Positions 1-64,000 of a stretch of DNA of 64,000 nt are shown piece by piece; the stretch's first letter is position 1, and every line of letters starts with the position of its first letter. Under the pieces are notes generated by a model. The model was not told the DNA's origin and did no database searches. It saw only the letters and a program-made list of their open reading frames with translations. Origin of the DNA: Microbacterium sp. Marseille-Q6648 (lineage in GTDB: Bacteria > Actinomycetota > Actinomycetes > Actinomycetales > Microbacteriaceae); the NCBI RefSeq assembly GCF_943181415.1, contig NZ_CALPBZ010000001.1:186001-250000 (forward strand), in the 5' to 3' direction. The position numbers and the translations under genes are program-made.

Positions 1-216
1 CTGCTGTGGGTGAACCTGTCGTCGCAGGTGATCCTCATCGCCACCGCCTACATCGTGGTCGGCGTCGACGAGTCACGCGACCGCGTGCGAACGAAGTTCG
101 GCGCGTCGACGTTCCTGCAGCGCCGCGTGCGCCAGGCCGAGGTCGCCGTTCAGCTCGCCACCGACGAACTGCGCCGGGCGCGAGAGCTCGAAGAAGAGGA
201 GAGGACGCGCGCATGA
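1..216 (+). CDS. YihY/BrkB-type membrane protein, C-terminal end (partial)
   Basis: The reading frame is open from the first base, so the gene begins outside the window; 71 codons plus stop are visible. It starts with the end of a hydrophobic segment (LLWVNLSSQVILIATAYIVVG) followed by a charged tail rich in Glu and Arg. The LLW-NLS-QVIL pattern followed by a charged tail is typical of the last membrane helix of the YihY/virulence factor BrkB family, integral membrane proteins of unknown function. The stop codon overlaps the start of the next gene (ATGA), which suggests translational coupling. The family call rests on a short segment and is moderate. Confidence 0.6.
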   Translation: MLWVNLSSQVILIATAYIVVGVDESRDRVRTKFGASTFLQRRVRQAEVAVQLATDELRRARELEEEERTRA

Positions 217-950
217 CCCACACCCCCGCCTACACGTCCGAGCAGATCCGCATCGCCGAGGCGCCGCTCCTCGCGAACGGCGAACCGCTCATGGCACGCG
301 CCGCAGCGGCCCTGGCGAAGCTCACGCGACAGATCGGCGGCTTCGCCGACGACCCGGATGCCGCCCCGCTGCACCCGCACCCCACCACCCACGCCCGCCA
401 CCTTCTCGTGCTCGCCGGCAGCGGCAACAACGGCGGCGACGCCCTCTACGCCGCCGCGCACCTGGCCGAAGAGGTCGACGTCGACATCCTCGTCGTCGGC
501 GCCCGCGTGCACGAGCGCGGCCTCGCCGCCGCGATGGCAGCAGGGGCCCGCCGCGTCGAGATCCCCGCCGTGCGCGACGCGGTCGAGCCGTACGACCTCG
601 TCCTCGACGGCATCCTCGGCATCGGCACGGGGGCCGACCCGGCCCTGCACGGGAACGCCCGCGAAGCGGTCGAAGCCCTCCTCCCCGCGGTGCGCGAGGG
701 AAAGACGCGCGTCATCGCCGTCGACCTGCCGAGCGGGTTGCACCCCGACACCGGCGAGGCCGGAGATTCGGTGCTTCCGGCGTCCGTCACCGTGACCTTC
801 GGCGCGGTCAAGCCCGGCCTGGTGCGCGGCCGCGGACCCGAGCTGGCCGGCGACATCGTGCTGGTCGACATCGACGTGCTCGACGAACTAGACGGCTTCG
901 AGCCGTCGGAGTGGGCGGACGTCTCACGGATCGTCCGTGCGCCGCGCTGA
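213..950 (+). CDS. nnrE: NAD(P)H-hydrate epimerase (YjeF N-terminal domain)
   Basis: A 245-residue protein starting at the ATG that overlaps the preceding stop codon by 4 bp. It carries the YjeF-N hallmark GSGNNGGDALYAAAHLA near residue 70 and the acidic DLPSGLHPDTGE segment that follows in this family. The enzyme interconverts the R and S forms of hydrated NAD(P)H so that the dehydratase can repair both. In many bacteria the epimerase is fused to the ADP/ATP-dependent dehydratase domain; here only the epimerase half is present, so the dehydratase must be encoded elsewhere if the pathway is complete. An upstream start in the same frame is possible but overlaps the previous gene heavily. Confidence 0.85.
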   Translation: MTHTPAYTSEQIRIAEAPLLANGEPLMARAAAALAKLTRQIGGFADDPDAAPLHPHPTTHARHLLVLAGSGNNGGDALYAAAHLAEEVDVDILVVGARVHERGLAAAMAAGARRVEIPAVRDAVEPYDLVLDGILGIGTGADPALHGNAREAVEALLPAVREGKTRVIAVDLPSGLHPDTGEAGDSVLPASVTVTFGAVKPGLVRGRGPELAGDIVLVDIDVLDELDGFEPSEWADVSRIVRAPR

Positions 951-1046
951 GCCGGGGCGGCCGGTGTTGACCGGGCCGCTCCGTCCCGCGCCGCTCCGAC
1001 GAACGGTCCGGCTCAGTCACGCGCGCCGCGCTGACGAACGGCCGGC

Positions 1047-1781
1047 TCAGTCGCGGGCGTAGCGCTCAACGAAGGTGCGCAGCATGCGCGCGGGGTGCGA
1101 CACCGCCGCCCGGCGCACCGCGGCGAGCGTCAGTTCGAGCTCGTGTGCGGCGAAGTAGCCGTGCGACGCGTACGCGTGGATGCGCGTCGTGATGCCGTCG
1201 ACGTCGAGCTCGGGATGGAACTGCGTGGCATAGACGTTCCGCCCGACCCGGAACATCTGCACCGGGCAGTTCGGCGACGACGTCAGCAGGGTGGCCGAAG
1301 GGGGTAGGTACGAGATCGCCTCTTTGTGCCCGACGAACGCGTCGAAGGTGTCGGGGAACCCGGCCAGCAGCGGATCGTCGCGCCCGGCGTCGGTGAGGGT
1401 GACCGGCACGACGCTGATCGGCTCGCCATGGGTGCGGTCGATGGTCGCGCCGAGGAAGGCGCCGACCGTGCCCACGCCGTAGCAGGCGCCGAGGAACGGC
1501 AGGTCGCGGGCGACCACGCGCTCGAGCAATGTCTGGAACTCGCCCTCGACCCTCTGCTGCACGGGCGACTTCTTCTCGAGCGGATCCGAGGCGTTGAACG
1601 GACCCCCGCCCACGAAGATGCCCGACAGCTCGTCGAGGTCGAACTCCGGCATGGGCCCGGCCTCGAGCCGCACTCGGATGAGGTCGCGCTCGTCGAGCCC
1701 GGTGTAGCGCAGGAAGAGCGCGTACTCCTCGTCGGCGGGAACGTCCTCGGCGCGCGTGGCGAGGAGGACGAACGGCTTCAC
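1047..1781 (-). CDS. class I glutamine amidotransferase-like protein
   Basis: A 244-residue protein from a GTG start. It shows the class I amidotransferase triad: nucleophile Cys100 in GACYGVG, and His189 and Glu191 in QFHPELD. An FVGGG segment near residue 57 fits the oxyanion region. It resembles stand-alone GMP-synthase-like (GuaA N-domain-like) proteins, which hydrolyse glutamine or gamma-glutamyl compounds; the synthase domain is missing and the true substrate is not shown by the sequence. It lies downstream of the rhamnogalacturonan lyase on the same strand, separated from it by a strong terminator hairpin, so it is probably a separate transcription unit. Confidence 0.8.
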   Translation of the reverse strand: MKPFVLLATRAEDVPADEEYALFLRYTGLDERDLIRVRLEAGPMPEFDLDELSGIFVGGGPFNASDPLEKKSPVQQRVEGEFQTLLERVVARDLPFLGACYGVGTVGAFLGATIDRTHGEPISVVPVTLTDAGRDDPLLAGFPDTFDAFVGHKEAISYLPPSATLLTSSPNCPVQMFRVGRNVYATQFHPELDVDGITTRIHAYASHGYFAAHELELTLAAVRRAAVSHPARMLRTFVERYARD

Positions 1782-1848
1782 CCCGCAAGCCTACGGTGCG
1801 CCGCGCAGCCCGGCGCGCAGGGTCGGCCCGGGTGCGAAGCGCAGAAAG

Positions 1849-1888
1849 AGAGCGGATGCCGCGAACCGAGGTCCGCGGCATCCGCTCT
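1849..1888 (-). terminator. Terminator hairpin after the rhamnogalacturonan lyase
   Basis: Perfect 15-bp inverted repeat (arms 1849-1863 and 1874-1888, 10-nt loop). Read on the minus strand it is followed by CTTTCTGC, a weak T-rich tract. Each arm contains the octamer GGATGCCG or its complement CGGCATCC. Its place between two minus-strand genes fits transcription termination of the lyase. Confidence 0.7.
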
Positions 1889-1911
1889 GTGGAGGTGTAA
1901 TCAACGGGGTG

Positions 1912-1931
1912 TGATCAACCCGGGTTGATCA
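1912..1931. repeat. Perfect 20-bp palindrome across a stop codon
   Basis: The sequence TGATCAACCCGGGTTGATCA is a perfect palindrome with no loop. Its last three bases (1929-1931) are the stop codon of the rhamnogalacturonan lyase read on the minus strand. It sits 23 bp from the terminator hairpin at 1849-1888. It could be a protein-binding site or part of a bipartite terminator; the sequence does not decide. Confidence 0.6.
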
Positions 1932-4472
1932 GCCGGTGAAGGCGTGGCTCCAGGTCGTGTCAGCGCCCTCGGCGACCGACACGAACGCCTTCGGAACCGC
2001 CGTGACGGTCACCTCGGCACCCGCATCGACGCTCGTCGCGCCGGCCTTGGCGAGCTCGCCGTCGACGTAGTAGTCGAACCACGGGTCGCCCGGGACGATG
2101 ACGCGGTCGTCGCCGCGCTTGGCGTCCTGGAACTTCGGACCCTTCGGCTCGGCCGGCGTCGTCCACAGCGGCACCTGCGAGAAGTCCATGTCGCTCGCGA
2201 GGTAGTAGCTGGTGTACGACGGCTGGTTGTACGTCGTGTTCTGGCGGGCAACCTCGACGCGGTACTGCAGATCGTGCATCAGGGTCGGGAGCTTGTGCTC
2301 GGTGACCTGGGTGCTGGTGTAGATGCGCAGCGCGTCGGAGTCGGTGGTGCGGACGAGGAGCTCTTCGCGCCAGTCGCCGAAGACATCGGCCACCAGCGAC
2401 GGGTTGCCCTTGGTGTAGTTGTTCGTCCGCGTGCCCTCGGCGGTCAGCATGCGGCCGCGCGTCCAGTCGTCGATGGTCGGCGTCTGGTCGATGCTGCCGT
2501 TGACGATCTGCGTGGTGAGGTCGGCCGCCCACTTGATGGACTGGTTCGTGCCCGGGGTGCGGGTGTCGAGCTGCTCGCCGGTGGCGCTCAGCAGTCCCGA
2601 GCCGTCCGAGCCGCTGGGCATGCTCGCCCAGGTCTCGATGCCGTCGACATCGGGGCGCACGTCGCCGATCATCGCGCGGCCGGTGTCACGACCCGAGTAG
2701 GCGCCGTGGATCACCTCGCCGGTTGCGGCATCCCGCAGCACCGAACCGTAGGGCGCGTACGCGCCGCCCTCGTGCGACGTCCAGATCTCGAGGCCCGGAC
2801 GCGCCGGGTCGATGTCGGTGACGTGCATCGCGTCGCCGTGGCCGAGGCGAACGTCCGCGCCCGGGTCGGCGCTGCCCTCGGGCAGGGTGTCGAACGAGCT
2901 GTACAGCAGGCTGCCGTCGTCGTCGATGGTCGCGGCGCCGTAGACGATCTCGTGCTTGCCGTCCCCGTCGACATCAGCCGCGCTGAGCGAGTGGAAGCCC
3001 TGCGTGGTGATCGTGCCGAACTCGGGGTCGGTGCCGTCGCGGCCGTGCGGGCCGTCGTTGAACGGGTTCGTCATCGGCGCGTGGCCGCTGTCGACGAACC
3101 ACTCCTGCGACAGGCTCTCGCCGTCCCAGTCGTATGCGGCGATGGTCGAGCGCGTGTAGTAGCCGCGAGCGAAGATCGCCGACGGGTTCTTGCCGTCGAG
3201 GTAGGCCACTCCGGCGAGGAAGCGGTCGACGCGGTTGCCCGGTTCGATACGGCTCATCGCGTAGTCGCCCCACAGCAGGCCGTCGTCGCCGCGGCCCGGC
3301 TCGTAGTCGACGGTCTCGAGCTCTTCACCGGTGGCCGAGTCGAACACCGTGAGGTACTCGGGCCCGTCGAGGATGAAGCCCTCGAAGGTCGTCAGGTCGT
3401 TGCGCGAGCTGCGTGCCGGCGCGTACACGTCGATGAAGTAGTCGGCGAGCTCGGCCGCGGACTCCTCGCTCAGCGGATACTCGTGGGCGACCTCGGTGCC
3501 CCACGCCTCTTCGAGGGTCGCGGGCCAGTTGCCGGCGACGACCTCGGGGTGCGCGTGCCAGTCGAGGAACATGTCGATCAGGTGCTCGCGGTAGTCCGCG
3601 GCGCTCAGCCGGTAGTCGTCGTCGTGACCGTAGCCGGCGTCGAGGTCGTCCTGCGGCATCGTGATGTAGCGCTCGTCCGCGACGCTGCCGTCGGCGTTGT
3701 ACGTGATCGACTTCGTGCCGGGCGCGGTCTTGAGCATGGTCTCGGAGCGACCGTCGCCGTCGAAGTCGTAGACCATGAACTGCGTGTAGTGCGCGCCGGC
3801 GCGGATGTTCACACCCAGGTCGAGGCGGTTCAGCAGCGTGCCGTCGAGCCCGTACGTGTCGATGTAGACCGGACCGGTGTAGCCCTTCTGCGAGACGTCC
3901 TTCGAGTTCGACGGATCCCACTTCACGACGAACTCGTACGCGCCGTCGCCGTCCACATCGGCGACCGACGCGTCGTTCGCGGAGTACGTGTAGGCCTCGC
4001 CGGCCGGCGTCACGCCGTCGGCGGGCTTGGTGAGCGGCAGGTCGTAGAAGCCGTCGGCCCAGGGGCTCGCCTCGGCCGAGACCTCGCCGACGATGTCGTC
4101 GTACACCGGAGCGACCGTGTACACCGAGGATGCCGAGCCTGCAGCATCCGCGTAGTTCGTGCTGTCGTCGACGGTGGCGATCCGCTCGCCGTCGCGGAAG
4201 ATCGCGAACGCCGGCCCGCCGACGCCGGAGTCGGTCGCCGGCGCGGTCTCGGAGCCGAGGAGCCGCCAGCTGAGGAAGACCCCGTCGTCGGTCGACACGG
4301 CCACGAGGCCGCGGTCGAGCTGCTCGAGCTGGGGGAGTGAGGCGGAGCCGGGTGCCTGCGGCGGACCCTGCGGCGCAGGGGCGGCTGAGACCGGCTGCGC
4401 CAGCCCCAGGATGAGTACCCCGGCAGCCCCGCCGGCGCACAGCGCCCGCACGGACGTCTGTCTGATGTTCAT
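1929..4472 (-). CDS. Secreted rhamnogalacturonan lyase, PL11 family
   Basis: An 847-residue protein. The start is the ATG at 4472, preceded by AGGAGG; a longer frame exists but lacks a ribosome site. Residues 1-30 form a signal peptide (MNIRQTSVRA, then a hydrophobic core, then QPVSA-A). The mature protein resembles polysaccharide lyase family 11 (YesW/YesX type), which cleaves the rhamnogalacturonan I backbone of pectin by beta-elimination. Repeated calcium-type loops are visible: DVDGDG at residues 172-177, DFDGDG at 236-241 and a later DVDGDGKHEIV, consistent with the family's beta-propeller. The C-terminus is a short beta-rich tail with no sortase motif. Two LacI-type operator-like sites precede the gene, suggesting sugar-responsive control. 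Exact substrate preference is inferred from the family. Confidence 0.86.
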   Translation of the reverse strand: MNIRQTSVRALCAGGAAGVLILGLAQPVSAAPAPQGPPQAPGSASLPQLEQLDRGLVAVSTDDGVFLSWRLLGSETAPATDSGVGGPAFAIFRDGERIATVDDSTNYADAAGSASSVYTVAPVYDDIVGEVSAEASPWADGFYDLPLTKPADGVTPAGEAYTYSANDASVADVDGDGAYEFVVKWDPSNSKDVSQKGYTGPVYIDTYGLDGTLLNRLDLGVNIRAGAHYTQFMVYDFDGDGRSETMLKTAPGTKSITYNADGSVADERYITMPQDDLDAGYGHDDDYRLSAADYREHLIDMFLDWHAHPEVVAGNWPATLEEAWGTEVAHEYPLSEESAAELADYFIDVYAPARSSRNDLTTFEGFILDGPEYLTVFDSATGEELETVDYEPGRGDDGLLWGDYAMSRIEPGNRVDRFLAGVAYLDGKNPSAIFARGYYTRSTIAAYDWDGESLSQEWFVDSGHAPMTNPFNDGPHGRDGTDPEFGTITTQGFHSLSAADVDGDGKHEIVYGAATIDDDGSLLYSSFDTLPEGSADPGADVRLGHGDAMHVTDIDPARPGLEIWTSHEGGAYAPYGSVLRDAATGEVIHGAYSGRDTGRAMIGDVRPDVDGIETWASMPSGSDGSGLLSATGEQLDTRTPGTNQSIKWAADLTTQIVNGSIDQTPTIDDWTRGRMLTAEGTRTNNYTKGNPSLVADVFGDWREELLVRTTDSDALRIYTSTQVTEHKLPTLMHDLQYRVEVARQNTTYNQPSYTSYYLASDMDFSQVPLWTTPAEPKGPKFQDAKRGDDRVIVPGDPWFDYYVDGELAKAGATSVDAGAEVTVTAVPKAFVSVAEGADTTWSHAFTG

Positions 4473-4544
4473 CGTCGAACCCTCCTGTGGACGCACTGCT
4501 TCTGCGTCCTTCGTTGGTGTGGTGCGCGGGTGCGGTCGGCAACA

Positions 4545-4557
4545 GCAAACGCTTTCC
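4545..4557 (-). promoter_or_regulatory. LacI-family operator candidate 1 (lyase promoter region)
   Basis: The segment GCAAACGCTTTCC contains AAACGCTTT, which matches the LacI/GalR family pattern AANCGNTT around a central CG. It lies about 75 bp upstream of the rhamnogalacturonan lyase start codon, a normal place for a repressor of a catabolic gene. No LacI-type regulator gene lies in this window. Confidence 0.6.
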
Positions 4558-4591
4558 CGCAGGGTCGACGGTAACCCCGCGGGCGGGCTGT

Positions 4592-4603
4592 TGACACGTT
4601 TCA
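4592..4603 (-). promoter_or_regulatory. LacI-family operator candidate 2 (lyase promoter region)
   Basis: TGACACGTTTCA has TGA/TCA ends and a central CG, close to the common LacI-family palindrome TGAAACGTTTCA. Its centre is 47 bp from that of candidate 1, so both sites could be bound by one regulator, possibly with looping. Confidence 0.5.
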
Positions 4604-4695
4604 TGAGGGAGTTCTCACGATTTCGGGTCCGGGCTGGGTCGAGGTGGTTCTCGCGTGCGGCTGTCAAGGGCGGCGGCGATGACGGCACCCGGGTC

Positions 4696-4701
4696 TAGGC
4701 T
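4696..4701 (+). promoter_or_regulatory. -10 box TAGGCT, leaderless arrangement
   Basis: TAGGCT ends 6 bp before the ATG at 4708, which places the expected transcription start at the start codon itself. No clear ribosome-binding site precedes this ATG, in keeping with leaderless translation. Confidence 0.55.
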
Positions 4702-4707
4702 CTGGGC

Positions 4708-4941
4708 ATGGCAATCGCACGACTTCACGGAGGCCCGCTCGACGGGCAGGTTCTGCCCCTCGACGACGCCGACCTCGATCGGCTCATCGTCCCCTACAGC
4801 GAGACCCAGGTGGTCTACGAGCGCAAGGGCGCTCCCGAGAACACGGGTGAGGCCGACGGCCCCACCCAGGCGGAGTTCTGGTTCGTCGAGGCGCAGGACG
4901 ACATCGACCCCGACAGCGATTCGGCGCGTGACCGGCGCTGA
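4708..4941 (+). CDS. Small conserved-type protein of unknown function (77 aa)
   Basis: A 77-residue acidic protein beginning MAIARLHGGPLDGQVLPLDD. It has no membrane segment, signal peptide or known catalytic motif. The HGGPLDGQ opening is seen in short uncharacterised actinobacterial proteins, but I cannot name a function. It overlaps the next gene (CYTH protein, GTG at 4928) by 14 bp, so the two are likely co-transcribed and coupled. The start is supported by the -10 box directly in front of it. Confidence 0.7.
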   Translation: MAIARLHGGPLDGQVLPLDDADLDRLIVPYSETQVVYERKGAPENTGEADGPTQAEFWFVEAQDDIDPDSDSARDRR

Positions 4942-5551
4942 GCCCTCGCGCTCGGTCGAGGTCGAGCTGAAGTTCGACGTCGACGAGATCACCGCACTGC
5001 CGGACTGGTCCGCTCTGCCGGGCGTCGTGTCGGTCGGCGTGGGCGAGGTGCGGGAGCTCGATGCCCTCTACCTCGACACCGCCGACCACGCGCTCGCCCG
5101 CGCGGGGTACGCGCTGCGGCGACGCACCGGCGGACCGGACGCGGGCTGGCACATCAAGGGGCCCCGCGACGGCCACGGCCGCGCCGAGACCCAGTGGCCG
5201 CTCACCGGCGACGACACGGTGCCGGATGCCGTGCGTGCTGCGTACGCGGGCGTGACCGAGGCGGACGTGTCGCCGCTCGCCCGCATCCGCAACACGCGCG
5301 TGGCGTACGCGCTCCGCGACGCCGACGGGGGACTGGTGGCGGAGTTCGCCGATGACCGCGTCCAGACACGCGACGAGCGCTCCGGCGCCGAGCGCGGCTG
5401 GCGGGAGTGGGAGGTCGAACTCGGACCCGCCGGCCCGCACGACGACGCCGGACGCGAGACGTTCTTCCGTGCCGTCGCCGCAGCCGTCAGCGCCGTGGGC
5501 GGCCGGCCCGCGGCATCCGCTTCGAAACTGGCCCGCGCGCTCGGGTTCTGA
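4928..5551 (+). CDS. CYTH domain protein (triphosphate-binding tunnel fold)
   Basis: A 207-residue protein from the GTG at 4928, chosen because it places the CYTH signature at the N-terminus: E11-E13-K15 in VEVELKF. Later features of the fold are LYLDT, LRRRTGGPDAGWHIKGPR and a C-terminal SKLARALGF helix. CYTH proteins bind inorganic or organic triphosphates with a metal inside a beta-barrel; members include adenylate cyclases and thiamine- or tripolyphosphatases. Which reaction applies here cannot be told. Many actinobacterial members carry a CHAD domain after CYTH; this one does not. It overlaps the 77-residue protein upstream. Confidence 0.82.
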   Translation: MTGAEPSRSVEVELKFDVDEITALPDWSALPGVVSVGVGEVRELDALYLDTADHALARAGYALRRRTGGPDAGWHIKGPRDGHGRAETQWPLTGDDTVPDAVRAAYAGVTEADVSPLARIRNTRVAYALRDADGGLVAEFADDRVQTRDERSGAERGWREWEVELGPAGPHDDAGRETFFRAVAAAVSAVGGRPAASASKLARALGF

Positions 5552-5554
5552 CCC

Positions 5555-5703
5555 GGGCTGGGGCGGGGCGGGGGCGGGGCCGGGCTGGGGCTCGGGCTGG
5601 GGCTGGGGCTGGGGCTGGGCTCGGGCTCGGGCTGGGGCTGGGGCTGGGGCTGGGGCGGGGCTGGGGCTGGGGGCGCTGGGGACTGGTGGGGGCTGGGGCT
5701 GGC
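5555..5703 (+). repeat. G-rich GGGGCT-type hexamer repeat tract
   Basis: Directly after the CYTH stop codon, about 150 bp consist of degenerate repeats of GGGGCT and variants (GGGGCG, CGGGCT). Nearly every 6 bp there is a run of three to five G on the plus strand, so the tract could form G-quadruplexes in single-stranded DNA or in the 3' end of the CYTH transcript. It is not coding: frames through it translate to GW or Ala/Pro/Arg repeats. Length variation by slippage is likely. Confidence 0.8.
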
Positions 5704-5709
5704 GTCGCT

Positions 5710-5947
5710 GAGCCGTCACGTATGTCCGTCCCGGATGCCGCAACCGCACACGAGTGACGGCTCACAGCCCCGCTCGCCCGACCCCGCCACGCACCGTGCG
5801 CGAGCCGTCACGTGTGTCCGATCCGGATGCTGCAACCGCACACGAGTGACGGCTCACGGTCCCCGCTCACCCGACCCGCCGTGCGCCGGGTGCGAGCCGT
5901 CACGTGTGTCGACCACGCCCACCGCAACCGAACACAAGTGACGGCTC
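5710..5947. repeat. 54-bp palindrome array A (3 units, 92-bp period)
   Basis: Three imperfect palindromes at 5710-5763, 5802-5855 and 5894-5947. Each is exactly 54 bp, with left arm GAGCCGTCACGTRTGTC and right arm ending GTGACGGCTC around a 20-nt loop. The two spacers are both 38 bp. In this array the octamer GGATGCCG falls inside the loop of unit 1, with a variant in unit 2. The array fills the gap between the convergent CYTH and dihydrolipoyl dehydrogenase genes. No T-tract follows the arms. Same family as arrays B, C and D. Confidence 0.9.
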
Positions 5948-5976
5948 AGCATCCGAAACACCCGCCCGACAGACGA

Positions 5977-6011
5977 CGAAGCCCCCGCGACCTGACGGTG
6001 CGGGGGCTTCG
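5977..6011 (-). terminator. Terminator hairpin of the dihydrolipoyl dehydrogenase gene
   Basis: Perfect 12-bp stem (CGAAGCCCCCGC at 5977-5988 and its complement at 6000-6011) with an 11-nt loop, 18 bp after the stop codon of the minus-strand gene. The stem is GC-rich; no strong T-tract follows. Confidence 0.7.
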
Positions 6012-6028
6012 CGGTGCGAGACGGGGTC

Positions 6029-7426
6029 TCACATGTTGATCATGTGTCCGGCGAGGCCGTGGAAGGCTTCCTGCACGGCTTCTGAGAGCGTCGGGTGCGT
6101 GTGGACGTTGCGGGCGGCCTCGAGAGCGGTGAGGTCCCACTTCTGCGCAAGGGTCAGCTCGGGGAGGAGCTCCGAGACGTCGGGGCCGATCATGTGCCCG
6201 CCGAGCAGCTCGAGGTGCTCGCCGTCGGCGATGAGCTTGACGAAGCCGATGGGCTCGCCCAGGCCGTTCGCCTTGCCGTTGGCCGAGAACGGGAACTTCG
6301 CCACCTTGACGTCGTAGCCGGCGTCGCGCGCCTGCTGCTCGGTCAGACCGAACGACGCCACCTGCGGCGAGCAGAACGTCGCGCGCGGCATCATGCGGTA
6401 GTCGCCGAGCGGCATGGTCTCGGCCTTGCCGATGGTCTCGGCGGCCACGACGCCCTGCGCCTCGGCGACGTGCGCGAGCTGCAGCTTGGCGGTGACGTCG
6501 CCGATCGCGTAGATGTGCGGCACGTTGGTGCGCATGTAGTCGTCGATGTCGATCGCGCCGCGCTCGGTCAGCTTCACACCGGTCTTGTCGAGGCCGAAGT
6601 TCTCGACGTTGGGGGCGAAGCCGATCGACATGAGCACCTTGTCGGCGTCGATCGAGCCCTGCGTGCCGTCCTTGGCGGTGTAGGCGACGGTGACCTTGTC
6701 GCCCGCGTCGGTGACCGACTCGACCTTGGTCGACACCAGGATCTCGACGCCCATCTTCTTGTACTGGCGTGCGATCTCTTTCGAGACGTCGGCGTCCTCG
6801 TTCGGCAGTGCGCGGTCGAGGAACTCGATGATCGTGACCTTGACGCCGTAGTTCGACATCACGAAGGCGAACTCCATGCCGATCGCGCCGGCGCCGACCA
6901 CGACGAGCGACGACGGCAGCTCGCGCGTGAGGATCTGCTCCTCATAGGTGACGACGTTCTCGCTGAGCTCGACGCCCGGGAGCAGTCGCACCTTGGAGCC
7001 GGTGGAGATGATCGCGTTGTCGAAGGTGACGCGCTCGGACGAGCCGTCGGCCTTGGCGACGTCGATCGTGTTCGCGTCGACGAACGAGCCGCGGCCCTCG
7101 TACTCGGTCACCTTGTTCTTCTTCATCAAGAAGTGGATGCCCTTGACGTGGGTGTCGGCGACCTTTCGGCTGCGGTCCCACGCGACGCCGTAGTCGAACG
7201 ACACGTCGCCGCCGATGCCGAACAGCTCGGCCTTGTGGTTGAAGGTGTGAGCGAGGTCGGCGTTCTTCAGAAGCGCCTTGGAAGGGATGCACCCGACGTT
7301 CAGGCACACACCGCCCCAGTACTTCTCTTCGATGATCGCGACCGAGAGTCCGAGCTGAGCTGCGCGCACGGCCGCGACGTACCCGCCGGGCCCGGCGCCG
7401 AGGATGGCGACGTCGTAGTGAGGCAT
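6029..7426 (-). CDS. lpdA: Dihydrolipoyl dehydrogenase (E3)
   Basis: A 465-residue FAD protein from the ATG at 7426. It opens with the dinucleotide-binding motif [10 protein letters not shown] (residues 10-19) and has the redox disulfide Cys41/Cys46 in [13 protein letters not shown]. The second nucleotide-binding motif ([10 protein letters not shown]) and the C-terminal catalytic HTHPTLSE are present. It reoxidises dihydrolipoamide in the pyruvate and 2-oxoglutarate dehydrogenase complexes, passing electrons to NAD+. The E1/E2 genes are not nearby, which is usual in actinobacteria, where one E3 serves several complexes. It lies 10 bp downstream of the CopC-type gene on the same strand. Its activity could be linked with the GarA-type FHA regulator at 9145, which in relatives controls 2-oxoglutarate dehydrogenase. 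Confidence 0.95.
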
Positions 7427-7436
7427 GGTTCCCAGC

Positions 7437-8087
7437 CTATCGGTCGGTGGAGGGATCGGAGGTGCCGGTGTCGCCCCTGCGGGAGCGCGAGACGGCGAGC
7501 CACGCGAGCGCCCCGAGCCCCAGCGCGGCCAGCACGCCCACGATGATCCATGCGGTGGGGTCTGCGGATGCCGGCTCACCCGGAACCGCGGGATCGGGTG
7601 ACGCGGTCGCCTCGATGGTCTCGGTGGGCTCAGCGGTCTCGGTGGGCTCGGGCTCCGCCGTCGTGGTCGGCTCGGCCGTGGGCGCGGGTGCCTCGACGGT
7701 GAACGCGTACTCGCCCGAGATGGGGTGGCCGTCGCTGGAGACCACCTTCCACAGCACCGTCACATCGCCCGCGGGGGAGCCGGCGAGCGGCTGCGTCAGC
7801 ACGTTATCGGCGATGGACGGTTCGCCGTCGGCGAGGCTCTCGCCCGCGGCATCCGTCACCTCGATCTCGGTGGCGCCGGGCTCGGACGAGATCGCCGCGC
7901 TGAAGGTCAGGGTCAGCTCGTCGGGCAGCTCCGTCAGGGCGGCATCGGCGGCCGGGTCGCTTTCCACGAGCTCATCGTGGGCGAAGGCGGGGGATGCCGG
8001 CGCGAGCGCTCCGGCGAGCATCACCGCCCCCGCGATCAGACTCAGCAGCAGGTTTCGGCGACGGGGCGGGGTCTGGGGTGAACGCAC
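7437..8087 (-). CDS. CopC-domain copper resistance-type secreted membrane-anchored protein
   Basis: A 216-residue protein from the GTG at 8087. A signal peptide (residues 1 to about 30, ending PASPAFA) leaves a mature N-terminal His in [14 protein letters not shown], the classical copper-binding start of CopC. The CopC beta-barrel follows ([30 protein letters not shown]). A Pro/Thr/Glu-rich linker then leads to a C-terminal membrane helix ([20 protein letters not shown]) and a positively charged tail. So it is a cell-surface CopC/YcnJ-type protein held in the membrane. It is divergent from the copper-storage gene at 8190, giving a small copper-handling locus. Whether it binds Cu(I), Cu(II) or both is not resolved. 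Confidence 0.82.
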
Positions 8088-8132
8088 TCGATCCAGCGTA
8101 CCGGGGGTCTTCCGTCGGGCCGCCCACGCGTC

Positions 8133-8175
8133 TAGCCTGGCCGCAGGCGGGCTACCTGCCCGTCTCACCGACGGG
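8133..8175 (+). promoter_or_regulatory. Promoter and hairpins in front of the copper-storage gene
   Basis: A -10 box TAGCCT (8133-8138) is followed by an inverted repeat GCAGG-N7-CCTGC (8143-8159) at the expected transcription start. A second hairpin, CCCGTC-N5-GACGGG (8159-8175), lies 14 bp before the ATG. The first repeat is a candidate site for a copper-sensing repressor; no such regulator is in the window, so this is inference from position. Confidence 0.4.
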
Positions 8176-8189
8176 AAGCGAGACGCGCA

Positions 8190-8591
8190 ATGGACACCAT
8201 GATGATGGACGCCATGTCGAAGGACATGATGTCGATGCCCGGCATGGACACGATGGACATGTCCGTGATGCAGGCCTGTATGGACGCCTGCTCGGCCTGC
8301 GAGCAGGCATGCACCGTCTGCTCGACGCAGATGATGTCGTGCGCGCCGGCGTGCATGAACTGCGCCGACATGTGCAACACGATGATGCGCTCCATGATGC
8401 GGATGCAGGGCATGACACCGGCCTCGATGATGGCCATGCTCGACGCCTGCATCGCGATGTGCCAGACCTGCATGGACGAGTGCATGGAGCACGCCGACCA
8501 CAGCGACGTCTGCAAGATGTGCGCTCAGTCGTGCCAGGCCTGCATGGACGCGTGCATGGCGGTCAAGGACGCCATGATGGCGGCCGCCTGA
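8190..8591 (+). CDS. Cys/Met-rich four-helix copper-storage protein (Csp type)
   Basis: A 133-residue protein in which about a quarter of residues are Met and 18 are Cys. The Cys sit in helical spacing (CMDACSACEQACTVC, CAPACMNCADMC, CIAMCQTCMDEC, CKMCAQSCQACMDAC), as in the Csp/DUF326 copper-storage proteins whose four-helix bundle is lined with Cys thiolates binding many Cu(I) ions. The N-terminal 25 residues are extremely Met-rich (MDTMMMDAMSKDMMSMPGM) and have no signal peptide, so it is probably cytosolic like Csp3. The neighbouring divergent CopC-type gene supports a copper role. The Met-rich extension before helix 1 seems longer than usual and may be an extra Cu(I) site. Confidence 0.85.
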   Translation: MDTMMMDAMSKDMMSMPGMDTMDMSVMQACMDACSACEQACTVCSTQMMSCAPACMNCADMCNTMMRSMMRMQGMTPASMMAMLDACIAMCQTCMDECMEHADHSDVCKMCAQSCQACMDACMAVKDAMMAAA

Positions 8592-8613
8592 GTCCGAGGC
8601 GTCGGACCCGCAG

Positions 8614-8973
8614 TCAGGCCGCGCGGAGCGGCGCGATGTTGAACCGGGCAGAGCCGGCGGCCAGCACGTCGTAACGCGCGTGCAGCGCCACCGGCGATCC
8701 CACCTGGACCCGCGCCGCGGCGCCCGCACCGTTCCACACGGTGTGCGCGGTGTCGTCGACGAAACTCGTCACCACGACGACGCCGGTCGCGGCATCCGCC
8801 TCTGCGACGATGCCGTCGACCCAGTCGGACGGCGTCGCCGAGGCCAGGCGCGCCTGGATCAGGTGAAGCGCGTGGCCGGGGGCGTACGAGGTGCAGGGTC
8901 CGCCGTCGAAGCACATGCAGATCGCACGCTCGCGCACCTCGAGGGGCGGAATGTGGCTCTGCGGACTCGACAC
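8614..8973 (-). CDS. Uncharacterised protein (119 aa)
   Basis: A 119-residue protein from the GTG at 8973. It contains REAICM-like text (VRERAICMCFDGGPCTSYAPGHALHLIQARLAS) with two close Cys residues, and later small beta-like segments (GVVVVTSFVDDTAHTVWNGAG, GSPVALHARYDVLAAG). No signal peptide or membrane segment. I do not recognise a family. It faces away from the FHA gene and converges with the copper-storage gene, whose stop is 22 bp away. Codon use matches its neighbours, so it is probably a real gene; the exact start is uncertain. Confidence 0.6.
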   Translation of the reverse strand: MSSPQSHIPPLEVRERAICMCFDGGPCTSYAPGHALHLIQARLASATPSDWVDGIVAEADAATGVVVVTSFVDDTAHTVWNGAGAAARVQVGSPVALHARYDVLAAGSARFNIAPLRAA

Positions 8974-9114
8974 GATGGACTCCCAGTCAGTAGGTTCGTT
9001 GCTCAGCCAGGCTAAGACGCGGCGCTCCGTAGAGCACGCCGCTCGACACAGGCCGAAACATACGTACCTGCTGTGAGGCGGGAGAAGCCGGAAGACGATG
9101 CGATCCCTATCCGT

Positions 9115-9120
9115 TAGGCT
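9115..9120 (+). promoter_or_regulatory. -10 box TAGGCT for the FHA gene
   Basis: TAGGCT at this position predicts a transcript start near 9127, giving a leader of about 18 nt that carries AGGAGG (9133-9138), 6 nt before the GTG start. This favours GTG 9145 over the ATG at 9130, which would place the ribosome site inside the coding region. Confidence 0.5.
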
Positions 9121-9144
9121 TGCATCCGCATGAGGAGGTCCACT

Positions 9145-9654
9145 GTGGACGACAATCGCCGACCCGAGCCGGGTGACATCCGGCGCGGAAGTGGCGCAGG
9201 CGACGAGACGCGCAGCTTCGAGCGCGGATCCGACACCACGCAGACCTTCGGGCACGACTCCGATCTGTCGTTCGTGCCCTTCGGCAGCGAGCTGAACACC
9301 GCCGAGCTGGACGCCATCGAGGCGCTCCCCTCGGGTGCGGCGCTGCTGCTGGTCCGCTCGGGCCCGACCGCCGGGGCGCGCTACCTCCTCGACAGCGACG
9401 TGACCACCGTCGGCCGTCACCCCGAGGCCGACATCTTCTTCGACGACGTCACCGTCTCGCGTCGTCACGCCGAGATCACCCGCACCGGCTCGGCGTTCGA
9501 ACTCGTCGACCAGCGTTCGCTCAACGGCACCTATGTGAACGGCGAGCGCGTGGACCGCGCCGCGCTCACCAACGGCGCCGAGGTCCGCGTCGGCAAGTTC
9601 CGTCTGAACTTCTTCGTCTCACCGGCCGACCTCGCCCACCCGCCGGTCGCCTGA
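9145..9654 (+). CDS. garA: FHA-domain regulator, GarA/OdhI type
   Basis: A 169-residue protein. The start is GTG 9145, because AGGAGG lies 6 nt before it. The C-terminal half (about 65-165) is an FHA domain: VGRHPEAD, SRRHAEI and the SLNGTYVNG loop. The N-terminal tail has a Thr pair (SDTTQTF, Thr31/32) in the place of the phosphorylated ETTS motif of GarA/OdhI. In relatives the unphosphorylated protein inhibits 2-oxoglutarate dehydrogenase, and Ser/Thr kinases release this by phosphorylating the tail, after which the FHA domain binds its own tail. The neighbouring MerR genes follow the same order as Rv1827-Rv1828 of mycobacteria. Stop and next start share one base. Confidence 0.85.
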   Translation: MDDNRRPEPGDIRRGSGAGDETRSFERGSDTTQTFGHDSDLSFVPFGSELNTAELDAIEALPSGAALLLVRSGPTAGARYLLDSDVTTVGRHPEADIFFDDVTVSRRHAEITRTGSAFELVDQRSLNGTYVNGERVDRAALTNGAEVRVGKFRLNFFVSPADLAHPPVA

Positions 9655-10346
9655 TGGCGGCTGCCTCCGCCCGCGAACGCTCAGCGTCCGCGGGTCTGTT
9701 GAGCATCGGCCAGGTGCTCGCCCGGCTGACGCCGGAGTTCCCGACCCTCACCTCCAGCAAGCTGCGCTTCCTCGAGGTGCAGGGGATCGTCTCGCCCACC
9801 CGCACCGAGTCGGGCTACCGCAAGTTCTCGCAGGCCGACCTCGACCGGCTGCGTCTGGCGCTCACCCTGCAGCGCGACCACTACATGCCGCTGAACGTCA
9901 TCCGCGAGTACCTCGAGGACGTCGACGCCGGCCGCGACCCGTCGCCGCAGAGCACGATGCCGCCGCCGTCGATCGTGGCGGCCCCGCGCCGCTACCGTCG
10001 CGCCGAGCTGCTCACCGCGGCGGGCGCCGCGCCCCAGCTGCTCAACGACGCGATCAGCACGGGCGTGCTCGCCGGCTCGGACGCCTACACCGACCAGCAC
10101 GTCGCGCTGCTGCGTGCCCTCGTCGCCCTCGACCGGCACGGGATCGAGCCGCGCCACGTCAGGGCGCTCCGGCAGAACGCCGAGCGCGACGTCGCGCTGA
10201 TCGAATCTGCCATCGCCCCCGTCCTCCGGCGAACGGATGCCGCCTCGCGCGGTCGTGCCGGAGAAGTCGGCACCGAGCTCGCCAAGCGTCTGGATGAAGT
10301 GCGCGGCATCTTCATCCGCACGGCGCTGGACCGCCTGCTCGGCTGA
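9654..10346 (+). CDS. ftsR: MerR-family regulator, FtsR-like
   Basis: A 230-residue protein. The N-terminal MerR helix-turn-helix (about 14-85: LLSIGQVLARL, SSKLRFLEVQGIVSPTRTESGYRKFSQADLDRL) is followed by a longer C-terminal region (RRYRRAELLTAAGA, later LRQNAERDVALIE) shared with the FtsR/Rv1828 type. FtsR in Corynebacterium is encoded next to the FHA gene odhI and activates ftsZ. The position directly after the FHA gene here, with start overlapping its stop, supports orthology. A possible target is the AT-rich ftsZ leader at about 44.6 kb in this same window; that link is inference. Confidence 0.78.
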   Translation: MAAASARERSASAGLLSIGQVLARLTPEFPTLTSSKLRFLEVQGIVSPTRTESGYRKFSQADLDRLRLALTLQRDHYMPLNVIREYLEDVDAGRDPSPQSTMPPPSIVAAPRRYRRAELLTAAGAAPQLLNDAISTGVLAGSDAYTDQHVALLRALVALDRHGIEPRHVRALRQNAERDVALIESAIAPVLRRTDAASRGRAGEVGTELAKRLDEVRGIFIRTALDRLLG

Positions 10347-10456
10347 TCACGATTCGGTTGCGGCCGACGACACGCCGCGCCCGAACAGCCGATGTCGTTG
10401 CCGCGGGGCCCCCGCTCACCTAACGTTGAACTGTTGGCATCCGGATGGGAGAGCGC

Positions 10457-11002
10457 ATGACTGCTCGCGAAGCGGCCGACGGACAGCCGTTCGTCGCAGA
10501 CCTGCTCTTCACCGACGGTCTGCCGCAGATGGACGACGAAGTCGGCTACCGCGGTGCCCAGGCGGCGCGCGCAGCCGGGATCACTTACCGCCAGCTCGAC
10601 TACTGGGCCCGCACCGAGCTCGTCGAGCCCACCGTGCGCGGCGCCAGCGGCTCCGGCTCGCAGCGTCTCTACGGCTTCCGCGACATCCTCGTGCTGAAGC
10701 TCGTCAAGCGCCTCCTCGACACCGGCATCTCGCTCCAGCAGATCCGCGTCGCCGTCGACCAGCTTCGCGCCGCCGGCATCCGTGATCTCGCCGGCACCAC
10801 GCTCATGAGCGACGGCGCCTCGGTCTACCTGTGCACGTCGAACGACGAGGTCATCGACCTCGTCAGCCGCGGCCAGGGCGTCTTCGGCATCGCGGTCGGC
10901 AAGGTGCTGCGCGAGGTCGAGTCGACTCTCGTGGAGTTCTCTCCCGAGTCGCCCGACGCCATGGACGAGCTCGCCGCTCGTCGCGCCGCCCGCACCGCCT
11001 GA
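10457..11002 (+). CDS. MerR-family regulator, Rv1830-like
   Basis: A 181-residue protein. ATG 10457 is preceded by GGGAG; ATG 10445 in the same frame is an alternative. It has a MerR-like DNA-binding domain (GYRGAQAARAAGITYRQLDYWARTELVEPTVRGASGSGSQRLYGFRDILVLKLVKRLLDTGISLQQI broken over about residues 30-100) and a C-terminal region with a short LCTSNDEVIDL segment. In mycobacteria the order is FHA, MerR, bifunctional nuclease, MerR; here the nuclease gene is missing and the two MerR genes are 110 bp apart. Target genes are unknown. Confidence 0.78.
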   Translation: MTAREAADGQPFVADLLFTDGLPQMDDEVGYRGAQAARAAGITYRQLDYWARTELVEPTVRGASGSGSQRLYGFRDILVLKLVKRLLDTGISLQQIRVAVDQLRAAGIRDLAGTTLMSDGASVYLCTSNDEVIDLVSRGQGVFGIAVGKVLREVESTLVEFSPESPDAMDELAARRAARTA

Positions 11003-11041
11003 CGCGGTAGGGGTTTCGCTTCGGGTCGATGTTCGGCGCCC

Positions 11042-11177
11042 GGCGTCTGGTTTCGGGGCGTGCCCGTATTCGCGCGCTCGGCGTCTCGTTTCAGGGCGTG
11101 CCCGTTTTGGCGCGCTCGGCGTCTCGTTTCAGGGTGCGTCGGGTTTCGCGCGCTCGGCGTCTGATTCAGGGGGTGCG
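11042..11177. repeat. 38-bp tandem repeat, 3 full units plus part
   Basis: Units start at 11042, 11080, 11118 and 11156, an exact 38-bp period. Each begins GGCGTCT and ends CGCGCTC, with a middle of the form GTTTCAGGGCGTGCCCGT. The last unit is partial. This is the first part of a 1.3-kb gene-free island (11003-12296). No coding frame crosses it convincingly. Confidence 0.8.
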
Positions 11178-11184
11178 AGGTGCG

Positions 11185-11400
11185 GCATCCGGGGCTCGCG
11201 GGGTTTCGGCCGTCCTGTTGACGGCGCGCGGGGGCGGGGTTGCGGCATCCGGGGCTCGCGGGTCTCGGCCATCCGGTCACCGGGTGCGCAGGGCGCGGCA
11301 TCCGGGGCTCGCGGGTCTCGGCCATCCGGTCTCCGGGTGCGCAGGGCGGGGCATCCGGTTCCCGGGTGCGCAGGGCGCGGCATCCGAGGCGCGGGGTGCG
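11185..11400. repeat. 53-bp degenerate repeats carrying CGGCATCC
   Basis: Repeats of the type GCGGCATCCGGGGCTCGCGG followed by TCTCGGCCATCCGGTC and a GGGTGCGCAGGGC joint. Two good units start at 11242 and 11295 (53-bp period), with shorter decayed copies before and after. Nearly every copy carries the octamer CGGCATCC. Non-coding. Confidence 0.7.
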
Positions 11401-11550
11401 GCATCCCGCGGATTCCGATTCCCTGACTCCGGATTCCGGATACTCCCGCGTTCCGCAGCGGTTTCCGGAGGCGCCGGACTCCGGAAACCGGAGATCGGCG
11501 CGGTTCGCGGACTCCTGAACGAGAAACATCCGGGTATCGGCCGGATCTCC

Positions 11551-11633
11551 GGTTTCCGGACTCTCGACGGAGGGGAGACCTCCGGTTTCCGGACTCTCGA
11601 CGGAGGGGAGACCTCCGGTTTCCGGACCCTCGG
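11551..11633. repeat. 33-bp perfect tandem repeat (2.5 units)
   Basis: Two identical 33-bp units at 11551-11583 and 11584-11616, and a third partial unit to 11633. Each begins GGTTTCCGGACTCTCGACGG and ends GAGGGGAGACCTCC. Perfect identity suggests recent duplication. The 150 bp before it are rich in TCCGGA/GGTTTCCGG palindromes from which the unit probably arose. Confidence 0.85.
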
Positions 11634-11660
11634 TCCACCCCGTGGGCCACCCACGGCAGC

Positions 11661-12273
11661 GAGCCGTCACTTATGTCCGGGGCGGGCCGTCGGTGCCGAC
11701 ACACGTGACGGCTCGCTGAGCCGCCACCGCGCCGACCGCGGGAGTTGAATCCAGGATGCCGGCGCAGGCGGCCGCGGGGTACACATGGTTCCGGATGCCG
11801 GGTGAGACGTCACTTGTGTCCGCGGCGGCCCGCCATAGCCGACACGGGTGACGGCTCACGTGCCGTCAGAGTGCGCCGGGTGGGCGGTGCTGTTCCGGAT
11901 GCCGGGTGAGACGTCACTTGTGTCGGCGGCGGCGCGCCATAGAAGACACGGGTGACGGCTCGCGGGTCTGAGAGTGCGCCGGGTGGGCGGTGCTGTTCCG
12001 GATGCCGGCGCGAGCCGTCACTTATGTCCGTGGCGAGCCGCCATAGGTGACACGGGTGACGGCTCGCGGGTCCGAGAGTGCGCCGGGTGGGTGGTGCTGT
12101 TCCGGATGCCGGGGTGAGACGTCACTTGTGTCCGCAGCGCTCCTCAATAGCCGACACGGGCGACGGCTCACGTGCCGGCAGAGTGCGCCGGGTGGCGGTG
12201 CGGCTCCGGATGCCGGGGTGAGACGTCACGTGTGTCGGCGGCGGCGCGCCATAGCCGACACGGGTGACGGCTC
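11661..12273. repeat. 54-bp palindrome array B (6 units, 104-bp period)
   Basis: Six 54-bp units at 11661-11714, 11804-11857, 11908-11961, 12012-12065, 12116-12169 and 12220-12273. The last five start exactly 104 bp apart, with 50-bp spacers. Spacers share GTGCGCCGGGTGGG, GGTGCTGTTCCGGATGCCGG or close variants. Units 2, 3, 5 and 6 have GAGACGTCAC in the left arm instead of GAGCCGTCAC; right arms are mostly GACACGGGTGACGGCTC. The array lies between the convergent second MerR gene and a ParA gene. It is the most regular of the four arrays in the window. Confidence 0.92.
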
Positions 12274-12296
12274 GCGCGTCCGAGAGTCCCGCAGGG

Positions 12297-13106
12297 TCAG
12301 GCGCGGACGTCGCTCGTGGTCGGGATGCGGCCGGTGCGGATGATGCGGTCGAGCAGCGCGTCGAAGTCGGCGGCGAGTTCCTGCGCGGAGTCTCCGGGCC
12401 AGATGTGCAGCGGCTTCGCCGCCCCCTGCGCCTGCTGCAGCGACGTGCGCTCGGGCAGCTGGGGCGAGAGGACGAGCGGGCCGAACATGTCGCGCAGCTC
12501 CTTGATGCGGAACTGGTGCTCGATCGACTGCGGGCGGACGCGGTTGACGACGATGCCGAGCGGCTGGAGGCGGGGGGAGAGGCCGCGGCGGATCTCCTCG
12601 ATCGCGCGCAGGGCGCGGTCGGCGGCGGCGACCGAGAACAGGCCCGGCTCGGTGATGACGATGACGCGATCGCTCGCAGCCCACGCGGTGCGGGTGAGGG
12701 CGTTCAGCGACGGGGCGCAGTCGATGAGCACGAGGTCGTACTCGGACTCGATGGTCGCGAGGGCCTCTTCGAGCTTCCACACGTCGCGCACCGACGGGTG
12801 CGGACCGTCGAAGTTGATGGCGGACGGGCTGCCGATCATGACGTCGATGGTGCCCGGATGCACCTTCGCCCAGCCGCTGGAGGTGATGGCCTGACGGACC
12901 GTCTTCTCCTTGGGATTCTCGAGGACGTCGGCGATGTTGAGCCGTCCGGCGACCTGAATGTCCATGCCCGTGGACACGTCCGACTGCGGGTCGAGATCGA
13001 CGACAAGAGTCCGGACACCCCGGGCGAACGCCGCGGAGGCGAGGCCGAGTGTCACGGTCGTCTTGCCGACGCCGCCCTTGAGTGAGCTGACCGAGAGCAC
13101 GTGCAC
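12297..13106 (-). CDS. ParA/Soj-type ATPase (orphan)
   Basis: A 269-residue protein from a GTG start. It has the deviant Walker A motif KGGVGKTT at residues 10-17, the DLDPQSDVS segment and a Walker B-like LVLIDCAPS. These define the ParA/MinD family of positioning ATPases. No parB gene or obvious parS site is next to it, so this is not the chromosome partition pair. It is divergent from pyruvate carboxylase and ends 23 bp from palindrome array B. A second ParA-type ATPase lies on the other side of the carboxylase gene. The cargo is unknown. Confidence 0.85.
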   Translation of the reverse strand: MHVLSVSSLKGGVGKTTVTLGLASAAFARGVRTLVVDLDPQSDVSTGMDIQVAGRLNIADVLENPKEKTVRQAITSSGWAKVHPGTIDVMIGSPSAINFDGPHPSVRDVWKLEEALATIESEYDLVLIDCAPSLNALTRTAWAASDRVIVITEPGLFSVAAADRALRAIEEIRRGLSPRLQPLGIVVNRVRPQSIEHQFRIKELRDMFGPLVLSPQLPERTSLQQAQGAAKPLHIWPGDSAQELAADFDALLDRIIRTGRIPTTSDVRA

Positions 13107-13128
13107 AAGGCTCCACGTTACCGTCCCC

Positions 13129-13134
13129 TAGGCT
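13129..13134 (+). promoter_or_regulatory. -10 box TAGGCT for pyruvate carboxylase
   Basis: TAGGCT, 44 bp before the ATG at 13179, predicts a short leader of about 38 nt. The box is flanked by the divergent ParA start at 13106, so both promoters share about 70 bp. Confidence 0.5.
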
Positions 13135-13178
13135 GAGAGCACACTCAGCCGCCCCCCGACGCTGCACGCGAGGTGAGC

Positions 13179-16100
13179 ATGTTCCGAAAGATCCTTGTCG
13201 CGAACCGCGGTGAAATCGCCATCCGCGCATTCCGAGCCGCCTTCGAACTGGGGGCCCGCACGGTGGCGGTGTTCCCCTACGAGGATCGCAATTCGCTGCA
13301 TCGGCTGAAGGCCGACGAGGCGTATCAGATCGGCGAGGTCGGGCATCCGGTGCGGGCCTACCTCGACGTCGACGAGATCATCCGGGTCGCGCGCGAGAGC
13401 GGCGCCGACGCCATCTACCCCGGCTACGGCTTCCTGTCCGAGAACCCCGAGCTCGCCGAGAAGGCCGCCGCGAACGGCATCACCTTCATCGGCCCGCCGG
13501 CCTCGGTGCTCGAGATGGCAGGCAACAAGGTCACGGCCAAGCACCACGCGATCGCCGCGGGCGTGCCGGTGCTCCGCTCCACCGAGGCGTCCGACGATGT
13601 CGACACCCTCGTCGGCCAGGCCGCCGACATCGGCTTCCCCATCTTCGTCAAGGCCGTCGCCGGCGGCGGCGGGCGAGGGATGCGGCGGGTCGAGACCCCC
13701 GCCGAGCTTCCGCCCGCCCTGGCCGAGGCCATGCGCGAGGCCCACAGCGCATTCGGCGATGCGCGCGTCTTCCTCGAGCAGGCGGTGCAGCGGCCCCGCC
13801 ACGTCGAGGTGCAGGTGCTCGCGGACGCCGCCGGCACGACGGCGCACCTGTTCGAGCGCGACTGCTCGGTGCAGCGTCGTCATCAGAAGGTGATCGAGAT
13901 CGCCCCGGCGCCGAACCTCGACGACACGGTCCGCCAGGACCTGCACCGCTACGCGATCGCCTTCGCCGAGTCGATCGGGTATCAGAACGCGGGCACCGTG
14001 GAGTTCCTGCTCGAGACCGCAGGGCCGCGCATCGGCGAGGTCGTCTTCATCGAGATGAACCCGCGCATCCAGGTCGAGCACACCGTCACCGAAGAGGTGA
14101 CCGACGTCGACCTCGTGCAGTCGCAGATGCGCATCGCGGCCGGTCAGACCCTCGACGAGCTCGGGCTCACCCAGGACCGGATCCATCTGCGCGGCGCCGC
14201 CCTGCAGTGCCGCATCACGACCGAGGACCCCACGCAGGGCTTCCGCCCCGACACCGGCAAGATCACGACCTACCGCTCACCGGGCGGTGCGGGCATCCGC
14301 CTCGACGGCGGCACGACGGCGGCCGGCTCGCAGGTCAGCCCGCACTTCGACTCGATGCTGGCCAAGCTGACGTGCCGCGGCCGCGACTTCGGCGCTGCGG
14401 TGCTGCGCGCCCGCCGCGCCCTGGCGGAGTTCCGCATCCGCGGCGTCTCCACCAACATCTCGTTCCTGCAGGCGGTGCTCGACGACGACGCGTTCGTCGC
14501 CGGCGACGTCAGCACCTCCTTCATCGACGAGCGCCCCGAGCTGCTCAAGGGCCGCGCATCGAAGGACCGCGGCACGAAGATCCTCAACTGGCTCGTCGAC
14601 ACCACCGTGAACAAGCCCAACGGCGAGAACCCGGTGACCGTCGACCCCCGGGCGAAGCTCCCCGCGATCGACCTGCACACCGACGCCCCCGCGGGGTCGC
14701 GCCAGCGGCTGCAGGAGCTCGGCCCCGCCGGCTTCGCCCAGGCGCTGCGCGCGCAGACGTCGCTGGCCGTGACCGAGACCACGTTCCGCGACGCGCACCA
14801 GTCGCTGCTGGCGACCCGCGTGCGCACGAAGGACCTCGCGGCCGTCGCGCCCTACGTCGCCCGTATGACCCCCGAGCTGCTGTCGGTCGAAGCGTGGGGC
14901 GGGGCCACCTACGACGTGGCCCTCCGCTTCCTCGGCGAAGACCCGTGGGAGCGCCTCGACAAGCTGCGCACCGCTCTGCCGAACGTCGCGATCCAGATGC
15001 TGCTGCGCGGGCGCAACACCGTCGGCTACACGCCCTACCCGACCGAGGTCACCGACGCGTTCGTCCGCGAGGCCGCCGTGAGCGGCATCGACATCTTCCG
15101 CATCTTCGACGCCCTCAACGACGTGTCGCAGATGCGCCCCGCGATCGACGCGGTGCTCGCCACCGGCACCTCGATCGCCGAGGTCGCCGTCTGCTACACC
15201 GGCGACCTGCTGAATCCGGGGGAGGACCTCTACACCCTCGACTACTACCTGCGCCTGGCCGAGCAGATCGTGGATGCCGGAGCTCACGTCCTCGCGATCA
15301 AGGACATGGCGGGCCTCCTGCGCCCCGCGGCGGCCGCGCGGCTCGTGTCGGCGCTCCGCGAGCGCTTCGATCTGCCCGTTCACGTCCACACCCACGACAC
15401 CGCCGGGGGACAGCTGGCGACGCTGCTCGCCGCGAGTGCCGCCGGAGCCGACGCCGTGGACGCGGCATCCGCCCCCATGTCGGGAACGACCAGCCAGCCG
15501 TCGCTGTCGGCGCTCGTGGCCGCGCTCGCGCACACCGAGCGCGACACCGGAATCGACCTCGGCGCCGTGAGCGACCTCGAGCCCTACTGGGAGGCCGTGC
15601 GCCACCTGTACAGCCCGTTCGAGTCGGGGCTCCCGGGCCCCACCGGTCGTGTGTACCACCACGAGATCCCCGGCGGACAGCTGTCCAACCTGCGCCAGCA
15701 GGCGATCGCGCTCGGACTGTCGGAGGACTTCGAGCTCATCGAGGACATGTACGCCGCGGCGAACCGCATCCTCGGCCGCGTGCCGAAGGTGACGCCGTCG
15801 TCGAAGGTCGTCGGCGACCTCGCGCTGCACCTCGCCGCCGTCAAGGCGGACCCGGCGGACTTCGAGGAGAACCCCCACAAGTACGACGTTCCGGACTCGG
15901 TCGTCGGCTTCATGGCGGGCGAGCTCGGCGATCTGCCGGGCGGCTGGCCCGAGCCCTTCCGCACGAAGGTGCTGCAGGGCCGGACGGTCGACATCGCGGT
16001 CACCCCGTTGACGGATGCCGAGACGGCAGGCCTCGACGGGGATTCGTTCTCGCGTCGCGACATGCTGAACCAGCTGCTGTTCCCCGCGCCCACCCGCGCG

Positions 16101-16586
16101 TTCCAGCAGACCCGCGAGGTGTTCGGTGACCTGAGCGTGCTCGACACCGCCGACTATCTGTACGGCATCGCCGCGGGTACCGAGCACGTGGTCGAGATCG
16201 AACGCGGCGTGCAGCTCTTCGTCGGCCTCGAGGCGATCGGCGCGGCCGACGACAAGGGCATGCGCACCGTCATGACGACCCTCAACGGCCAGCTGCGACC
16301 GGTGTTCGTCCGCGACCGGAGCATCGAGGTCGAGGCGCGGCAGGCAGAGAAGGCCGACACCACGAAGCCGGGCCAGGTCGCCGCGCCGTTCTCGGGGGTC
16401 GTCACGGTCAAGTCCGCTGTCGGAGACACCGTCGAAGCCGGTCAGCCGGTGGCCTCGATCGAGGCGATGAAGATGGAGGCGGCCATCACCGCGCCCATCG
16501 ACGGGGTCGTCGAACGGCTCGCGATCGGGGCGACGCAGCAGGTGGAGGCGGGCGACCTTTTGGTCGTCATCCGTCCGGCGCATTAG
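13179..16586 (+). CDS. pyc: Pyruvate carboxylase
   Basis: A 1135-residue, single-chain enzyme of full family length. ATG 13179 gives the usual N-terminus MFRKILVANRGEIAIR; GTG 13173 is an alternative. Domains in order: biotin carboxylase (about 1-450, with GGGGRGMRRV and the EMNPRIQVEHTVTEE segment), carboxyltransferase (about 530-800, TTFRDAHQSLLATR and the metal-site HVHTHDTAGGQ), allosteric/PYC region, and a C-terminal biotinyl domain with Lys1098 in the biotin site EAMKMEA. It carboxylates pyruvate to oxaloacetate with ATP and bicarbonate, refilling the citric acid cycle. It stands alone between two ParA-type ATPase genes. Confidence 0.97.
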   Translation: MFRKILVANRGEIAIRAFRAAFELGARTVAVFPYEDRNSLHRLKADEAYQIGEVGHPVRAYLDVDEIIRVARESGADAIYPGYGFLSENPELAEKAAANGITFIGPPASVLEMAGNKVTAKHHAIAAGVPVLRSTEASDDVDTLVGQAADIGFPIFVKAVAGGGGRGMRRVETPAELPPALAEAMREAHSAFGDARVFLEQAVQRPRHVEVQVLADAAGTTAHLFERDCSVQRRHQKVIEIAPAPNLDDTVRQDLHRYAIAFAESIGYQNAGTVEFLLETAGPRIGEVVFIEMNPRIQVEHTVTEEVTDVDLVQSQMRIAAGQTLDELGLTQDRIHLRGAALQCRITTEDPTQGFRPDTGKITTYRSPGGAGIRLDGGTTAAGSQVSPHFDSMLAKLTCRGRDFGAAVLRARRALAEFRIRGVSTNISFLQAVLDDDAFVAGDVSTSFIDERPELLKGRASKDRGTKILNWLVDTTVNKPNGENPVTVDPRAKLPAIDLHTDAPAGSRQRLQELGPAGFAQALRAQTSLAVTETTFRDAHQSLLATRVRTKDLAAVAPYVARMTPELLSVEAWGGATYDVALRFLGEDPWERLDKLRTALPNVAIQMLLRGRNTVGYTPYPTEVTDAFVREAAVSGIDIFRIFDALNDVSQMRPAIDAVLATGTSIAEVAVCYTGDLLNPGEDLYTLDYYLRLAEQIVDAGAHVLAIKDMAGLLRPAAAARLVSALRERFDLPVHVHTHDTAGGQLATLLAASAAGADAVDAASAPMSGTTSQPSLSALVAALAHTERDTGIDLGAVSDLEPYWEAVRHLYSPFESGLPGPTGRVYHHEIPGGQLSNLRQQAIALGLSEDFELIEDMYAAANRILGRVPKVTPSSKVVGDLALHLAAVKADPADFEENPHKYDVPDSVVGFMAGELGDLPGGWPEPFRTKVLQGRTVDIAVTPLTDAETAGLDGDSFSRRDMLNQLLFPAPTRAFQQTREVFGDLSVLDTADYLYGIAAGTEHVVEIERGVQLFVGLEAIGAADDKGMRTVMTTLNGQLRPVFVRDRSIEVEARQAEKADTTKPGQVAAPFSGVVTVKSAVGDTVEAGQPVASIEAMKMEAAITAPIDGVVERLAIGATQQVEAGDLLVVIRPAH

Positions 16587-16643
16587 CCTGGGGGGCGGCG
16601 TGAGCGCACCCGGCACGCCCCTTGCTACTTGGAGATGCCCTCA

Positions 16644-18380
16644 GTGACGCTCGACCGACCCGACCACACACCGCACGAGGACGACGAGAACGCCGTCCTC
16701 GAAGAGACCGGTGGAATCGACACGGCCTCGCTCGGCTTCCTCGGCGGGGCCACCGAACAGGTGGCCGTCGTGATGCCCGCGCAGTCCGATGACGACTGGT
16801 CCGATGACGACGTGACCGGCGACGAGCTGCCGCACGATGTGCCCGCGGTGACCGCCGAGGGCGAGATCGTCGAAGACGACGCACAGCCGTCGACGGATGC
16901 CGCACCCGACGCGTGGGCGCTCGCGCACCCGTCCGACGACATCACCGACGCCGACGTGATCGAAGACGACGTGCCCTCGTCGGGCTTCGCGCCCGAGGCC
17001 GAAGCGGAGTCCGAGTACGCGTTCGCGTCGCCGGAAGCCGAGACCGTCGCGCCGGAGTACGAGTCCGCGGCGCCCGAGGCCGAGCCCGCTCGCCCCGAGG
17101 TCGAGCCGTCCGCACCGCAGCGTGCGGCATCCGATGCGGGGGAGCACCCGGTGGAGACCGGCAGCACGTCCGTGCCCGCGCCCGCACCCGTGTCCCACGC
17201 CGTGACGAACCACGCCGCGTCGTACCCCGTCGCACCCGCTGCCTCGGCGCCGCAGGCCGCCCCCGCCACGGGATCGACGCCCGTCGGCGCCCCGCCCGCG
17301 CCCACCGTGCCGGCGGCGACCGCCGCGGCGACACCGCCCGCGCGTCGCGCCGAGCTCGGCCGGCGCGACCACCGTCCCCCGCGTCCGGAGGTCACGCTCG
17401 CGTCGAAGCGGCTGGGCGAGTTCGAAGCCGACCGCGAGACCGCCGACCTGCTCACTGCGGATCGTCTGCTCGACCCCACCCACGTCGCGCGCCCCGAGCC
17501 CGAGGGTGCCTGGCAGCACCTCGTCTACACGCTCTCGGGCCACCGCATCAACCTCGGCGACAGCAAGCGCGCCCGTGCCCGCAAGGAGCTCGACGGCCGC
17601 ATCGCCGCCCCGCTCACCGGCGGCGCCCGCTTCGTGCCGGTGCTCTCGCGCAAGGGCGGAGTCGGCAAGACCACCGTCACGACCCTGCTGGGGCAGGCTC
17701 TCGCGGATGCCCGCGACGACCGCGTCATCGCGATCGACGCCAACCCCGACCGCGGCACCCTGGCCGAGCGCATCGCACGCGCGAGCGGCAAGACGGTCCG
17801 CGATCTCGTCCGGGCTCGCGACGAGGTGGTCGGCTACAACGACCTCTCGGCGATCGTCGCGCGTGACGAGACGCGGCTGGACGTCATCGCCTCGGACACC
17901 GACCCCCACGTCGCCGAGGCCTTCAGCGACGAGGACTACGACGACGTCGCCTCGCTGGCCGCGCACTACTACTCCATCGTCCTCACCGACACCGGCACCG
18001 GGATCGTGCACTCGGTCATGGGAGCGACGCTCGACCGCTCCGACCAGCTCGTGATCGTGTCGGGGCTGAGCGTGGACGAAGCCCGCCTCGCGTCCGAGAC
18101 CCTCACGTGGCTCGAGACCAACGGCTACGCCGACCGGGTGCGGAACGCCGTCGTCGTGCTCAACAACTCCCGCCCCGGCACGCCGCTCGTGCGCCCCGAG
18201 GAGCTCGACTCCCACTTCCGCTCGCGTGTCCGCGCCGTCGTGCGGATGCCGTACGACCCGCACATCGCCGCCGGCAGCGCGATCCACTACCGCGACCTCG
18301 CCCCCGAGACGCGGCAGGCCGCTCGCGAGCTCGCCGCGGTGATCGTGGAGGGTCTGCGCTCGATGGCTTCGGCGGCTTAA
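16644..18380 (+). CDS. MinD/ParA-family ATPase with long acidic Ala/Pro-rich N-terminus
   Basis: A 578-residue protein. GTG 16644 is favoured because GGAG lies 9 nt before it; ATG 16635 and TTG 16629 are alternatives. Roughly the first 240 residues are low-complexity, rich in Asp/Glu then Ala/Pro, with repeats such as EAEPARPEVEPSAP and no membrane helix. Residues about 310-578 form the ATPase: VLSRKGGVGKTT with Lys337, AIDANPDRGTL and IVLTDTGTGIVHS in place of the usual Walker B. This layout resembles actinobacterial MinD-like proteins with a disordered head (as in EspI/secretion- or division-linked ATPases), but there are no type VII secretion genes nearby. Its function is unknown. The stop is 6 bp before the deformylase start. 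Confidence 0.8.
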   Translation: MTLDRPDHTPHEDDENAVLEETGGIDTASLGFLGGATEQVAVVMPAQSDDDWSDDDVTGDELPHDVPAVTAEGEIVEDDAQPSTDAAPDAWALAHPSDDITDADVIEDDVPSSGFAPEAEAESEYAFASPEAETVAPEYESAAPEAEPARPEVEPSAPQRAASDAGEHPVETGSTSVPAPAPVSHAVTNHAASYPVAPAASAPQAAPATGSTPVGAPPAPTVPAATAAATPPARRAELGRRDHRPPRPEVTLASKRLGEFEADRETADLLTADRLLDPTHVARPEPEGAWQHLVYTLSGHRINLGDSKRARARKELDGRIAAPLTGGARFVPVLSRKGGVGKTTVTTLLGQALADARDDRVIAIDANPDRGTLAERIARASGKTVRDLVRARDEVVGYNDLSAIVARDETRLDVIASDTDPHVAEAFSDEDYDDVASLAAHYYSIVLTDTGTGIVHSVMGATLDRSDQLVIVSGLSVDEARLASETLTWLETNGYADRVRNAVVVLNNSRPGTPLVRPEELDSHFRSRVRAVVRMPYDPHIAAGSAIHYRDLAPETRQAARELAAVIVEGLRSMASAA

Positions 18381-18386
18381 CCCGCC

Positions 18387-18878
18387 ATGGCAGTCCGGCC
18401 CATCCGCGTCTTCGGCGACCCCGTCCTGCGCGCTCCGAGCGCGCCCATCGAGACCATCGACGACGGCGTCCGCGCGCTCGTGCGCGACCTGCTCGACACC
18501 GTGGAGCTGCCCGGCCGCGCCGGTGTGGCCGCGCCGCAGATCGGCGTGAACCTGCGCGCCTTCAGCTACAACATCGACGGGGACATCGGGTACGTGCTGA
18601 ATCCCGTGCTCGTCGAGGTCTCGGGCGACCCCGAGCCCACCGGCGAAGGCTGCCTCTCGGTGCCCGGGCTCTGGCACGATGCGCTCCGCCACCCGTGGGC
18701 GAAGGTCATCGGCATCGACCTCGACGGCAACGAGGTCGTGCTCGAGGGGGAGGGGCTGATGGCCCAGGCCCTGCAGCACGAGACCGACCATCTCGACGGC
18801 ATGCTCTACCTGCAGCGGCTCACGCCCGAGGAGCGCCGGATCGCGATGAAGGAGATCCGCGAGTCGGACTGGTTCTGA
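18387..18878 (+). CDS. def: Peptide deformylase
   Basis: A 163-residue protein with all three deformylase motifs: GVAAPQIG (46-53), EGCLSVP with metal ligand Cys89, and QHETDHLDG with His131, Glu132 and His135. It removes the formyl group from the N-terminal Met of new proteins, using Fe2+ or another divalent metal. It follows the ParA-like gene by 6 bp and is probably co-transcribed with it. A strong hairpin terminator follows its stop codon. Confidence 0.95.
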
Positions 18879-18883
18879 CGCGC

Positions 18884-18917
18884 GGAGCCCCACACCTCCG
18901 CAGAGGCGTGGGGCTCC
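18884..18917. terminator. Bidirectional terminator between def and the acyl-CoA synthetase
   Basis: Perfect 10-bp stem (GGAGCCCCAC at 18884-18893 with GTGGGGCTCC at 18908-18917), extended inside the loop by CCTC/GAGG pairing. It lies 5 bp after the deformylase stop and 15 bp from the end of the convergent acyl-CoA synthetase gene, so it can serve both. Confidence 0.75.
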
Positions 18918-18932
18918 GGCATCCGCTCTGCC

Positions 18933-20759
18933 TTACGGCAGCGAGACGTTCGACGTGTTGACGGGCGCGGCGTAGATCTCGTCGATGTCCTTGGCGAAGT
19001 CCGACATGATCACGTTGCGCTTGATGCTCATCTTCGGCGTGAGGTGACCGCTGGCCTCGCTCCACTCGGTGGGGAGGATCGTGAACTTGCGGATCGACTC
19101 GGCCCGCGAGACGCGTTTGTTGGCGATGTCGACGGCCTTCTGCACCTCGGCGCGCACGGCCTCGTTCTTCGCCGCCTCGTCCAGCGACATGTCGCCCGGC
19201 AGACCGTTGTTCGACAGCCACGTCGGCAGCATCTCGGAATCGAGGGTGATCAGCGCCGAGATGAACGGCTTCTGGTCGCCGACGACGACGACCTGGCCGA
19301 CGATCGGGTTGGAGCGGATGGGGTCCTCGAGCGCCGCGGGCGCGACGTTCTTGCCGCCGGCGGTGACGATGATCTCCTTCTTGCGGCCGGTGATCGTGAG
19401 GAAGCCCTCGCTGTCGAACGAGCCGATGTCGCCGGTGCGGAACCAGTCTCCGTCGAACGCCTCGGCGGTCGCCTCGGGGTTGCGCCAGTACTCCTTGAAG
19501 ACGTTGATGCCGCGCACCTCGATCTCGCCGTCCTCGCCGAGGCGAACGCCGACGCCGGGGAGCACGGGACCGACGGTGCCGATCTTCGACTTCGTGGCGA
19601 GGTTCACCGTCGCCGGCGCGGTGGTCTCGGTGAGACCGTAGCCCTCGAGGATCGTCACGCCCAGGCTGTGGAAGAAGTGCCCGAGGCGCTCACCCAGCGG
19701 CGCCGAGCCCGACACGGCGTAGACGACCTTGCCGCCCATGGCGGTGCGCAGCTTGCTGTAGACGAGCTTGTCGAAGAGGCGGAACTTCAGCTGCATGCTG
19801 AGCGGGATCTTCTTGCCCTCCTGCTGCATCTTCGAGTGCTCGATCGCCGTGTGGGCGGCGGTGCGGAAGATCCGGCCCTTGCCGCCGGCCTCGGCCTTCT
19901 GCTCGGCCGAGTTGTACACCTTCTCGAACACGCGCGGCACGGCCAGCAGGAACGTCGGCTGGAACGACCCGAGCGCGGGCAGCAGCTGCTTGGTGTCGGG
20001 CTGGTGGCCCGTCTTCACGCCGGCGTGGATGTCGAGGATGGAGATGAACCGCGCGAACACGTGCGCGGTCGTGATGAACAGCAGCGTCGACGCGCCCGGA
20101 ACCGAGACGACCTCGCTGAGGGCCTTGGCGGAGTTGCGGCACAGCTCCACGAAGTTGCTGTGCGTGAGCACGCACCCCTTCGGGCGGCCGGTCGAGCCCG
20201 ACGTGTAGATGAGCGTGGCGATGTCGGAGCCCACGGCGATCTGCCGGCGGCGCTGGATCTCGTCGTCGCTGACACCGGTTCCCTCCGACACCAGCGTGTC
20301 GAGGTCTCCGCGGTGCATCTCCCACGCCTTCCGCACGAGCGGAAGGTCGGCCTGGACCTCTTCGAGGCGCGAGGTGTGGTCGGCGGACTCGGTGATGCAG
20401 GCGATCGCGCCGGAGTCCGAGAGGATCCACGAGATCTGGTCGGGCGAGCTGGTCTCGTAGATCGGGACCATGACCGCGCCGGCGTAGAAGAGGGCGAAGT
20501 CGACGAGCGTCCAGTCGTAGGTGGTCTTGGCGATGAAGCCGACCTTGTCGCCGGGCTCGATGCCGGCGGCGACCAGGCCCCTGGCCAGGGCGATCACCTG
20601 CTTCTCGAAATCGGCGGCGGTGACGTCGCGCCAGCCGTCGCCGTCGGGAACGGCGAACAGCGCGAGATTCGGGGTCGCTTTGACACGCTCGGCGAGGAGG
20701 TCGGACACCCCCGCCTGGGGGTCGGCTGTGACGATGGCGGGGACTTCGAATTGGACCAC
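18933..20759 (-). CDS. Long-chain fatty acid-CoA ligase (FadD15-like)
   Basis: A 608-residue protein. GTG 20759 is preceded by AAGGAG at 7 nt spacing. It carries the AMP-forming motif YTSGSTGRPKG, the EGYGLTETTAP segment, the TGDIGSFDSEGFLTITGRKKEII hinge region broken over the second half, and a C-terminal Lys in SGHLTPKMSIKR. It activates fatty acids to acyl-CoA via acyl-AMP. It is close in plan to the FadD15/FACL group of actinobacteria. The gene is divergent from the glucokinase/acyltransferase pair that follows, and with it makes a small lipid and sugar activation group. Confidence 0.92.
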   Translation of the reverse strand: MVQFEVPAIVTADPQAGVSDLLAERVKATPNLALFAVPDGDGWRDVTAADFEKQVIALARGLVAAGIEPGDKVGFIAKTTYDWTLVDFALFYAGAVMVPIYETSSPDQISWILSDSGAIACITESADHTSRLEEVQADLPLVRKAWEMHRGDLDTLVSEGTGVSDDEIQRRRQIAVGSDIATLIYTSGSTGRPKGCVLTHSNFVELCRNSAKALSEVVSVPGASTLLFITTAHVFARFISILDIHAGVKTGHQPDTKQLLPALGSFQPTFLLAVPRVFEKVYNSAEQKAEAGGKGRIFRTAAHTAIEHSKMQQEGKKIPLSMQLKFRLFDKLVYSKLRTAMGGKVVYAVSGSAPLGERLGHFFHSLGVTILEGYGLTETTAPATVNLATKSKIGTVGPVLPGVGVRLGEDGEIEVRGINVFKEYWRNPEATAEAFDGDWFRTGDIGSFDSEGFLTITGRKKEIIVTAGGKNVAPAALEDPIRSNPIVGQVVVVGDQKPFISALITLDSEMLPTWLSNNGLPGDMSLDEAAKNEAVRAEVQKAVDIANKRVSRAESIRKFTILPTEWSEASGHLTPKMSIKRNVIMSDFAKDIDEIYAAPVNTSNVSLP

Positions 20760-20857
20760 GGCAACTCCTTCGGTACCGGTCGGGCAGGGGGAGGTCGTGA
20801 TCGAGTCTAACCACACGGACCGGCGTCACAGCGGGAGTGCGCGGGACGCGCCGCGGC

Positions 20858-20863
20858 TAGACT
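20858..20863 (+). promoter_or_regulatory. -10 box TAGACT for the ROK kinase
   Basis: TAGACT predicts a transcript start near 20870. The leader then carries GGAGGG at 20892-20897 in front of the GTG at 20904. Confidence 0.45.
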
Positions 20864-20903
20864 GCAAGGCGCCGTCGCGCCCGCGCCGGCCGGAGGGAGT
20901 GCG

Positions 20904-21839
20904 GTGTTCAGGGTCGGAATCGACATCGGCGGAACCAAGATCGCCGGCGGCGTGGTGGACGAGACCGGACGGATCATCGAGAAGGTCCGCGTCGACACCC
21001 CGACCGACACCGTCGAACTCGCCGACGCCGTCGTGAACATGGTCCGTCACCTCTCACTGCACCACGAGGTCGTCGCCACCGGCGTCGCCGCCGCCGGGTT
21101 CATCGACCGCGATCGCGCGACCGTCATCCACGCCCCGAACATCGCGTGGCGCAACGAGCCGCTCAAGGCCATCTTCGAGAGCCGCCTCGGCATGCCCGTC
21201 GCGATCGAGAACGACGCCAACGCCGCTGGCTGGGCCGAGTTCCGCTACGGCGCCGGCCGCGACGTCGACCACATGATGATGCTGACCATGGGCACCGGCG
21301 TCGGCGGCGCGGTCATCCTCGACGGCAAGCTCTACCGCGGCGGCCACGGCATCGGCGGCGAACTCGGCCACGTGCGCTTCACCCGCGACGGACTCCCGTG
21401 CGGCTGCGGGCAGAACGGCTGCCTCGAGCAGTACGCGTCGGGCCGCGCCCTGCAGCGCGAGGCGAACAGCATCGCGGTTGCCGGGGGCATCGGCGCGGGA
21501 CTGGCCGCGCTCCGCGCCGAGAAGGGCACCATCAGCGGTCCGGCGATCTCGCGACTCGTGCTGGCCGGCGACGAGGGCGCTGTCGAAGCGCTCCGCCGCG
21601 TCGCGACCGCTCTCGGCGAGGCGTGCGGCGGCTTCCAGGCCGCCCTCGACCCGGAGCTCTTCGTCATCGGCGGCGGCGTCGCCCAGCTCGGCGAGGACCT
21701 CCTCGGTCCCGTGCGGCTGGCGTACGAGACGTCGCTGCCGGGCTACGGCGACCGCCCCGTCGCCGAATTCGCCATCGCCCAGCTCGGCAACGACGCCGGT
21801 CTGATCGGCGCCGCGGATCTGGCCGTCGTGGAGGCTTGA
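20904..21839 (+). CDS. glk: ROK-family glucokinase
   Basis: A 311-residue protein from GTG 20904, with GGAGGG 7 nt before it. It has the N-terminal phosphate loop GIDIGGTKIAGGVVD, the ATP-site MGTGVGGAVI and the ROK signature with zinc ligands (GHVRF, CGCGQNGCLEQYASG). It phosphorylates glucose to glucose 6-phosphate with ATP; polyphosphate use is possible but not shown by motifs. It is followed 2 bp later by a PlsC-type acyltransferase and is likely co-transcribed with it. Confidence 0.88.
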   Translation: MFRVGIDIGGTKIAGGVVDETGRIIEKVRVDTPTDTVELADAVVNMVRHLSLHHEVVATGVAAAGFIDRDRATVIHAPNIAWRNEPLKAIFESRLGMPVAIENDANAAGWAEFRYGAGRDVDHMMMLTMGTGVGGAVILDGKLYRGGHGIGGELGHVRFTRDGLPCGCGQNGCLEQYASGRALQREANSIAVAGGIGAGLAALRAEKGTISGPAISRLVLAGDEGAVEALRRVATALGEACGGFQAALDPELFVIGGGVAQLGEDLLGPVRLAYETSLPGYGDRPVAEFAIAQLGNDAGLIGAADLAVVEA

Positions 21840-21841
21840 CG

Positions 21842-22540
21842 ATGTTCTACTGGCTGATGAAGTACGTGGTGATCGGACCGATCGTCAAAGCGATCTTCCG
21901 CCCGTGGATCGTCGGCCGCCGGAACGTCCCCGCCACGGGCGGCGCCATCCTCGCGAGCAACCACCTGTCGTTCGTCGACTCCGTCATCCTGCCGCTCATG
22001 ATCGACCGGCCGGTGTCCTTCCTCGCCAAGAGCGACTACTTCACCGGCAAAGGTCTCAAGGGCTGGGCGACCCGCGTCTTCTTCAAGGCCACCGGACAGC
22101 TGCCGATCGACCGCTCCGGCGGAAAGGCCTCCGAAGCATCGCTCAACACCGGACTGCAGGTGCTCGGCGGGGGAGACCTGCTGGGCATCTACCCCGAGGG
22201 CACGCGCAGCCCCGACGGCAAGCTGTACCGGGGTCGCACCGGCATCGCGCGCATGGCGCTCGAGGCAGGGGTGCCGGTCGTGCCGCTGGTCATGGTCGAC
22301 ACCGACACGATGCTGCCGATCGGACACCGCGTGCCCCGCGTCGTGCGGGTGGGCATCGTCATCGGCGAGCCGCTGGATTTCTCGCGATACGCCGGCATGG
22401 AATCCGACCGCTACATCCTCCGCTCGATCACGGACGAGATCATGGTCGCCCTGCAGCGACTCGGCGAGCAGGAGTACGAGGACGTGTACGCCTCGACGGT
22501 CAAGGACCGGCTGAAGCCCCGCGCCGTCGCCACTCGCTGA
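21842..22540 (+). CDS. 1-acylglycerol-3-phosphate acyltransferase family protein (PlsC-like)
   Basis: A 232-residue protein. It has the acyltransferase motifs NHLSFVDS (HX4D), GQLPIDRSGGK and YPEGTRSPDGKLYRGRTG. The N-terminus (FYWLMKYVVIGPIVKAIF) is a membrane-binding helix. Members transfer an acyl chain to lysophosphatidic acid or related lipids at the inner side of the membrane. It starts 2 bp after the ROK kinase stop. The pairing of these two genes beside aroG is common in actinobacteria. Confidence 0.88.
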   Translation: MFYWLMKYVVIGPIVKAIFRPWIVGRRNVPATGGAILASNHLSFVDSVILPLMIDRPVSFLAKSDYFTGKGLKGWATRVFFKATGQLPIDRSGGKASEASLNTGLQVLGGGDLLGIYPEGTRSPDGKLYRGRTGIARMALEAGVPVVPLVMVDTDTMLPIGHRVPRVVRVGIVIGEPLDFSRYAGMESDRYILRSITDEIMVALQRLGEQEYEDVYASTVKDRLKPRAVATR

Positions 22541-22564
22541 CCCCGCTCGACGCGGCGCGCGGGG

Positions 22565-22655
22565 CAGGGCGGTGACGCCGCGGACACCCGGCGGTGAGGC
22601 CCGTCGGGACAGGGCGGTGACGCCCGCGGGCGCAGGGCGGTGACGCCCGCCGTCA
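22565..22655. repeat. 22-23-bp tandem repeat with GGCG-N4-CGCC core
   Basis: The 15-mer CAGGGCGGTGACGCC occurs at 22565, 22610 and 22633, and a decayed copy (GGCGGTGAGGCC) lies near 22590, giving a 22-23-bp period. The core GGCGGTGACGCC is itself an inverted repeat (GGCG/CGCC). It fills the gap between the acyltransferase stop and the aroG promoter. Function unknown. Confidence 0.65.
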
Positions 22656-22684
22656 TGCGGCGGATCGGCGCCCGGGTGCGCGAC

Positions 22685-22690
22685 TAGAAT
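22685..22690 (+). promoter_or_regulatory. -10 box TAGAAT for aroG, leaderless arrangement
   Basis: TAGAAT is followed by 6 bp and then the ATG at 22697, so the expected transcription start is the start codon. A GAGGG lies between, but it is too close to the ATG to act as a normal ribosome site. Confidence 0.6.
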
Positions 22691-22696
22691 CGAGGG

Positions 22697-24034
22697 ATGC
22701 TTCAGCAGATCGACGCGCTCGACCACTGGCGGACCCTGCCCATCAAGCAGCAGCCGAAGTGGCCCGACGCGGAGGCGGTCGCCGCGGTCTCGGCAGAGAT
22801 CGCCACGCTCCCGCCGCTGGTGTTCGCCGGCGAGGTGGACAACCTCCGCGAGCGACTGGCGCGCGCGGCATCCGGTCGGGCTTTCCTGCTGCAGGGCGGC
22901 GACTGCGCCGAGACCTTCGCGGGCGCGACGGCCGAGCAGATCCGCAACCGCATCAAGACCGTCCTGCAGATGGCGGTCGTGCTGACCTACGGCGCCTCGA
23001 TGCCGATCGTGAAGATGGGACGCATGGCGGGTCAGTTCGCCAAGCCGCGCTCGAGCGACTCCGAGACCCGCGGCGACGTGACGCTTCCCGCCTACCGCGG
23101 CGACATCGTCAACGGGTTCGACTTCACCGAGGGCTCGCGCCAGGCCGACCCGCAGCGTCTGCTGAAGGGCTACCACACCGCCGCGTCGACGATCAATCTG
23201 ATCCGCGCGTTCACGCAGGGTGGCTTTGCAGATCTTCGCGAGGTGCATTCGTGGAACAAGGGCTTCGCGCAGAATCCTGCGAATCAGCAGTACGAGCGCC
23301 TGGCGTCCGAGATCGATCGCGCCATCAAGTTCATGGAAGCCGCCGGAGCGAACTTCGACGAGCTGCGCGGGGTGGAGTTCTACACCGGGCACGAGGGCCT
23401 GCTCATGGACTACGAGCGCCCCATGACCCGCATCGACTCGCGAACCGGCACGCCGTACAACACATCGGCGCACTTCCTGTGGATCGGCGAGCGCACCCGC
23501 GAGCTCGACGGCGCGCACGTGGACTACTTCTCCAAGATCCGCAACCCGATCGGCGTGAAGCTCGGTCCGACCACCTCGGCCGACACCGCCCTCGCGCTCA
23601 TCGACAAGCTCGACCCCGAGCGCGAGCCCGGGCGTCTGACGTTCATCACGCGCATGGGAGCGGGCAAGATCCGCGACGCTCTTCCGCCGCTGCTCGAGGC
23701 CGTGCGCGACGCCGGCGCCACCCCGCTGTGGGTCACCGACCCGATGCACGGCAACGGCATCACCACCCCCACCGGCTACAAGACGCGTCGCTTCGACGAC
23801 GTCGTGGACGAGGTCCGCGGGTTCTTCGAGGCGCACCGTGCCGTCGGGACCTTCCCGGGCGGCATCCACGTCGAACTCACCGGTGACGACGTCACCGAGT
23901 GCCTCGGCGGTTCCGAGATGATCGACGAGGCCACGCTCGCGACGCGGTACGAGTCGCTGTGCGACCCGCGCCTGAACCACATGCAGTCGCTGGAGCTGGC
24001 CTTCCTCGTGGCCGAGGAGCTCGAGAAGCGCTGA
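22697..24034 (+). CDS. aroG: 3-deoxy-7-phosphoheptulonate synthase, class II
   Basis: A 445-residue protein matching the class II (plant/AroG of Mycobacterium) DAHP synthase in length and motifs: QGGDCAETF near residue 67, KMGRMAGQFAKPRSS, PAYRGDIVNGF, HEGLLMDYERP, RMGAGKIRD and WVTDPMHGNG. It joins phosphoenolpyruvate and erythrose 4-phosphate, the first step of aromatic amino-acid synthesis. A divalent metal is bound by the Cys of GGDC together with the later His, Glu and Asp. Followed by palindrome array C. Confidence 0.96.
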   Translation: MLQQIDALDHWRTLPIKQQPKWPDAEAVAAVSAEIATLPPLVFAGEVDNLRERLARAASGRAFLLQGGDCAETFAGATAEQIRNRIKTVLQMAVVLTYGASMPIVKMGRMAGQFAKPRSSDSETRGDVTLPAYRGDIVNGFDFTEGSRQADPQRLLKGYHTAASTINLIRAFTQGGFADLREVHSWNKGFAQNPANQQYERLASEIDRAIKFMEAAGANFDELRGVEFYTGHEGLLMDYERPMTRIDSRTGTPYNTSAHFLWIGERTRELDGAHVDYFSKIRNPIGVKLGPTTSADTALALIDKLDPEREPGRLTFITRMGAGKIRDALPPLLEAVRDAGATPLWVTDPMHGNGITTPTGYKTRRFDDVVDEVRGFFEAHRAVGTFPGGIHVELTGDDVTECLGGSEMIDEATLATRYESLCDPRLNHMQSLELAFLVAEELEKR

Positions 24035-24088
24035 CCTGCGCGGGGCGCGCTGCCGGGAGACGCGCGGGGCGCGGGTCGTCTGGTGCGT

Positions 24089-24461
24089 GAGCCGTCAGTT
24101 GTGTCGGGTTCGGGCGGGTTGAGCCGACGGGAGTGACGGCTCGGTGAGGACTGTGGGTGCGGCATCCGGCCCGGGGGTTTCTTGGTGCGTGAGCCGTCAG
24201 TTGTGTCGGGTTCGCGGGGGTTGAGGCGACGGGAGTGACGGCTCGGTGAGGGCCGTGGGTGCGGCATCCGGCCCGTGGGTTTTCTTGGTGCGCGAGCCGT
24301 CAGTTGTGTCGGGTTCGGGTGGGGTTGAGGCGACCGGAGTGACGGCTCGGTGAGGGCTGTGGGGGCGGCATCCGGCCCGGCGGGGGGTCGCGAGCGCTCC
24401 GGTGCGCGAGCCGTCACGTGTGTCGGGATTGCGACCGCGAAGACGACAGGAATGACGGCTC
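24089..24461. repeat. 54-bp palindrome array C (4 units, about 103-bp period)
   Basis: Units at 24089-24142, 24191-24244, 24294-24348 (55 bp) and 24408-24461. Starts are 102, 103 and 114 bp apart. Left arms of the first three read GAGCCGTCAGTTGTGTC, unlike other arrays, and right arms read GACGGGAGTGACGGCTC or close. Spacers share GTGCGGCATCCGGCCC and GGTTTTCTTGGTGCG variants. The array occupies almost all of the 517-bp gap between aroG and the nuclease-fold gene, the only one of the four arrays between genes in the same direction. Confidence 0.9.
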
Positions 24462-24551
24462 GGCGAACGTGACGGCCGTGTGAGCGGCGCTGATCTCCGG
24501 GGCTGTGGAGAACTCGGCGGCCGTGTCGCCGCGGCCGGGCAGGATCGACGG

Positions 24552-25637
24552 ATGCCGAGACGTGCACGCGACCCTCTGCCCGACCCGCTCGGGAGCGGAC
24601 CCTTCGAGTTCGGCGAGGCGCGCGAGGCCGACATCGGGCGCGGCCGACTGCGGCGCGATGACATCTCGCATCCGCACCGCGGGCTCTACGTCCCCGCCGG
24701 CACGGTGCCGGAGGGGATCGAGGGTCGTTGTGAAGCGCTGCTCCCGTTGCTGGGTCCCGGCCAGTGGTTCAGTCACGCGACGGCGGCGCGACTGTGGGGG
24801 ATGCCGCTTCCGAAGCCGTACCGCGACGACGAGACGCTCCATGTGATCTCGCTCGCCGACGACGAGGCCAACGGTCGGTCGCTCCGGATGCGCAGGCCGG
24901 GTGTGTCCGGCTGGGAGGGTCGGAGCGCGCGGGGTGAGGTGCGCGGCATCCTGCCTGTCATCAGCCCGGCGGACGTGTGGGGTCAGCTCGCGACGCGTGG
25001 GGCGACCGCCACGGGAGTCACGCTCACGCGGGAATGGCTGGTGGCGGTCGGCGATCACCTGCTCACGGGGCCGCGTCTGCACGGTCGGCGTCATCCGCTC
25101 TGCACGCGGGCGCAGCTGGAGGACGCCGCCGCCCGGCGTCGCGGCGCGAGAGGCGCGCGGGCGTTGGAGTGGGCGCTCGAGCGGGTGCGCGAACCGGTCG
25201 ACTCGCCGAAAGAGACGCAGTTGCGGATGGGACTGGTGGCGCTCGGGCTTCCCGAGCCGGAGGTCCAGGTCGCGGTCGACACCGCCGAGGGCGTTCAGCA
25301 TGCGGATCTCGGGTATCGGCGCGCGCGGCTGCTGCTCGAGTACCAGGGCGAGGAGCATCGCGTGTCGCGCCAGCGGTGGCTGCGGGACCTCCGGCGGGTG
25401 CAACTCATGCAGGACGCCGGTTTCCACGTGATGCTCGTCGGTGCCGACGACGTCGACGATGCCGACGCCAGCAGGGCGGACGCAGGGGACGCGGTGGGGT
25501 CGGGCACCATGTCGGGATCGGGTGGTGGTTCCTCGGGAGATTCGGCCGCGGGATTCGGACCTCTGCCCGGCCCCGGCCTCGTCGCCCTGGCCGCTCGCGT
25601 TCGGCGGGCACTGGCGGGGGAGTCGTTCGGACGCTGA
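24552..25637 (+). CDS. AbiEi/Vsr-like protein of unknown function flanked by repeat arrays
   Basis: A 361-residue protein; ATG 24552 follows an AGGA. The N-terminal part (about 20-140) resembles the AbiEi-type antitoxin fold often annotated in actinobacteria: a winged-helix-like HRGLYVPAG, then FSHATAARLWGMPLP. The C-terminal part (about 215-300) looks like a DUF559/Vsr-type nuclease fold: Glu221 in DSPKETQLR, Asp252 in HADLGY and EYQGEEH (263-269), then WLRDLRRVQLMQDAGFHVMLV. A Gly/Ser-rich stretch (SGTMSGSGGGSSGDS) precedes the last helix. Such proteins are frequent, often in several copies, in Microbacterium, but have no assigned role. It is flanked on both sides by palindrome arrays (C and D), the only gene here so placed. 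Confidence 0.7.
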   Translation: MPRRARDPLPDPLGSGPFEFGEAREADIGRGRLRRDDISHPHRGLYVPAGTVPEGIEGRCEALLPLLGPGQWFSHATAARLWGMPLPKPYRDDETLHVISLADDEANGRSLRMRRPGVSGWEGRSARGEVRGILPVISPADVWGQLATRGATATGVTLTREWLVAVGDHLLTGPRLHGRRHPLCTRAQLEDAAARRRGARGARALEWALERVREPVDSPKETQLRMGLVALGLPEPEVQVAVDTAEGVQHADLGYRRARLLLEYQGEEHRVSRQRWLRDLRRVQLMQDAGFHVMLVGADDVDDADASRADAGDAVGSGTMSGSGGGSSGDSAAGFGPLPGPGLVALAARVRRALAGESFGR

Positions 25638-25662
25638 GCCCGCCGCCCCGTTCCGAGCTCGC

Positions 25663-26278
25663 GAGCCGTCACTTGTGTCGGGTGCGGCTGCGGCGGGGTG
25701 TCATACGTGACGGCTCGCGTTGCGGCGTGCAGGGGGAGGGGCGGACAACCGGAGGATGCCGGTTCTGGCAGCCGCGGCATCCGTAGACCCTCCGAGCCGT
25801 CACTTGTGTCGGGTGCGGCTGCGGTGTGGTGACATACGTGACGGCTCGCGCCCTGGCGTCTCGTGCGGAGGGACCGGACACCCCAGAGGATGCCGGTTCT
25901 GGCAGCCGCGGCATCCGTAGACCCTTCGAGCCGTCACTTGTGTCGGGTGGGGCTGCGGTGGGGTGACATACGTGACGGCTCGCGCCCTGGCGTCCCGTGC
26001 GGAGGGACCGGACACCCCAGAGGATGCCGGGACTGGCAGCCGCGGCATCCGCAGACCCTCCGAGCCGTCACGTGTGTCGGGTGCGGGTGCCGCGGGGTGA
26101 CATACGTGACGGCTCGCGCCCTGACCTACCCGACACGCGCCCCGGCCCACGCGCCGGCCCCAGACACCCACAGGATGCCGCGACTCACACCCGCGGCATC
26201 CAGCCGACGCCACCCGACCCCAGCGAGCCGTCACTCGTGTCGGCGCGTCGCGCCCGAACCGGCCACACGTGACGGCTC
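25663..26278. repeat. 54-bp palindrome array D (5 units, 134-bp period)
   Basis: Units at 25663-25716, 25794-25847, 25928-25981, 26062-26115 and 26225-26278, all 54 bp. Starts are 131, 134, 134 and 163 bp apart. Right arms are mostly GACATACGTGACGGCTC. The 80-bp spacers are nearly identical to each other and contain a second hairpin, GGATGCCG-N12-GCGGCATCC. The last spacer is longer and more diverged. The array fills the 656-bp gap between the nuclease-fold gene and the convergent kinase gene. Confidence 0.92.
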
Positions 26279-26293
26279 GCGAACGCGAGCGTG

Positions 26294-28234
26294 TCAGCCG
26301 GAGGCGGTGATAAAGATGTAGACGCGGGTTCCGCGCACGACCATCTCGCCGGCAGCAGGGTCGGAGCCGGTCACCTGGGTGAGGGAGTTGGGGATGGCGG
26401 CCCAGAAGACGGCGTAGTCGACCTGGAATCCCTCGGCCTCGAGCGCGGCGATGGCCTCGTCGCGGGTCATGTCCACGACGTTCGGCACGGCGAACAGCGG
26501 GGGACCCGTAGACACGATGAGACGCACGGTGTCGCCGGGGCGCCAGCTCCCGCCGCCGTCGCGCTCGGCGATCCCGATCACACGGCCCGCGCCGATGGAC
26601 TCGCTGGTCTGTGCGATGACGTCGCCCGCCACCTCGAGTCCCGCGTTCTGCAGTTCGCTGCGCGCGGCGTCCTCGCTGTCGCCGACGACGTCGGGCACGG
26701 GACCGAGCGACACCCACAGGGTCGCCTCGTCGCCCTCGTTCGCGGTGCAGCCCTCGCCGCACGCGATGTCGTCCCCACCGGCGGCCGGATGGATGAGCAC
26801 GCCGAGCACGGTGCCGGGGGCCTCGCCGCGGAAGTACTTCGCCGTGTCTTCGCGAGGGGTGATGCCGTATTCGGTGAGCGCGCTGCGCGCCTCACCCTCG
26901 GAGCGACCCATGAGCCCCGCCACCTGCACCTCGGCGGGCCCGAGCGAGACGAACACGGTGACGGTGGTCTCTTTGTCGACGCGTGCGCCCGAAGCGGGCT
27001 CGCTCTCGATGATCCGACCCGCTTCGACCTCGAGGCTGCTGCGGCCCTCCTCCTCGGCGAGGAGCCCCTCGTCGGCGAGCACGGCCTGCGCCTCGGAGAA
27101 GCTGAGGCCCTCGACCTGCGGCACGGCGACCAGCGAACCGGGACCGGAGCCGAACCACCATCCCGACGCCCCGGCGAGACCTGCCAGCACCAGCACGAGC
27201 GCGACCAGCCACGCGCCCTTCGCCTGGCGCCGCCTGGTCGCGCGCCGAAGGCGGGTGGCGTTGTCGCCGTCGTCGACCGTGGCGATCGGGCCGGTCGGAG
27301 CGACCGGCATGACGGCCGTGAGCTCGTCGGTCGAACCGGTGTCGTGCGTGACGCTGGTGGTGCCGGTGCGGGTGACCTGCGGGGTGATGCCGAGCTCGCG
27401 CTCGATGTCGCGCAGCCGGTCGAGCATCTCCCGGGCGTCGGAGGGCCGCTCGTCGGGATTCTTCTCGGTGGACCACAGCACCAGCTCGTCGAGCTGCTCG
27501 GGCACTCCCGGGTTCTTCACGCTCGGGCGCGGCACCGAGTCGGTGGCGTGCTGGAACGCGATCTGCATCGGCTGCTCGCCCTTGTAGGGCTGTTCGCCGG
27601 TGAGCATCTCGTACAGCATGATGCCGAGCGCGTAGATGTCGCTGCGCGCGTCCGCGGTGCCGCGGGTGACCAGCTCGGGGGCGAGGTAGGCGATCGTTCC
27701 GAGCAGCTGGGATCCGGTGGCGGTGTTGGCCGTGGTGGCGCGCGCGAGCCCGAAGTCGCCGATCTTGACGCGGCCGTCCTCGGCCAGCAGCACGTTCTCG
27801 GGCTTGACGTCGCGGTGCACGATGCCTGCGCGGTGCGCGGCGGCGAGACCCGAGAGGACGGCATCCATGATCGTGATCGCCTGCGGCACCGAGAGGCGCC
27901 GCTGCTCGCGCAGCAGCTCGCGCAGCGTGATGCCGGGCAGGTACTCCATCACGAGGTAGGCGATCTCGCCGTCCTGGCCCTGGTCGAAGACGTTCACGAC
28001 ATGCGGGTCGGCCAGGCGGGCGGCGGCGCGCGCCTCTTGGATGAACCGGCTCTGGAAGACCGTGTCATCGCTCAGATGGCCGTGCATCACCTTCAGGGCG
28101 ATGCGCCGCTCGAGCCGCAGATCCGTAGCGACGTACACCGTCGCCATCCCGCCCCGGGCGATACGAGCGCGGACGCGATACCGGCCGTCGACCAGACGGC
28201 CGATCAGCGGGTCCGTCTGCTGGCTCGTGTTCAC
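26294..28234 (-). CDS. pknL: Ser/Thr protein kinase with PASTA domains (PknL-like)
   Basis: A 646-residue membrane kinase. Residues about 15-280 form the kinase: RIARGGMATVY, Lys48 in ALKVM, catalytic HRDVKPEN (140-147) and D160FG. A basic linker leads to one membrane helix (about 341-361). The outside part has four PASTA-like repeats (openings VPQVEGLSFSEAQ, VAGLMGRSEGEA, VPDVVGDSEDAA, VPNVVDMTRDEA). PASTA domains bind peptidoglycan or muropeptides. Neighbours support PknL: an Rv2175c-like gene, a known PknL substrate in mycobacteria, and a polyprenyl synthase lie close by. It follows the LysM gene on the same strand after 61 bp. Confidence 0.93.
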   Translation of the reverse strand: MNTSQQTDPLIGRLVDGRYRVRARIARGGMATVYVATDLRLERRIALKVMHGHLSDDTVFQSRFIQEARAAARLADPHVVNVFDQGQDGEIAYLVMEYLPGITLRELLREQRRLSVPQAITIMDAVLSGLAAAHRAGIVHRDVKPENVLLAEDGRVKIGDFGLARATTANTATGSQLLGTIAYLAPELVTRGTADARSDIYALGIMLYEMLTGEQPYKGEQPMQIAFQHATDSVPRPSVKNPGVPEQLDELVLWSTEKNPDERPSDAREMLDRLRDIERELGITPQVTRTGTTSVTHDTGSTDELTAVMPVAPTGPIATVDDGDNATRLRRATRRRQAKGAWLVALVLVLAGLAGASGWWFGSGPGSLVAVPQVEGLSFSEAQAVLADEGLLAEEEGRSSLEVEAGRIIESEPASGARVDKETTVTVFVSLGPAEVQVAGLMGRSEGEARSALTEYGITPREDTAKYFRGEAPGTVLGVLIHPAAGGDDIACGEGCTANEGDEATLWVSLGPVPDVVGDSEDAARSELQNAGLEVAGDVIAQTSESIGAGRVIGIAERDGGGSWRPGDTVRLIVSTGPPLFAVPNVVDMTRDEAIAALEAEGFQVDYAVFWAAIPNSLTQVTGSDPAAGEMVVRGTRVYIFITASG

Positions 28235-28295
28235 GCTCAGAGTCTACGGATGCCTGGCCGTGAGCCCGCGGAACGGCTCACCCCCTGGTGGTGCT

Positions 28296-29498
28296 TCACC
28301 CGAGAGCGGCGAGCCACTGGTACGAGGGCTTCTCCCACTTCGCATACCGCTTGGGGTACGCCGAGATCTGCACCGCCTGGGCGGCATCCGCGTAGGACAT
28401 GCTCTGCCACCCGGGGATGTCGAGGAGGCCGCGCGTGCGGGAGCCGTTCGGGTCGCTCGGTCCGCCGAAGAACGCCTTGATCGAGTACACGCGGTCGCGC
28501 ACCTGCGCCGCGGTGCCCCAGCCGCTGCTCGGTCGCTGCTGGAACAGCCCGAGCGAGTCGCGGTCGCCCCAGTCGAGGTTGCGGATCCATGACTCCTGCA
28601 TCGCGGTGCCGAGGGCGATGGCGATGCCGCGGTCGGGGACGCCGAGCTCGCGACCCACCTGGATGATGAGCCGCGCGTTGTCGACCTGCTCGGCATCGAG
28701 TCCGGCGATCGAGGCGACCGGGATGACGAGCTTCTGACCGGGGTAGATGATCGACGAGGTCGAGAGGCCGTTGGCGGCGAGCACGGCCGCGGTCGAGAGC
28801 TTGTAGCGAACGGCGATGGCGTAGATGGTGTCGCCGGCGCGGACGGTGTGGCTGCCCAGCGCCGTGGTCACCGCGGCGTTCGTCATGCCCGACGCAGCGG
28901 ACGCGGCCGGCGCGGGCTGGGGAGCGGACGCGGCTGCGGCGCCGGGGATCCGGAGCTTCTGGCCGGGGTAGATGATCGACGACCAGCCGAGGCCGTTCGC
29001 CGAGAAGACGGCGCCGACCGACACCTTGTGACGTGCGGCGATCGAGCTGATGGTGTCGCCCGCACGGACGGTGTGGGTGGTCGCGGCCGGGGCGGCGGGC
29101 TTGGGTGCGGCTGCCGCGGCGGGCGCGGCGGCACCACCGCTCAGCTTCAGCACCTGCCCGGGGTAGATGACCGACTTCCAGGTAAGTCCGTTGAGGCTGA
29201 GGACGTCCTGCGTGCGCAGACCGTGCCGTGCGGCGATGGTGCTCACGGTGTCCCCGGGCCGCACCTTGTAGGTGCGCGGGGCGGATGCTGCGGCCACCGG
29301 CGCCGCAGCGGGCGCGGTCGTGGGTGCGGTGAACACGCCGCCGGCTCCGCGCTGCATGCGATCCGACGCGGGGGCGGGCTCGACGGCCACCGCGGCGGGC
29401 GCGGCGGTCAGCGCCAGCGCGATCGAGCCGGCGACCACCGCCGGAAGTCCCGCGGACACGGTCGCCGGAATGCGGCCTCGTCGGATGTCACGTCGCAC
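28296..29498 (-). CDS. Secreted LysM (x3) protein with C-terminal lysozyme-like region
   Basis: A 400-residue protein from GTG 29498, preceded by GAGGGGG. A signal peptide ends near residue 38 (AAPAAVA). Three LysM domains lie at about 76-119, 141-184 and 216-260, each with the R-GDT--IA pattern and IYPGQ-L end, separated by Ala/Pro linkers. The last 135 residues (ALGTAMQESWIRNLDWGDRDSLGLFQQRP) resemble a transglycosylase or lysozyme-like fold; the Glu of MQES could be catalytic. It probably binds and remodels peptidoglycan outside the membrane. The kinase with PASTA domains follows directly, fitting a shared cell-wall role. Confidence 0.88.
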   Translation of the reverse strand: MRRDIRRGRIPATVSAGLPAVVAGSIALALTAAPAAVAVEPAPASDRMQRGAGGVFTAPTTAPAAAPVAAASAPRTYKVRPGDTVSTIAARHGLRTQDVLSLNGLTWKSVIYPGQVLKLSGGAAAPAAAAAPKPAAPAATTHTVRAGDTISSIAARHKVSVGAVFSANGLGWSSIIYPGQKLRIPGAAAASAPQPAPAASAASGMTNAAVTTALGSHTVRAGDTIYAIAVRYKLSTAAVLAANGLSTSSIIYPGQKLVIPVASIAGLDAEQVDNARLIIQVGRELGVPDRGIAIALGTAMQESWIRNLDWGDRDSLGLFQQRPSSGWGTAAQVRDRVYSIKAFFGGPSDPNGSRTRGLLDIPGWQSMSYADAAQAVQISAYPKRYAKWEKPSYQWLAALG

Positions 29499-29528
29499 AG
29501 TGCCCCCTCGGGTGGATTGAGAAGAACC

Positions 29529-29560
29529 GTGTCACGTATGTGTACAGGTGTCAACACGTG
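29529..29560 (-). promoter_or_regulatory. Candidate promoter region of the LysM gene
   Basis: Read on the minus strand there is a consensus -35 box TTGACA (in ACGTGTTGACACC), followed by GTACACATACGTGACAC, rich in GTG/CAC half-palindromes. No clear TANNNT box at 17 bp spacing was found, so the -10 element is uncertain. The region also serves the divergent Rv2175c-like gene. Confidence 0.35.
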
Positions 29561-29647
29561 CTACCCACTGGGGCTGGTGTGACTGCTGTGACGAAAGTGA
29601 TGTCGACAGGCGATGATGAGGTCTCGCAGAAGTGGAATAGTGGCAGG

Positions 29648-29998
29648 GTGAACGCTGAATCCGCGCCTCGCATCGAAACCACCTGGCTCTCGCTTCCCGA
29701 ACTCGTCGACATCCTCGGCGAGCCGCTCGGGCGCGTCCGGAAGCTCCTCGACGAGCACTACCTGATCGGGTCGCGCCGCGACGGCGCGGTGAAGGTGCCC
29801 GCGGTCTTCCTCAAGGACGACCGGCCACTGTCGTCACTGCGGGGGACCGTCATCGTTCTGCACGATGCGGGCTTCAGCGACGACGAGGCGATCGACTGGC
29901 TGCTGACCGCTGATGAGACCATCGGCGTCGCCCCGATCGAGGCGCTGCAGGCGGGTCGCAAGAGCGAAGTGCGCCGCGTGGCGCGCACGCTGGCCTGA
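29648..29998 (+). CDS. Rv2175c-like DNA-binding protein
   Basis: A 116-residue protein from GTG 29648; an ATG at 29600 in the same frame is possible. The pattern WLSLPELVDILGEPLGRVRKLLDEHYLIGSRRDGAVKVPAVFL is a winged helix-turn-helix, and the rest (LRGTVIVLHDAGFSDDEAIDWLLT, APIEALQAGRKSEVRRVA) matches the Rv2175c family. In Mycobacterium tuberculosis this protein binds DNA and is phosphorylated by PknL. The PknL-like kinase lies 1.4 kb away on the other strand, so a functional pair is likely here too. Confidence 0.82.
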   Translation: MNAESAPRIETTWLSLPELVDILGEPLGRVRKLLDEHYLIGSRRDGAVKVPAVFLKDDRPLSSLRGTVIVLHDAGFSDDEAIDWLLTADETIGVAPIEALQAGRKSEVRRVARTLA

Positions 29999-30010
29999 CC
30001 CGACGTCAGC

Positions 30011-31105
30011 TCAGGTGACCCGCACGGTCGCCGCGCGCAGCAGGTCCCGCAGCCGGCCGACGGCGGCGTTCTCGAGCCGCGCGCCGGCGAGTGCGCGATC
30101 GGCCTCGCGCGCGAAGTCGGTGATGAGCGTCTCGACGCGCTCGAGCGCCCCGGTGTCGATGATCGTCTGCTGCAGCGACGCCACCTGACCCGCCTCGAGC
30201 GTCGGATCGCCGAGCATCTCGTCCATGATCCGCCGGGCGGGAAGCGGAAGGCGCTCGCGGGCGTAGGCGATCAGCACCGTCCGCTTCCCCTCGCGCAGGT
30301 CGTCGCCCGAGGGCTTGCCGGTCTCGCTGGCATCGCCGAAGACGCCGAGCACGTCGTCACGCAGCTGGAAGGCCATGCCGAGCGGGTGCCCGAAGCGCGC
30401 GAGGGCATCCGCCTGCGCGTCGTCCGCGCCCGCCAGCGCGGCTCCGATGGCGAGGGGCTGCTGCACGCTGTAGCGCGCGGATTTCAGCGACGCCACGCGC
30501 AGCGCGCGCTCGGCGTGCCGCTCGTCGGGCTCGCTCACGAACGCCGACTCCTCGGCGATGTCGAGGAACTGGCCGATCGTCACCTCCTGGCGCATGACCG
30601 TGTACTCGCTGCGCGCCGCGCGGGTCGTCCCGGGGGGAGCCGTCGCCAGCCCCTCGTCGAGCAGGTCGGCGCTCCACGCCACGAGGAGGTCGCCGAGCAG
30701 GATCGCGCCCGACCTGCCGAAAGAGTCCGGGTCGCCGGTCCACCCGGCTGCCCGGTGGGCGGACTCGAGGGAGCGGTGGGCTGCGGGCCGCCCTCGCCGG
30801 GTGTCGGAGTTGTCGATGATGTCGTCGTGGACGAGCGCGGCCGCGTGGAAGATCTCGAGGGCGGCCGCCGCCGCGAGGACGTCCTCGCTCGGTTCGGGCG
30901 CTGCGCCACCCGCGCCGGCGACGGCCTGCCATCCCGCGAGGCAGAAACGGCCGCGCAGGCGCTTGCCCCCGCTGAGCGCGGTCGCCGCGGCGTCGATCAG
31001 GAGTCGGGCCTCGTCGCCCAGACCCGCCGTGGCCTCCCGCTGTGCGGCCACGAACGTGTCCAGTCGCTGGGAAATCGCTTGAATCGGGTCGTGGGAGGGG
31101 CGCAC
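30011..31105 (-). CDS. Polyprenyl diphosphate synthase
   Basis: A 364-residue isoprenyl synthase from GTG 31105. The first Asp-rich motif is D94D-II-D98 in VHDDIIDNSD, and the second is LRDDVLGVFGD. GGKRLRGRF near residue 47 binds the diphosphate. It condenses isopentenyl diphosphate with allylic diphosphates; the product chain length (geranylgeranyl or longer, for quinones or carotenoids) cannot be fixed by eye. It converges with the Rv2175c-like gene (12 bp apart). Its promoter has a -10 box 6 bp before the start codon. Confidence 0.92.
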   Translation of the reverse strand: MRPSHDPIQAISQRLDTFVAAQREATAGLGDEARLLIDAAATALSGGKRLRGRFCLAGWQAVAGAGGAAPEPSEDVLAAAAALEIFHAAALVHDDIIDNSDTRRGRPAAHRSLESAHRAAGWTGDPDSFGRSGAILLGDLLVAWSADLLDEGLATAPPGTTRAARSEYTVMRQEVTIGQFLDIAEESAFVSEPDERHAERALRVASLKSARYSVQQPLAIGAALAGADDAQADALARFGHPLGMAFQLRDDVLGVFGDASETGKPSGDDLREGKRTVLIAYARERLPLPARRIMDEMLGDPTLEAGQVASLQQTIIDTGALERVETLITDFAREADRALAGARLENAAVGRLRDLLRAATVRVT

Positions 31106-31111
31106 GGGCCT

Positions 31112-31117
31112 AGCCTA
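31112..31117 (-). promoter_or_regulatory. -10 box TAGGCT for the polyprenyl synthase, leaderless arrangement
   Basis: On the minus strand TAGGCT is followed by 6 bp and the GTG start at 31105, so the transcript is expected to begin at the start codon. Confidence 0.55.
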
Positions 31118-31134
31118 GTGATCAGACGCACGCG

Positions 31135-31140
31135 TAGAAT
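31135..31140 (+). promoter_or_regulatory. -10 box TAGAAT for the DUF3040 gene
   Basis: TAGAAT, 32 bp before the ATG at 31173, predicts a leader of about 26 nt that holds a GAGGGGG ribosome site. Confidence 0.5.
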
Positions 31141-31172
31141 CGTGCGATATCCGAGCACTTAGAGGGGGACGC

Positions 31173-31544
31173 ATGCCACTCTCCGAACAGGAGCAGCGCC
31201 TGCTCGATGAGATGGAACGCCATCTCATGCACAACGACGCCGACGTCGTCACCGCGCCTCGCGACGGTCGCAGCCTGAGCTACCGCAACATCGTCTACGG
31301 CACGATCCTCGTGCTGCTGGGGCTCGGCGGTCTGCTGGTGGGCGTGTCCGTTCCGCTCATCGTCGTCGGCGTCATCGGCTTCATCGTGATGCTGGCCGGC
31401 GTCGTCCTCGCCGTCACCCCGAGCCGGAATCCGCTGAAGGCCGTCCCCTCCGACAGCGCCCGCCCGGCTCGAGCTCCCTCCCCGCGCTCCTCGTTCATGG
31501 ACCGCATGAACGACCGGTGGGACCGTCGCCAAGAAGAGCGCTGA
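31173..31544 (+). CDS. DUF3040 membrane protein
   Basis: A 123-residue protein. It opens MPLSEQEQRLLDEMERHL, the signature of DUF3040, followed by two membrane helices (IVYGTILVLLGLGGLLVGVSV and IVVGVIGFIVMLAGVVLAV) and a basic C-terminal tail. The family is confined to actinobacteria and usually sits just upstream of mraZ, as here. Its role is unknown; the position suggests a link with wall synthesis or division. A strong terminator separates it from the mraZ operon. Confidence 0.9.
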   Translation: MPLSEQEQRLLDEMERHLMHNDADVVTAPRDGRSLSYRNIVYGTILVLLGLGGLLVGVSVPLIVVGVIGFIVMLAGVVLAVTPSRNPLKAVPSDSARPARAPSPRSSFMDRMNDRWDRRQEER

Positions 31545-31563
31545 CCCGCCCGCCCACCCCTCG

Positions 31564-31594
31564 AAAAGCACCGACCTCCGGGTCGGTGCTTTTT
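31564..31594 (+). terminator. Rho-independent terminator before the dcw cluster
   Basis: Stem AAAAGCACCGACC / GGTCGGTGCTTTT with a TCCG tetraloop and a run of five T at the end. This is the most canonical terminator in the window. It isolates the DUF3040 gene from mraZ. Confidence 0.92.
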
Positions 31595-31640
31595 GTGCCC
31601 GGGGAGCGTGGGGGAGAATTCCTCATCACAGGGGTGTTTA

Positions 31641-31670
31641 AGTGGAGGAAAGTGGAGTAAAGTGGCGTCA
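31641..31670 (+). promoter_or_regulatory. MraZ-binding direct repeats
   Basis: Three direct repeats of AGTGG(A/C)G at 31641, 31651 and 31661, an exact 10-bp period. Each has the form TGGNG with 5-nt spacing, like the repeated TGGGN boxes bound by MraZ in other bacteria. They lie 36-65 bp before the mraZ start, so MraZ probably controls its own operon here. Confidence 0.8.
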
Positions 31671-31705
31671 AGCCGTCGGGGGGCGGAGGAGAGGGGGGAG
31701 CCGAC

Positions 31706-32137
31706 ATGCTGCTCGGTACCCACACTCCGAAGCTCGACGACAAGGGCCGGGTCATCCTGCCCTCGAAGTTCCGTGACGATCTGGGCGGCGGCGTGGTGGT
31801 GACCCGCGGTCAGGATCGCTGCCTCTACGTCTTCAGCACGGAGGAGTTCGAAAGAGTGCACGAGCGCATCCGCGAAGCTCCGCTGGCCAACAAGCAGGCC
31901 CGCGACTTCCTGCGGATGTTCCTCTCGGGAGCAAGCGCCGAGAAGCCCGACAGCCAGAACCGCATCACCATCCCCCCGCCGCTGCGCGCCTACGCCGGGC
32001 TCGAGAAGGAGCTCGTCGTGACGGGTGTGGGGGCACACGCCGAGATCTGGAACACCGACGCGTGGAACGCCTACGCGGAGAGCAACGAAGAGACGTACGC
32101 CGAGCTGGAGCAGGAGGTGATCCCGGGCCTGTTCTGA
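31706..32137 (+). CDS. mraZ: Transcriptional regulator MraZ
   Basis: A 143-residue protein with two MraZ/AbrB-type repeats: [25 protein letters not shown] and later [25 protein letters not shown]. MraZ forms a ring and binds direct repeats in its own promoter; three such boxes are present just upstream. It is the first gene of the dcw cluster, which continues on the same strand for about 18 kb. Confidence 0.96.
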
Positions 32138-32238
32138 GCCCTCGATCCTGACTCCCAGCCGCTCCCGCCCTGTCGCACTTCCCCGGCGCCAGGTCCGAGC
32201 GGATGGGGATCAGGGTCTAGGGACAAGGCCCCGCCATC

Positions 32239-33192
32239 ATGAGCCTCCGCGATATCCACACCCCGGTCCTCCTCGAGCGCTGCGTCGAACTCCTCGCCCC
32301 TGCGCTGGAGCGCCCCGGCGCCGTCTTCGTCGATGCCACGCTCGGCATGGGCGGTCACTCCGAGGCATTCCTCGAGCGGTTCCCCGGCATCCACCTCATC
32401 GGTCTCGATCGCGACCAGGACGCCCTGCGGATCGCGGGCGAGCGCCTGGCGCGTTTCGGCGACCGGGTCACGCTGGTCCACACGGTCTACGACGGCATCG
32501 CCGAGGCGGTGACCGGCGCCGGGTTCGACGCGGCCGACGGCATCCTCTTCGACCTGGGCGTCTCGTCCCTTCAGCTCGACGTCGCCGATCGGGGATTCGC
32601 GTACTCGCAGGACGCCCCACTCGACATGCGCATGGACCAGTCGGCCGGCACGACGGCGGCCGACATCCTCGCCACCTACGGCGAGGGCGACCTGCGTCGC
32701 ATCTTCGAGCGCTACGGCGAAGAGAAGCTCGCCGGCCGCTACGCGCGGGCGATCATCGCCGCCCGCGCCCAGGCGCCCGTCGACCGTTCGGGTCGCCTGG
32801 TCGAGATCCTCATCGCGGCGACCCCGTACGTCGCGCAGCGCTCCGGGCACCCCGCCAAGCGGGTCTTCCAGGCGCTGCGCATCGAGGTCAACCGCGAGCT
32901 CGCGGTTCTGGAGCGCGCGGTGCCGGCGGCCCTCGACATCCTGCCGGTGGGCGGGCGCATCGTCGTGCTGTCGTACCAATCCCTCGAGGACCGTCTGGTC
33001 AAGCGCGAACTCGCGGATGCCGTGAAGTCCACCGCGCCCGCGGGTCTGCCCGTCGAGCTTCCCGAACACGCTCCCCGGTTCCGCCTGCTCGTCAAGGGCG
33101 CCGAGCTGGCGAGCGAAGAAGAACGCGCACGCAACCCGCGTGCGACCCCCGTGCGGCTGCGCGCCGCCGAGCGAGTGAGGACGTCGTCATGA
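32239..33192 (+). CDS. rsmH: 16S rRNA (cytosine1402-N4)-methyltransferase
   Basis: A 317-residue protein with the AdoMet-binding motif [19 protein letters not shown], the [10 protein letters not shown] segment (GVSS-QLD is diagnostic of RsmH/MraW) and the C-terminal [17 protein letters not shown]. It methylates C1402 in the decoding centre of 16S rRNA. It begins 101 bp after mraZ and its stop overlaps the ftsL start by 4 bp (ATGA). Confidence 0.96.
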
Positions 33193-33767
33193 GCACGATC
33201 GCCACAGCGGCCACGCTCGCACCCCAGCGGACGACGTCCCCGGGCCGGCGGCTCCACGTCGTCGCGGAGCCCCTGCCGCGGCGCCGGCCCCGGCTGGCGT
33301 ACGGCATCATCGCGGTCCTCGGCGCGGTGGGGATCGCGATCGCGCAGATGTCGCTGTCGATCCTCACCACGCAGTCCTCCTACGAGATGTCGGCGCTCAC
33401 CCAGCAGCAGCGAGAGCTGGACTGGCAGGCGCAGATCCTCTACGACGAGGTGGCGGGGCTCAGCTCGCCGCAGTACCTCGCGGCGAACGCCACCGCGCTG
33501 GGCATGGTGATCGAGGAGTCGCCCAACTACCTGCGCCTGAGCGACGGCAAGATCCTCGGGGTCTCCGAGGCCGCAGAGGGCCGCGCCTCGGTCAACGCCC
33601 TCGGCCGTGCCTCGGTGCCCAACGCGCTCCTCGCCGAGACGCCGCTGGTGACCGACCCGGGCGCCACGATGGCCGGAGACGCCGACGGCGCAGCGACCCC
33701 GGGGGCCGGGCCGACCGACACGCCGCCGCCCTTGACCGACGGCCTGCCCACTCCGAGCACACACTGA
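33189..33767 (+). CDS. ftsL: Cell division protein FtsL-like
   Basis: A 192-residue protein with one membrane helix (about 38-60: [26 protein letters not shown]) after a basic cytoplasmic tail. A short heptad-like segment follows ([40 protein letters not shown]), typical of FtsL. The C-terminal Ala/Thr/Pro-rich tail is low-complexity. FtsL joins FtsQ and FtsB in the division complex and activates FtsI/FtsW. The assignment rests on topology and position between rsmH and ftsI. Confidence 0.85.
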
Positions 33768-33771
33768 CCTC

Positions 33772-35568
33772 ATGACCTCGGCCAGCACCCGAAGCCCCCG
33801 CCGTCGCACCGTCGTAGCCCTCGCCGTCGTCCTCGCGGTCCTCGCGGGCTTCATCGTCCGGCTCGTCGACATCCAGGTCGTCAACGCCGAGGAGCACATC
33901 GACGACTCGATGTCGCACGCCCTCGCCGGCTCGCGCACGCTGTACGGATCGCGCGGAACCATCGTCGACGCGCAGGGGCAGACCCTCGCGGGCAGCGTGC
34001 TCACCTACGACGGCGTGCTGGACCCGCTCAACATCACCGGGTACGAGGAGAAGGGCGGGTTCCCGCGCGAGGTCGACGGCGAGACCGTCCGCGTCCCGTG
34101 GGCGCAGGCCGCTTCCGAGATGGCCGAGATCACGGGGCAGGATGCCGCCTCCATCCGCCGCGGGGTCTCCGACTCGATCGCCGACAACCCCCAGTCGCAG
34201 TTCGCCTATCTGGCGCGCGGGCTGACCACCGAGCAGTACCGGGCACTCGTCGACATCGGCGCGCCCTACCTGACCTTCGACCAGCACCCCGCGCGCACAT
34301 ATCCGGATGGCGCGGTCGGGGGAAACCTCGTCGGCTTCATGGGCGCCGAGGGCGCTCTGGCCGGGCTCGAGCTCACCGAGGACTCGTGCCTGGCCGCCAC
34401 GGACGGCCGGGTCACCTACCAGCGGGGCAAGGACGGCGTCGTGATCCCCGGCACCGCGACCACCCAGCCCGCCACGGACGGCGGGACACTGCAGCTCACG
34501 GTCGACCGCGACCTGCAGTGGTACATGCAGCAGCTGATCGCCGAGCAGTCGCAGGCGATGCGCGCCCAGAGCGGCGCCATCCTCGTGGTCGAGACCAAGA
34601 CCGGCAAGATCCGCGCGGCCGCCGAGTACCCCTCGGTCGACCCCAACGACGTCCTCGCGACGGACGCCGACGACCGCGGCAGCCGCATCTTCGGCGGCTG
34701 GTTCGAACCCGGCTCCACCTTCAAGGCCCTCACCGCCGCGACGGTCATCGACGCGGGGGGCCAGACCCCGGCATCCACCGTCGTCGCCTCGAGCACCGAG
34801 ACCTTCCCCAACGGAGCGTTCGTCCGGGACTCGTTCGTCCACCCCGCCCTGGAGTACACCCTGACCGGGGTGCTCATCGACTCGTCCAACGCCGGCATCT
34901 CGAAGTTCAGCGAGACGGTGAGCCCGGCGACCCGTTACGACTACCTGAAGAAGTTCGGCATCGGCGAGGGCAGCGCCGTGGGCTTCCAGGGCGAGCAGTC
35001 CGGTCTCGTCTACCCCGCCGAGCGCTGGGACAATCAGACGACCTACAACACCGCGTACGGTCAGGGCCTCACCACGACGATGCCCGAGCTCGCCGGCGCA
35101 TACACGGCCATCGCCAACGGCGGGGTGCGCATGCCGCTGTCCCTGGTCGAGGCGTGCACGCTGCCCGACGGCACCGTCGTCGAACCGGACCTCCCCGAGC
35201 CCACCCGGGTGGTCAGCGAGAAGACCTCCGCCCAGATGCGCGGCATCCTCGAGAACGTCTTCCTGCAGGCCACGTACGCCGACGCCGTCGAGATCCCCGG
35301 CTACCGCGTCGCCGGCAAGACGGGCACCGGCGAGAAGTCCAACGGACAGGGCGGCTACAAGGCCGGGGCGTACTACACCACGATGATCGGCTTCGCCCCG
35401 GCCGACGACCCCGAGTACCTCGTCGTCGTCACGCTGGACGAGCCGACGAAGGTAAAGTCGTCTGCGGCCAATGCGACCGCGTTCCAGCAGGCCATGACCC
35501 AGGTGCTGAAGACCTACCGCGTCATGCCCGCCACGACGGCGCCCAAGGAGCTCCCCAAGTTCGGGTGA
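33772..35568 (+). CDS. ftsI: Division-specific transpeptidase (penicillin-binding protein, FtsI)
   Basis: A 598-residue class B penicillin-binding protein. It has an N-terminal membrane helix (VVALAVVLAVLAGFIVRLVDIQ), a dimerisation region, and a transpeptidase domain with all three active-site motifs: S315TFK, S371SN and K516TG. It cross-links septal peptidoglycan and is the target of beta-lactams. In most actinobacteria murE follows; here murF starts only 25 bp after the stop codon. Confidence 0.96.
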   Translation: MTSASTRSPRRRTVVALAVVLAVLAGFIVRLVDIQVVNAEEHIDDSMSHALAGSRTLYGSRGTIVDAQGQTLAGSVLTYDGVLDPLNITGYEEKGGFPREVDGETVRVPWAQAASEMAEITGQDAASIRRGVSDSIADNPQSQFAYLARGLTTEQYRALVDIGAPYLTFDQHPARTYPDGAVGGNLVGFMGAEGALAGLELTEDSCLAATDGRVTYQRGKDGVVIPGTATTQPATDGGTLQLTVDRDLQWYMQQLIAEQSQAMRAQSGAILVVETKTGKIRAAAEYPSVDPNDVLATDADDRGSRIFGGWFEPGSTFKALTAATVIDAGGQTPASTVVASSTETFPNGAFVRDSFVHPALEYTLTGVLIDSSNAGISKFSETVSPATRYDYLKKFGIGEGSAVGFQGEQSGLVYPAERWDNQTTYNTAYGQGLTTTMPELAGAYTAIANGGVRMPLSLVEACTLPDGTVVEPDLPEPTRVVSEKTSAQMRGILENVFLQATYADAVEIPGYRVAGKTGTGEKSNGQGGYKAGAYYTTMIGFAPADDPEYLVVVTLDEPTKVKSSAANATAFQQAMTQVLKTYRVMPATTAPKELPKFG

Positions 35569-35593
35569 GCACCTGGATCAGGCCGGAGAGAAC

Positions 35594-37024
35594 ATGATCG
35601 CCCTCACTCTTGCACAGCTCGCCGACGCCGTTTCAGGACGGCTGCGCCCGGCCGGCGGCGACGGACCCGACACGGTCGTGTCGGGAACCGTCGACACCGA
35701 CTCCCGCCTCATCGGCCCGGGTGACGTCTTCGTCGCCAAGCCCGGAGAGACCACCGACGGGCATGAATTCGTGGATGCCGCGGCCGCCGCCGGAGCCGCG
35801 GTGGCGCTCGTGGAGCGCCCCGTCGCGGCGGCCGTTTCGCAGATCGTCGTGGCCGATGCGGTGGCCGCACTGTCCGACCTCGCCCGCGAGGTGGTGCGGC
35901 GCGTGCGCGAGCACGGCGCGCGAAACGAGCACGGCGCCCTGCGCGTGATCGGGATCACCGGCTCCAACGGCAAGACCACGACCAAGAACCTGCTCGCCCG
36001 CATCCTCGAGGACGAGGGCGAGACCGTCTCGCCCAAGGCGTCGTTCAACAACGAGGTCGGCGCTCCGCTGACGATGCTTCGGGTCAGCGATCACACGCGC
36101 TACCTCGTCAGCGAGTTCGGCGCCAGCGCACCCGGCGAGATCGCGCGGCTGGCAGGACTCGTCGACCCCGACGTCGGCATCGTGCTGATGGTGGGCATGG
36201 CCCACGCAGGCGGGTTCGGCGGCATCGAGGCGACGCTCGCGGCCAAGTCCGAGCTGATCCGCGCGGTCCGGCCCGGGGGGCTCGCGGTGCTCAATGCCGA
36301 CGACGCGCGCGTGGCGACGATGGCCGCGATCGCCGCCGAGCGCGGCGCCGAGGTCCGCTGGTTCGGCCGCGGGCCCGAAGCCGACGTCCGCGCGGACGAC
36401 GTCGAGGTGACCGCCGACGGCACGACGTTCACCGTGCACGCCGACGACGACACGGCGACGCTGCGCCTGCGGGTCCTCGGCGAGCATCACGTCATGAACG
36501 CCCTCGCTGCGATCGCCGCCGCCACGGCGCTCGGCGTGTCGCTCGCCGATTGCGTGGCCCGACTCGAGACGGTCGAGATCGCCGAACGCTGGCGGATGCA
36601 GCCCCTCGGCTCCGATCGCGTCCGGATCATCAACGACGCCTACAACGCCAGCCCCGACTCGATGGCCGCGGCGCTGCGCACCCTCGCCCAGATCACCCGG
36701 CCGGGCGAGCGCACCGTCGCCGTGCTCGGCGCCATGAGCGAGCTGGGGGAGTATGCCGAGGAGGAGCACGACCGCATCGGCCTGCTCGCCGTGCGCCTCG
36801 GCATCCAGCGCATCGTGATCGTCGGGCCCGAGGCCCGCCGGATGTTCCTCGAGGCCGTCGCGCAGGGCTCCTGGGACGGCGAGGCGGTGTTCTTCGCCAC
36901 CGCCGACGAGGCGTTCGACTACCTGCAGGGCGAGCTCCGGGACGGGGATCGCGTGCTGGTCAAGTCGTCGAACTCCGCCGGTCTGCGGTTCCTGGGCGAT
37001 CGTCTGGGAGAATCGTTCTCGTGA
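35594..37024 (+). CDS. murF: UDP-N-acetylmuramoyl-tripeptide-D-alanyl-D-alanine ligase
   Basis: A 476-residue Mur ligase from ATG 35594, with GGAGAG upstream. It has the ATP loop GITGSNGKTTTKNLLARIL, and the central domain with INDAYNASPDSM, which is typical for MurF rather than MurE. It adds D-Ala-D-Ala to the UDP-muramoyl tripeptide. The last 4 bp overlap the mraY start (GTGA). No second Mur ligase of the MurE type is found before it. Confidence 0.95.
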   Translation: MIALTLAQLADAVSGRLRPAGGDGPDTVVSGTVDTDSRLIGPGDVFVAKPGETTDGHEFVDAAAAAGAAVALVERPVAAAVSQIVVADAVAALSDLAREVVRRVREHGARNEHGALRVIGITGSNGKTTTKNLLARILEDEGETVSPKASFNNEVGAPLTMLRVSDHTRYLVSEFGASAPGEIARLAGLVDPDVGIVLMVGMAHAGGFGGIEATLAAKSELIRAVRPGGLAVLNADDARVATMAAIAAERGAEVRWFGRGPEADVRADDVEVTADGTTFTVHADDDTATLRLRVLGEHHVMNALAAIAAATALGVSLADCVARLETVEIAERWRMQPLGSDRVRIINDAYNASPDSMAAALRTLAQITRPGERTVAVLGAMSELGEYAEEEHDRIGLLAVRLGIQRIVIVGPEARRMFLEAVAQGSWDGEAVFFATADEAFDYLQGELRDGDRVLVKSSNSAGLRFLGDRLGESFS

Positions 37025-38133
37025 GATCCCTTCTGACGTCCGCGGCGATCTCGCTGGCCTTCACCCTCTTCCTCACCCCCGTCTTCCTGCGGCTGTTCCG
37101 TTCGTGGGGCTGGGGCCAGGTCATCCGCACGCCCGAGAACATCTACAACCCGAGCCACGGCGCCAAGCGCGGCACGCCCACCATGGGCGGCACGATCTTC
37201 ATCGTCGGCACGATCGTCGGCTATCTCGTCGGCGCGTACACCGGCAACAACCCGCCGACCATCTCGGGCTGGCTCGTGGTGTGGATGATGGTGGGCTTCG
37301 GCGCGGTCGGCTTCATCGACGACTACATGAAGGTGCGCAGTCAGCGCAGCCTCGGCCTGTCGGGCTGGCGGAAAATCGTCGGGCAGATCCTCGTGGCCGT
37401 CCCGTTCGCCGTCGTCGCGCTGAACTTCCCCAACGCGTGGGGTCAGACCCCGGCATCCCCGTACATCTCGATCTTCCGCGACGTGCCGATGCTGTCGTTC
37501 ATGGCGCTCGGCCCGATCATCGGCTGGATCCTCTACATGACGTGGATCTCGTTCATCGGCGTCGCCTCGTCCAACTCGGTCAACGTCACCGACGGCCTCG
37601 ACGGACTGGCCGCCGGCGCGGGCATCTTCGTCGTGGGCGCCTATAGCCTCATCGCCTTCTGGCAGTTCAACCAGGCGTGCTGGGGCGGCGAGGCGCTCGC
37701 CCCGACGGTGCAGCCGGCCTGCTATGCGGTCCGCGACCCGTTCGATCTCGCGATCGTCTCGGCGGCATTCGTCGGCGCGCTCGTCGGATTCCTGTGGTGG
37801 AATGCGCCGAAGGCGAAGGTCTTCATGGGAGACGTCGGCTCGATGGCGATCGGCGGCGTGCTCGCCTCGATGGCGATCCTGACCCGCACCGAGCTGCTCA
37901 TGGTGCTCGTCGCGGGCGTCTACGTCATCGCCTCCGGCTCGGTCATCCTGCAGCGGCTGTACTTCAAGCTCACGCGCGGCAAGCGGCTCTTCCTGATGAG
38001 CCCGCTGCACCATCACCTCGAGATGCGCGGGTGGCAGGAGATCACGATCGTCGTGCGGATGTGGATCATCGCGGGCCTGCTCGCCGTCTCGGGCATCGGC
38101 TTCTTCTACGTCGAGTGGCTCATCGCCACATGA
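37021..38133 (+). CDS. mraY: Phospho-N-acetylmuramoyl-pentapeptide-transferase
   Basis: A 370-residue protein with about ten membrane helices, from GTG 37021. MraY motifs are clear: GTPTMGG, GFIDDYMKV (Mg site), NVTDGLDGLAAG, and FMGDVGSMAIGG, and the C-terminal PLHHHLEMRGW. It makes lipid I by moving phospho-MurNAc-pentapeptide onto undecaprenyl phosphate at the inner membrane face. It overlaps murF and murD by 4 bp each. Confidence 0.97.
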   Translation: MRSLLTSAAISLAFTLFLTPVFLRLFRSWGWGQVIRTPENIYNPSHGAKRGTPTMGGTIFIVGTIVGYLVGAYTGNNPPTISGWLVVWMMVGFGAVGFIDDYMKVRSQRSLGLSGWRKIVGQILVAVPFAVVALNFPNAWGQTPASPYISIFRDVPMLSFMALGPIIGWILYMTWISFIGVASSNSVNVTDGLDGLAAGAGIFVVGAYSLIAFWQFNQACWGGEALAPTVQPACYAVRDPFDLAIVSAAFVGALVGFLWWNAPKAKVFMGDVGSMAIGGVLASMAILTRTELLMVLVAGVYVIASGSVILQRLYFKLTRGKRLFLMSPLHHHLEMRGWQEITIVVRMWIIAGLLAVSGIGFFYVEWLIAT

Positions 38134-39677
38134 GCGCGGCACGGCTGGACGCCCTCACGAGCTGGCACAGCGACTGGAAGGGCCTGCGCGTCGCGGTGCT
38201 CGGCCTGTCCGTCACGGGATTCGCCGTCGCCGACACGCTCATGGAGCTCGGTGCCGACGTCCTCGTGGTCACCGAGAAGGCCGACGAGGAGTACGAGCGC
38301 CTGCTGCCGGTCATCGGCGCGCGCCTGTGGACCGGGCCCCTCGCCGAGCCGCCCGCCGAGCTCGTCTCGTTCGAACCCGAGGTCGTCATCGCCTCGCCCG
38401 GCTTCGCGCCGACGCATCCGCTCATCATGTGGACGCAGGAGGCCGGCGTCGCGCTGTGGGGCGACGTCGAGCTCGCGTGGCGCGTGCGCGACAAGGTGCG
38501 CCGCGCCGACGGCTCGACCGCGCCGTGGCTGCTCGTCACCGGCACGAACGGCAAGACCACCACGACCCGCCTCGCCGCTTCGATGCTGGTCGCCGGGGGA
38601 CTGCGGGCGGCTCCCGTCGGGAACATCGGCACACCGGTGCTCGACGCCGTGCGCGACCCCGAGGGGTTCGACGCCCTCGTCGTCGAGCTCTCGAGCCACC
38701 AGCTGTGGTACCTCGGCAGGCAGACCGGCCCTCAGCCGCTCTCGCCCCACGCCGCCGTCTGCCTGAATCTCGCCGACGACCACCTCGAGTGGCACGGATC
38801 GGCCGATGCCTACCGCGACGCCAAAGCGCACGTCTACGACAACACCCGCGTCGCGTGCGTCTACAACAAAGCGGATGCCGCGACGCGCCGCATGGTGGAG
38901 GACGCAGAGGTGGTCGAGGGCGCCCGGGCGGTGGGCTTCGACCTGGGCGTGCCCGGCCCGAGCGACCTCGGCGTCGTCGACGGGATCCTCGTCGACCGTG
39001 CGTTCCTGGAGGACCGCCGCACCAGCGCGCTCGAGCTCACCACCGTCGAGGAGCTGCAGGAGCTCGGTCTCGGCGCTCCGCACATCGCGGCGAACATCCT
39101 CGCCGCGGCGGCCCTCGCACGGTCGCTCGACATCGCGCCCGCCGCCGTCCGCGACGCGCTGCGCGGCTTCCGGCTCGACCCGCACCGCATCGAGGTCGTC
39201 GCGCGCCACGACGGTGTGACGTGGGTCGATGACTCCAAGGCCACCAACCCCCACGCGGCATCGTCCTCCCTCGCCGCGTACCCGGGCGCGGTGTGGATCG
39301 TCGGAGGGCTCCTCAAAGGGGTGGACATCTCGGACCTGGTCGCCCGGCGCGGAGCCGCGGTGTCGGCCGCGGTGATCATCGGCGAGGACCGCGCGCCCGT
39401 CGTGGCCGCGTTCGAGCGACACGCGCCGGCGGTGCCGGTGTTCGAGGTCGACTCCGCCGAGACTGAAGACGTCATGGCGCGGGTCGTCGAGATCGCGGCC
39501 GGAGTCGCCCGTGACGGGGACGTGGTTCTGCTCGCCCCCGCCGCGGCGTCGTTCGACCAGTTCTCGTCCTACGCCGACCGCGGGCGGCGCTTCGCCGACG
39601 CGGTGAGACAGCGGATCGGAAGGGGCGGCGGTGACCACGACGCTTCCGCCGACCCGGCCGCCGGCCCAGCCCGCTGA
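38130..39677 (+). CDS. murD: UDP-N-acetylmuramoylalanine-D-glutamate ligase
   Basis: A 515-residue Mur ligase from ATG 38130. N-terminal Rossmann fold (LRVAVLGLSVTGFAVADTLMELGADVLVV), ATP loop VTGTNGKTTTTRLAASML, central LSSHQLWYL and NLADDHLEWHG, and the C-terminal DDSKATNPHAA. It adds D-Glu to UDP-MurNAc-Ala. It overlaps ftsW by 47 bp, an unusually long overlap in this cluster. Confidence 0.95.
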   Translation: MSAARLDALTSWHSDWKGLRVAVLGLSVTGFAVADTLMELGADVLVVTEKADEEYERLLPVIGARLWTGPLAEPPAELVSFEPEVVIASPGFAPTHPLIMWTQEAGVALWGDVELAWRVRDKVRRADGSTAPWLLVTGTNGKTTTTRLAASMLVAGGLRAAPVGNIGTPVLDAVRDPEGFDALVVELSSHQLWYLGRQTGPQPLSPHAAVCLNLADDHLEWHGSADAYRDAKAHVYDNTRVACVYNKADAATRRMVEDAEVVEGARAVGFDLGVPGPSDLGVVDGILVDRAFLEDRRTSALELTTVEELQELGLGAPHIAANILAAAALARSLDIAPAAVRDALRGFRLDPHRIEVVARHDGVTWVDDSKATNPHAASSSLAAYPGAVWIVGGLLKGVDISDLVARRGAAVSAAVIIGEDRAPVVAAFERHAPAVPVFEVDSAETEDVMARVVEIAAGVARDGDVVLLAPAAASFDQFSSYADRGRRFADAVRQRIGRGGGDHDASADPAAGPAR

Positions 39678-40881
39678 CGGCGAGGACCCTCGCGGGCTCG
39701 CCGCCCGCGTCTCGCTCGGCCGTGTGTTCGCGCCGGTCCCCAGCGAGTTCCTGCTGATCGCGTCCACCGCGCTCCTGCTCACCGGCTTCGGCCTGGTCAT
39801 GGTCCTCTCGGCCACGAGCGCCATCGCCACCGCCGCCGGGCAGCCCGCGTGGGACGCGATGGTCAAGCAGGGCGTGTTCGCCCTGCTCGGCATCCCGATC
39901 ATGTTCATCGCCAGCCGGTTCCCGGTGAAGTTCTTCAAGCGGATCGCCTGGCCTGCGCTCATCGGCGCCGTGATCTTCCAGCTGCTGGTCTTCACCCCGC
40001 TGGGCGTCACGGCCAACGGAAACCGCAACTGGATCATGATCGCGGGCCTGCAGGCCCAGCCCGCGGAGTTCCTCAAGCTGGCGCTGGCACTGTGGCTGGG
40101 CTTCGTCCTCTTCCGCAAACGGTCGCTGCTGACGAAGTGGCAGCACGTGTTCATCCCCGTCGTGCCCGTCGCCGGTCTCGTCATCGCCACCGTCCTGGCA
40201 GGCTCCGACCTCGGCACCGCCATGGTGCTGTTCCTCATCGTCCTCGGAGCGCTGTTCTTCTCCGGCGTGCGGCTCCGGCTGTTCGCCCTGCCGGCGCTGC
40301 TCGTGCTCGGCGCGGTCGCCGCCCTCGCGGTCACCAGCCCCGACCGCATGCGCCGCATCATGAGCTTCCTCAACCCCGACTGCCTCGCCGACTACTACGG
40401 CGACTGCTACCAGCCCCTCCACGGCATCTGGGGCCTCGCCGGCGGCGGCATCTTCGGGCTGGGGCTGGGCAACTCGAAAGAGAAGTACGACTGGCTGCCG
40501 GCAGCCGCCAACGACTACATTTTCGCGATCGTCGGCGAAGAGCTCGGTCTCATCGGCTGCGTCGTCGTGCTCGCCCTCTTCGCCCTCTTCGCGGTCGGTG
40601 CCTTCCACGTCATCCGCAAGACCGACGACCCGTTCGTCCGCATCGTCTCGGGCGCCATCACCGTCTGGATCGTCGGCCAGGCGCTCATCAACATCGGCGT
40701 CGTGCTGCGGGTCTTCCCCGTGCTCGGCGTGCCCTTGCCGTTCATGTCGCAGGGCGGCACGTCACTGCTGTCGGTGCTCATCGCGTGCGGTGTGCTGCTC
40801 GCGTTCGCGCGCTCCCTGCCCGTGCGTCGTCCGCTGCCGCCGGCCCGCCCGACGCCGGTCCGCGCGCGCCCGACCCGGTAA
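39631..40881 (+). CDS. ftsW: Division-specific SEDS glycosyltransferase FtsW
   Basis: A 416-residue SEDS-family membrane protein with about ten helices. Family motifs: GGNRNWI-like NGNRNWIMIAGLQAQPAEFLKLALALW, GSDLGTAMVL, and the conserved WLPAAANDYIFAIVGEELGLIG and PFMSQGGTS. It polymerises lipid II at the septum together with FtsI. The start at GTG 39631 lies inside the end of murD (47-bp overlap); a later start would cut only the soluble tail. Confidence 0.94.
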   Translation: MTTTLPPTRPPAQPADGEDPRGLAARVSLGRVFAPVPSEFLLIASTALLLTGFGLVMVLSATSAIATAAGQPAWDAMVKQGVFALLGIPIMFIASRFPVKFFKRIAWPALIGAVIFQLLVFTPLGVTANGNRNWIMIAGLQAQPAEFLKLALALWLGFVLFRKRSLLTKWQHVFIPVVPVAGLVIATVLAGSDLGTAMVLFLIVLGALFFSGVRLRLFALPALLVLGAVAALAVTSPDRMRRIMSFLNPDCLADYYGDCYQPLHGIWGLAGGGIFGLGLGNSKEKYDWLPAAANDYIFAIVGEELGLIGCVVVLALFALFAVGAFHVIRKTDDPFVRIVSGAITVWIVGQALINIGVVLRVFPVLGVPLPFMSQGGTSLLSVLIACGVLLAFARSLPVRRPLPPARPTPVRARPTR

Positions 40882-40884
40882 CCT
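40879..40884 (+). promoter_or_regulatory. TAACCT box 7 bp before murG
   Basis: TAACCT overlaps the ftsW stop codon and is followed by 7 bp and the GTG start of murG. It fits the TANNNT leaderless pattern seen elsewhere here and may be an internal promoter in the dcw operon. There is no other strong ribosome site for murG. Confidence 0.35.
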
Positions 40885-40891
40885 CGCCTGG

Positions 40892-41977
40892 GTGACGACG
40901 TACCTTCTGGCCGGCGGAGGAACCGCCGGGCACGTGAATCCGCTGCTCGCCGTGGCCGACGCTCTGCGTGAGCGCGACCCCGATGCCACCGTGCTCGTCC
41001 TCGGCACCCGAGAGGGTCTCGAGGCCCGCCTGGTGCCCGAACGCGGCTACGAGTTGCTCTTCGTCGACAAGGTGCCCTTCCCGCGGCGCCCCGATCGGGC
41101 CGCGGTCGCCTTCCCTGCCCGCTTCAGCCGGGCGATCGCCCAGGTGCGCGCGCACCTGCGGGATCGTCACGTGGACGTCGTGGTCGGCTTCGGCGGCTAT
41201 GCGTCGGCACCCGCCTACGTCGCCGCCAACCGCGCGCGCATCCCCGTCGTCGTCCACGAGGCCAACGCGAAACCGGGCCTGGCGAACGTCCTCGGCGCGC
41301 GACGCGCTGCCGGGGTCGGCGTCGCCTTCCCCGGAACGCGGCTGGCGCGCTCCCACATGGTCGGGATGCCGCTGCGCCGCGAGATCGTCGACCTCGACCG
41401 AGCCGCACTCCGCGCGGAGGCGGCAGGGCACTTCGGGCTCGAGGCGGACCGGCCCACTCTTCTCGTCTTCGGCGGCTCGCTCGGCGCGCAGCGCCTCAAC
41501 GAGGCCTTCGGCGAGGGTCATGACGCGGCCTGGCGCGACGTGATCGAGGCCGGGTGGCAGCTCATCCACGTGACGGGGGAGCGCTCGACACTCGCCGACC
41601 CGGGCGCTGCGGGCTACGCCGTGCGACGGTACGTCGACCGCATGGACCTCGCCTTCGCGCTGGCAGACCTCATCGTCTCGCGCGCAGGAGCCGCCACCGT
41701 CTCGGAGATCAGCGCCCTCGGCATCCCCGCCGTGTACGTACCGTATGCGGTCGGCAACGGAGAGCAGGCGCTCAACGCCGCCGCCGCCGTCGCCGCGGGC
41801 GCCGCCCTGATCATCTCCGATGCCGAGTTCACCGGAGACCGCGTGCGCCGTGACGTCCTGCCGCTCCTGCGCGACGCCGAGCGTCGCACGGCGATGGCGG
41901 TCGCGGCGGCGACCGTCGGCACCCGCTCCGGCTCCGAGAACCTCATCGCGATGATCGATCACGCCGTCGCCCGCTGA
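40892..41977 (+). CDS. murG: UDP-GlcNAc:lipid I N-acetylglucosaminyltransferase
   Basis: A 361-residue GT28 enzyme from GTG 40892. N-terminal loop LLAGGGTAGHVNPLLAVADAL, then GFGGYASAPAY, HEANAKPGLAN, FGGSLGAQRLNE and the UDP-binding VSRAGAATVSEISALGIPAVYVPYAVGNGEQALNA. It converts lipid I to lipid II at the inner membrane face. The next gene, murC, begins 67 bp later with its own -10-like box. Confidence 0.96.
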   Translation: MTTYLLAGGGTAGHVNPLLAVADALRERDPDATVLVLGTREGLEARLVPERGYELLFVDKVPFPRRPDRAAVAFPARFSRAIAQVRAHLRDRHVDVVVGFGGYASAPAYVAANRARIPVVVHEANAKPGLANVLGARRAAGVGVAFPGTRLARSHMVGMPLRREIVDLDRAALRAEAAGHFGLEADRPTLLVFGGSLGAQRLNEAFGEGHDAAWRDVIEAGWQLIHVTGERSTLADPGAAGYAVRRYVDRMDLAFALADLIVSRAGAATVSEISALGIPAVYVPYAVGNGEQALNAAAAVAAGAALIISDAEFTGDRVRRDVLPLLRDAERRTAMAVAAATVGTRSGSENLIAMIDHAVAR

Positions 41978-42029
41978 CCGGCCGCTCGCGCGACCAGCGC
42001 GCCGGGACCGCGCCCCCGGGTCGCCGATC

Positions 42030-42035
42030 TAGGAT
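42030..42035 (+). promoter_or_regulatory. -10-like box TAGGAT before murC
   Basis: TAGGAT is followed by 9 bp and the ATG of murC at 42045. The spacing is slightly longer than the 6-7 bp seen at other starts here, giving at most a 2-3-nt leader. It suggests an internal promoter. Confidence 0.4.
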
Positions 42036-42044
42036 TGACGGGCC

Positions 42045-43508
42045 ATGATCAGACCCGACCTCTCGCTGCCCATCCCCGCCGACATCACCGCTGCCCATTT
42101 CATCGGCATCGGCGGCTCGGGCATGTCGGGACTGGCCCGCATGTTCCTCGACCGGGGCATCCGGGTCTCGGGCTCCGACCGCGCGGACAGTGCGGCCCTG
42201 CGGGACCTCGCCGCGCGCGGCGCGACGGTGTTCGTCGGTCACGACGCCTCTCATCTTCCGGATGATGCCGACACCGTCGTGCACACCGGGGCGATCTGGC
42301 CGGAGAACCCCGAGTTCCTCCTCGCCAAGGAGCGCGGCCTCCACGTCATCCACCGATCGCAGGCGCTGCACTGGCTCATCGGAGGTCGTCGCCTGGTCGC
42401 CGTCGCCGGAGCCCACGGCAAGACGACCTCGACCGGCATGATCGTCACCGCGCTGCGGGACCTCGGCGAGGAGCCCACGTTCGTCAACGGCGGCGTCATC
42501 GCCCAGCTGGGAACGTCCAGCGGCACGGGCTCGGACGACCTGTTCGTCATCGAGGCCGACGAGTCGGACGGAACCTTCCTGCTGTACGACACCTCGATCG
42601 CCCTCATCACGAACGTGGACCCCGACCACCTCGACCACTGGGGAACGCGCGAGGCGTTCTACGACGCCTTCGTCCGCTTCGCCGATGAGGCCCGCGAAGC
42701 GGTGGTGATCTCATCCGACGACCCCGGCGCCCGTCGCGTGGCCGCCGCCCTCTCGCACCGCAACGTCGTGAGCTTCGGCGAGGCGCCAGAGGCGGATGTG
42801 CGCGTCACCGACATCGCCACCGACGGGCCGGTGTCCTTCACCATCGTCCACGGCGGCTCGTCGGTCGAGGGGCGGCTTCCGGTCCCCGGCCGCCACAACG
42901 CCGTCAACGCGGCCGGGGCCGTCGCGGTCCTGGTCACCCTCGGCCACGGCCTCGAGGCCGCGGTGCGCGCCGTCGAGGGCTTCGCCGGAACCATCCGCCG
43001 CTTCGAGCTGCACGGTGTCGAGCGCGGGGTCAGTGTGTACGACGACTACGCCCATCACCCCACCGAGGTGGCCGCGGCCCTCTCCGCCGCGCGGACGGTG
43101 GTCGGCGACGGACGCATCATCGCCCTCCACCAGCCCCACACCTACTCGCGCACGCAGGAGATGTTCCGCGAGTTCGCCGACGTGCTCGAGCAGCACGCCG
43201 ACCACACCGTCGTGCTCGACGTCTACGGTGCGCGCGAGGATCCCATCCCCGGAGTCACCGGCGAACTGGTCAGCGATGCGTTCCAGGATCCCGGCCACGT
43301 CCACTTCGTCGCCGATTGGCAGGCGGCGGCCGACTACACCGCCGAAGTCGCCCGACCCGGCGACTACGTCATCACCCTCGGCTGCGGCAACGTCTACCAG
43401 ATCATCCCGCAGGTCCTGCAGGCCCTCACCCTTCACGGGCCGGGCGCTGCGGGAGGCTCCGCGTCCGCCGTCTCGGACGACTCGGCCGCGCACGGCGCGG
43501 GGGAGTAG
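42045..43508 (+). CDS. murC: UDP-N-acetylmuramate-L-alanine ligase
   Basis: A 487-residue Mur ligase. N-terminal [20 protein letters not shown] is the MurC-specific Rossmann start; ATP loop [28 protein letters not shown]; and the C-terminal [14 protein letters not shown] and HQPHTYSRT. It adds L-Ala to UDP-MurNAc, the first peptide step. Its stop is 6 bp before ftsQ. Confidence 0.96.
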
Positions 43509-43514
43509 CACTCC

Positions 43515-44528
43515 ATGCGCCGGCCCACTCCGCTGCCGCCGCCACCGGCCGGATCGCCCCCCGCGGCGTCGGCGCGGCGGGACGACGACGACGGCCGGCG
43601 CCGCGCGCGCGAGGACCGCGTCGGCGAGGGGTCGGGCAGCACCGAACGCGACGACACGACCGAACTCGCCCCCGTGATACCCCTCGCCGCGGCGTCCGAT
43701 CCGGCGACGCCGGATTCCGCCCCGCCCGATCGCGCGGCGCCGGGTTCCGCGGCGGCGGACGAGCCGATCAGTCTGGCGACCGTGTGGCGGGCCGCGTGGG
43801 CGCGCCGGCGCGCGCTGCGCAGCGAGGTGCGGCGCTTCACGGGGCGGCAGCGGCGTCGACGGATGCTGGGGCTCGGCGTCGCGGCATCCCTCGCCCTTCT
43901 CGTCGTCGGCAGCCTGGGCGCGGCCTACAGCCCCCTCTTCGCGGTCGAGGACATCACCGTGGTGGGCGCGTCGGAGCTCGACGCCGCGGCGGTCGAGGAG
44001 GCCCTGGCGGATCAGCTGGGCACGCCGCTGCCCCTCGTGGACGACAGCGCGGTCAAGGCTGCGCTGATCGCCTTCCCGCTCGTGGAGTCGTACGCCCTCG
44101 AGGCGCGGCCGCCGCACGAGCTCGTGGTGCGCGTGGTCGAGCGCACCCCCATCGGGCTCATCTCGTCCGAGGCCGGATACACCCTCGTGGATGCCGCGGG
44201 CGTCGCTCTCTCGACGACCGAGAAGCCCGCGGCCGGCAGGCCCCTGCTCGAGATCCGCGGCGGCACCGACTCCGAGGCGTTCGACGCGGTCGGGCAGGTG
44301 ATGCGCACGCTTCCCGAGACGATCCGCGTGCAGGTGACGGCGGTGTCGGCGTCGACGCCGGACGACGTCACCCTCACCCTCGGCGAGACCGACACCGACA
44401 TCGTGTGGGGGAGCGCCGACGAATCCGCCTTGAAGGCCGTCGTCCTCGAGACCACGATGGCGGCCCGGCCGCCGGCCGACGTGAGCGTCTACGACGTGTC
44501 GTCGCCGGACGCCATCGTCGTCCGCTGA
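43515..44528 (+). CDS. ftsQ: Cell division protein FtsQ
   Basis: A 337-residue single-pass protein. A long basic and Pro/Ala-rich cytoplasmic tail (1 to about 115) is followed by a membrane helix (MLGLGVAASLALLVVGSLGAAY), then a POTRA domain (LFAVEDITVVGASELDAAAVEEALADQLGTPLPLVDDSAVKAALIAFPLVESYALEARPPHELVVRVVERTPIG in part) and an FtsQ beta domain. FtsQ scaffolds FtsL/FtsB at the septum. The tail is unusually long, which is common in actinobacteria. Confidence 0.92.
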   Translation: MRRPTPLPPPPAGSPPAASARRDDDDGRRRAREDRVGEGSGSTERDDTTELAPVIPLAAASDPATPDSAPPDRAAPGSAAADEPISLATVWRAAWARRRALRSEVRRFTGRQRRRRMLGLGVAASLALLVVGSLGAAYSPLFAVEDITVVGASELDAAAVEEALADQLGTPLPLVDDSAVKAALIAFPLVESYALEARPPHELVVRVVERTPIGLISSEAGYTLVDAAGVALSTTEKPAAGRPLLEIRGGTDSEAFDAVGQVMRTLPETIRVQVTAVSASTPDDVTLTLGETDTDIVWGSADESALKAVVLETTMAARPPADVSVYDVSSPDAIVVR

Positions 44529-44607
44529 GACGACTATCGCGGGAGATGTCGCGACACGCCCGCACGGTGCCGGTTCGCGGGGTCGCGCGCGCTTACTTTC
44601 AATGCAG

Positions 44608-44648
44608 GAATTGCATACCGAGCAATTCTTTATACCTCTACTAGAGGT
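44608..44648 (+). promoter_or_regulatory. AT-rich ftsZ leader with two inverted repeats
   Basis: Between ftsQ and ftsZ lies a short AT-rich island in otherwise GC-rich DNA. It holds two inverted repeats: GAATTGC-N7-GCAATTC (44608-44614 and 44622-44628) and CCTCTA-C-TAGAGG (44635-44647). They lie 35-75 bp before the ftsZ start. They are candidates for regulator binding (an FtsR-like MerR gene is at 9654) or for RNA hairpins in the leader. A promoter for ftsZ is expected here, but the -10 box is not clear. Confidence 0.6.
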
Positions 44649-44682
44649 TTAAGGTTTCGGGTTCGGGAAGACGGAGGCCGGC

Positions 44683-45831
44683 ATGAGCCAGAACCAGAAC
44701 TACCTCGCCGTGATCAAGGTGGTCGGTGTGGGTGGCGGCGGAGTCAACGCCGTCAACCGCATGATCGAACTTGGTCTGCGCGGGGTCGAGTTCATCGCGA
44801 TCAACACGGATGCGCAGGCGCTGCTGATGAGCGACGCCGACGTCAAGCTCGACGTCGGGCGCGAGCTCACACGCGGGCTCGGCGCGGGCGCCGACCCCGA
44901 GGTGGGGCGCCGCGCAGCGGAGGATCACACCGAGGAGATCGAGGAGGCCCTGCGCGGGGCCGACATGGTCTTCGTCACCGCCGGTGAAGGCGGCGGCACG
45001 GGCACCGGTGGAGCGCCCGTGGTCGCCAAGATCGCCAAGTCCATCGGCGCGCTGACCATCGGTGTCGTCACCAAGCCCTTCTCGTTCGAGGGACGCCGCC
45101 GGCAGAGTCAGGCCGAGGCCGGCGTCGCCCGCCTGAAGGAAGAGGTCGACACCCTCATCGTCGTCCCGAACGACCGGCTGCTCGAGATCAGCGATCGCGG
45201 CATCTCGATGGTCGAAGCGTTCGCCACGGCCGACCAGGTGCTCCTGGCCGGTGTGCAGGGCATCACCGATCTGATCACGACCCCCGGTCTCATCAACCTC
45301 GACTTCGCGGACGTGAAGTCCGTCATGCAGGGAGCAGGTTCCGCCCTCATGGGCATCGGCTCGGCGCGCGGGGCGGATCGCGCCATCAAGGCCGCCGAGC
45401 TCGCGGTCGAGTCGCCGCTGCTCGAGGCGTCGATCGAAGGCGCCCACGGCGTGCTGCTGTCGATCCAGGGCGGATCGAACCTCGGCATCTTCGAGATCAA
45501 CGATGCCGCGCAGCTGGTGAAGGAGGCCGCGCACCCCGAGGCCAACATCATCTTCGGAACCGTGATCGACGACACGCTCGGCGACGAGGTGCGGGTCACC
45601 GTCATCGCGGCGGGCTTCGACAGCGGAGAGCCCACGCTGCGCCTCGACCCGGTGACGACCTCGCGCGTCGTCGCGCCCCCGGTGCTGCCGGCGGTGCCGG
45701 CCGAAGATGCCGCGCGTGAAAGCCGTCCCGAGCCCGAGCCCGCTCGCGTGAGCGTCAGTGCTCCCGCGGAGAGCAGCTACGACTCCGCGTTCGGCGACGA
45801 CGACCTCGACATCCCCGACTTCCTGAAGTAA
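44683..45831 (+). CDS. ftsZ: Cell division GTPase FtsZ
   Basis: A 382-residue protein with full FtsZ features: [17 protein letters not shown], the tubulin signature [13 protein letters not shown], the T7 loop with [11 protein letters not shown] and a C-terminal tail [10 protein letters not shown]. The tail is the binding site for partners such as SepF and FtsW. ACGGAGG lies 5 nt before the ATG. It forms the division ring. In this phylum FtsA is absent and SepF, encoded downstream, anchors the ring to the membrane. Confidence 0.98.
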
Positions 45832-45850
45832 GCCGAAAGCGCACGCCCGC

Positions 45851-46540
45851 GTGGACGCCGATCTCGCCGCCCGTCTCGACGAGGTCGATGCGTCCATCGC
45901 GGGCGCTGCGCGTGCCGCGGGACGCGACCCGGCCGCGGTCACCCGGATCGTCATCACGAAGTTCCACCCGCTCTCGCTGATCCGCGACCTCGTCGACCTG
46001 GGCGTGCGCGACGTCGGCGAGAACCGTCAGCAGGAGATCTCCGAGAAGGTCGCGGAGTTCGGCCGGCCCGAGGGCCTCACGTGGCACTTCGTCGGCCAGG
46101 TGCAGACCAAGAAGGCGCGCGCCGTGCGCGAGGCGGCATCCGTCGTCCACTCCCTCGACCGGGCGCGCCTGGCCGACGCGCTCGACCGCGCAGGCGCCGA
46201 CGGGGCGGCGCCGCTGGACGTGCTGATCCAGGTCAACCTCACCGAGGACCCCGACCGCGGAGGCGTCGCTCCCGCCGACATCGAGTCGCTGACCGAGCAT
46301 GTGCTGTCGTGCGGCACGCTGCGGCTGCGGGGCATCATGGCCGTCGCCCCGCTCGATGAGGAACCCGCCGCGGCGTTCGCCCGGCTGGCCGACTACGCAG
46401 GGCGCCTGCGCGCGGTGGCGCCTTCCGCGGACTGGATCTCGGCGGGGATGTCCGCCGATTTCGCCGAGGCGATCGCTGCCGGTGCGACACACCTGCGGAT
46501 CGGCTCGGCAATCACCGGCCCACGGCCCGAGCGCCGTTAG
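45851..46540 (+). CDS. YggS-family PLP homeostasis protein
   Basis: A 229-residue protein from GTG 45851. It is a PLP-binding barrel: [28 protein letters not shown] (the Lys of KFH binds PLP), [25 protein letters not shown], and the C-terminal [23 protein letters not shown]. The family (YggS/PROSC) keeps the pyridoxal phosphate pool in balance. In many actinobacteria a laccase-domain gene (yfiH/pgeF) lies between ftsZ and this gene; here the gap is only 19 bp. Confidence 0.93.
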
Positions 46541-46572
46541 CCTCGACACAGATGAGCACAACGGAGGATGCG

Positions 46573-47031
46573 ATGTCGAACCCGCTCAAGAAGACCATGG
46601 TGTACCTGGGCCTCGCCGACGAGGAAGAGATGTACGACGAGCCTGCGCCCCAGTCGACCGCCCGCAAGGAGAAGTCCGTCGAGAAGGCAGCACCCGTGAC
46701 CCCTCTGCACCGTCCGACCGTCGTCCGCCAGCCCGCGCCCAGCGCGATCAGCGAGATCCTCACGGTCCACCCCAAGCAGTACCGCGACGCCCAGGTGATC
46801 GCCGAGAACTTCCGCGACGGCGTGCCCGTCATCATCAACCTCTCGCAGATGAGCGACGCCGACGCACGGCGCCTCATCGACTTCGCCAGCGGTCTCTCGC
46901 TCGGCCTCTTCGGCCGCATCGAGCGCGTCACGAGCAAGGTCTTCCTGCTCTCGCCCGAGAATGTGGCGGTCTCCGGTGACGGGGCGGTCGCTCAGGCCGA
47001 CCCGGAAGCGGTTCCGTTCGTCCAGCATTGA
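46573..47031 (+). CDS. sepF: Division ring membrane anchor SepF
   Basis: A 152-residue protein. ATG 46573 is preceded by ACGGAGG at 5 nt and gives the usual start [19 protein letters not shown], an amphipathic membrane-binding helix; ATG 46552 is less likely. The linker is Pro-rich, and the core (about 60-140) is the SepF domain with [32 protein letters not shown] broken over that span. SepF binds the FtsZ tail and the membrane. A -10 box TAGCCT lies at 46538-46543. Confidence 0.94.
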
Positions 47032-47034
47032 CTC

Positions 47035-47334
47035 GTGGACATCATCCGGCTCATCGCAGCAGTACTCAATTTCGCGCTTCTCATCTACGTCTTCGTGCTG
47101 TTCGCACGGCTGGTGCTCGAATGGGTGCCGCTGTTCAACCGCGAATGGCGGCCGCGCGGCGCGGGACTCGTCGCCGCGGAGGTCATCTACACGGTGACAG
47201 ACCCGCCCATCAAGTTCTTCCGTCGCTTCATCCCGCCCCTGCGCGTCGGCGCCATCGCCATCGACTTCGGTTTCGCGCTCACGATGCTCCTGGTGTTCAT
47301 CCTGCTGAGCGTCACGCGCGCGCTGGCGTCCTGA
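47035..47334 (+). CDS. YggT family membrane protein
   Basis: A 99-residue protein from GTG 47035 with two membrane helices (IIRLIAAVLNFALLIYVFVLFARLVLEW and FALTMLLVFILLSVT) and the conserved loop VIYTVTDPPIKFFRRFIPPLRVGAIAID. YggT proteins sit between sepF and divIVA in Gram-positive bacteria and are linked with division or osmotic stress, without a known activity. It starts 3 bp after the sepF stop. Confidence 0.92.
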   Translation: MDIIRLIAAVLNFALLIYVFVLFARLVLEWVPLFNREWRPRGAGLVAAEVIYTVTDPPIKFFRRFIPPLRVGAIAIDFGFALTMLLVFILLSVTRALAS

Positions 47335-47364
47335 CGGCGGCGACGCGCCCACGCGGCGGTGCCT

Positions 47365-47393
47365 TCGACAGGCCCCGAGCCCGCGACTATGCT
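47365..47393 (+). promoter_or_regulatory. Promoter of divIVA
   Basis: A -35 box TCGACA (47365-47370), 17-bp spacer and -10 box TATGCT (47388-47393) form a good SigA-type promoter. It lies about 75 bp before the divIVA ATG at 47469, so divIVA can be expressed apart from the upstream genes. Confidence 0.6.
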
Positions 47394-47468
47394 TTCCAGA
47401 TACGACCGCTCATCGCGGCGGTCACCCGACATCGGCCAGCGACCTGAGCGCTCGAAAGAGGAATCACC

Positions 47469-48062
47469 ATGGCATTGACCCCCGATGACGTCGTCACGAA
47501 GCAATTCCAGCACGTCCGTTTCAAGGAAGGCTTCGACCCGGACGAGGTCGACGACTTCCTCGACGAGATCGTCGTCGAGTGGCGCAAGGCCCTGGCCGAG
47601 AACGAGGAGCTGAAGGCGAAGCTGGCTGCGTACGAGTCCGGCGAATCCGCTCCGGCCGAGGCCCCCGCTCCGGCCGCTGCCGCAGCCCCCGCCCCGGCTC
47701 CCGCCGTCGAGGCCCCGGCATCCGACGCCACCGCGCCCGCTGCCAGTGCCGGCATCATCGAGCTCGCCCAGCGCCTGCACGACGAGCACGTCGCCGAGGG
47801 ACGCGCGCAGCGCGACCAGCTCATCGCCGACGCGAAGGCGCAGGCCGCCTCGATCATCTCCGAGGCCGAGACCCGCGGCCGCGAAGAGGTCGCCCGCCTC
47901 GAGCGCGAGCGCGCGAACCTCGAGAACCGCATCTCGGAGCTCCGCAACTTCGAGCGGGACTACCGCTCGCAGCTGCGCAGCTACATCGAGGGCAAGCTCC
48001 GCGACCTCGAGACCACTGCGACCACGTCGGGTGCCACTCCGGTCTCGGCCATCGGTCTGTAG
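47469..48062 (+). CDS. wag31: DivIVA/Wag31 polar growth protein
   Basis: A 197-residue protein. The N-terminal DivIVA domain (LTPDDVVTKQFQHVRFKEGFDPDEVDDFLDEIVVEW, residues 3-38) binds curved membrane. It is followed by an Ala/Pro-rich linker (about 60-90) and a long coiled coil (about 95-185, with RDQLIADAKAQAASIISEAETRGREEVARLERERANLENRI in that span). In actinobacteria DivIVA marks the poles and directs apical wall growth, and is phosphorylated by PknA/PknB-type kinases. GAAAGAGGAA lies before the start. Confidence 0.95.
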   Translation: MALTPDDVVTKQFQHVRFKEGFDPDEVDDFLDEIVVEWRKALAENEELKAKLAAYESGESAPAEAPAPAAAAAPAPAPAVEAPASDATAPAASAGIIELAQRLHDEHVAEGRAQRDQLIADAKAQAASIISEAETRGREEVARLERERANLENRISELRNFERDYRSQLRSYIEGKLRDLETTATTSGATPVSAIGL

Positions 48063-48070
48063 GCCGGCCT

Positions 48071-48664
48071 TTGGCAGGCCGAACACCCCTGCATCGGGCG
48101 GCGGCCAGCACCATCATCGCGATCCTCGCGGTGGTCGTGATGGCCGCCGACCAGTTCACCAAGCACCTCGCGATCCAGGGGCTTCCTCCCGAGGAGCCTG
48201 TTCCGGTCCTCGGCGAGTTCCTGATCTTCTACCTCGTGCGAAACCCCGGCGCCGCTTTCTCGCTCGGTGAGGGCGTGACCTGGATCTTCACGCTGGCTCT
48301 GGCCGCCGTCGCCGTCATCATCGTCTACCTGGCGATCATGCGGGTGCGCTCCCGCCTGTGGGCGGTGGCACTCGGGCTGCTGCTCGGCGGCGTGCTGGGC
48401 AACCTCACCGACCGTGTCCTGCGCACCCCCGGCTTCCCGGTGGGCCACGTCGTCGACTTCATCAACACCCCGTGGATGATGCCGGCGATCTACAACGTCG
48501 CCGACATCTTCATCGTCTCGATGATGATCGCCGTCGCTCTGCTGGTGCTGGTCGGAATCGGCTTCGACGGCACGCGCGAGCGCCGCGTGGAGGAGCCGAC
48601 GGACGCCGAGCGCATCGACACGGGGTCCGCGGATCCGGCCGACGGCACGCCGGAGCGGGGCTGA
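48071..48664 (+). CDS. lspA: Lipoprotein signal peptidase
   Basis: A 197-residue protein with four membrane helices. No ATG or GTG fits before the first helix; TTG 48071 is the best start, 8 bp after divIVA. Catalytic Asp residues are seen in [12 protein letters not shown] and YNVADIFIV, and the conserved [12 protein letters not shown] is present. It cuts signal peptides from lipoproteins such as CtaC. The acidic C-terminal tail ([24 protein letters not shown]) is an addition beyond the roughly 160-residue core. The stop is 5 bp before the next gene. Confidence 0.9.
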
Positions 48665-48669
48665 CCCGC

Positions 48670-49590
48670 ATGCAGTCACGCACACTGCCCGTACCCGATG
48701 GGCTCGACGGGGCGCGCGTGGATGCCGCACTGGCGAAGATGCTGGGATTCTCGCGCACCTTCGCCGCAGACGTCGCCGACGCCGGCGGCGTGCGGCAGGA
48801 CGGGCGCGAGCTCGGCAAGTCCGATCGGCTCCGAGGCGGCGCGTGGCTCGAGGTGTCCTGGCGGCCGAAAGAGGAGCCCGTCGTGGTGCCGATGGCGGTG
48901 CCCGACCTCGGGGTGGTCTTCGACGACGACGAGTTCGTCGTGATCGACAAGCCCGCGGGCGTGGCCGCCCACCCCTCGCTCGGCTGGGAGGGCCCCACGG
49001 TGCTCGGAGCGCTGGCCGCCGCGGGCTTCCGCATCACCACGAGCGGCGCCGCCGAGCGCCAGGGCGTGGTGCACCGGCTCGACGTCGGCACGAGCGGGCT
49101 CATGGTCGTGGCGAAGTCCGAGCGCGCCTATACGGCGCTCAAGCACGCGTTCAAGGAGCGCGAGGTCGAGAAGATCTACCACGCGGTGGTCCAAGGGCAT
49201 CCCGACCCGCTGACCGGCACGATCGAGGCGCCGATCGGGCGGCATCCGTCTCATTCTTGGAAGTTCGCCGTCGTGCCCGACGGCAAGGAGTCGGTCACGC
49301 ACTACGAGACCCTCGAGGCGTTCCCGGGGGCGTCGCTTCTCGAGATCCACCTCGAGACGGGCAGGACCCACCAGATCCGCGTGCACATGGCCGCTCACCG
49401 GCACCCGTGCGCCGGCGACCCGCTGTACGGTGCCGACCCGACGCTGTCGGCGCGACTGGGGCTCACGCGGCAGTGGCTGCACGCCCGGCAGCTGGCGTTC
49501 TCGCACCCCGCGACGGGGGAGTGGGTGCAGTTTTCCTCGGACTATCCCGCCGATCTCGCGCACGCGCTCGAGGTGCTGCGCGCGGACTGA
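48670..49590 (+). CDS. RluD-type pseudouridine synthase
   Basis: A 306-residue protein. An S4-like RNA-binding start ([25 protein letters not shown]) is followed by the catalytic domain with the RluA/RluD signature [19 protein letters not shown]; the Asp of HRLD is catalytic. The C-terminal [27 protein letters not shown] is also characteristic. It changes uridines to pseudouridine in 23S rRNA. The lspA-rluD pairing is widespread. It ends the + strand run that began with mraZ. Confidence 0.92.
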
Positions 49591-49599
49591 CCGGCGGCC

Positions 49600-50076
49600 T
49601 CAGCTCCGCTGCTCGAAGCGAGCCGGGGCCTCCGCCAGCGCGTGAGCGACGCGCGCGCGCATGTCGTCGTCCAGCGGCAGCGCGTCCAGCTCGGCGAGCG
49701 GATACCACCCGACCTCGGTCATCTCGCCGTCCACGGGGAACGGCTCGCCGGAGATCCAGCTGCAGCGGAAGGTGAGGTCGAGGTAGTCGGCCTGGTCTCC
49801 GTTGTCGTAGACGATCCGCGGAATCTGATGCACCCACGCCAGCCGGTCGGCGCGGATGCGCACGCCGGCCTCCTCCTCGGCCTCGCGCACCGCGGCGTCG
49901 GCGGGCTCCTCGCCGGGATCGACGATGCCCGTGACCGGACCCAGGGCGCCGTTGTCGCTGCGCCGCCCGAGCAGCAGCTCGTCGCCGCGCACCACGACGG
50001 CGGTCACCCCGACGAGTGAGAGCGGGCGGGTGCCAACGAGGCGGCGGAGGTCGACGATGAAGTCGGGGATCGGCAC
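49600..50076 (-). CDS. Nudix hydrolase
   Basis: A 158-residue protein with a complete Nudix box: GIVDPGEEPADAAVREAEEEAGV (G-x5-E-x7-REVxEE-type, with REAEEE). The fold flanks are VTAVVVRGDELLLGRRSDNGALGPVTG and DYLDLTFRCSWISGE. It hydrolyses nucleoside diphosphates linked to another group; the substrate cannot be named. It converges with the pseudouridine synthase and is divergent from dnaE. Confidence 0.9.
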   Translation of the reverse strand: MPIPDFIVDLRRLVGTRPLSLVGVTAVVVRGDELLLGRRSDNGALGPVTGIVDPGEEPADAAVREAEEEAGVRIRADRLAWVHQIPRIVYDNGDQADYLDLTFRCSWISGEPFPVDGEMTEVGWYPLAELDALPLDDDMRARVAHALAEAPARFEQRS

Positions 50077-50202
50077 GATGCCACCCTACGATGACGTCGG
50101 TCGAGAGCTCGAACCTTCACCCTCAGCTCGAGGGTGAAACGACCTCGCGAACGCGCGCCGCGAACCGCCCGGCGGCCCCGCGGTCGATGTCGGAGGCGTC
50201 CG

Positions 50203-50208
50203 TAGACT
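50203..50208 (+). promoter_or_regulatory. -10 box TAGACT for dnaE, leaderless arrangement
   Basis: TAGACT is followed by 6 bp and the GTG start of dnaE at 50215. No ribosome-binding site is seen, so the mRNA probably begins at the start codon. Confidence 0.6.
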
Positions 50209-50214
50209 CGACGG

Positions 50215-53200
50215 GTGGCATCCGACTCCTTCGTTCACCTGCACGTGCACAGCGAGTACTCGATGCTCGACGGGGCCGCCCGCATCGGGCCGATGATCCA
50301 AGAGGCGGTCAGGCTCGGGATGCCGGCGATCGCGGTCACCGATCACGGCAACACCTTCGCCGCGTACGAGTTCTACAAGACCGCGAAAGACGCCGGCATC
50401 AATCCGATCATCGGCATCGAGGCCTACGTCACCCCGGGCACGCACCGCACCGACAAATCCCGCGTCCGGTGGGGAACGCCCGAGCAGAGCGACGACGACG
50501 TGTCGGGCGCCGGCGCGTACACGCACATGACGCTGCTCTCCGAGACCACCGAGGGCATGCACAACCTGTTCCGGTTGTCGTCCAAGGCCAGCATGGAGGG
50601 CTACTACTTCAAGCCCCGCATGGACCGCGAGCTCCTGCAGACCTACAGCAAGGGACTGATCGCCACCACCGGCTGCCCCTCGGGCGAGGTGCAGACGCGT
50701 CTCCGACTCGGACAGTACGAGGCGGCGCGCGCCGCCGCGGCCGAGTTCCAGGACATCTTCGGCAAGGACAACTACTTCGCCGAGATCATGGACCACGGCC
50801 TGTCGATCGAGCGGCGGGTCATGAGCGACCTGCTGAGGATCTCGAAGGACCTCGACATCCCGCTCGTCGGCACGAACGACCTGCACTACACCCACCAGCA
50901 CGACGCGAACAGCCACGCGGCGCTGCTGTGCGTGCAGTCGGGATCGACGCTCGACGACCCCAAGCGCTTCAAGTTCGACGGCGACGGCTACTACGTCAAG
51001 TCGCCCGCCGAGATGCGCCAGGTCTTCCGCGACCACCCCGAGGCCTGCGACTCGACCCTGTTGATCGCGGAGCGGTGCGAGGTCGAGTTCAACACCAGCG
51101 CCAACTACATGCCCCGCTTCCCGGTGCCGCCCGGCGAGACCGAGGAGTCCTGGTTCATCAAAGAGGTCGAGAACGGCCTCAAGGACCGCTACCCCGCGGG
51201 GATCCCCGACGAGGTGCGCGCGCAGGCCGAGTACGAGACGGGAGTCATCGCGCAGATGGGCTTCCCGGGGTACTTCCTCGTGGTCGCGGACTTCATCAAC
51301 TGGGCGAAGGACAACGGCATCCGCGTCGGCCCCGGTCGCGGCTCGGGTGCGGGATCGATGGCCGCCTACGCCATGAAGATCACCGACCTCGACCCGCTCC
51401 AGCACGGCCTCATCTTCGAGCGGTTCCTCAACCCCGACCGCGTCTCCATGCCCGACTTCGACGTCGACTTCGACGACCGCCGCCGCGGCGAGGTCATCCA
51501 GTACGTCACGGAGAAGTACGGCGACGAGCGCGTGGCCCAGATCGTCACCTACGGCACGATCAAGGCCAAGCAGGCCCTCAAGGACGCCGGCCGGGTGCTG
51601 GGCTTCCCGTTCAGCATGGGGGAGCGGCTGACCAAGGCCATGCCGCCCGCGGTCATGGGCAAGGACATGCCGCTGGAGGGCATGTTCGACCCCCAGCATC
51701 CCCGTTACAAAGAGGCCAGCGAATTCCGCGCGCTCATCGAGACGGATGCCGAGGCGAAGACCGTCTTCGACACCGCGGTCGGCCTCGAGAACCTCAAGCG
51801 CCAGTGGGGTGTGCACGCGGCCGGCGTGATCATGTCGAGCGAGCCGCTCATCGACATCATCCCGATCATGAAGCGCGAGCAGGACGGGCAGATCGTCACG
51901 CAGTTCGACTACCCCGCGTGCGAGTCCCTCGGCCTCATCAAGATGGACTTCCTGGGGCTGCGCAACCTCACCATCATCAACGACGCCCTCGACAACATCG
52001 AAGCCAACCGCGGCCACCCGCTGGTGCTCGAAGACCTCGAGCTCGACGACCGGGCGTCGTACGAGCTGCTGACCCGCGGCGACACGCTGGGGGTCTTCCA
52101 GCTCGACGGCGGTCCGATGCGGTCGCTGCTGCGGCTGATGAAGCCCGACAACTTCGAAGACATCTCGGCCGTGCTCGCGCTGTACCGCCCGGGCCCCATG
52201 GGCGTGAACTCGCACATCAACTACGCGCTGCGAAAGAACGGGCAGCAGGAGATCGAGCCGATCCACCCCGAGCTCGCCGAGCCGCTGTCCGACATCCTCG
52301 ACACCACCTACGGCCTCATCGTCTACCAGGAGCAGGTGATGGCCGTCGCGCAGCGCGTCGCCGGCTACACCCTGGGTCAGGCCGACCTGCTGCGTCGCGC
52401 GATGGGCAAGAAGAAGAAGTCCGAGCTCGACAAGCAGCAGGAGATCTTCTTCGGCGGCATGACCGAGCGCGGCTTCTCGGATGCCGCGCAGCAGACACTC
52501 TGGAAGGTCCTCGAGTCGTTCGCCGACTACGCCTTCAACAAAGCGCACACCGCCGCGTACGGGCTGGTGTCGTACTGGACGGCGTACCTCAAGGCCCACT
52601 ACCCGGCCGAGTACATGGCGGCGCTGCTGACGAGCGTCGGCGACTCCAAGGACAAGCTGGCGGTGTACCTCAACGAGTGCCGCCGGATGGGCATCAAGGT
52701 GCTGCCGCCGGACGTGGGCGAGTCGATCCGGTACTTCGCCGCCGTCGGCGAGGACATCCGCTTCGGGCTCGGGGCCGTCCGCAACGTCGGCGCCAACGTG
52801 GTCGACGCGATCGTGGCCGCCCGCCAAGAGGCGCCGTTCACGTCGTTCCACGATTTCCTGTCGAAGGTGCCGGTCCATGTGGCCAACAAGCGCACCGTGG
52901 AGTCGCTCATCAAGGCGGGCGCCTTCGACTCGCTCGGCGATACGCGCCGTGCCCTCATGGAGATCCACGAGGATGCCACGGAGCAGGCGGTGCTCGACAA
53001 GCGCCGCGAGGCCAACGGCGAAGTGGGCTTCGACTTCGACTCGCTGTGGGACGAGCCCCAGCAGGTCACGAAGGTGCCCGACCGTCCGGAGTGGACGAAG
53101 AAGGACAAGCTCGCCTTCGAGCGCGAGATGCTGGGGCTGTACGTGTCGGACCATCCCCTGGCCGGACTCGAGATCCCTCTGGCGAAGCTGGCGTCCACCA

Positions 53201-53727
53201 GCATCCACGACCTGCTCGCCTCGGACGACATCGAGGACGGATCGCAGGTCACCATCGCGGGGCTGGTCACGAGCGTCCAGCATCGCGTGGCCAAGCAGAG
53301 CGGAAACCCGTACGGCATGATCACCGTCGAAGACTTCGACGGCGAGATCACCGTGATGTTCATGGGCAAGACCTACCTCGAGTTCTCGTCGATGCTCCAG
53401 GCCGACTCGATCCTCGTCGTGCGGGGCCGGGTGTCGCGTCGCGACGACGGGATGAACCTGCACGCGCAGACGGCGTTCTCGCCGGATCTGGGCAGCCTCG
53501 AGGCCTCCGGACCGCTGACGCTGCTGCTGCCCGAGAGCCGTGCGACCGAGCGCATCGTCACCGAACTGGCCGAGGTGCTCCAGCGTCACCGCGGCGACAC
53601 CGAGGTGACGCTGCGGCTGCATCGCGGCTCGGCCGCCAAGGTGTTCGACGTGCCCATGCCGGTGCGGGTGACAGCCGACCTCTACGGGGAGCTCAAGGGC
53701 CTGCTCGGCCCCCAGTGCCTGGGGTGA
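50215..53727 (+). CDS. dnaE: DNA polymerase III alpha subunit
   Basis: A 1170-residue polymerase of normal DnaE1 length, from GTG 50215. It begins with a PHP domain (FVHLHVHSEYSMLDGAARIG, and AVTDHGNTFAAYEFYKTA), then the catalytic palm with PGRGSGAGSMAAY and MPDFDVDFDDRRRGEVIQY (the catalytic Asp residues), the FNKAHTAAYGLVSYWTAYLK beta-binding region and a C-terminal OB fold (VTIAGLVTSVQHRVAKQSGNPYG broken there). It copies the chromosome. Next to it on the left is a Nudix gene, on the right a membrane protein. Confidence 0.97.
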   Translation: MASDSFVHLHVHSEYSMLDGAARIGPMIQEAVRLGMPAIAVTDHGNTFAAYEFYKTAKDAGINPIIGIEAYVTPGTHRTDKSRVRWGTPEQSDDDVSGAGAYTHMTLLSETTEGMHNLFRLSSKASMEGYYFKPRMDRELLQTYSKGLIATTGCPSGEVQTRLRLGQYEAARAAAAEFQDIFGKDNYFAEIMDHGLSIERRVMSDLLRISKDLDIPLVGTNDLHYTHQHDANSHAALLCVQSGSTLDDPKRFKFDGDGYYVKSPAEMRQVFRDHPEACDSTLLIAERCEVEFNTSANYMPRFPVPPGETEESWFIKEVENGLKDRYPAGIPDEVRAQAEYETGVIAQMGFPGYFLVVADFINWAKDNGIRVGPGRGSGAGSMAAYAMKITDLDPLQHGLIFERFLNPDRVSMPDFDVDFDDRRRGEVIQYVTEKYGDERVAQIVTYGTIKAKQALKDAGRVLGFPFSMGERLTKAMPPAVMGKDMPLEGMFDPQHPRYKEASEFRALIETDAEAKTVFDTAVGLENLKRQWGVHAAGVIMSSEPLIDIIPIMKREQDGQIVTQFDYPACESLGLIKMDFLGLRNLTIINDALDNIEANRGHPLVLEDLELDDRASYELLTRGDTLGVFQLDGGPMRSLLRLMKPDNFEDISAVLALYRPGPMGVNSHINYALRKNGQQEIEPIHPELAEPLSDILDTTYGLIVYQEQVMAVAQRVAGYTLGQADLLRRAMGKKKKSELDKQQEIFFGGMTERGFSDAAQQTLWKVLESFADYAFNKAHTAAYGLVSYWTAYLKAHYPAEYMAALLTSVGDSKDKLAVYLNECRRMGIKVLPPDVGESIRYFAAVGEDIRFGLGAVRNVGANVVDAIVAARQEAPFTSFHDFLSKVPVHVANKRTVESLIKAGAFDSLGDTRRALMEIHEDATEQAVLDKRREANGEVGFDFDSLWDEPQQVTKVPDRPEWTKKDKLAFEREMLGLYVSDHPLAGLEIPLAKLASTSIHDLLASDDIEDGSQVTIAGLVTSVQHRVAKQSGNPYGMITVEDFDGEITVMFMGKTYLEFSSMLQADSILVVRGRVSRRDDGMNLHAQTAFSPDLGSLEASGPLTLLLPESRATERIVTELAEVLQRHRGDTEVTLRLHRGSAAKVFDVPMPVRVTADLYGELKGLLGPQCLG

Positions 53728-53754
53728 TCTCATGTGCGTCTCATGACGCGTGGG

Positions 53755-53760
53755 TATCAT
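53755..53760 (+). promoter_or_regulatory. -10 box TATCAT for the membrane protein gene
   Basis: TATCAT, 42 bp before the GTG at 53802, suggests a short leader with a GAAGGA ribosome site. A small hairpin (GCGTC-N4-GACGC) lies just upstream, after dnaE. Confidence 0.4.
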
Positions 53761-53801
53761 CGACGACGCGAGCCGCCAGCGCGCGGCCGGGAAGGACAAT
53801 C

Positions 53802-54989
53802 GTGACCGACCAGCAGTACGCCGACAACCAGCCTGCAGAGCAGGCGTCGACGACCGACACCGAGGCGCCGCAGTACGGCGTCGGGCCGTTCTCCATCCGC
53901 GAGGTCGCGCTCGGAGGCATCTGGCTCCTCGCGCTCATCGTGTCGTTCTTCCCGATCTACGGGCGCATCGGCAACGGACCCTCGGTCTGGACGAACGGCA
54001 TCGACTGGGTGCTCACGATCGGTCTGCCGACCGCGGCGGTGTTCCTCATCGTCCTGCGTCGCCTGTCGCCGGACGGCATCCGCCGCGTCGGGTCTCTCGG
54101 CATCGACCAGTTCGCCTCGGTCGCGTTCTCGGTCTCGGCGTTCCTGTGGCTGTCGATGATCTGGAACTCCTTCGTCACGCTGGCCTCCAGCGACGTCTTC
54201 CTCGCGACATGGGTCGTCTGGGTGGAGTTCTTCCTCATGCTCGCCGGAGTGCTGCTGACCGTCTTCGGCCCGTTCATCGCTCCGTTCGATCAGGACTTCG
54301 CGGGTCGCCGCGAAATCCCCGCGCACCGCAACGCGCGCCCGATCCGTCCCGTGACGCCGCGTCCGGCTCCGGCGCCGCGCCCCGCTCCCGAGCCTGCCGC
54401 CGCGCCCGTGGCGCAGCCGGCCGGCGAGCCGACCGCGGTGTGGCACGCCGACACAGACGTCGATCACGACGCCGCCGGCGCCGAGGCGCAGCCGCGGCCC
54501 GCCGCTCACGTCCCCGTCGACGAAGCTCCGGTCGACGAGGCTCCGGCGACCGCGGCGTACGACCGCGTCGACGACACCCTCGAGAGCGCCCGCTCCGTCC
54601 CCGAGCGCTCGCGCTCGACAGCGCCCGCCGACCCGGTCGACGAGCTTTTCGCGGGTGCCGACGATTCCGACGACGACCACGCCGAGCCTGCGGCAGCGGC
54701 GACGCCCGCCGCATCGACGGCCGACGTCGAGACCGCCGCGTGGGCTCCGGCCCAGTCGCGAGGCACCTACGAGCCCGTGGAGCAGGCGACGCCCACGCGC
54801 CAGCAGGCGTTCTGGGCGCTCGCTCCCGAAGAGCGCGACGTCGTCGACGAGGTCGGCATCCCGATCTTCCGGATCGGCCCGACCGCGTGGGCCCTCGTCA
54901 TCGAGGACCGCGGTGAGACGTTCGTCGTCCGTCACGACGACGGGCGCATCGGCTACCTCCACGACGTCCAGGGCGTCACGCGCGGCTGA
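53802..54989 (+). CDS. Four-helix membrane protein with long acidic Ala/Pro tail (unknown function)
   Basis: A 395-residue protein from GTG 53802, preceded by GAAGGA. About residues 35-165 hold four membrane helices (VALGGIWLLALIVSFFPIY, WVLTIGLPTAAVFLIVL, FASVAFSVSAFLWLSMIWNSF, WVVWVEFFLMLAGVLLTVF). A long Pro/Ala/Asp/Glu-rich stretch follows (about 175-330), then a short folded C-terminal piece (FRIGPTAWALVIEDRGETFVVRHDDGRIGYLHDVQGV). I do not recognise a named family. It stands between dnaE and hisD in its own transcription unit. Codon use matches its neighbours. Confidence 0.75.
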   Translation: MTDQQYADNQPAEQASTTDTEAPQYGVGPFSIREVALGGIWLLALIVSFFPIYGRIGNGPSVWTNGIDWVLTIGLPTAAVFLIVLRRLSPDGIRRVGSLGIDQFASVAFSVSAFLWLSMIWNSFVTLASSDVFLATWVVWVEFFLMLAGVLLTVFGPFIAPFDQDFAGRREIPAHRNARPIRPVTPRPAPAPRPAPEPAAAPVAQPAGEPTAVWHADTDVDHDAAGAEAQPRPAAHVPVDEAPVDEAPATAAYDRVDDTLESARSVPERSRSTAPADPVDELFAGADDSDDDHAEPAAAATPAASTADVETAAWAPAQSRGTYEPVEQATPTRQQAFWALAPEERDVVDEVGIPIFRIGPTAWALVIEDRGETFVVRHDDGRIGYLHDVQGVTRG

Positions 54990-55006
54990 GCCGGGCACGC
55001 CCGCGA

Positions 55007-55012
55007 TACCGT
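55007..55012 (+). promoter_or_regulatory. -10 box TACCGT for hisD, leaderless arrangement
   Basis: TACCGT is followed by 6 bp (AGAAGG) and the ATG at 55019. The AGAAGG touches the ATG and is too close for a ribosome site, so a leaderless start is more likely. Confidence 0.45.
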
Positions 55013-55018
55013 AGAAGG

Positions 55019-56320
55019 ATGCTTCGCACCATCGATCTGCGCGGGCGCGCCCTGGCGCCCGCCGAACTGCTGGCGACGGTGCCGCGCGCCGCGGCGGCGC
55101 GGGCCGAGGCCCTGGCCGCGGCCACGGCGATCGTCGCCGACGTCGCCGCCCGCGGCGAGGTCGCGTTGCGCGAGCAGGCCGATCGGTTCGACGGCGTCTC
55201 GGGCCACGAGCTGCGCGTCCCCGCGACTCACCTGACCGAGGCGCTGGACGGGCTCGACCCGCAGGTGCGGGCGGCGCTCGAAGAGGCGATCGCCCGGGTG
55301 CGGGCCGCGTCGGCGGCTCAGGTGCCGCCGCCGAGCGAGACGGTCCTCGGTCCGGGTGCCCGCGTCCGGCAGCGATGGCAGCCGGTCCGGCGGGTCGGTC
55401 TGTACGTGCCCGGCGGCAAGGCGGTGTATCCCTCGAGCGTCGTCATGAACGTCGTTCCCGCGCAGGTCGCGGGGGTGTCCGAGGTGGCTGTCGCCTCTCC
55501 GCCGCAGCGCGAGTTCGGCGGTCGCGTGCACCCCGTGATCCTGGCGGCCGCGCGGCTTCTCGGCGTCGACGAGGTCTACGCGGTCGGCGGCGCGGGCGCG
55601 ATCGGCGCCTTCGCTCACGGTGTGCCATCGCTGGGCCTCGAACCCGTCGATGTCGTCACCGGACCCGGCAACAACTTCGTCGCCGCGGCCAAACGCGCCG
55701 TCGCGGGTCTGGTGGGCACCGACTCCGAGGCCGGCGCGACCGAGATCCTCATCGTCGCCGACGACAGCGGCGACCCGCGCCTCATCGCCGCAGACCTGAT
55801 CAGCCAGGCCGAGCACGACGAGCAGGCGTCCGCCGTGCTCGTGACGTGGTCCGCTGAGCTGGCCGACGCCGTGGCGGGGGAGCTGCGCGAGCGCGCGCCC
55901 CGCACCCGGCACGCGCAGCGCGTGCAGACGGCGCTCGAGGGCCCGCAGTCCGCCGTCGTGATCGTCGACGACCGTGTCGCGGCCACCGCTTTCAGCAACG
56001 CCTACGCCCCGGAGCACCTCGAACTGCACCTCGCCGATCCGCGTCCCGAGGACTTCGTCCACGCCGGTGCCGTGTTCGTCGGCCCCGATTCGCCGGTGAG
56101 TCTCGGCGACTACCTCGCCGGCAGCAACCACGTCCTGCCCACGGGCGGGCAGGCCCGCTACGCCGCCGGTTTGTCCGCGTCGACGTTCCTCCGGCCCCAG
56201 CAGGTCATCGAGTACGACCGCGCCGCGCTGGCCGACGTGCGCCACGCCATCGTGACCCTCGCCGAGGCCGAGGCCCTTCCCGCGCACGGCGAGGCCGTCG
56301 AGGCCCGCTTCGAGGCGTAG
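55019..56320 (+). CDS. hisD: Histidinol dehydrogenase
   Basis: A 433-residue protein of full length. Motifs: RVGLYVPGGKAVYPSSVVMNVVPAQVAGV, GGAGAIGAFAHG, DVVTGPGNNFVAAAKRAVAG, EILIVADDSGDPRLIAADLISQAEHDEQA (the zinc-binding Gln/His) and the C-terminal APEHLEL and GDYLAGSNHVLPTGGQAR. It oxidises histidinol to histidine in two NAD+-dependent steps. No other his gene is nearby; the next gene is nrdR. Confidence 0.96.
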   Translation: MLRTIDLRGRALAPAELLATVPRAAAARAEALAAATAIVADVAARGEVALREQADRFDGVSGHELRVPATHLTEALDGLDPQVRAALEEAIARVRAASAAQVPPPSETVLGPGARVRQRWQPVRRVGLYVPGGKAVYPSSVVMNVVPAQVAGVSEVAVASPPQREFGGRVHPVILAAARLLGVDEVYAVGGAGAIGAFAHGVPSLGLEPVDVVTGPGNNFVAAAKRAVAGLVGTDSEAGATEILIVADDSGDPRLIAADLISQAEHDEQASAVLVTWSAELADAVAGELRERAPRTRHAQRVQTALEGPQSAVVIVDDRVAATAFSNAYAPEHLELHLADPRPEDFVHAGAVFVGPDSPVSLGDYLAGSNHVLPTGGQARYAAGLSASTFLRPQQVIEYDRAALADVRHAIVTLAEAEALPAHGEAVEARFEA

Positions 56321-56323
56321 TCT
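56318..56323 (+). promoter_or_regulatory. -10-like box TAGTCT before nrdR
   Basis: TAGTCT overlaps the hisD stop codon and is followed by 9 bp and the nrdR ATG at 56333. It gives at most a 2-3-nt leader. Confidence 0.35.
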
Positions 56324-56332
56324 GTCGGGGCC

Positions 56333-56815
56333 ATGCACTGTCCGTTCTGTCGTCACTCCGACTCCCGCGTCATCGACTCGCGCACCAGCGACGACGGCCT
56401 CAGCATCCGTCGGCGCCGGCAGTGTCCGGAATGCGGCGGAAGGTTCTCGACGATCGAGACCGCGAGCCTCAACGTCATCAAACGATCGGGTGTGATCGAG
56501 AGCTTCAGCCGCGAGAAGGTGATGTCCGGCGTGCGGAAGGCCTGTCAGGGGCGCCCCGTCACCGAGGCGGACCTCGCCATGCTCGCTCAGAAGGTCGAGG
56601 AGTCGGTCCGCCAGACGGGTGCCTCGCAGATCGACACGAACGAGATCGGTCTGGCGATCCTCGGGCCCCTGCGGGAACTAGACGAGGTCGCCTACCTGCG
56701 CTTCGCGAGCGTGTATCAGGCGTTCGACTCGCTCGAGGACTTCGAGTCGTCGATCGCGCAGCTGCGCGCCGACCACGTCGACCGCCTGTCGGGCCGGGCG
56801 GACGCCGACCAGTAA
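56333..56815 (+). CDS. nrdR: Transcriptional repressor NrdR
   Basis: A 160-residue protein with an N-terminal zinc ribbon (CPFCRH at 3-8 and CPECGG near 31) and an ATP-cone ([29 protein letters not shown] from about residue 46). NrdR represses ribonucleotide reductase genes when dATP is high. No nrd genes are in this window. It starts 12 bp after hisD and is followed 10 bp later by pyrD. Confidence 0.96.
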
Positions 56816-56818
56816 TCT
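56813..56818 (+). promoter_or_regulatory. -10 box TAATCT for pyrD, leaderless arrangement
   Basis: TAATCT overlaps the nrdR stop codon and is followed by 7 bp and the ATG of pyrD at 56826. Confidence 0.5.
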
Positions 56819-56825
56819 GGGACGG

Positions 56826-57857
56826 ATGTATCCCCTCCTCTTCCGGACCGTGCTCGCCCGCATGGATCCCGAGACGGCCCACCACGCCGGCATGTTCGTC
56901 GTCCGGATGCTGGGCGTCCCGCCGCTGTCGTGGGCGGCCCGTGCGCTGACGCGACCCGATGAGAGGCTGCGCACCACCGCGCTCGGCCTGCGCTTCGACT
57001 CGCCCTTCGGCGTGGCAGCCGGCTTCGACAAGAACGTCGTGGGCGTCGCGGGCCTGCGCGCCCTCGGCTTCGGTCATGTCGAGGTCGGCACCGTCACCGC
57101 CATCCCGCAGGACGGCAACCCGCGCCCGCGGCTGTTCCGCCTCATCCCGGATCGCGCCGTCGTCAACCGCATGGGCTTCAACAATGCCGGCGCCGAAGCC
57201 GCCGCGAAGAGGCTCGAGAAGCTGCGACGACGCCGTCGGCGCGCGGTCGTCGGTGTCAACATCGGCAAGAGCCGGGTCGTCGACGTGTCCGAGGCGACGG
57301 CGGACTACGTACGCAGCGCGACGCTGCTGGCGCCGCTCGCGGACTATCTGGTCGTGAACGTCTCGTCTCCGAACACGCCGGGCCTTCGCGGCCTCCAGGC
57401 GGTCGAAACCCTTCGTCCGCTGCTGTCGGCCGTGCACGACGCTGCCGGTGCGACCCCGCTGCTGGTGAAGATCGCGCCCGACCTCCCCGATGACGAGGTC
57501 GAGGCCGTGGCACGCCTGGCCGTCGACCTCGGCCTCGACGGACTCATCGCGACGAACACGACCATCTCGCGTGCGGGGCTCTCCACGCCGCCGGCGGTCG
57601 TGGCGGCTGCGGGCGAGGGCGGCCTGTCGGGCGCCCCGCTGCGCGAGCGCTCACTGGCCGTGCTGCGACGTGTGCGCTCGGTCGTGCCGGCGGACTTCTG
57701 CGTGGTGTCGGTGGGCGGCGTCGAGACGGCAGGCGACGTCCGCGAGCGACTGGATGCCGGTGCCGACCTCGTGCAGGGCTACACCGCGTTCCTGTATCGC
57801 GGACCGCTGTGGGCCCGTCAGATCAACCGCGGCCTCAGGGCTTCTGCCCGCGCTTGA
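56826..57857 (+). CDS. pyrD: Quinone-dependent dihydroorotate dehydrogenase
   Basis: A 343-residue class 2 enzyme. The N-terminal helices ([22 protein letters not shown]) bind the membrane and quinone. Then [54 protein letters not shown] (catalytic Ser), [10 protein letters not shown] and [10 protein letters not shown]. It oxidises dihydroorotate to orotate in pyrimidine synthesis, passing electrons to quinone through FMN. Its 3' end overlaps the convergent DUF3043 gene by 23 bp. Confidence 0.96.
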
Positions 57858-58401
57858 CCTGAGGCTTCGGCAGACGCAGGAACCGCATCTGGATGCTGCG
57901 CATCGCCGCGTACCAGCCGAGACCCTTCTCGAGTCGATCCGCGCCGAAGCGCGCCTTCGCGCCCCGCTTGACGTTGATGGCCGTGAGGATCATGTCGCCG
58001 ATGACGAAGAAGATGAACACCCACAGCACGACGAACGAGTAGAACTGCACGGCGGCCACGGGGATGAAGGTCGCGATGATGACGAGGATCATGGCCGGCA
58101 TGACAGCCTCGCCCAGGTGCCAGCCGGAGTCGACGAATTCGCGCGCGAACTTGCGCTGCGGCCCCTGGTCGCGGGCCGGAAGATAGCGGGGGTCGCCCGC
58201 CGCCATGCCCACGCGGGCCTTCTCGCGCTGGGCCGTCAGCTCCGCTCGGGCGCGTGCCTTCGCCTCTTTCGTGTCGGCGACGAGGGGGCGCTTGCGGGCG
58301 GCCTCCTGCTCGGCGCGGGTGGGCGTGGGGCGCCCCTTGCCCGACGCGCCGGCGACGTCGCCGGCATCCTCGGGTGCGGGGGAGGCGGGTGTCTTGGCCA
58401 C
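57835..58401 (-). CDS. DUF3043 membrane protein
   Basis: A 188-residue protein from GTG 58401 with GAGGAT upstream. A charged N-terminal half (Ala/Lys/Arg/Glu-rich, to about 75) with the conserved [23 protein letters not shown] leads to two membrane helices ([40 protein letters not shown]) and a basic tail ending [13 protein letters not shown]3043 is an actinobacterial family of unknown role. It converges on pyrD with a 23-bp overlap and is divergent from the dipeptidase gene. Confidence 0.88.
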
Positions 58402-58436
58402 AGGAGATCCTCGAGAGTGCGGGACGGGGGTGCGCT

Positions 58437-58442
58437 TAAGAT
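58437..58442 (+). promoter_or_regulatory. -10 box TAAGAT for the M20 dipeptidase, leaderless arrangement
   Basis: TAAGAT is followed by 7 bp and the ATG at 58450, again placing the transcript start at or beside the start codon. Confidence 0.5.
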
Positions 58443-58449
58443 TACCCGC

Positions 58450-59850
58450 ATGACATCCGCGCCCTCCCGACACCAGGCCGTGCACGACGCGGCCGCCTCC
58501 GGTTACCCGACCGCCATCGCCGATCTGGGAGGACTGGTGCGGATCCCGTCCGTCGCCTTCCCGGGATTCGACCCGGCCGACGTCGAGCGCAGCGCCGAGG
58601 CCGTCGCCGACCTCGTCCGCGGCACCGCGTTGTTCGAGACGGTCGAGATCAGGCGCGCGTCGATCCCGGGCGCCGACGAGATCGGCAAGCCCGCCGTCGT
58701 GGCCCGCCGTGCGGCCAAGAACGGCAGGCCGACGATCCTCCTGTACGCCCACCACGACGTCCAGCCCGTCGGCGACGAGGCGCTGTGGGACTCGCCGCCC
58801 TTCCAGCCGACGGTCCGTGACGGCCGGCTCTACGGTCGCGGGGCAGCCGATGACAAGGCGGGGATCATGGTGCACATCGGCGCGCTGCGCGCGCTGAAAG
58901 AGGCGCTCGGCGAAGACTTCGATCTCGGGGTCGCCCTTTTCATCGAAGGTGAGGAAGAGGCCGGATCGCGCTCCTTCGCGACGTTCCTCAGCGAGAACGC
59001 CGACGTGCTGCGGGCGGACGTGATCGTGGTCGCCGACTCCGGCAACTGGGACTCCCGCACTCCCGCCCTCACGGTGTCGCTGCGTGGGAACACGCGGTTC
59101 ACCATGCGCGTGCGCACGCTCGAGCACGCGTCGCACTCGGGCATGTTCGGCGGCGCCGTCCCGGACGCGATGATGGCGGCCGTCACGCTGCTGTCCACGC
59201 TGTGGGACGCCGACGGCGCCGTTGCGGTGGACGGCCTGACCGAGCGCGACGTCGAGACCCCGGAGTACTCCGAGCAGACGCTCCGCGACGAGGCCGGTCT
59301 TCCCGACGGTGTGCGCCCGATCGGTCGCGACAGCATCCTCGGACGCATCTGGAACAAGCCCTCGATCACCGTCACCGGCATCGACGCGCCGAGCGTCGTC
59401 AACGCGTCGAACACGCTGTCGCCCGAAGTGACCGTCGTCATCAGCGCACGCGTCGCGCCGGGGCAGGACGCGCGCGAGGCCTACGCCGCCATCGAGGCGC
59501 ACCTGCGCGCCCACGCTCCGTTCGGCGCAGAGCTGGAGTTCTTCGACCAGGACTTCGGCAACCCGTTCCTCGTCGACACCACCGGCTGGGCCGTCGCCGA
59601 CGCGCGCGTGGCGCTCGAGCAGGCCTACGGACCCGCGCCGGTGGACATGGGCGTGGGCGGGTCGATCCCGTTCATCGCCGACCTCGTGCGCGAGTTCCCC
59701 GGCGCCCAGATCCTCGTGACCGGGGTCGAGGACCCGCACGCCCGGGCCCACAGCCCCAACGAGTCGCTGCACCTGGACACGTTCCGCCATGCGCTGCTGG
59801 CCGAGGCGCTGCTGCTCGAAAAGCTCGACGCGCGGACGCTCGAGGCCTGA
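58450..59850 (+). CDS. M20-family metallodipeptidase
   Basis: A 466-residue zinc peptidase. Metal-site motifs in order: [36 protein letters not shown] with the catalytic Glu, VVADSGNW, and the C-terminal [13 protein letters not shown] dimerisation insert lies in the middle ([32 protein letters not shown]). It resembles the dipeptidase group of M20 rather than acetylornithine deacetylases. It hydrolyses dipeptides or related compounds; the substrate is not fixed. Confidence 0.92.
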
Positions 59851-59878
59851 GCGCGGCGCCGCGTCGCGGGGCGGGGCG

Positions 59879-59884
59879 TAGAAT
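59879..59884 (+). promoter_or_regulatory. -10 box TAGAAT for erpA
   Basis: TAGAAT predicts a transcript start near 59891 and a leader of about 37 nt, with GGAGGAG at 59917-59923 in front of the ATG. Confidence 0.5.
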
Positions 59885-59927
59885 CGGACCGAACCCGCCG
59901 CGCGAGCGGCCCGTCCGGAGGAGTGCC

Positions 59928-60293
59928 ATGACCGACACCGCACTGACGACCGACCCGTCCGTCCGCGAGCACGGCGTCGTCCTGACCGATGCCGCCGCAC
60001 TGAAGGTGAAGAGCCTGCTCGAGCAGGAGGGTCGCGACGATCTTCGTCTGCGCGTGGCCGTTCAGCCCGGGGGCTGCAGCGGTCTCATCTACCAGCTGTA
60101 CTTCGACGAGCGCTATCTCGACGGCGACAAGACCGTCGACTTCGACGGCGTCGAGGTGATCATCGACGACATGAGCGTCCCGTATCTCGACGGCGCCCAG
60201 ATCGACTTCAAGGACACGATCTCGGAGCAGGGGTTCACCATCGACAACCCCAACGCTGCCGGCAGCTGCGCCTGCGGAGACAGCTTCCACTGA
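59928..60293 (+). CDS. erpA: Iron-sulfur cluster insertion protein (ErpA/HesB family)
   Basis: A 121-residue A-type carrier. The three conserved Cys are in QPGGCSGLIYQLYFDE and the C-terminal AAGSCACGDSF. It carries Fe-S clusters from the assembly machinery to target proteins. ATG 59928 has a strong GGAGGAG site. It sits just upstream of the cytochrome oxidase genes, as in many actinobacteria, and is closed off from them by a terminator. Confidence 0.94.
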   Translation: MTDTALTTDPSVREHGVVLTDAAALKVKSLLEQEGRDDLRLRVAVQPGGCSGLIYQLYFDERYLDGDKTVDFDGVEVIIDDMSVPYLDGAQIDFKDTISEQGFTIDNPNAAGSCACGDSFH

Positions 60294-60304
60294 GCATGAT
60301 CCCG

Positions 60305-60340
60305 CGGCCCGGACCGAGCTCGCCAGAGCGGTCCGGGCCG
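60305..60340 (+). terminator. Terminator after erpA
   Basis: Perfect 12-bp stem (CGGCCCGGACCG at 60305-60316 and CGGTCCGGGCCG at 60329-60340) with a 12-nt loop, followed by TTCTCC. It lies 12 bp after the erpA stop codon. Confidence 0.8.
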
Positions 60341-60406
60341 TTCTCCTGCCCGCCACGGAGGCCGGTCAACCTGGGTGGTTGGCCGGAGAACCGTGAGAGG
60401 TTGCCC

Positions 60407-60412
60407 TAGACT
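60407..60412 (+). promoter_or_regulatory. -10 box TAGACT for the ctaC operon
   Basis: TAGACT, 38 bp before the GTG start of ctaC, predicts a leader of about 30 nt holding GGAAAGG at 60436-60442. Confidence 0.5.
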
Positions 60413-60449
60413 GGCGACAGTCACATTTCGAAACTGGAAAGGTGCGCCC

Positions 60450-61334
60450 GTGCCCTCGAAACGCCGCCTCCGCTGGGCCCTGATCCCCGTGGGGATCGCC
60501 GCGGCCGTCGCCCTCGCCGGCTGCACGCCGACCGAGCTGAACGGCTATCTGCCCGGCTTCGTGGAGGGGGCTGAGCCCACCACGAACCGCACCGAGATGG
60601 TGTCGGGTCTGTGGACCAACTCCTGGATCGTGCTGCTCGTGGTGGGTGTCATCACGTGGGGCCTCATGGGCTGGGCGGCCATCGCGTATCGCCGCCGGAA
60701 GGGTCAGACCGGCCTTCCCGTGCAGCTGCGGTACAACATGCCGATCGAGATCTTCTACACGGTCGTTCCGCTGATCCTGGTCGTCGGGTTCTTCGCGTTC
60801 ACCGCACGCGACCAGACGATCCTCGAGACCCAGTACGACGACCCCGACGTGTCGATCACCGCCATCGGAAAGCAGTGGGCCTGGGACTTCCAGTACAACG
60901 GCGAGTCCGAGGACGACACCGTGTGGTCGATGGGCGTTCAGGCCCAGACCGACGAGCGCGGCGACATCATCTCCGAGCTGCCCACGCTCTACCTGCCCGT
61001 CGACCAGACGGTGCAGATCAAGCTGCAGTCGCGAGATGTCATCCACTCCTTCTGGATCATCGACTTCCTCTACAAGAAGGACATGTACATCGGCAAGGAC
61101 AACTACTGGTCCTTCACGCCGACTCGCGAGGGCTCGTACGCCGGCAAGTGCGCCGAGCTCTGCGGCGAGTACCACTCGATGATGCTCTTCAACGTCGAAG
61201 TGGTCAGCGAAGCCGAGTACGAGGACTATCTCGCCTCGCTCGAGGCCGCCGGCCAGACCGGTGACATCGACGACGCATACGACCGTCTGCAGAACCTGCC
61301 CGGCACGGGCGCAGACTCCGAGGGAGACGAGTGA
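60450..61334 (+). CDS. ctaC: Cytochrome c oxidase subunit II (aa3 type), lipoprotein
   Basis: A 294-residue protein from GTG 60450, chosen because it puts GGAAAGG at a good distance and gives a clean lipoprotein signal peptide with lipobox LAGC. Two membrane helices follow ([41 protein letters not shown]), then the CuA domain: DVIHSFWI and [12 protein letters not shown] with the two Cys, His, Glu and Met ligands. It accepts electrons for the oxidase, in actinobacteria from the bcc complex. Stop and the next start region overlap. Confidence 0.96.
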
Positions 61335-61336
61335 TC

Positions 61337-63100
61337 ATGGCGACGACGCTTCCGCTTCAGGCCAAGCCGTCCGGCCGGCCCACGACCCTGCCGCCCCGTC
61401 AGGCGGCGCTGCTCAGCTCGTCGCGCGTCGAGCACAAGGGCAACATCGTCGTCAAGTGGATCACCTCCACCGACCACAAGACCATCGGGTACATGTACCT
61501 GATCGCCTCGGTCGTGTTCTTCATGCTCGGCGGCGTGATGGCCCTCATCATCCGCGCCGAGCTGTTCGAGCCGGGCATGCAGATCGTCCCGACGAAGGAC
61601 CAGTACAACCAGCTGTTCACGATGCACGGCACGATCATGCTGCTGATGTTCGCGACGCCGTTGTTCGCCGGGTTCGCCAACGCGATCCTGCCGTTGCAGA
61701 TCGGCGCTCCCGACGTCGCGTTCCCGCGGCTGAACGCGTTCGCATTCTGGCTGTTCCTCTTCGGCTCCACCATCGCCGTCGCCGGCTTCCTCACCCCTCA
61801 GGGCGCGGCAGCCTTCGGCTGGTTCGCGTATCAGCCCCTGGCCAACGCGTCGTTCTCTCCGGGTGCCGGTGGCAACCTGTGGATGCTGGGGCTCGGCATG
61901 AGCGGTTTCGGAACGATCCTCGGTGCCGTGAACTTCATCACCACGATCATCACGATGCGCGCGCCCGGTATGACGATGTGGCGTATGCCGATCTTCTCGT
62001 GGAACACGCTGGTGACCAGCATCCTCGTGCTGATGGCCTTCCCCGTGCTGGCCGCCGCGATCCTCGCCGCCGCCTCCGACCGCGTGCTGGGCTCGCACAT
62101 CTACGACCCGGCGAACGGCGGTGTGCTGCTCTGGCAGCACCTCTTCTGGTTCTTCGGCCATCCCGAGGTGTACATCATCGCGTTGCCGTTCTTCGGCATC
62201 GTGTCCGAGATCTTCCCGGTCTTCAGCCGCAAGCCGATCTTCGGGTACAAGACGCTCGTCTACGCGACCATCGCCATCGCCGCCCTGTCCGTGGCGGTGT
62301 GGGCCCACCACATGTACGTCACCGGCGCGGTGCTGCTGCCGTTCTTCGCGCTCATGACGATGCTGATCGCCGTGCCCACGGGTGTGAAGATCTTCAACTG
62401 GATCGGCACGATGTGGCGAGGCTCGGTCACGTTCGAGACCCCGATGGTCTTCGCCCTGGGCTTCCTCGTGTCGTTCGTCTTCGGTGGTCTCACCGGCGTG
62501 ATCCTGGCTTCGCCGCCGCTGACGTTCCACACGTCGGACTCGTACTTCGTCGTCGCCCACTTCCACTACGTCGTCTTCGGCACCGTCGTGTTCGCCATGT
62601 TCGCCGGGTTCTACTTCTGGTGGCCGAAGTGGACCGGCCGCATGCTCAACGAGCGCGTCGGCATGGTGCACTTCTGGCTGCTGTTCATCGGCTTCCACAT
62701 GACGTTCCTCATCCAGCACTGGCTGGGCGTGGACGGCATGGTGCGTCGTTACGCGGACTACTCCGAGGCCGACGGCTGGACGTGGCAGAACCAGGTGTCG
62801 ACGATCGGTGCGATCATCCTCGGCGCCTCGATGATCCCGTTCCTGTTCAACGTGTGGATCACCTCGCGCAAGGCGCCCAAGGTCACGGTCAACGACCCGT
62901 GGGGCTACGGGGCGTCGCTGGAGTGGGCGACGTCATGCCCGCCGCCGCGTCACAACTTCACCTCGATCCCGCGCATCCGCAGCGAGCGTCCCGCCTTCGA
63001 CCTGAACCACCCCGAGGCCGGCATCCCGGTCGGAGTGGGACCGGCGAAGGACGCGCCCGAGGCGCCCGTGGTCGACGCCGCAGATGGAAAGGTCAAGTAA
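61337..63100 (+). CDS. ctaD: Cytochrome c oxidase subunit I (aa3 type)
   Basis: A 587-residue protein with about twelve membrane helices; ATG 61337 is preferred, GTG 61331 is in frame. Haem/CuB-site motifs: [29 protein letters not shown] (His and Tyr of the cross-linked pair), AHHMYVTG, and [25 protein letters not shown]. The N-terminal extension is Pro/Arg-rich. It reduces oxygen to water and pumps protons. ctaE and the bcc (qcr) genes are not in the visible part. Confidence 0.97.
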
Positions 63101-63565
63101 GTGCGCACGAATGCCGGCCTCTGGTGGCTGCTGACCGGGTTCTTCGGTCTCGTCTTCGTCATCTACACCGTCTGGAACCTCATCTCGCGGTGGGACACCA
63201 ACCTCACCGGCGGTCAGTCGTACTGGGAGAACGTCACCCTGTCGATCGAGTGGGTCGGGTCTGTCGCGCTGCTCTTCACGGCGTTCATGTCGGCGCTCAT
63301 CGCCTTCTACGTCGGCAAGGTCCACAAGGCGCAGGGCGGCGAGCTGCCCGAGGACGTCCTGACCGCCGACATCGACGACGGCGACCCTGAGCTCGGCGAG
63401 TTCAGCCCCTGGTCGTGGTGGCCCATCGTCCTGGCGTTCTCGGCGGCGCTCGGCATGATCGGCCTCGCGGTCGGCGCCTGGATGATGCCGATCGGCATCG
63501 CCGTCTTCCTGGTCGCGATCGTCGGCTGGGTCTACGAGTACTACCGCGGTCACTTCGCGCGCTGA
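63101..63565 (+). CDS. ctaF: Cytochrome c oxidase subunit IV (actinobacterial CtaF)
   Basis: A 154-residue protein from GTG 63101, directly abutting ctaD. It has four membrane helices (WWLLTGFFGLVFVIYTVW, WVGSVALLFTAFMSALIAFYVG, WWPIVLAFSAALGMIGLAVGAW, IGIAVFLVAIVGWVYEYYRG). It matches the CtaF subunit found only in actinobacterial aa3 oxidases. A strong terminator follows. Confidence 0.94.
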   Translation: MRTNAGLWWLLTGFFGLVFVIYTVWNLISRWDTNLTGGQSYWENVTLSIEWVGSVALLFTAFMSALIAFYVGKVHKAQGGELPEDVLTADIDDGDPELGEFSPWSWWPIVLAFSAALGMIGLAVGAWMMPIGIAVFLVAIVGWVYEYYRGHFAR

Positions 63566-63577
63566 GCGCACCGCAGA

Positions 63578-63630
63578 GCATACAGAGAACCGCCCCTGTC
63601 CTTCGGGAACAGGGGCGGTTCTCTGTATGC
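63578..63630. terminator. Long perfect hairpin with UUCG loop after ctaF
   Basis: The arms at 63578-63599 and 63609-63630 are perfect 22-bp complements, and the loop region contains a CTTCGG tetraloop motif. It lies 12 bp after ctaF and 15 bp before the end of the convergent rhodanese gene, so it can stop transcription from both sides. Confidence 0.85.
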
Positions 63631-63645
63631 GTAACGGGTCGCTCG

Positions 63646-64000
63646 TCAGGTTTCGCTCGACGTGCGGACCACCATCACCTGCGGATCGAAGGTGCGGGGG
63701 AGGGGCCCCTGGTCGTTCTCGGTGGGCTGTCCCTCGCGCACCCAGTACTCGTACCCGCCGATCATCTCCCTCACCTGGTAGCCGAGGGCCGCGAACTCCA
63801 CGGCGCCCTTGGCTCCGGCGTTGCAGCCGGGGCTCCAGCAGTACACGACGACGGGGACGTCGGGGTCCAGTTCGGCGGCGGCCCGTGCCGCGATCTCGCG
63901 GTACGGCATGTGCACGGCGCCGCTGATGCGTCCCTGGCGCCATGCCGGATCGTCGCGGACGTCGACCAAGGTGAAGGCGTCGCCGGCCTTCTGTGCGGCG
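63646..64000 (-). CDS. Rhodanese-like domain protein (partial)
   Basis: The frame stays open to the right edge, so the N-terminus is outside the window; 117 codons are visible. The rhodanese fold is seen in LVDVRDDPAWRQGRISGAVHMPYREI, and the active-site loop is VVYCWSPGCNAGAKGA, with Cys in YCWSPGC as the likely catalytic residue. The tail (GPLPRTFDPQVMVVRTSSET) is short. It may transfer sulfur or act as a redox-sensing phosphatase-like protein; the substrate is unknown. Confidence 0.85.
   Translation of the reverse strand, partial: AAQKAGDAFTLVDVRDDPAWRQGRISGAVHMPYREIAARAAAELDPDVPVVVYCWSPGCNAGAKGAVEFAALGYQVREMIGGYEYWVREGQPTENDQGPLPRTFDPQVMVVRTSSET

Follow-up and report, generated by a model that had tools for sequence, protein, structure and literature searches.

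The window analysed here, a 64,000-nucleotide stretch of the Microbacterium sp. Marseille-Q6648 genome, contains 18 short palindromes in four arrays, and two of these arrays enclose a nuclease-like gene, P0001 (Table 1). We consider that the palindromes are probably the dispersed non-coding part, and a Vsr/DUF559-type nuclease gene the coding part, of a two-part repeat system. Sequence comparisons show that most examined relatives of P0001 are bracketed by palindromes with gene-specific arms, and that dispersed palindromes match best those around a nuclease gene of their own genome in about half of the genomes compared. This pairing of each hairpin type with its own flanking nuclease-like gene points to spread or maintenance of the palindromes by a nuclease that is unrelated to the transposase known to accompany such repeats, in a system that appears to behave like REP/RAYT, yet whose partner would not be a RAYT.

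Palindromes in the window and across the genome

A previous sequence-only reading of this DNA had counted 3, 6, 4 and 5 palindromes in the four arrays and had described a fixed length with a single exception, both of which were borne out (54 bp in 17 copies, 55 bp in the copy at 24294), as were its arm variants (four copies with A at position 4, three with G at position 10) and its invariant right end, GACGGCTC. Arrays 1, 2 and 4 sit between convergent gene ends, the three-in-four arrangement that had been noticed earlier, and array 3 separates DAHP synthase from P0001, two genes in tandem. A 104-bp period, spacer included, runs across the last five palindromes of array 2, and array 4 ends 15 bp from the PASTA kinase gene.

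Scanning the 3.49-Mb genome with GAGNCGTCAN{25,50}NGACGGCTC gave 24 forward and 19 reverse matches and the reversed-pattern control none, hence the palindromes are not a product of chance. The whole-genome total is 25, none of them inside a gene as delimited by a simple gene caller, in agreement with the earlier statement that coding DNA is free of them. Seven lie outside the window, and therefore 18 of 25 fall within this 20 kb; the claim that the family is confined to 5.7-26.3 kb thus holds inside the window but not genome-wide. Nor do the arms form a plain hairpin: across the 25 copies, pairing is seen in just 20-32% at positions 11-13 but in 84-100% at positions 14-17, so that an arm is better described as a motif in two parts. 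An Rfam search of the palindromes returned no match. Outward palindromic extension of the flanks shows no excess in this genome; it is in excess in other genomes (0/2000 shuffles as high).

Table 1 Coordinates of the palindrome arrays, their neighbouring genes and the copies outside the window
Feature	Position	Strand	Description
CYTH gene	4655-5551	+	left neighbour of array 1, convergent with Lpd
Array 1	5710..5947		three 54-bp palindromes: 5710-5763, 5802-5855, 5894-5947
Lpd	6029-7426	-	right neighbour of array 1
MerR gene	10445-11002	+	left neighbour of array 2
Array 2	11661..12273		six 54-bp palindromes: 11661, 11804, 11908, 12012, 12116, 12220
ParA-like AAA_31 gene	12297-13106	-	right neighbour of array 2
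Class-II DAHP synthase	22697..24034	+	left neighbour of the module; marker for the same junction in relatives
Array 3	24089..24461		four palindromes: 24089, 24191, 24294 (55 bp), 24408; 5' side of P0001
P0001	24552-25637	+	361 aa, nuclease-like; between arrays 3 and 4
Array 4	25663..26278		five 54-bp palindromes: 25663, 25794, 25928, 26062, 26225; 3' side of P0001
PASTA-domain protein kinase (pknB-like)	26294..28234	-	right neighbour of the module
Copies outside the window	C2:150757, 150860, 256332, 306751, 306856, 380979; C3:62745		seven palindromes

Related palindromes in other genomes

Extending the scan to relatives, as the sequence-only reading had recommended, revealed a superfamily of the form GAGNN-GTCAC...GTGAC-NN-CTC (54-56 bp) in 37 of 398 genomes of the family Microbacteriaceae, spread over 19 of 85 genera. 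Its arms differ genome by genome, and its copies lie mostly at the 3' ends of genes; further copies thus exist both in this genome and in relatives, and they are not mostly intragenic. Orthologous junctions carry palindromes with different, genome-specific arms in different genomes, and the gene junction that holds array 2 here also carries a palindrome in Herbiconiux G612. Considering all types, the units are mostly 49-67 bp, vary little in length among copies of one type and are nearly complete palindromes, which distinguishes them from REP/REPIN, and variable length is seen in ERGS1:01, where the two palindromes of the gene measure 50 and 63 bp.

In the main subfamily of G612 the variable positions pair no better than in shuffles, so selection for a hairpin is not proven copy by copy, and because the element is polar and has arms that consistently disagree at three positions (11, 14, 20), we dropped a perfect-hairpin model. 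Two other leads were set aside. A loose end pattern, GCCGTCA...TGACGGC, matched 79 of 99 genus genomes, and as the matches listed were mostly non-palindromic inside (by eye), we regard it as noise. A viral origin was considered as well, but the 17 IMG/VR stretches matching the end pattern differ in their inner sequences and were taken as chance or unrelated; no relatives of P0001 were found in viral contigs by peptide patterns.

The partner gene and its protein family

The junction from DAHP synthase to pknB exists without a nuclease-like gene in 15 of 16 genus relatives. No Pfam model matched P0001 itself; however, in an alignment of 46 sequences (P0001 and 45 relatives) 40 members match PF18741 (REase_MTES_1575, E up to 0.01) and 26 match PF04480 (DUF559), and by this resemblance the partner would be a nuclease gene of Vsr/DUF559/MTES_1575 type. 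Residues E221, R225, H269 and D279 are invariant in the 46 sequences and D252 and E263 nearly so, and we infer that the conserved acidic and histidine residues form a nuclease active site. The best PDB profile match was 3hrl, an endonuclease-like protein (E = 0.0099), and 3r3p, a "Mobile intron protein", matched weakly (E = 0.25). AlphaFold run on the single P0001 sequence alone gave a mean pLDDT of 39, too low for the model to inform on a restriction-endonuclease-like fold.

Palindromes flanking nuclease-type genes

Relatives of P0001 were found at 128 places, 90 of which were examined alongside 180 control genes drawn from only two genomes. A palindrome within ca. 230 bp was present on at least one side of 78/90 relatives against 35/180 controls, the latter being chance or terminators, and on both sides of 45/90 against 3/180. 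With the threshold set at 16 or more arm pairs out of 20, the counts were 55/90 against 6/180 on the 5' side, 45/89 against 12/180 on the 3' side and 34/90 against 1/180 on both sides. In twelve of the 90 relatives neither side had a palindrome with 15 or more pairs; the second relative in this genome (L366), whose best palindrome reached 14, is one of the twelve. Where two palindromes flank a gene they share arms in 36/45 genes, compared with 19/1980 mismatched pairs.

In 13 of the 24 genomes, with one tie in G589, it was a relative from the same genome that the dispersed copies ranked first; in the other 11 it was not. A Mantel test yielded r = 0.16, a weak correlation lying mostly in closely related proteins, with 0/5000 permutations as high. 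Individual genomes illustrate the pairing: in G290, two of the genome's five palindromes flank a homologue of P0001 with 43% identity, and a second relative is flanked by TGTCCCACTT palindromes, a family first found without knowledge of the gene. Herbiconiux solani G612 has two relatives: L330 matches the main dispersed family, and L301 has flanking palindromes of the GAGCCGTCACAAACCGCCC type, which is shared by a few of the other dispersed copies. The gene-plus-palindrome arrangement is present in Arthrobacter replicons, outside the family, as well. In ERGS1:01 the copies show no clustering within 150 kb around the gene.

Position of the palindromes and alternative explanations

Mapping against gene ends, also proposed beforehand, confirmed a position behind stop codons (median distance 19.5 bp), with dispersed copies in convergent contexts in 30/57 cases (11-15% expected) and divergent ones in 3/57 (30-50% expected). 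This strong 3'-end and convergent bias, the predicted folding of the window copies to ca. -22 to -40 kcal/mol (given strand) and the simple terminator-like hairpin present at the aroG-pknB junction in several relatives fit palindromes that are mainly 3'-end RNA hairpins, i.e., two-way terminators or stabilisers, whose types are a genome fashion and which merely insulate the nuclease genes as strong terminators. We find this unlikely, as a run of at least four T within 8 nt after the stem occurs in just 1/63 family copies, 1/36 G612 copies and 0/25 copies of this genome, and the near-constant length with variable loops, the arms peculiar to a single gene with its flanks and the 5'-side palindromes of the nuclease genes would all go unexplained.

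Less likely still, the palindromes could serve a regulatory or toxin-antitoxin-like protein as binding or protection sites, with the gene plus its flanks forming an autoregulated or immunity module and the dispersed copies its regulon. The conserved N-terminal half of the P0001 family, a weak match to the AbiEi_4 regulator domain in 1/46 members and the two-part arm motif of this genome speak for such a role; the location of dispersed copies at 3' ends, seldom between divergent promoters, the arrays with as many as six tandem copies and the totals reaching 43 copies per genome speak against it.

Inverted terminal arms, near-constant length and dispersal are also features of MITEs mobilised by a DDE transposase that is encoded at another locus of the genome, an origin we deem very doubtful: direct repeats of at least 3 bp in the immediately adjacent flanks, as expected of target-site duplication, were not in excess (63 family and 36 G612 copies), and the gene between the palindrome copies is not a transposase. 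Single GAGCCGTCAC arms gave 54 matches against 11 in the control, of which ca. 20 of the 54 lie outside known copies, and among the matches listed no GAGCCGTCAC pair faces each other within a few kb; long-distance transposon ends were rejected too. It is highly improbable that the palindromes are chromosome-organising or nucleoid-protein sites, for although 18/25 copies inside 20 kb would suit such regional clustering, the cluster surrounds the partner gene and the 43 copies of Herbiconiux G612 occur on 13 different contigs. Mobilisation by a Y1 RAYT, as in classical REP/REPIN, is scarcely credible despite a general behaviour like that of REPINs in PMC3116915: the Y1/HUH (RAYT-type) search suggested by the sequence-only reading found no match to PF01797 in this genome, and the profile was present in 1 and absent from 15 of the 16 genomes searched.

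Proposed mechanism

On our preferred reading of a nuclease and its palindromes as a two-part system, propagation would fall to the nuclease, which may recognise its own palindrome, in the form of either the two arms of duplex DNA or an extruded hairpin, and may nick or cut there. Repair would then copy the palindrome to new places or bring copies already present into line with the current type. Newly made copies would persist mainly just 3' of stop codons, where a hairpin may do little harm and may act as a 3'-end structure, and arrays could expand later through tandem duplication, spacers included. The cluster at 5.7-26.3 kb may thus represent spread around a source gene at 24.5-25.6 kb.

Comparison with known systems and significance

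According to the accessible parts of the sources, REP/REPIN are dispersed extragenic palindromes of several types per genome that form tandem clusters with their flanks, clusters adjoin the partner gene and each RAYT partner gene has repeats in its flanking DNA (PMC3116915), and one end of a REP bears a tag, GTAG or CGTC (PMC3733652); CGTC is present within the arms of this genome's palindromes. The BIME/REP-like assignment made earlier therefore survives in part: the palindromes are dispersed, extragenic, often at 3' ends, in tandem with their flanks and accompanied by a partner gene flanked by its own repeat, here a nuclease-type gene, but the Y1/HUH RAYT partner is missing and the partner appears to be of Vsr/DUF559/MTES_1575 type. 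The palindromes GAATCCAT(N)23ATGGATTC of B. japonicum resemble ours in their fixed spacing, variable spacer and location near 3' gene ends, but no partner gene is proposed for them in the accessible text of PMC5217627.

The open-licence literature (titles and starts of abstracts) yielded no link between these palindromes, or DUF559/MTES_1575/Vsr-type genes, and dispersed palindromes, and we know of no description connecting PF18741 or DUF559 domains with palindromic repeats. EDxHD homing endonucleases are selfish, Vsr-related nucleases, the known ones being located in introns or inteins, and we take E221, D252, H269 and D279 of the P0001 family to recall their EDxHD motif (Vsr-like fold); the P0001-type genes, however, stand on their own between host genes, with palindromes bracketing them.

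Whether such self-spreading hairpin repeats are Micrococcales-wide, driven by Vsr/DUF559-type nucleases (one per type) as an independent counterpart of REP/RAYT, with several co-diversifying pairs per genome whose copies are kept alike by cut-and-copy conversion, seems to us an evenly balanced question. To our knowledge, RAYTs are the sole enzyme class known as a REP partner; if the proposal is true, restriction/repair-type nucleases would be a second partner class and gene-plus-palindrome systems would have arisen more than once. It would also give a role to a large, mostly unannotated gene family of these bacteria and provide many natural enzyme-site pairs whose specificity could be read from the flanks. 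The long-standing question of how REP-like repeats spread would thus become directly testable in harmless soil bacteria.

Palindromes flanking a nuclease-like gene

Comparison of the genes adjoining 152 palindrome copies provided the lead, as two palindromes of genome G290 bracket a homologue of the nuclease-like gene lying between arrays 3 and 4 (361-aa product, P0001), and the same gene-between-palindromes layout is found in G558 and in Herbiconiux solani (G612). At the aroG-pknB junction, i.e., between the class-II DAHP synthase and PASTA kinase genes, no nuclease-like gene is present in 15 of 16 genus relatives, and G169 carries one there with about 50% identity. With P0001 as query, 128 places were reached, spread over 43 of the 46 genomes searched; the sample is biased, as 40 of the 46 were picked for having such elements. 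We examined 90 of these places for palindromes of 46-64 bp within about 230 bp, scoring 20 arm pairs. At least 16 pairs were matched on the 5' side of 55/90 relatives vs 6/180 control genes, on the 3' side of 45/89 vs 12/180, and on both sides of 34/90 vs 1/180. At a 15-pair threshold, either side was occupied in 78/90 relatives vs 35/180 controls and both sides in 45 vs 3, and 12 of the 90 relatives had no palindrome on either side. Where both flanks were present, their arms agreed (at least 14/16) in 36 of 45 genes vs 19 of 1980 pairs taken across different genes; thus, a gene and its two flanks have one palindrome type, and many of the types around P0001 relatives are unlike GAGNNGTCAC. A weaker G290 relative, found by profile, lies between two palindromes of 67 bp that share a type; another weak relative, from the present genome, is not flanked in this way.

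Among aligned relatives, E221, R225, D252, E263, H269, D279 and R282 are conserved. PF18741 (REase_MTES_1575) is matched by 40/46 members and DUF559 by 26/46, with no match of P0001 itself to either. In profile comparison with the PDB, the best match (E = 0.0099) is to the endonuclease-like protein 3hrl, and 3r3p ("Mobile intron protein") matches weakly (E = 0.25). The latter belongs to the Vsr-like homing endonucleases that carry an EDxHD motif, and the conserved residues resemble that motif. The AlphaFold model from the single P0001 sequence was unusable.

Outside the family, three Arthrobacter replicons (NZ_CP012477.1, NZ_AP024648.1, NZ_AP024649.1) each carry a P0001 relative (in the first WP_054009319.1, annotated "hypothetical protein") with related palindromes on both sides, the 5' one of NZ_AP024648.1 being weak (13/20). 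When two of these palindromes were searched by blastn in 72,556 plasmid records, one matched 15 places, in ERGS1:01 only, and the other 6 and 5, in the two StoSoilB13 replicons only, counts in which a palindromic query may take one copy twice. Two dispersed StoSoilB13 copies measure 57 bp, as do the flanking ones; contrary to the fixed-length rule, those flanking the ERGS1:01 gene are 50 and 63 bp. A search of 150 kb around that gene gave no further copy, so clustering round the partner gene is not general.

Palindromes of the present genome and its relatives

All 18 palindromes claimed by the sequence-only reading were recovered at their positions (17 of 54 bp, one of 55 bp). The genome (3.49 Mb, 8 contigs) holds 25 copies, vs none for a reversed-pattern control; 18 of them lie in the window, all at 5.7-26.3 kb, and the others elsewhere in the genome. 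The chance of four loci within 20.6 kb is ~1.5e-7 for a given window and 2.5e-5 after rough correction, assuming nine independent loci, our choice (a one-per-locus list has 11). The 104-bp period of array 2 takes in the spacer, suggesting that arrays grow by tandem duplication.

The exact ends GAGCCGTCA...TGACGGCTC are matched in only 4/366 genus genomes. Among 55 stretches obtained by scanning named genomes are those of Herbiconiux, Frigoribacterium and another Microbacteriaceae isolate, whose 52-55-bp units have common ends and a different inner arm. The pattern GAGNNGTCACN{33,36}GTGACNNCTC (positions 4-5 free) is found in 37/398 family genomes and 19/85 genera (control, 1 genome), with 36 copies in H. 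solani and 16 in the present genome. Arm bases vary from genome to genome, complementarity is mostly kept, and unit length is near-constant per genus (54, 55 or 56 bp). A looser pattern finds 43 copies in H. solani (control, 0), which together pair above shuffles at positions 5, 10, 12, 13 and 15-19; the 31-copy main subfamily does not, because its two arms differ consistently. After orientation, 36 H. solani copies show polarity and a median identity of 81%. Outer flanks in H. solani (L211-L275) often read CCACTTCGCC|element|GGCGAAGTGG, so a small extra hairpin is possible at each end. The palindromes of Bacillus-related genomes (table) are apparently an unrelated repeat family.

Features in the window and in other sequences
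Feature	Location	Observation
Array 1	5710-5947	
Array 2	11661-12273	
Array 3	24089-24461	
Array 4	25663-26278	
Nuclease-like gene	24552-25637 (+)	P0001
aroG	22697-24034 (+)	
pknB	26294-28234 (-)	
Low-complexity run	5560-5710	rich in GGGGCT/GGGCTC, immediately before array 1
Different short-repeat set	11422-11642	33-bp tandem units with CTCCGGTTTCCGGACTC, immediately before array 2
GGATGCCG / CGGCATCC	5710-26278	recurrent in inter-palindrome spacers and some loops
mraW RNA motif	32133-32232	sole Rfam match of the window at gathering score
G290 flanking palindromes	C1:31054, C1:32120	
G290 dispersed palindromes	L143:163, L146:2432, L149:6986	50 bp, CGATTTCGTG...CACGAAATCG
H. solani locus L330	G612:C4:371104-372241	stop codon of nuclease-like gene appears inside 3' palindrome
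Faecal "Bacteriophage sp." contig, unverified (L370)	MT837503.1	P0001 relative, 59-bp palindrome on 3' side only
Bacillus-related palindromes	L039, L043, L047-L049, L052, L054, L062-L064, L070, L078, L079, L084, L087, L089	51-52 bp, starting GAGCCGTCAGC, AT-rich flanks conserved

Gene context

By gene calls from our own simple codon model, 63 copies at 60 loci of other genomes comprise 30 convergent, 24 tandem and 3 divergent placements and 6 overlapping a called gene, at a median of 19.5 bp from the nearest gene 3' end; gaps of at least 60 bp would give 11-15% convergent and 30-50% divergent. In H. solani, 36 of the 43 copies comprise 24 convergent, 7 tandem and 2 divergent placements, 1 within a called gene and 2 unassigned. 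Rival readings would make the palindromes terminators only, or regulatory; a run of four or more T follows the palindrome in 1/63 copies of other genomes, 1/36 in H. solani and 0/25 in the present genome.

Dispersed copies and a putative mechanism

Among the 24 genomes with both dispersed copies and P0001 relatives in hand, a same-genome relative is the best match of the dispersed copies in 13 (one tie; about 89 loci compared) and ranks 2 to 63 in the remaining 11. Similarity between proteins is weakly correlated with similarity between arms (r = 0.16; 0/5000 permutations as high), mainly via close relatives. The G290 family TGTCCCACTT was found blind at two dispersed places and later seen flanking that genome's second relative; for the three dispersed CGATTTCGTG-type palindromes, which lie in 400 kb, no partner gene was found.

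Copies' junctions show no excess of target duplications. Five genome pairs keep a palindrome at an equivalent gene junction (one being array 2 and H. solani). For four of these pairs, arm sequence goes with the genome and not with the junction, a pattern that fits either insertion more than once or the conversion of copies already present. The palindrome-nuclease system works like REPIN/RAYT (PMC3116915); it differs in the defining enzyme, as no Y1 transposase (PF01797) turned up in the present genome or in 15 of 16 genomes searched, and the Y1/RAYT-type partner suggested from sequence is not supported. A literature search of partial coverage yielded no description of such a pairing, and none is known from elsewhere. 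Gene-specific palindrome pairs, same-type dispersed copies, near-constant length and a 3'-end bias are established at the sequence level, and we consider it moderately probable that the nuclease would cut at its own palindrome and that repair after the cut would spread the palindrome.
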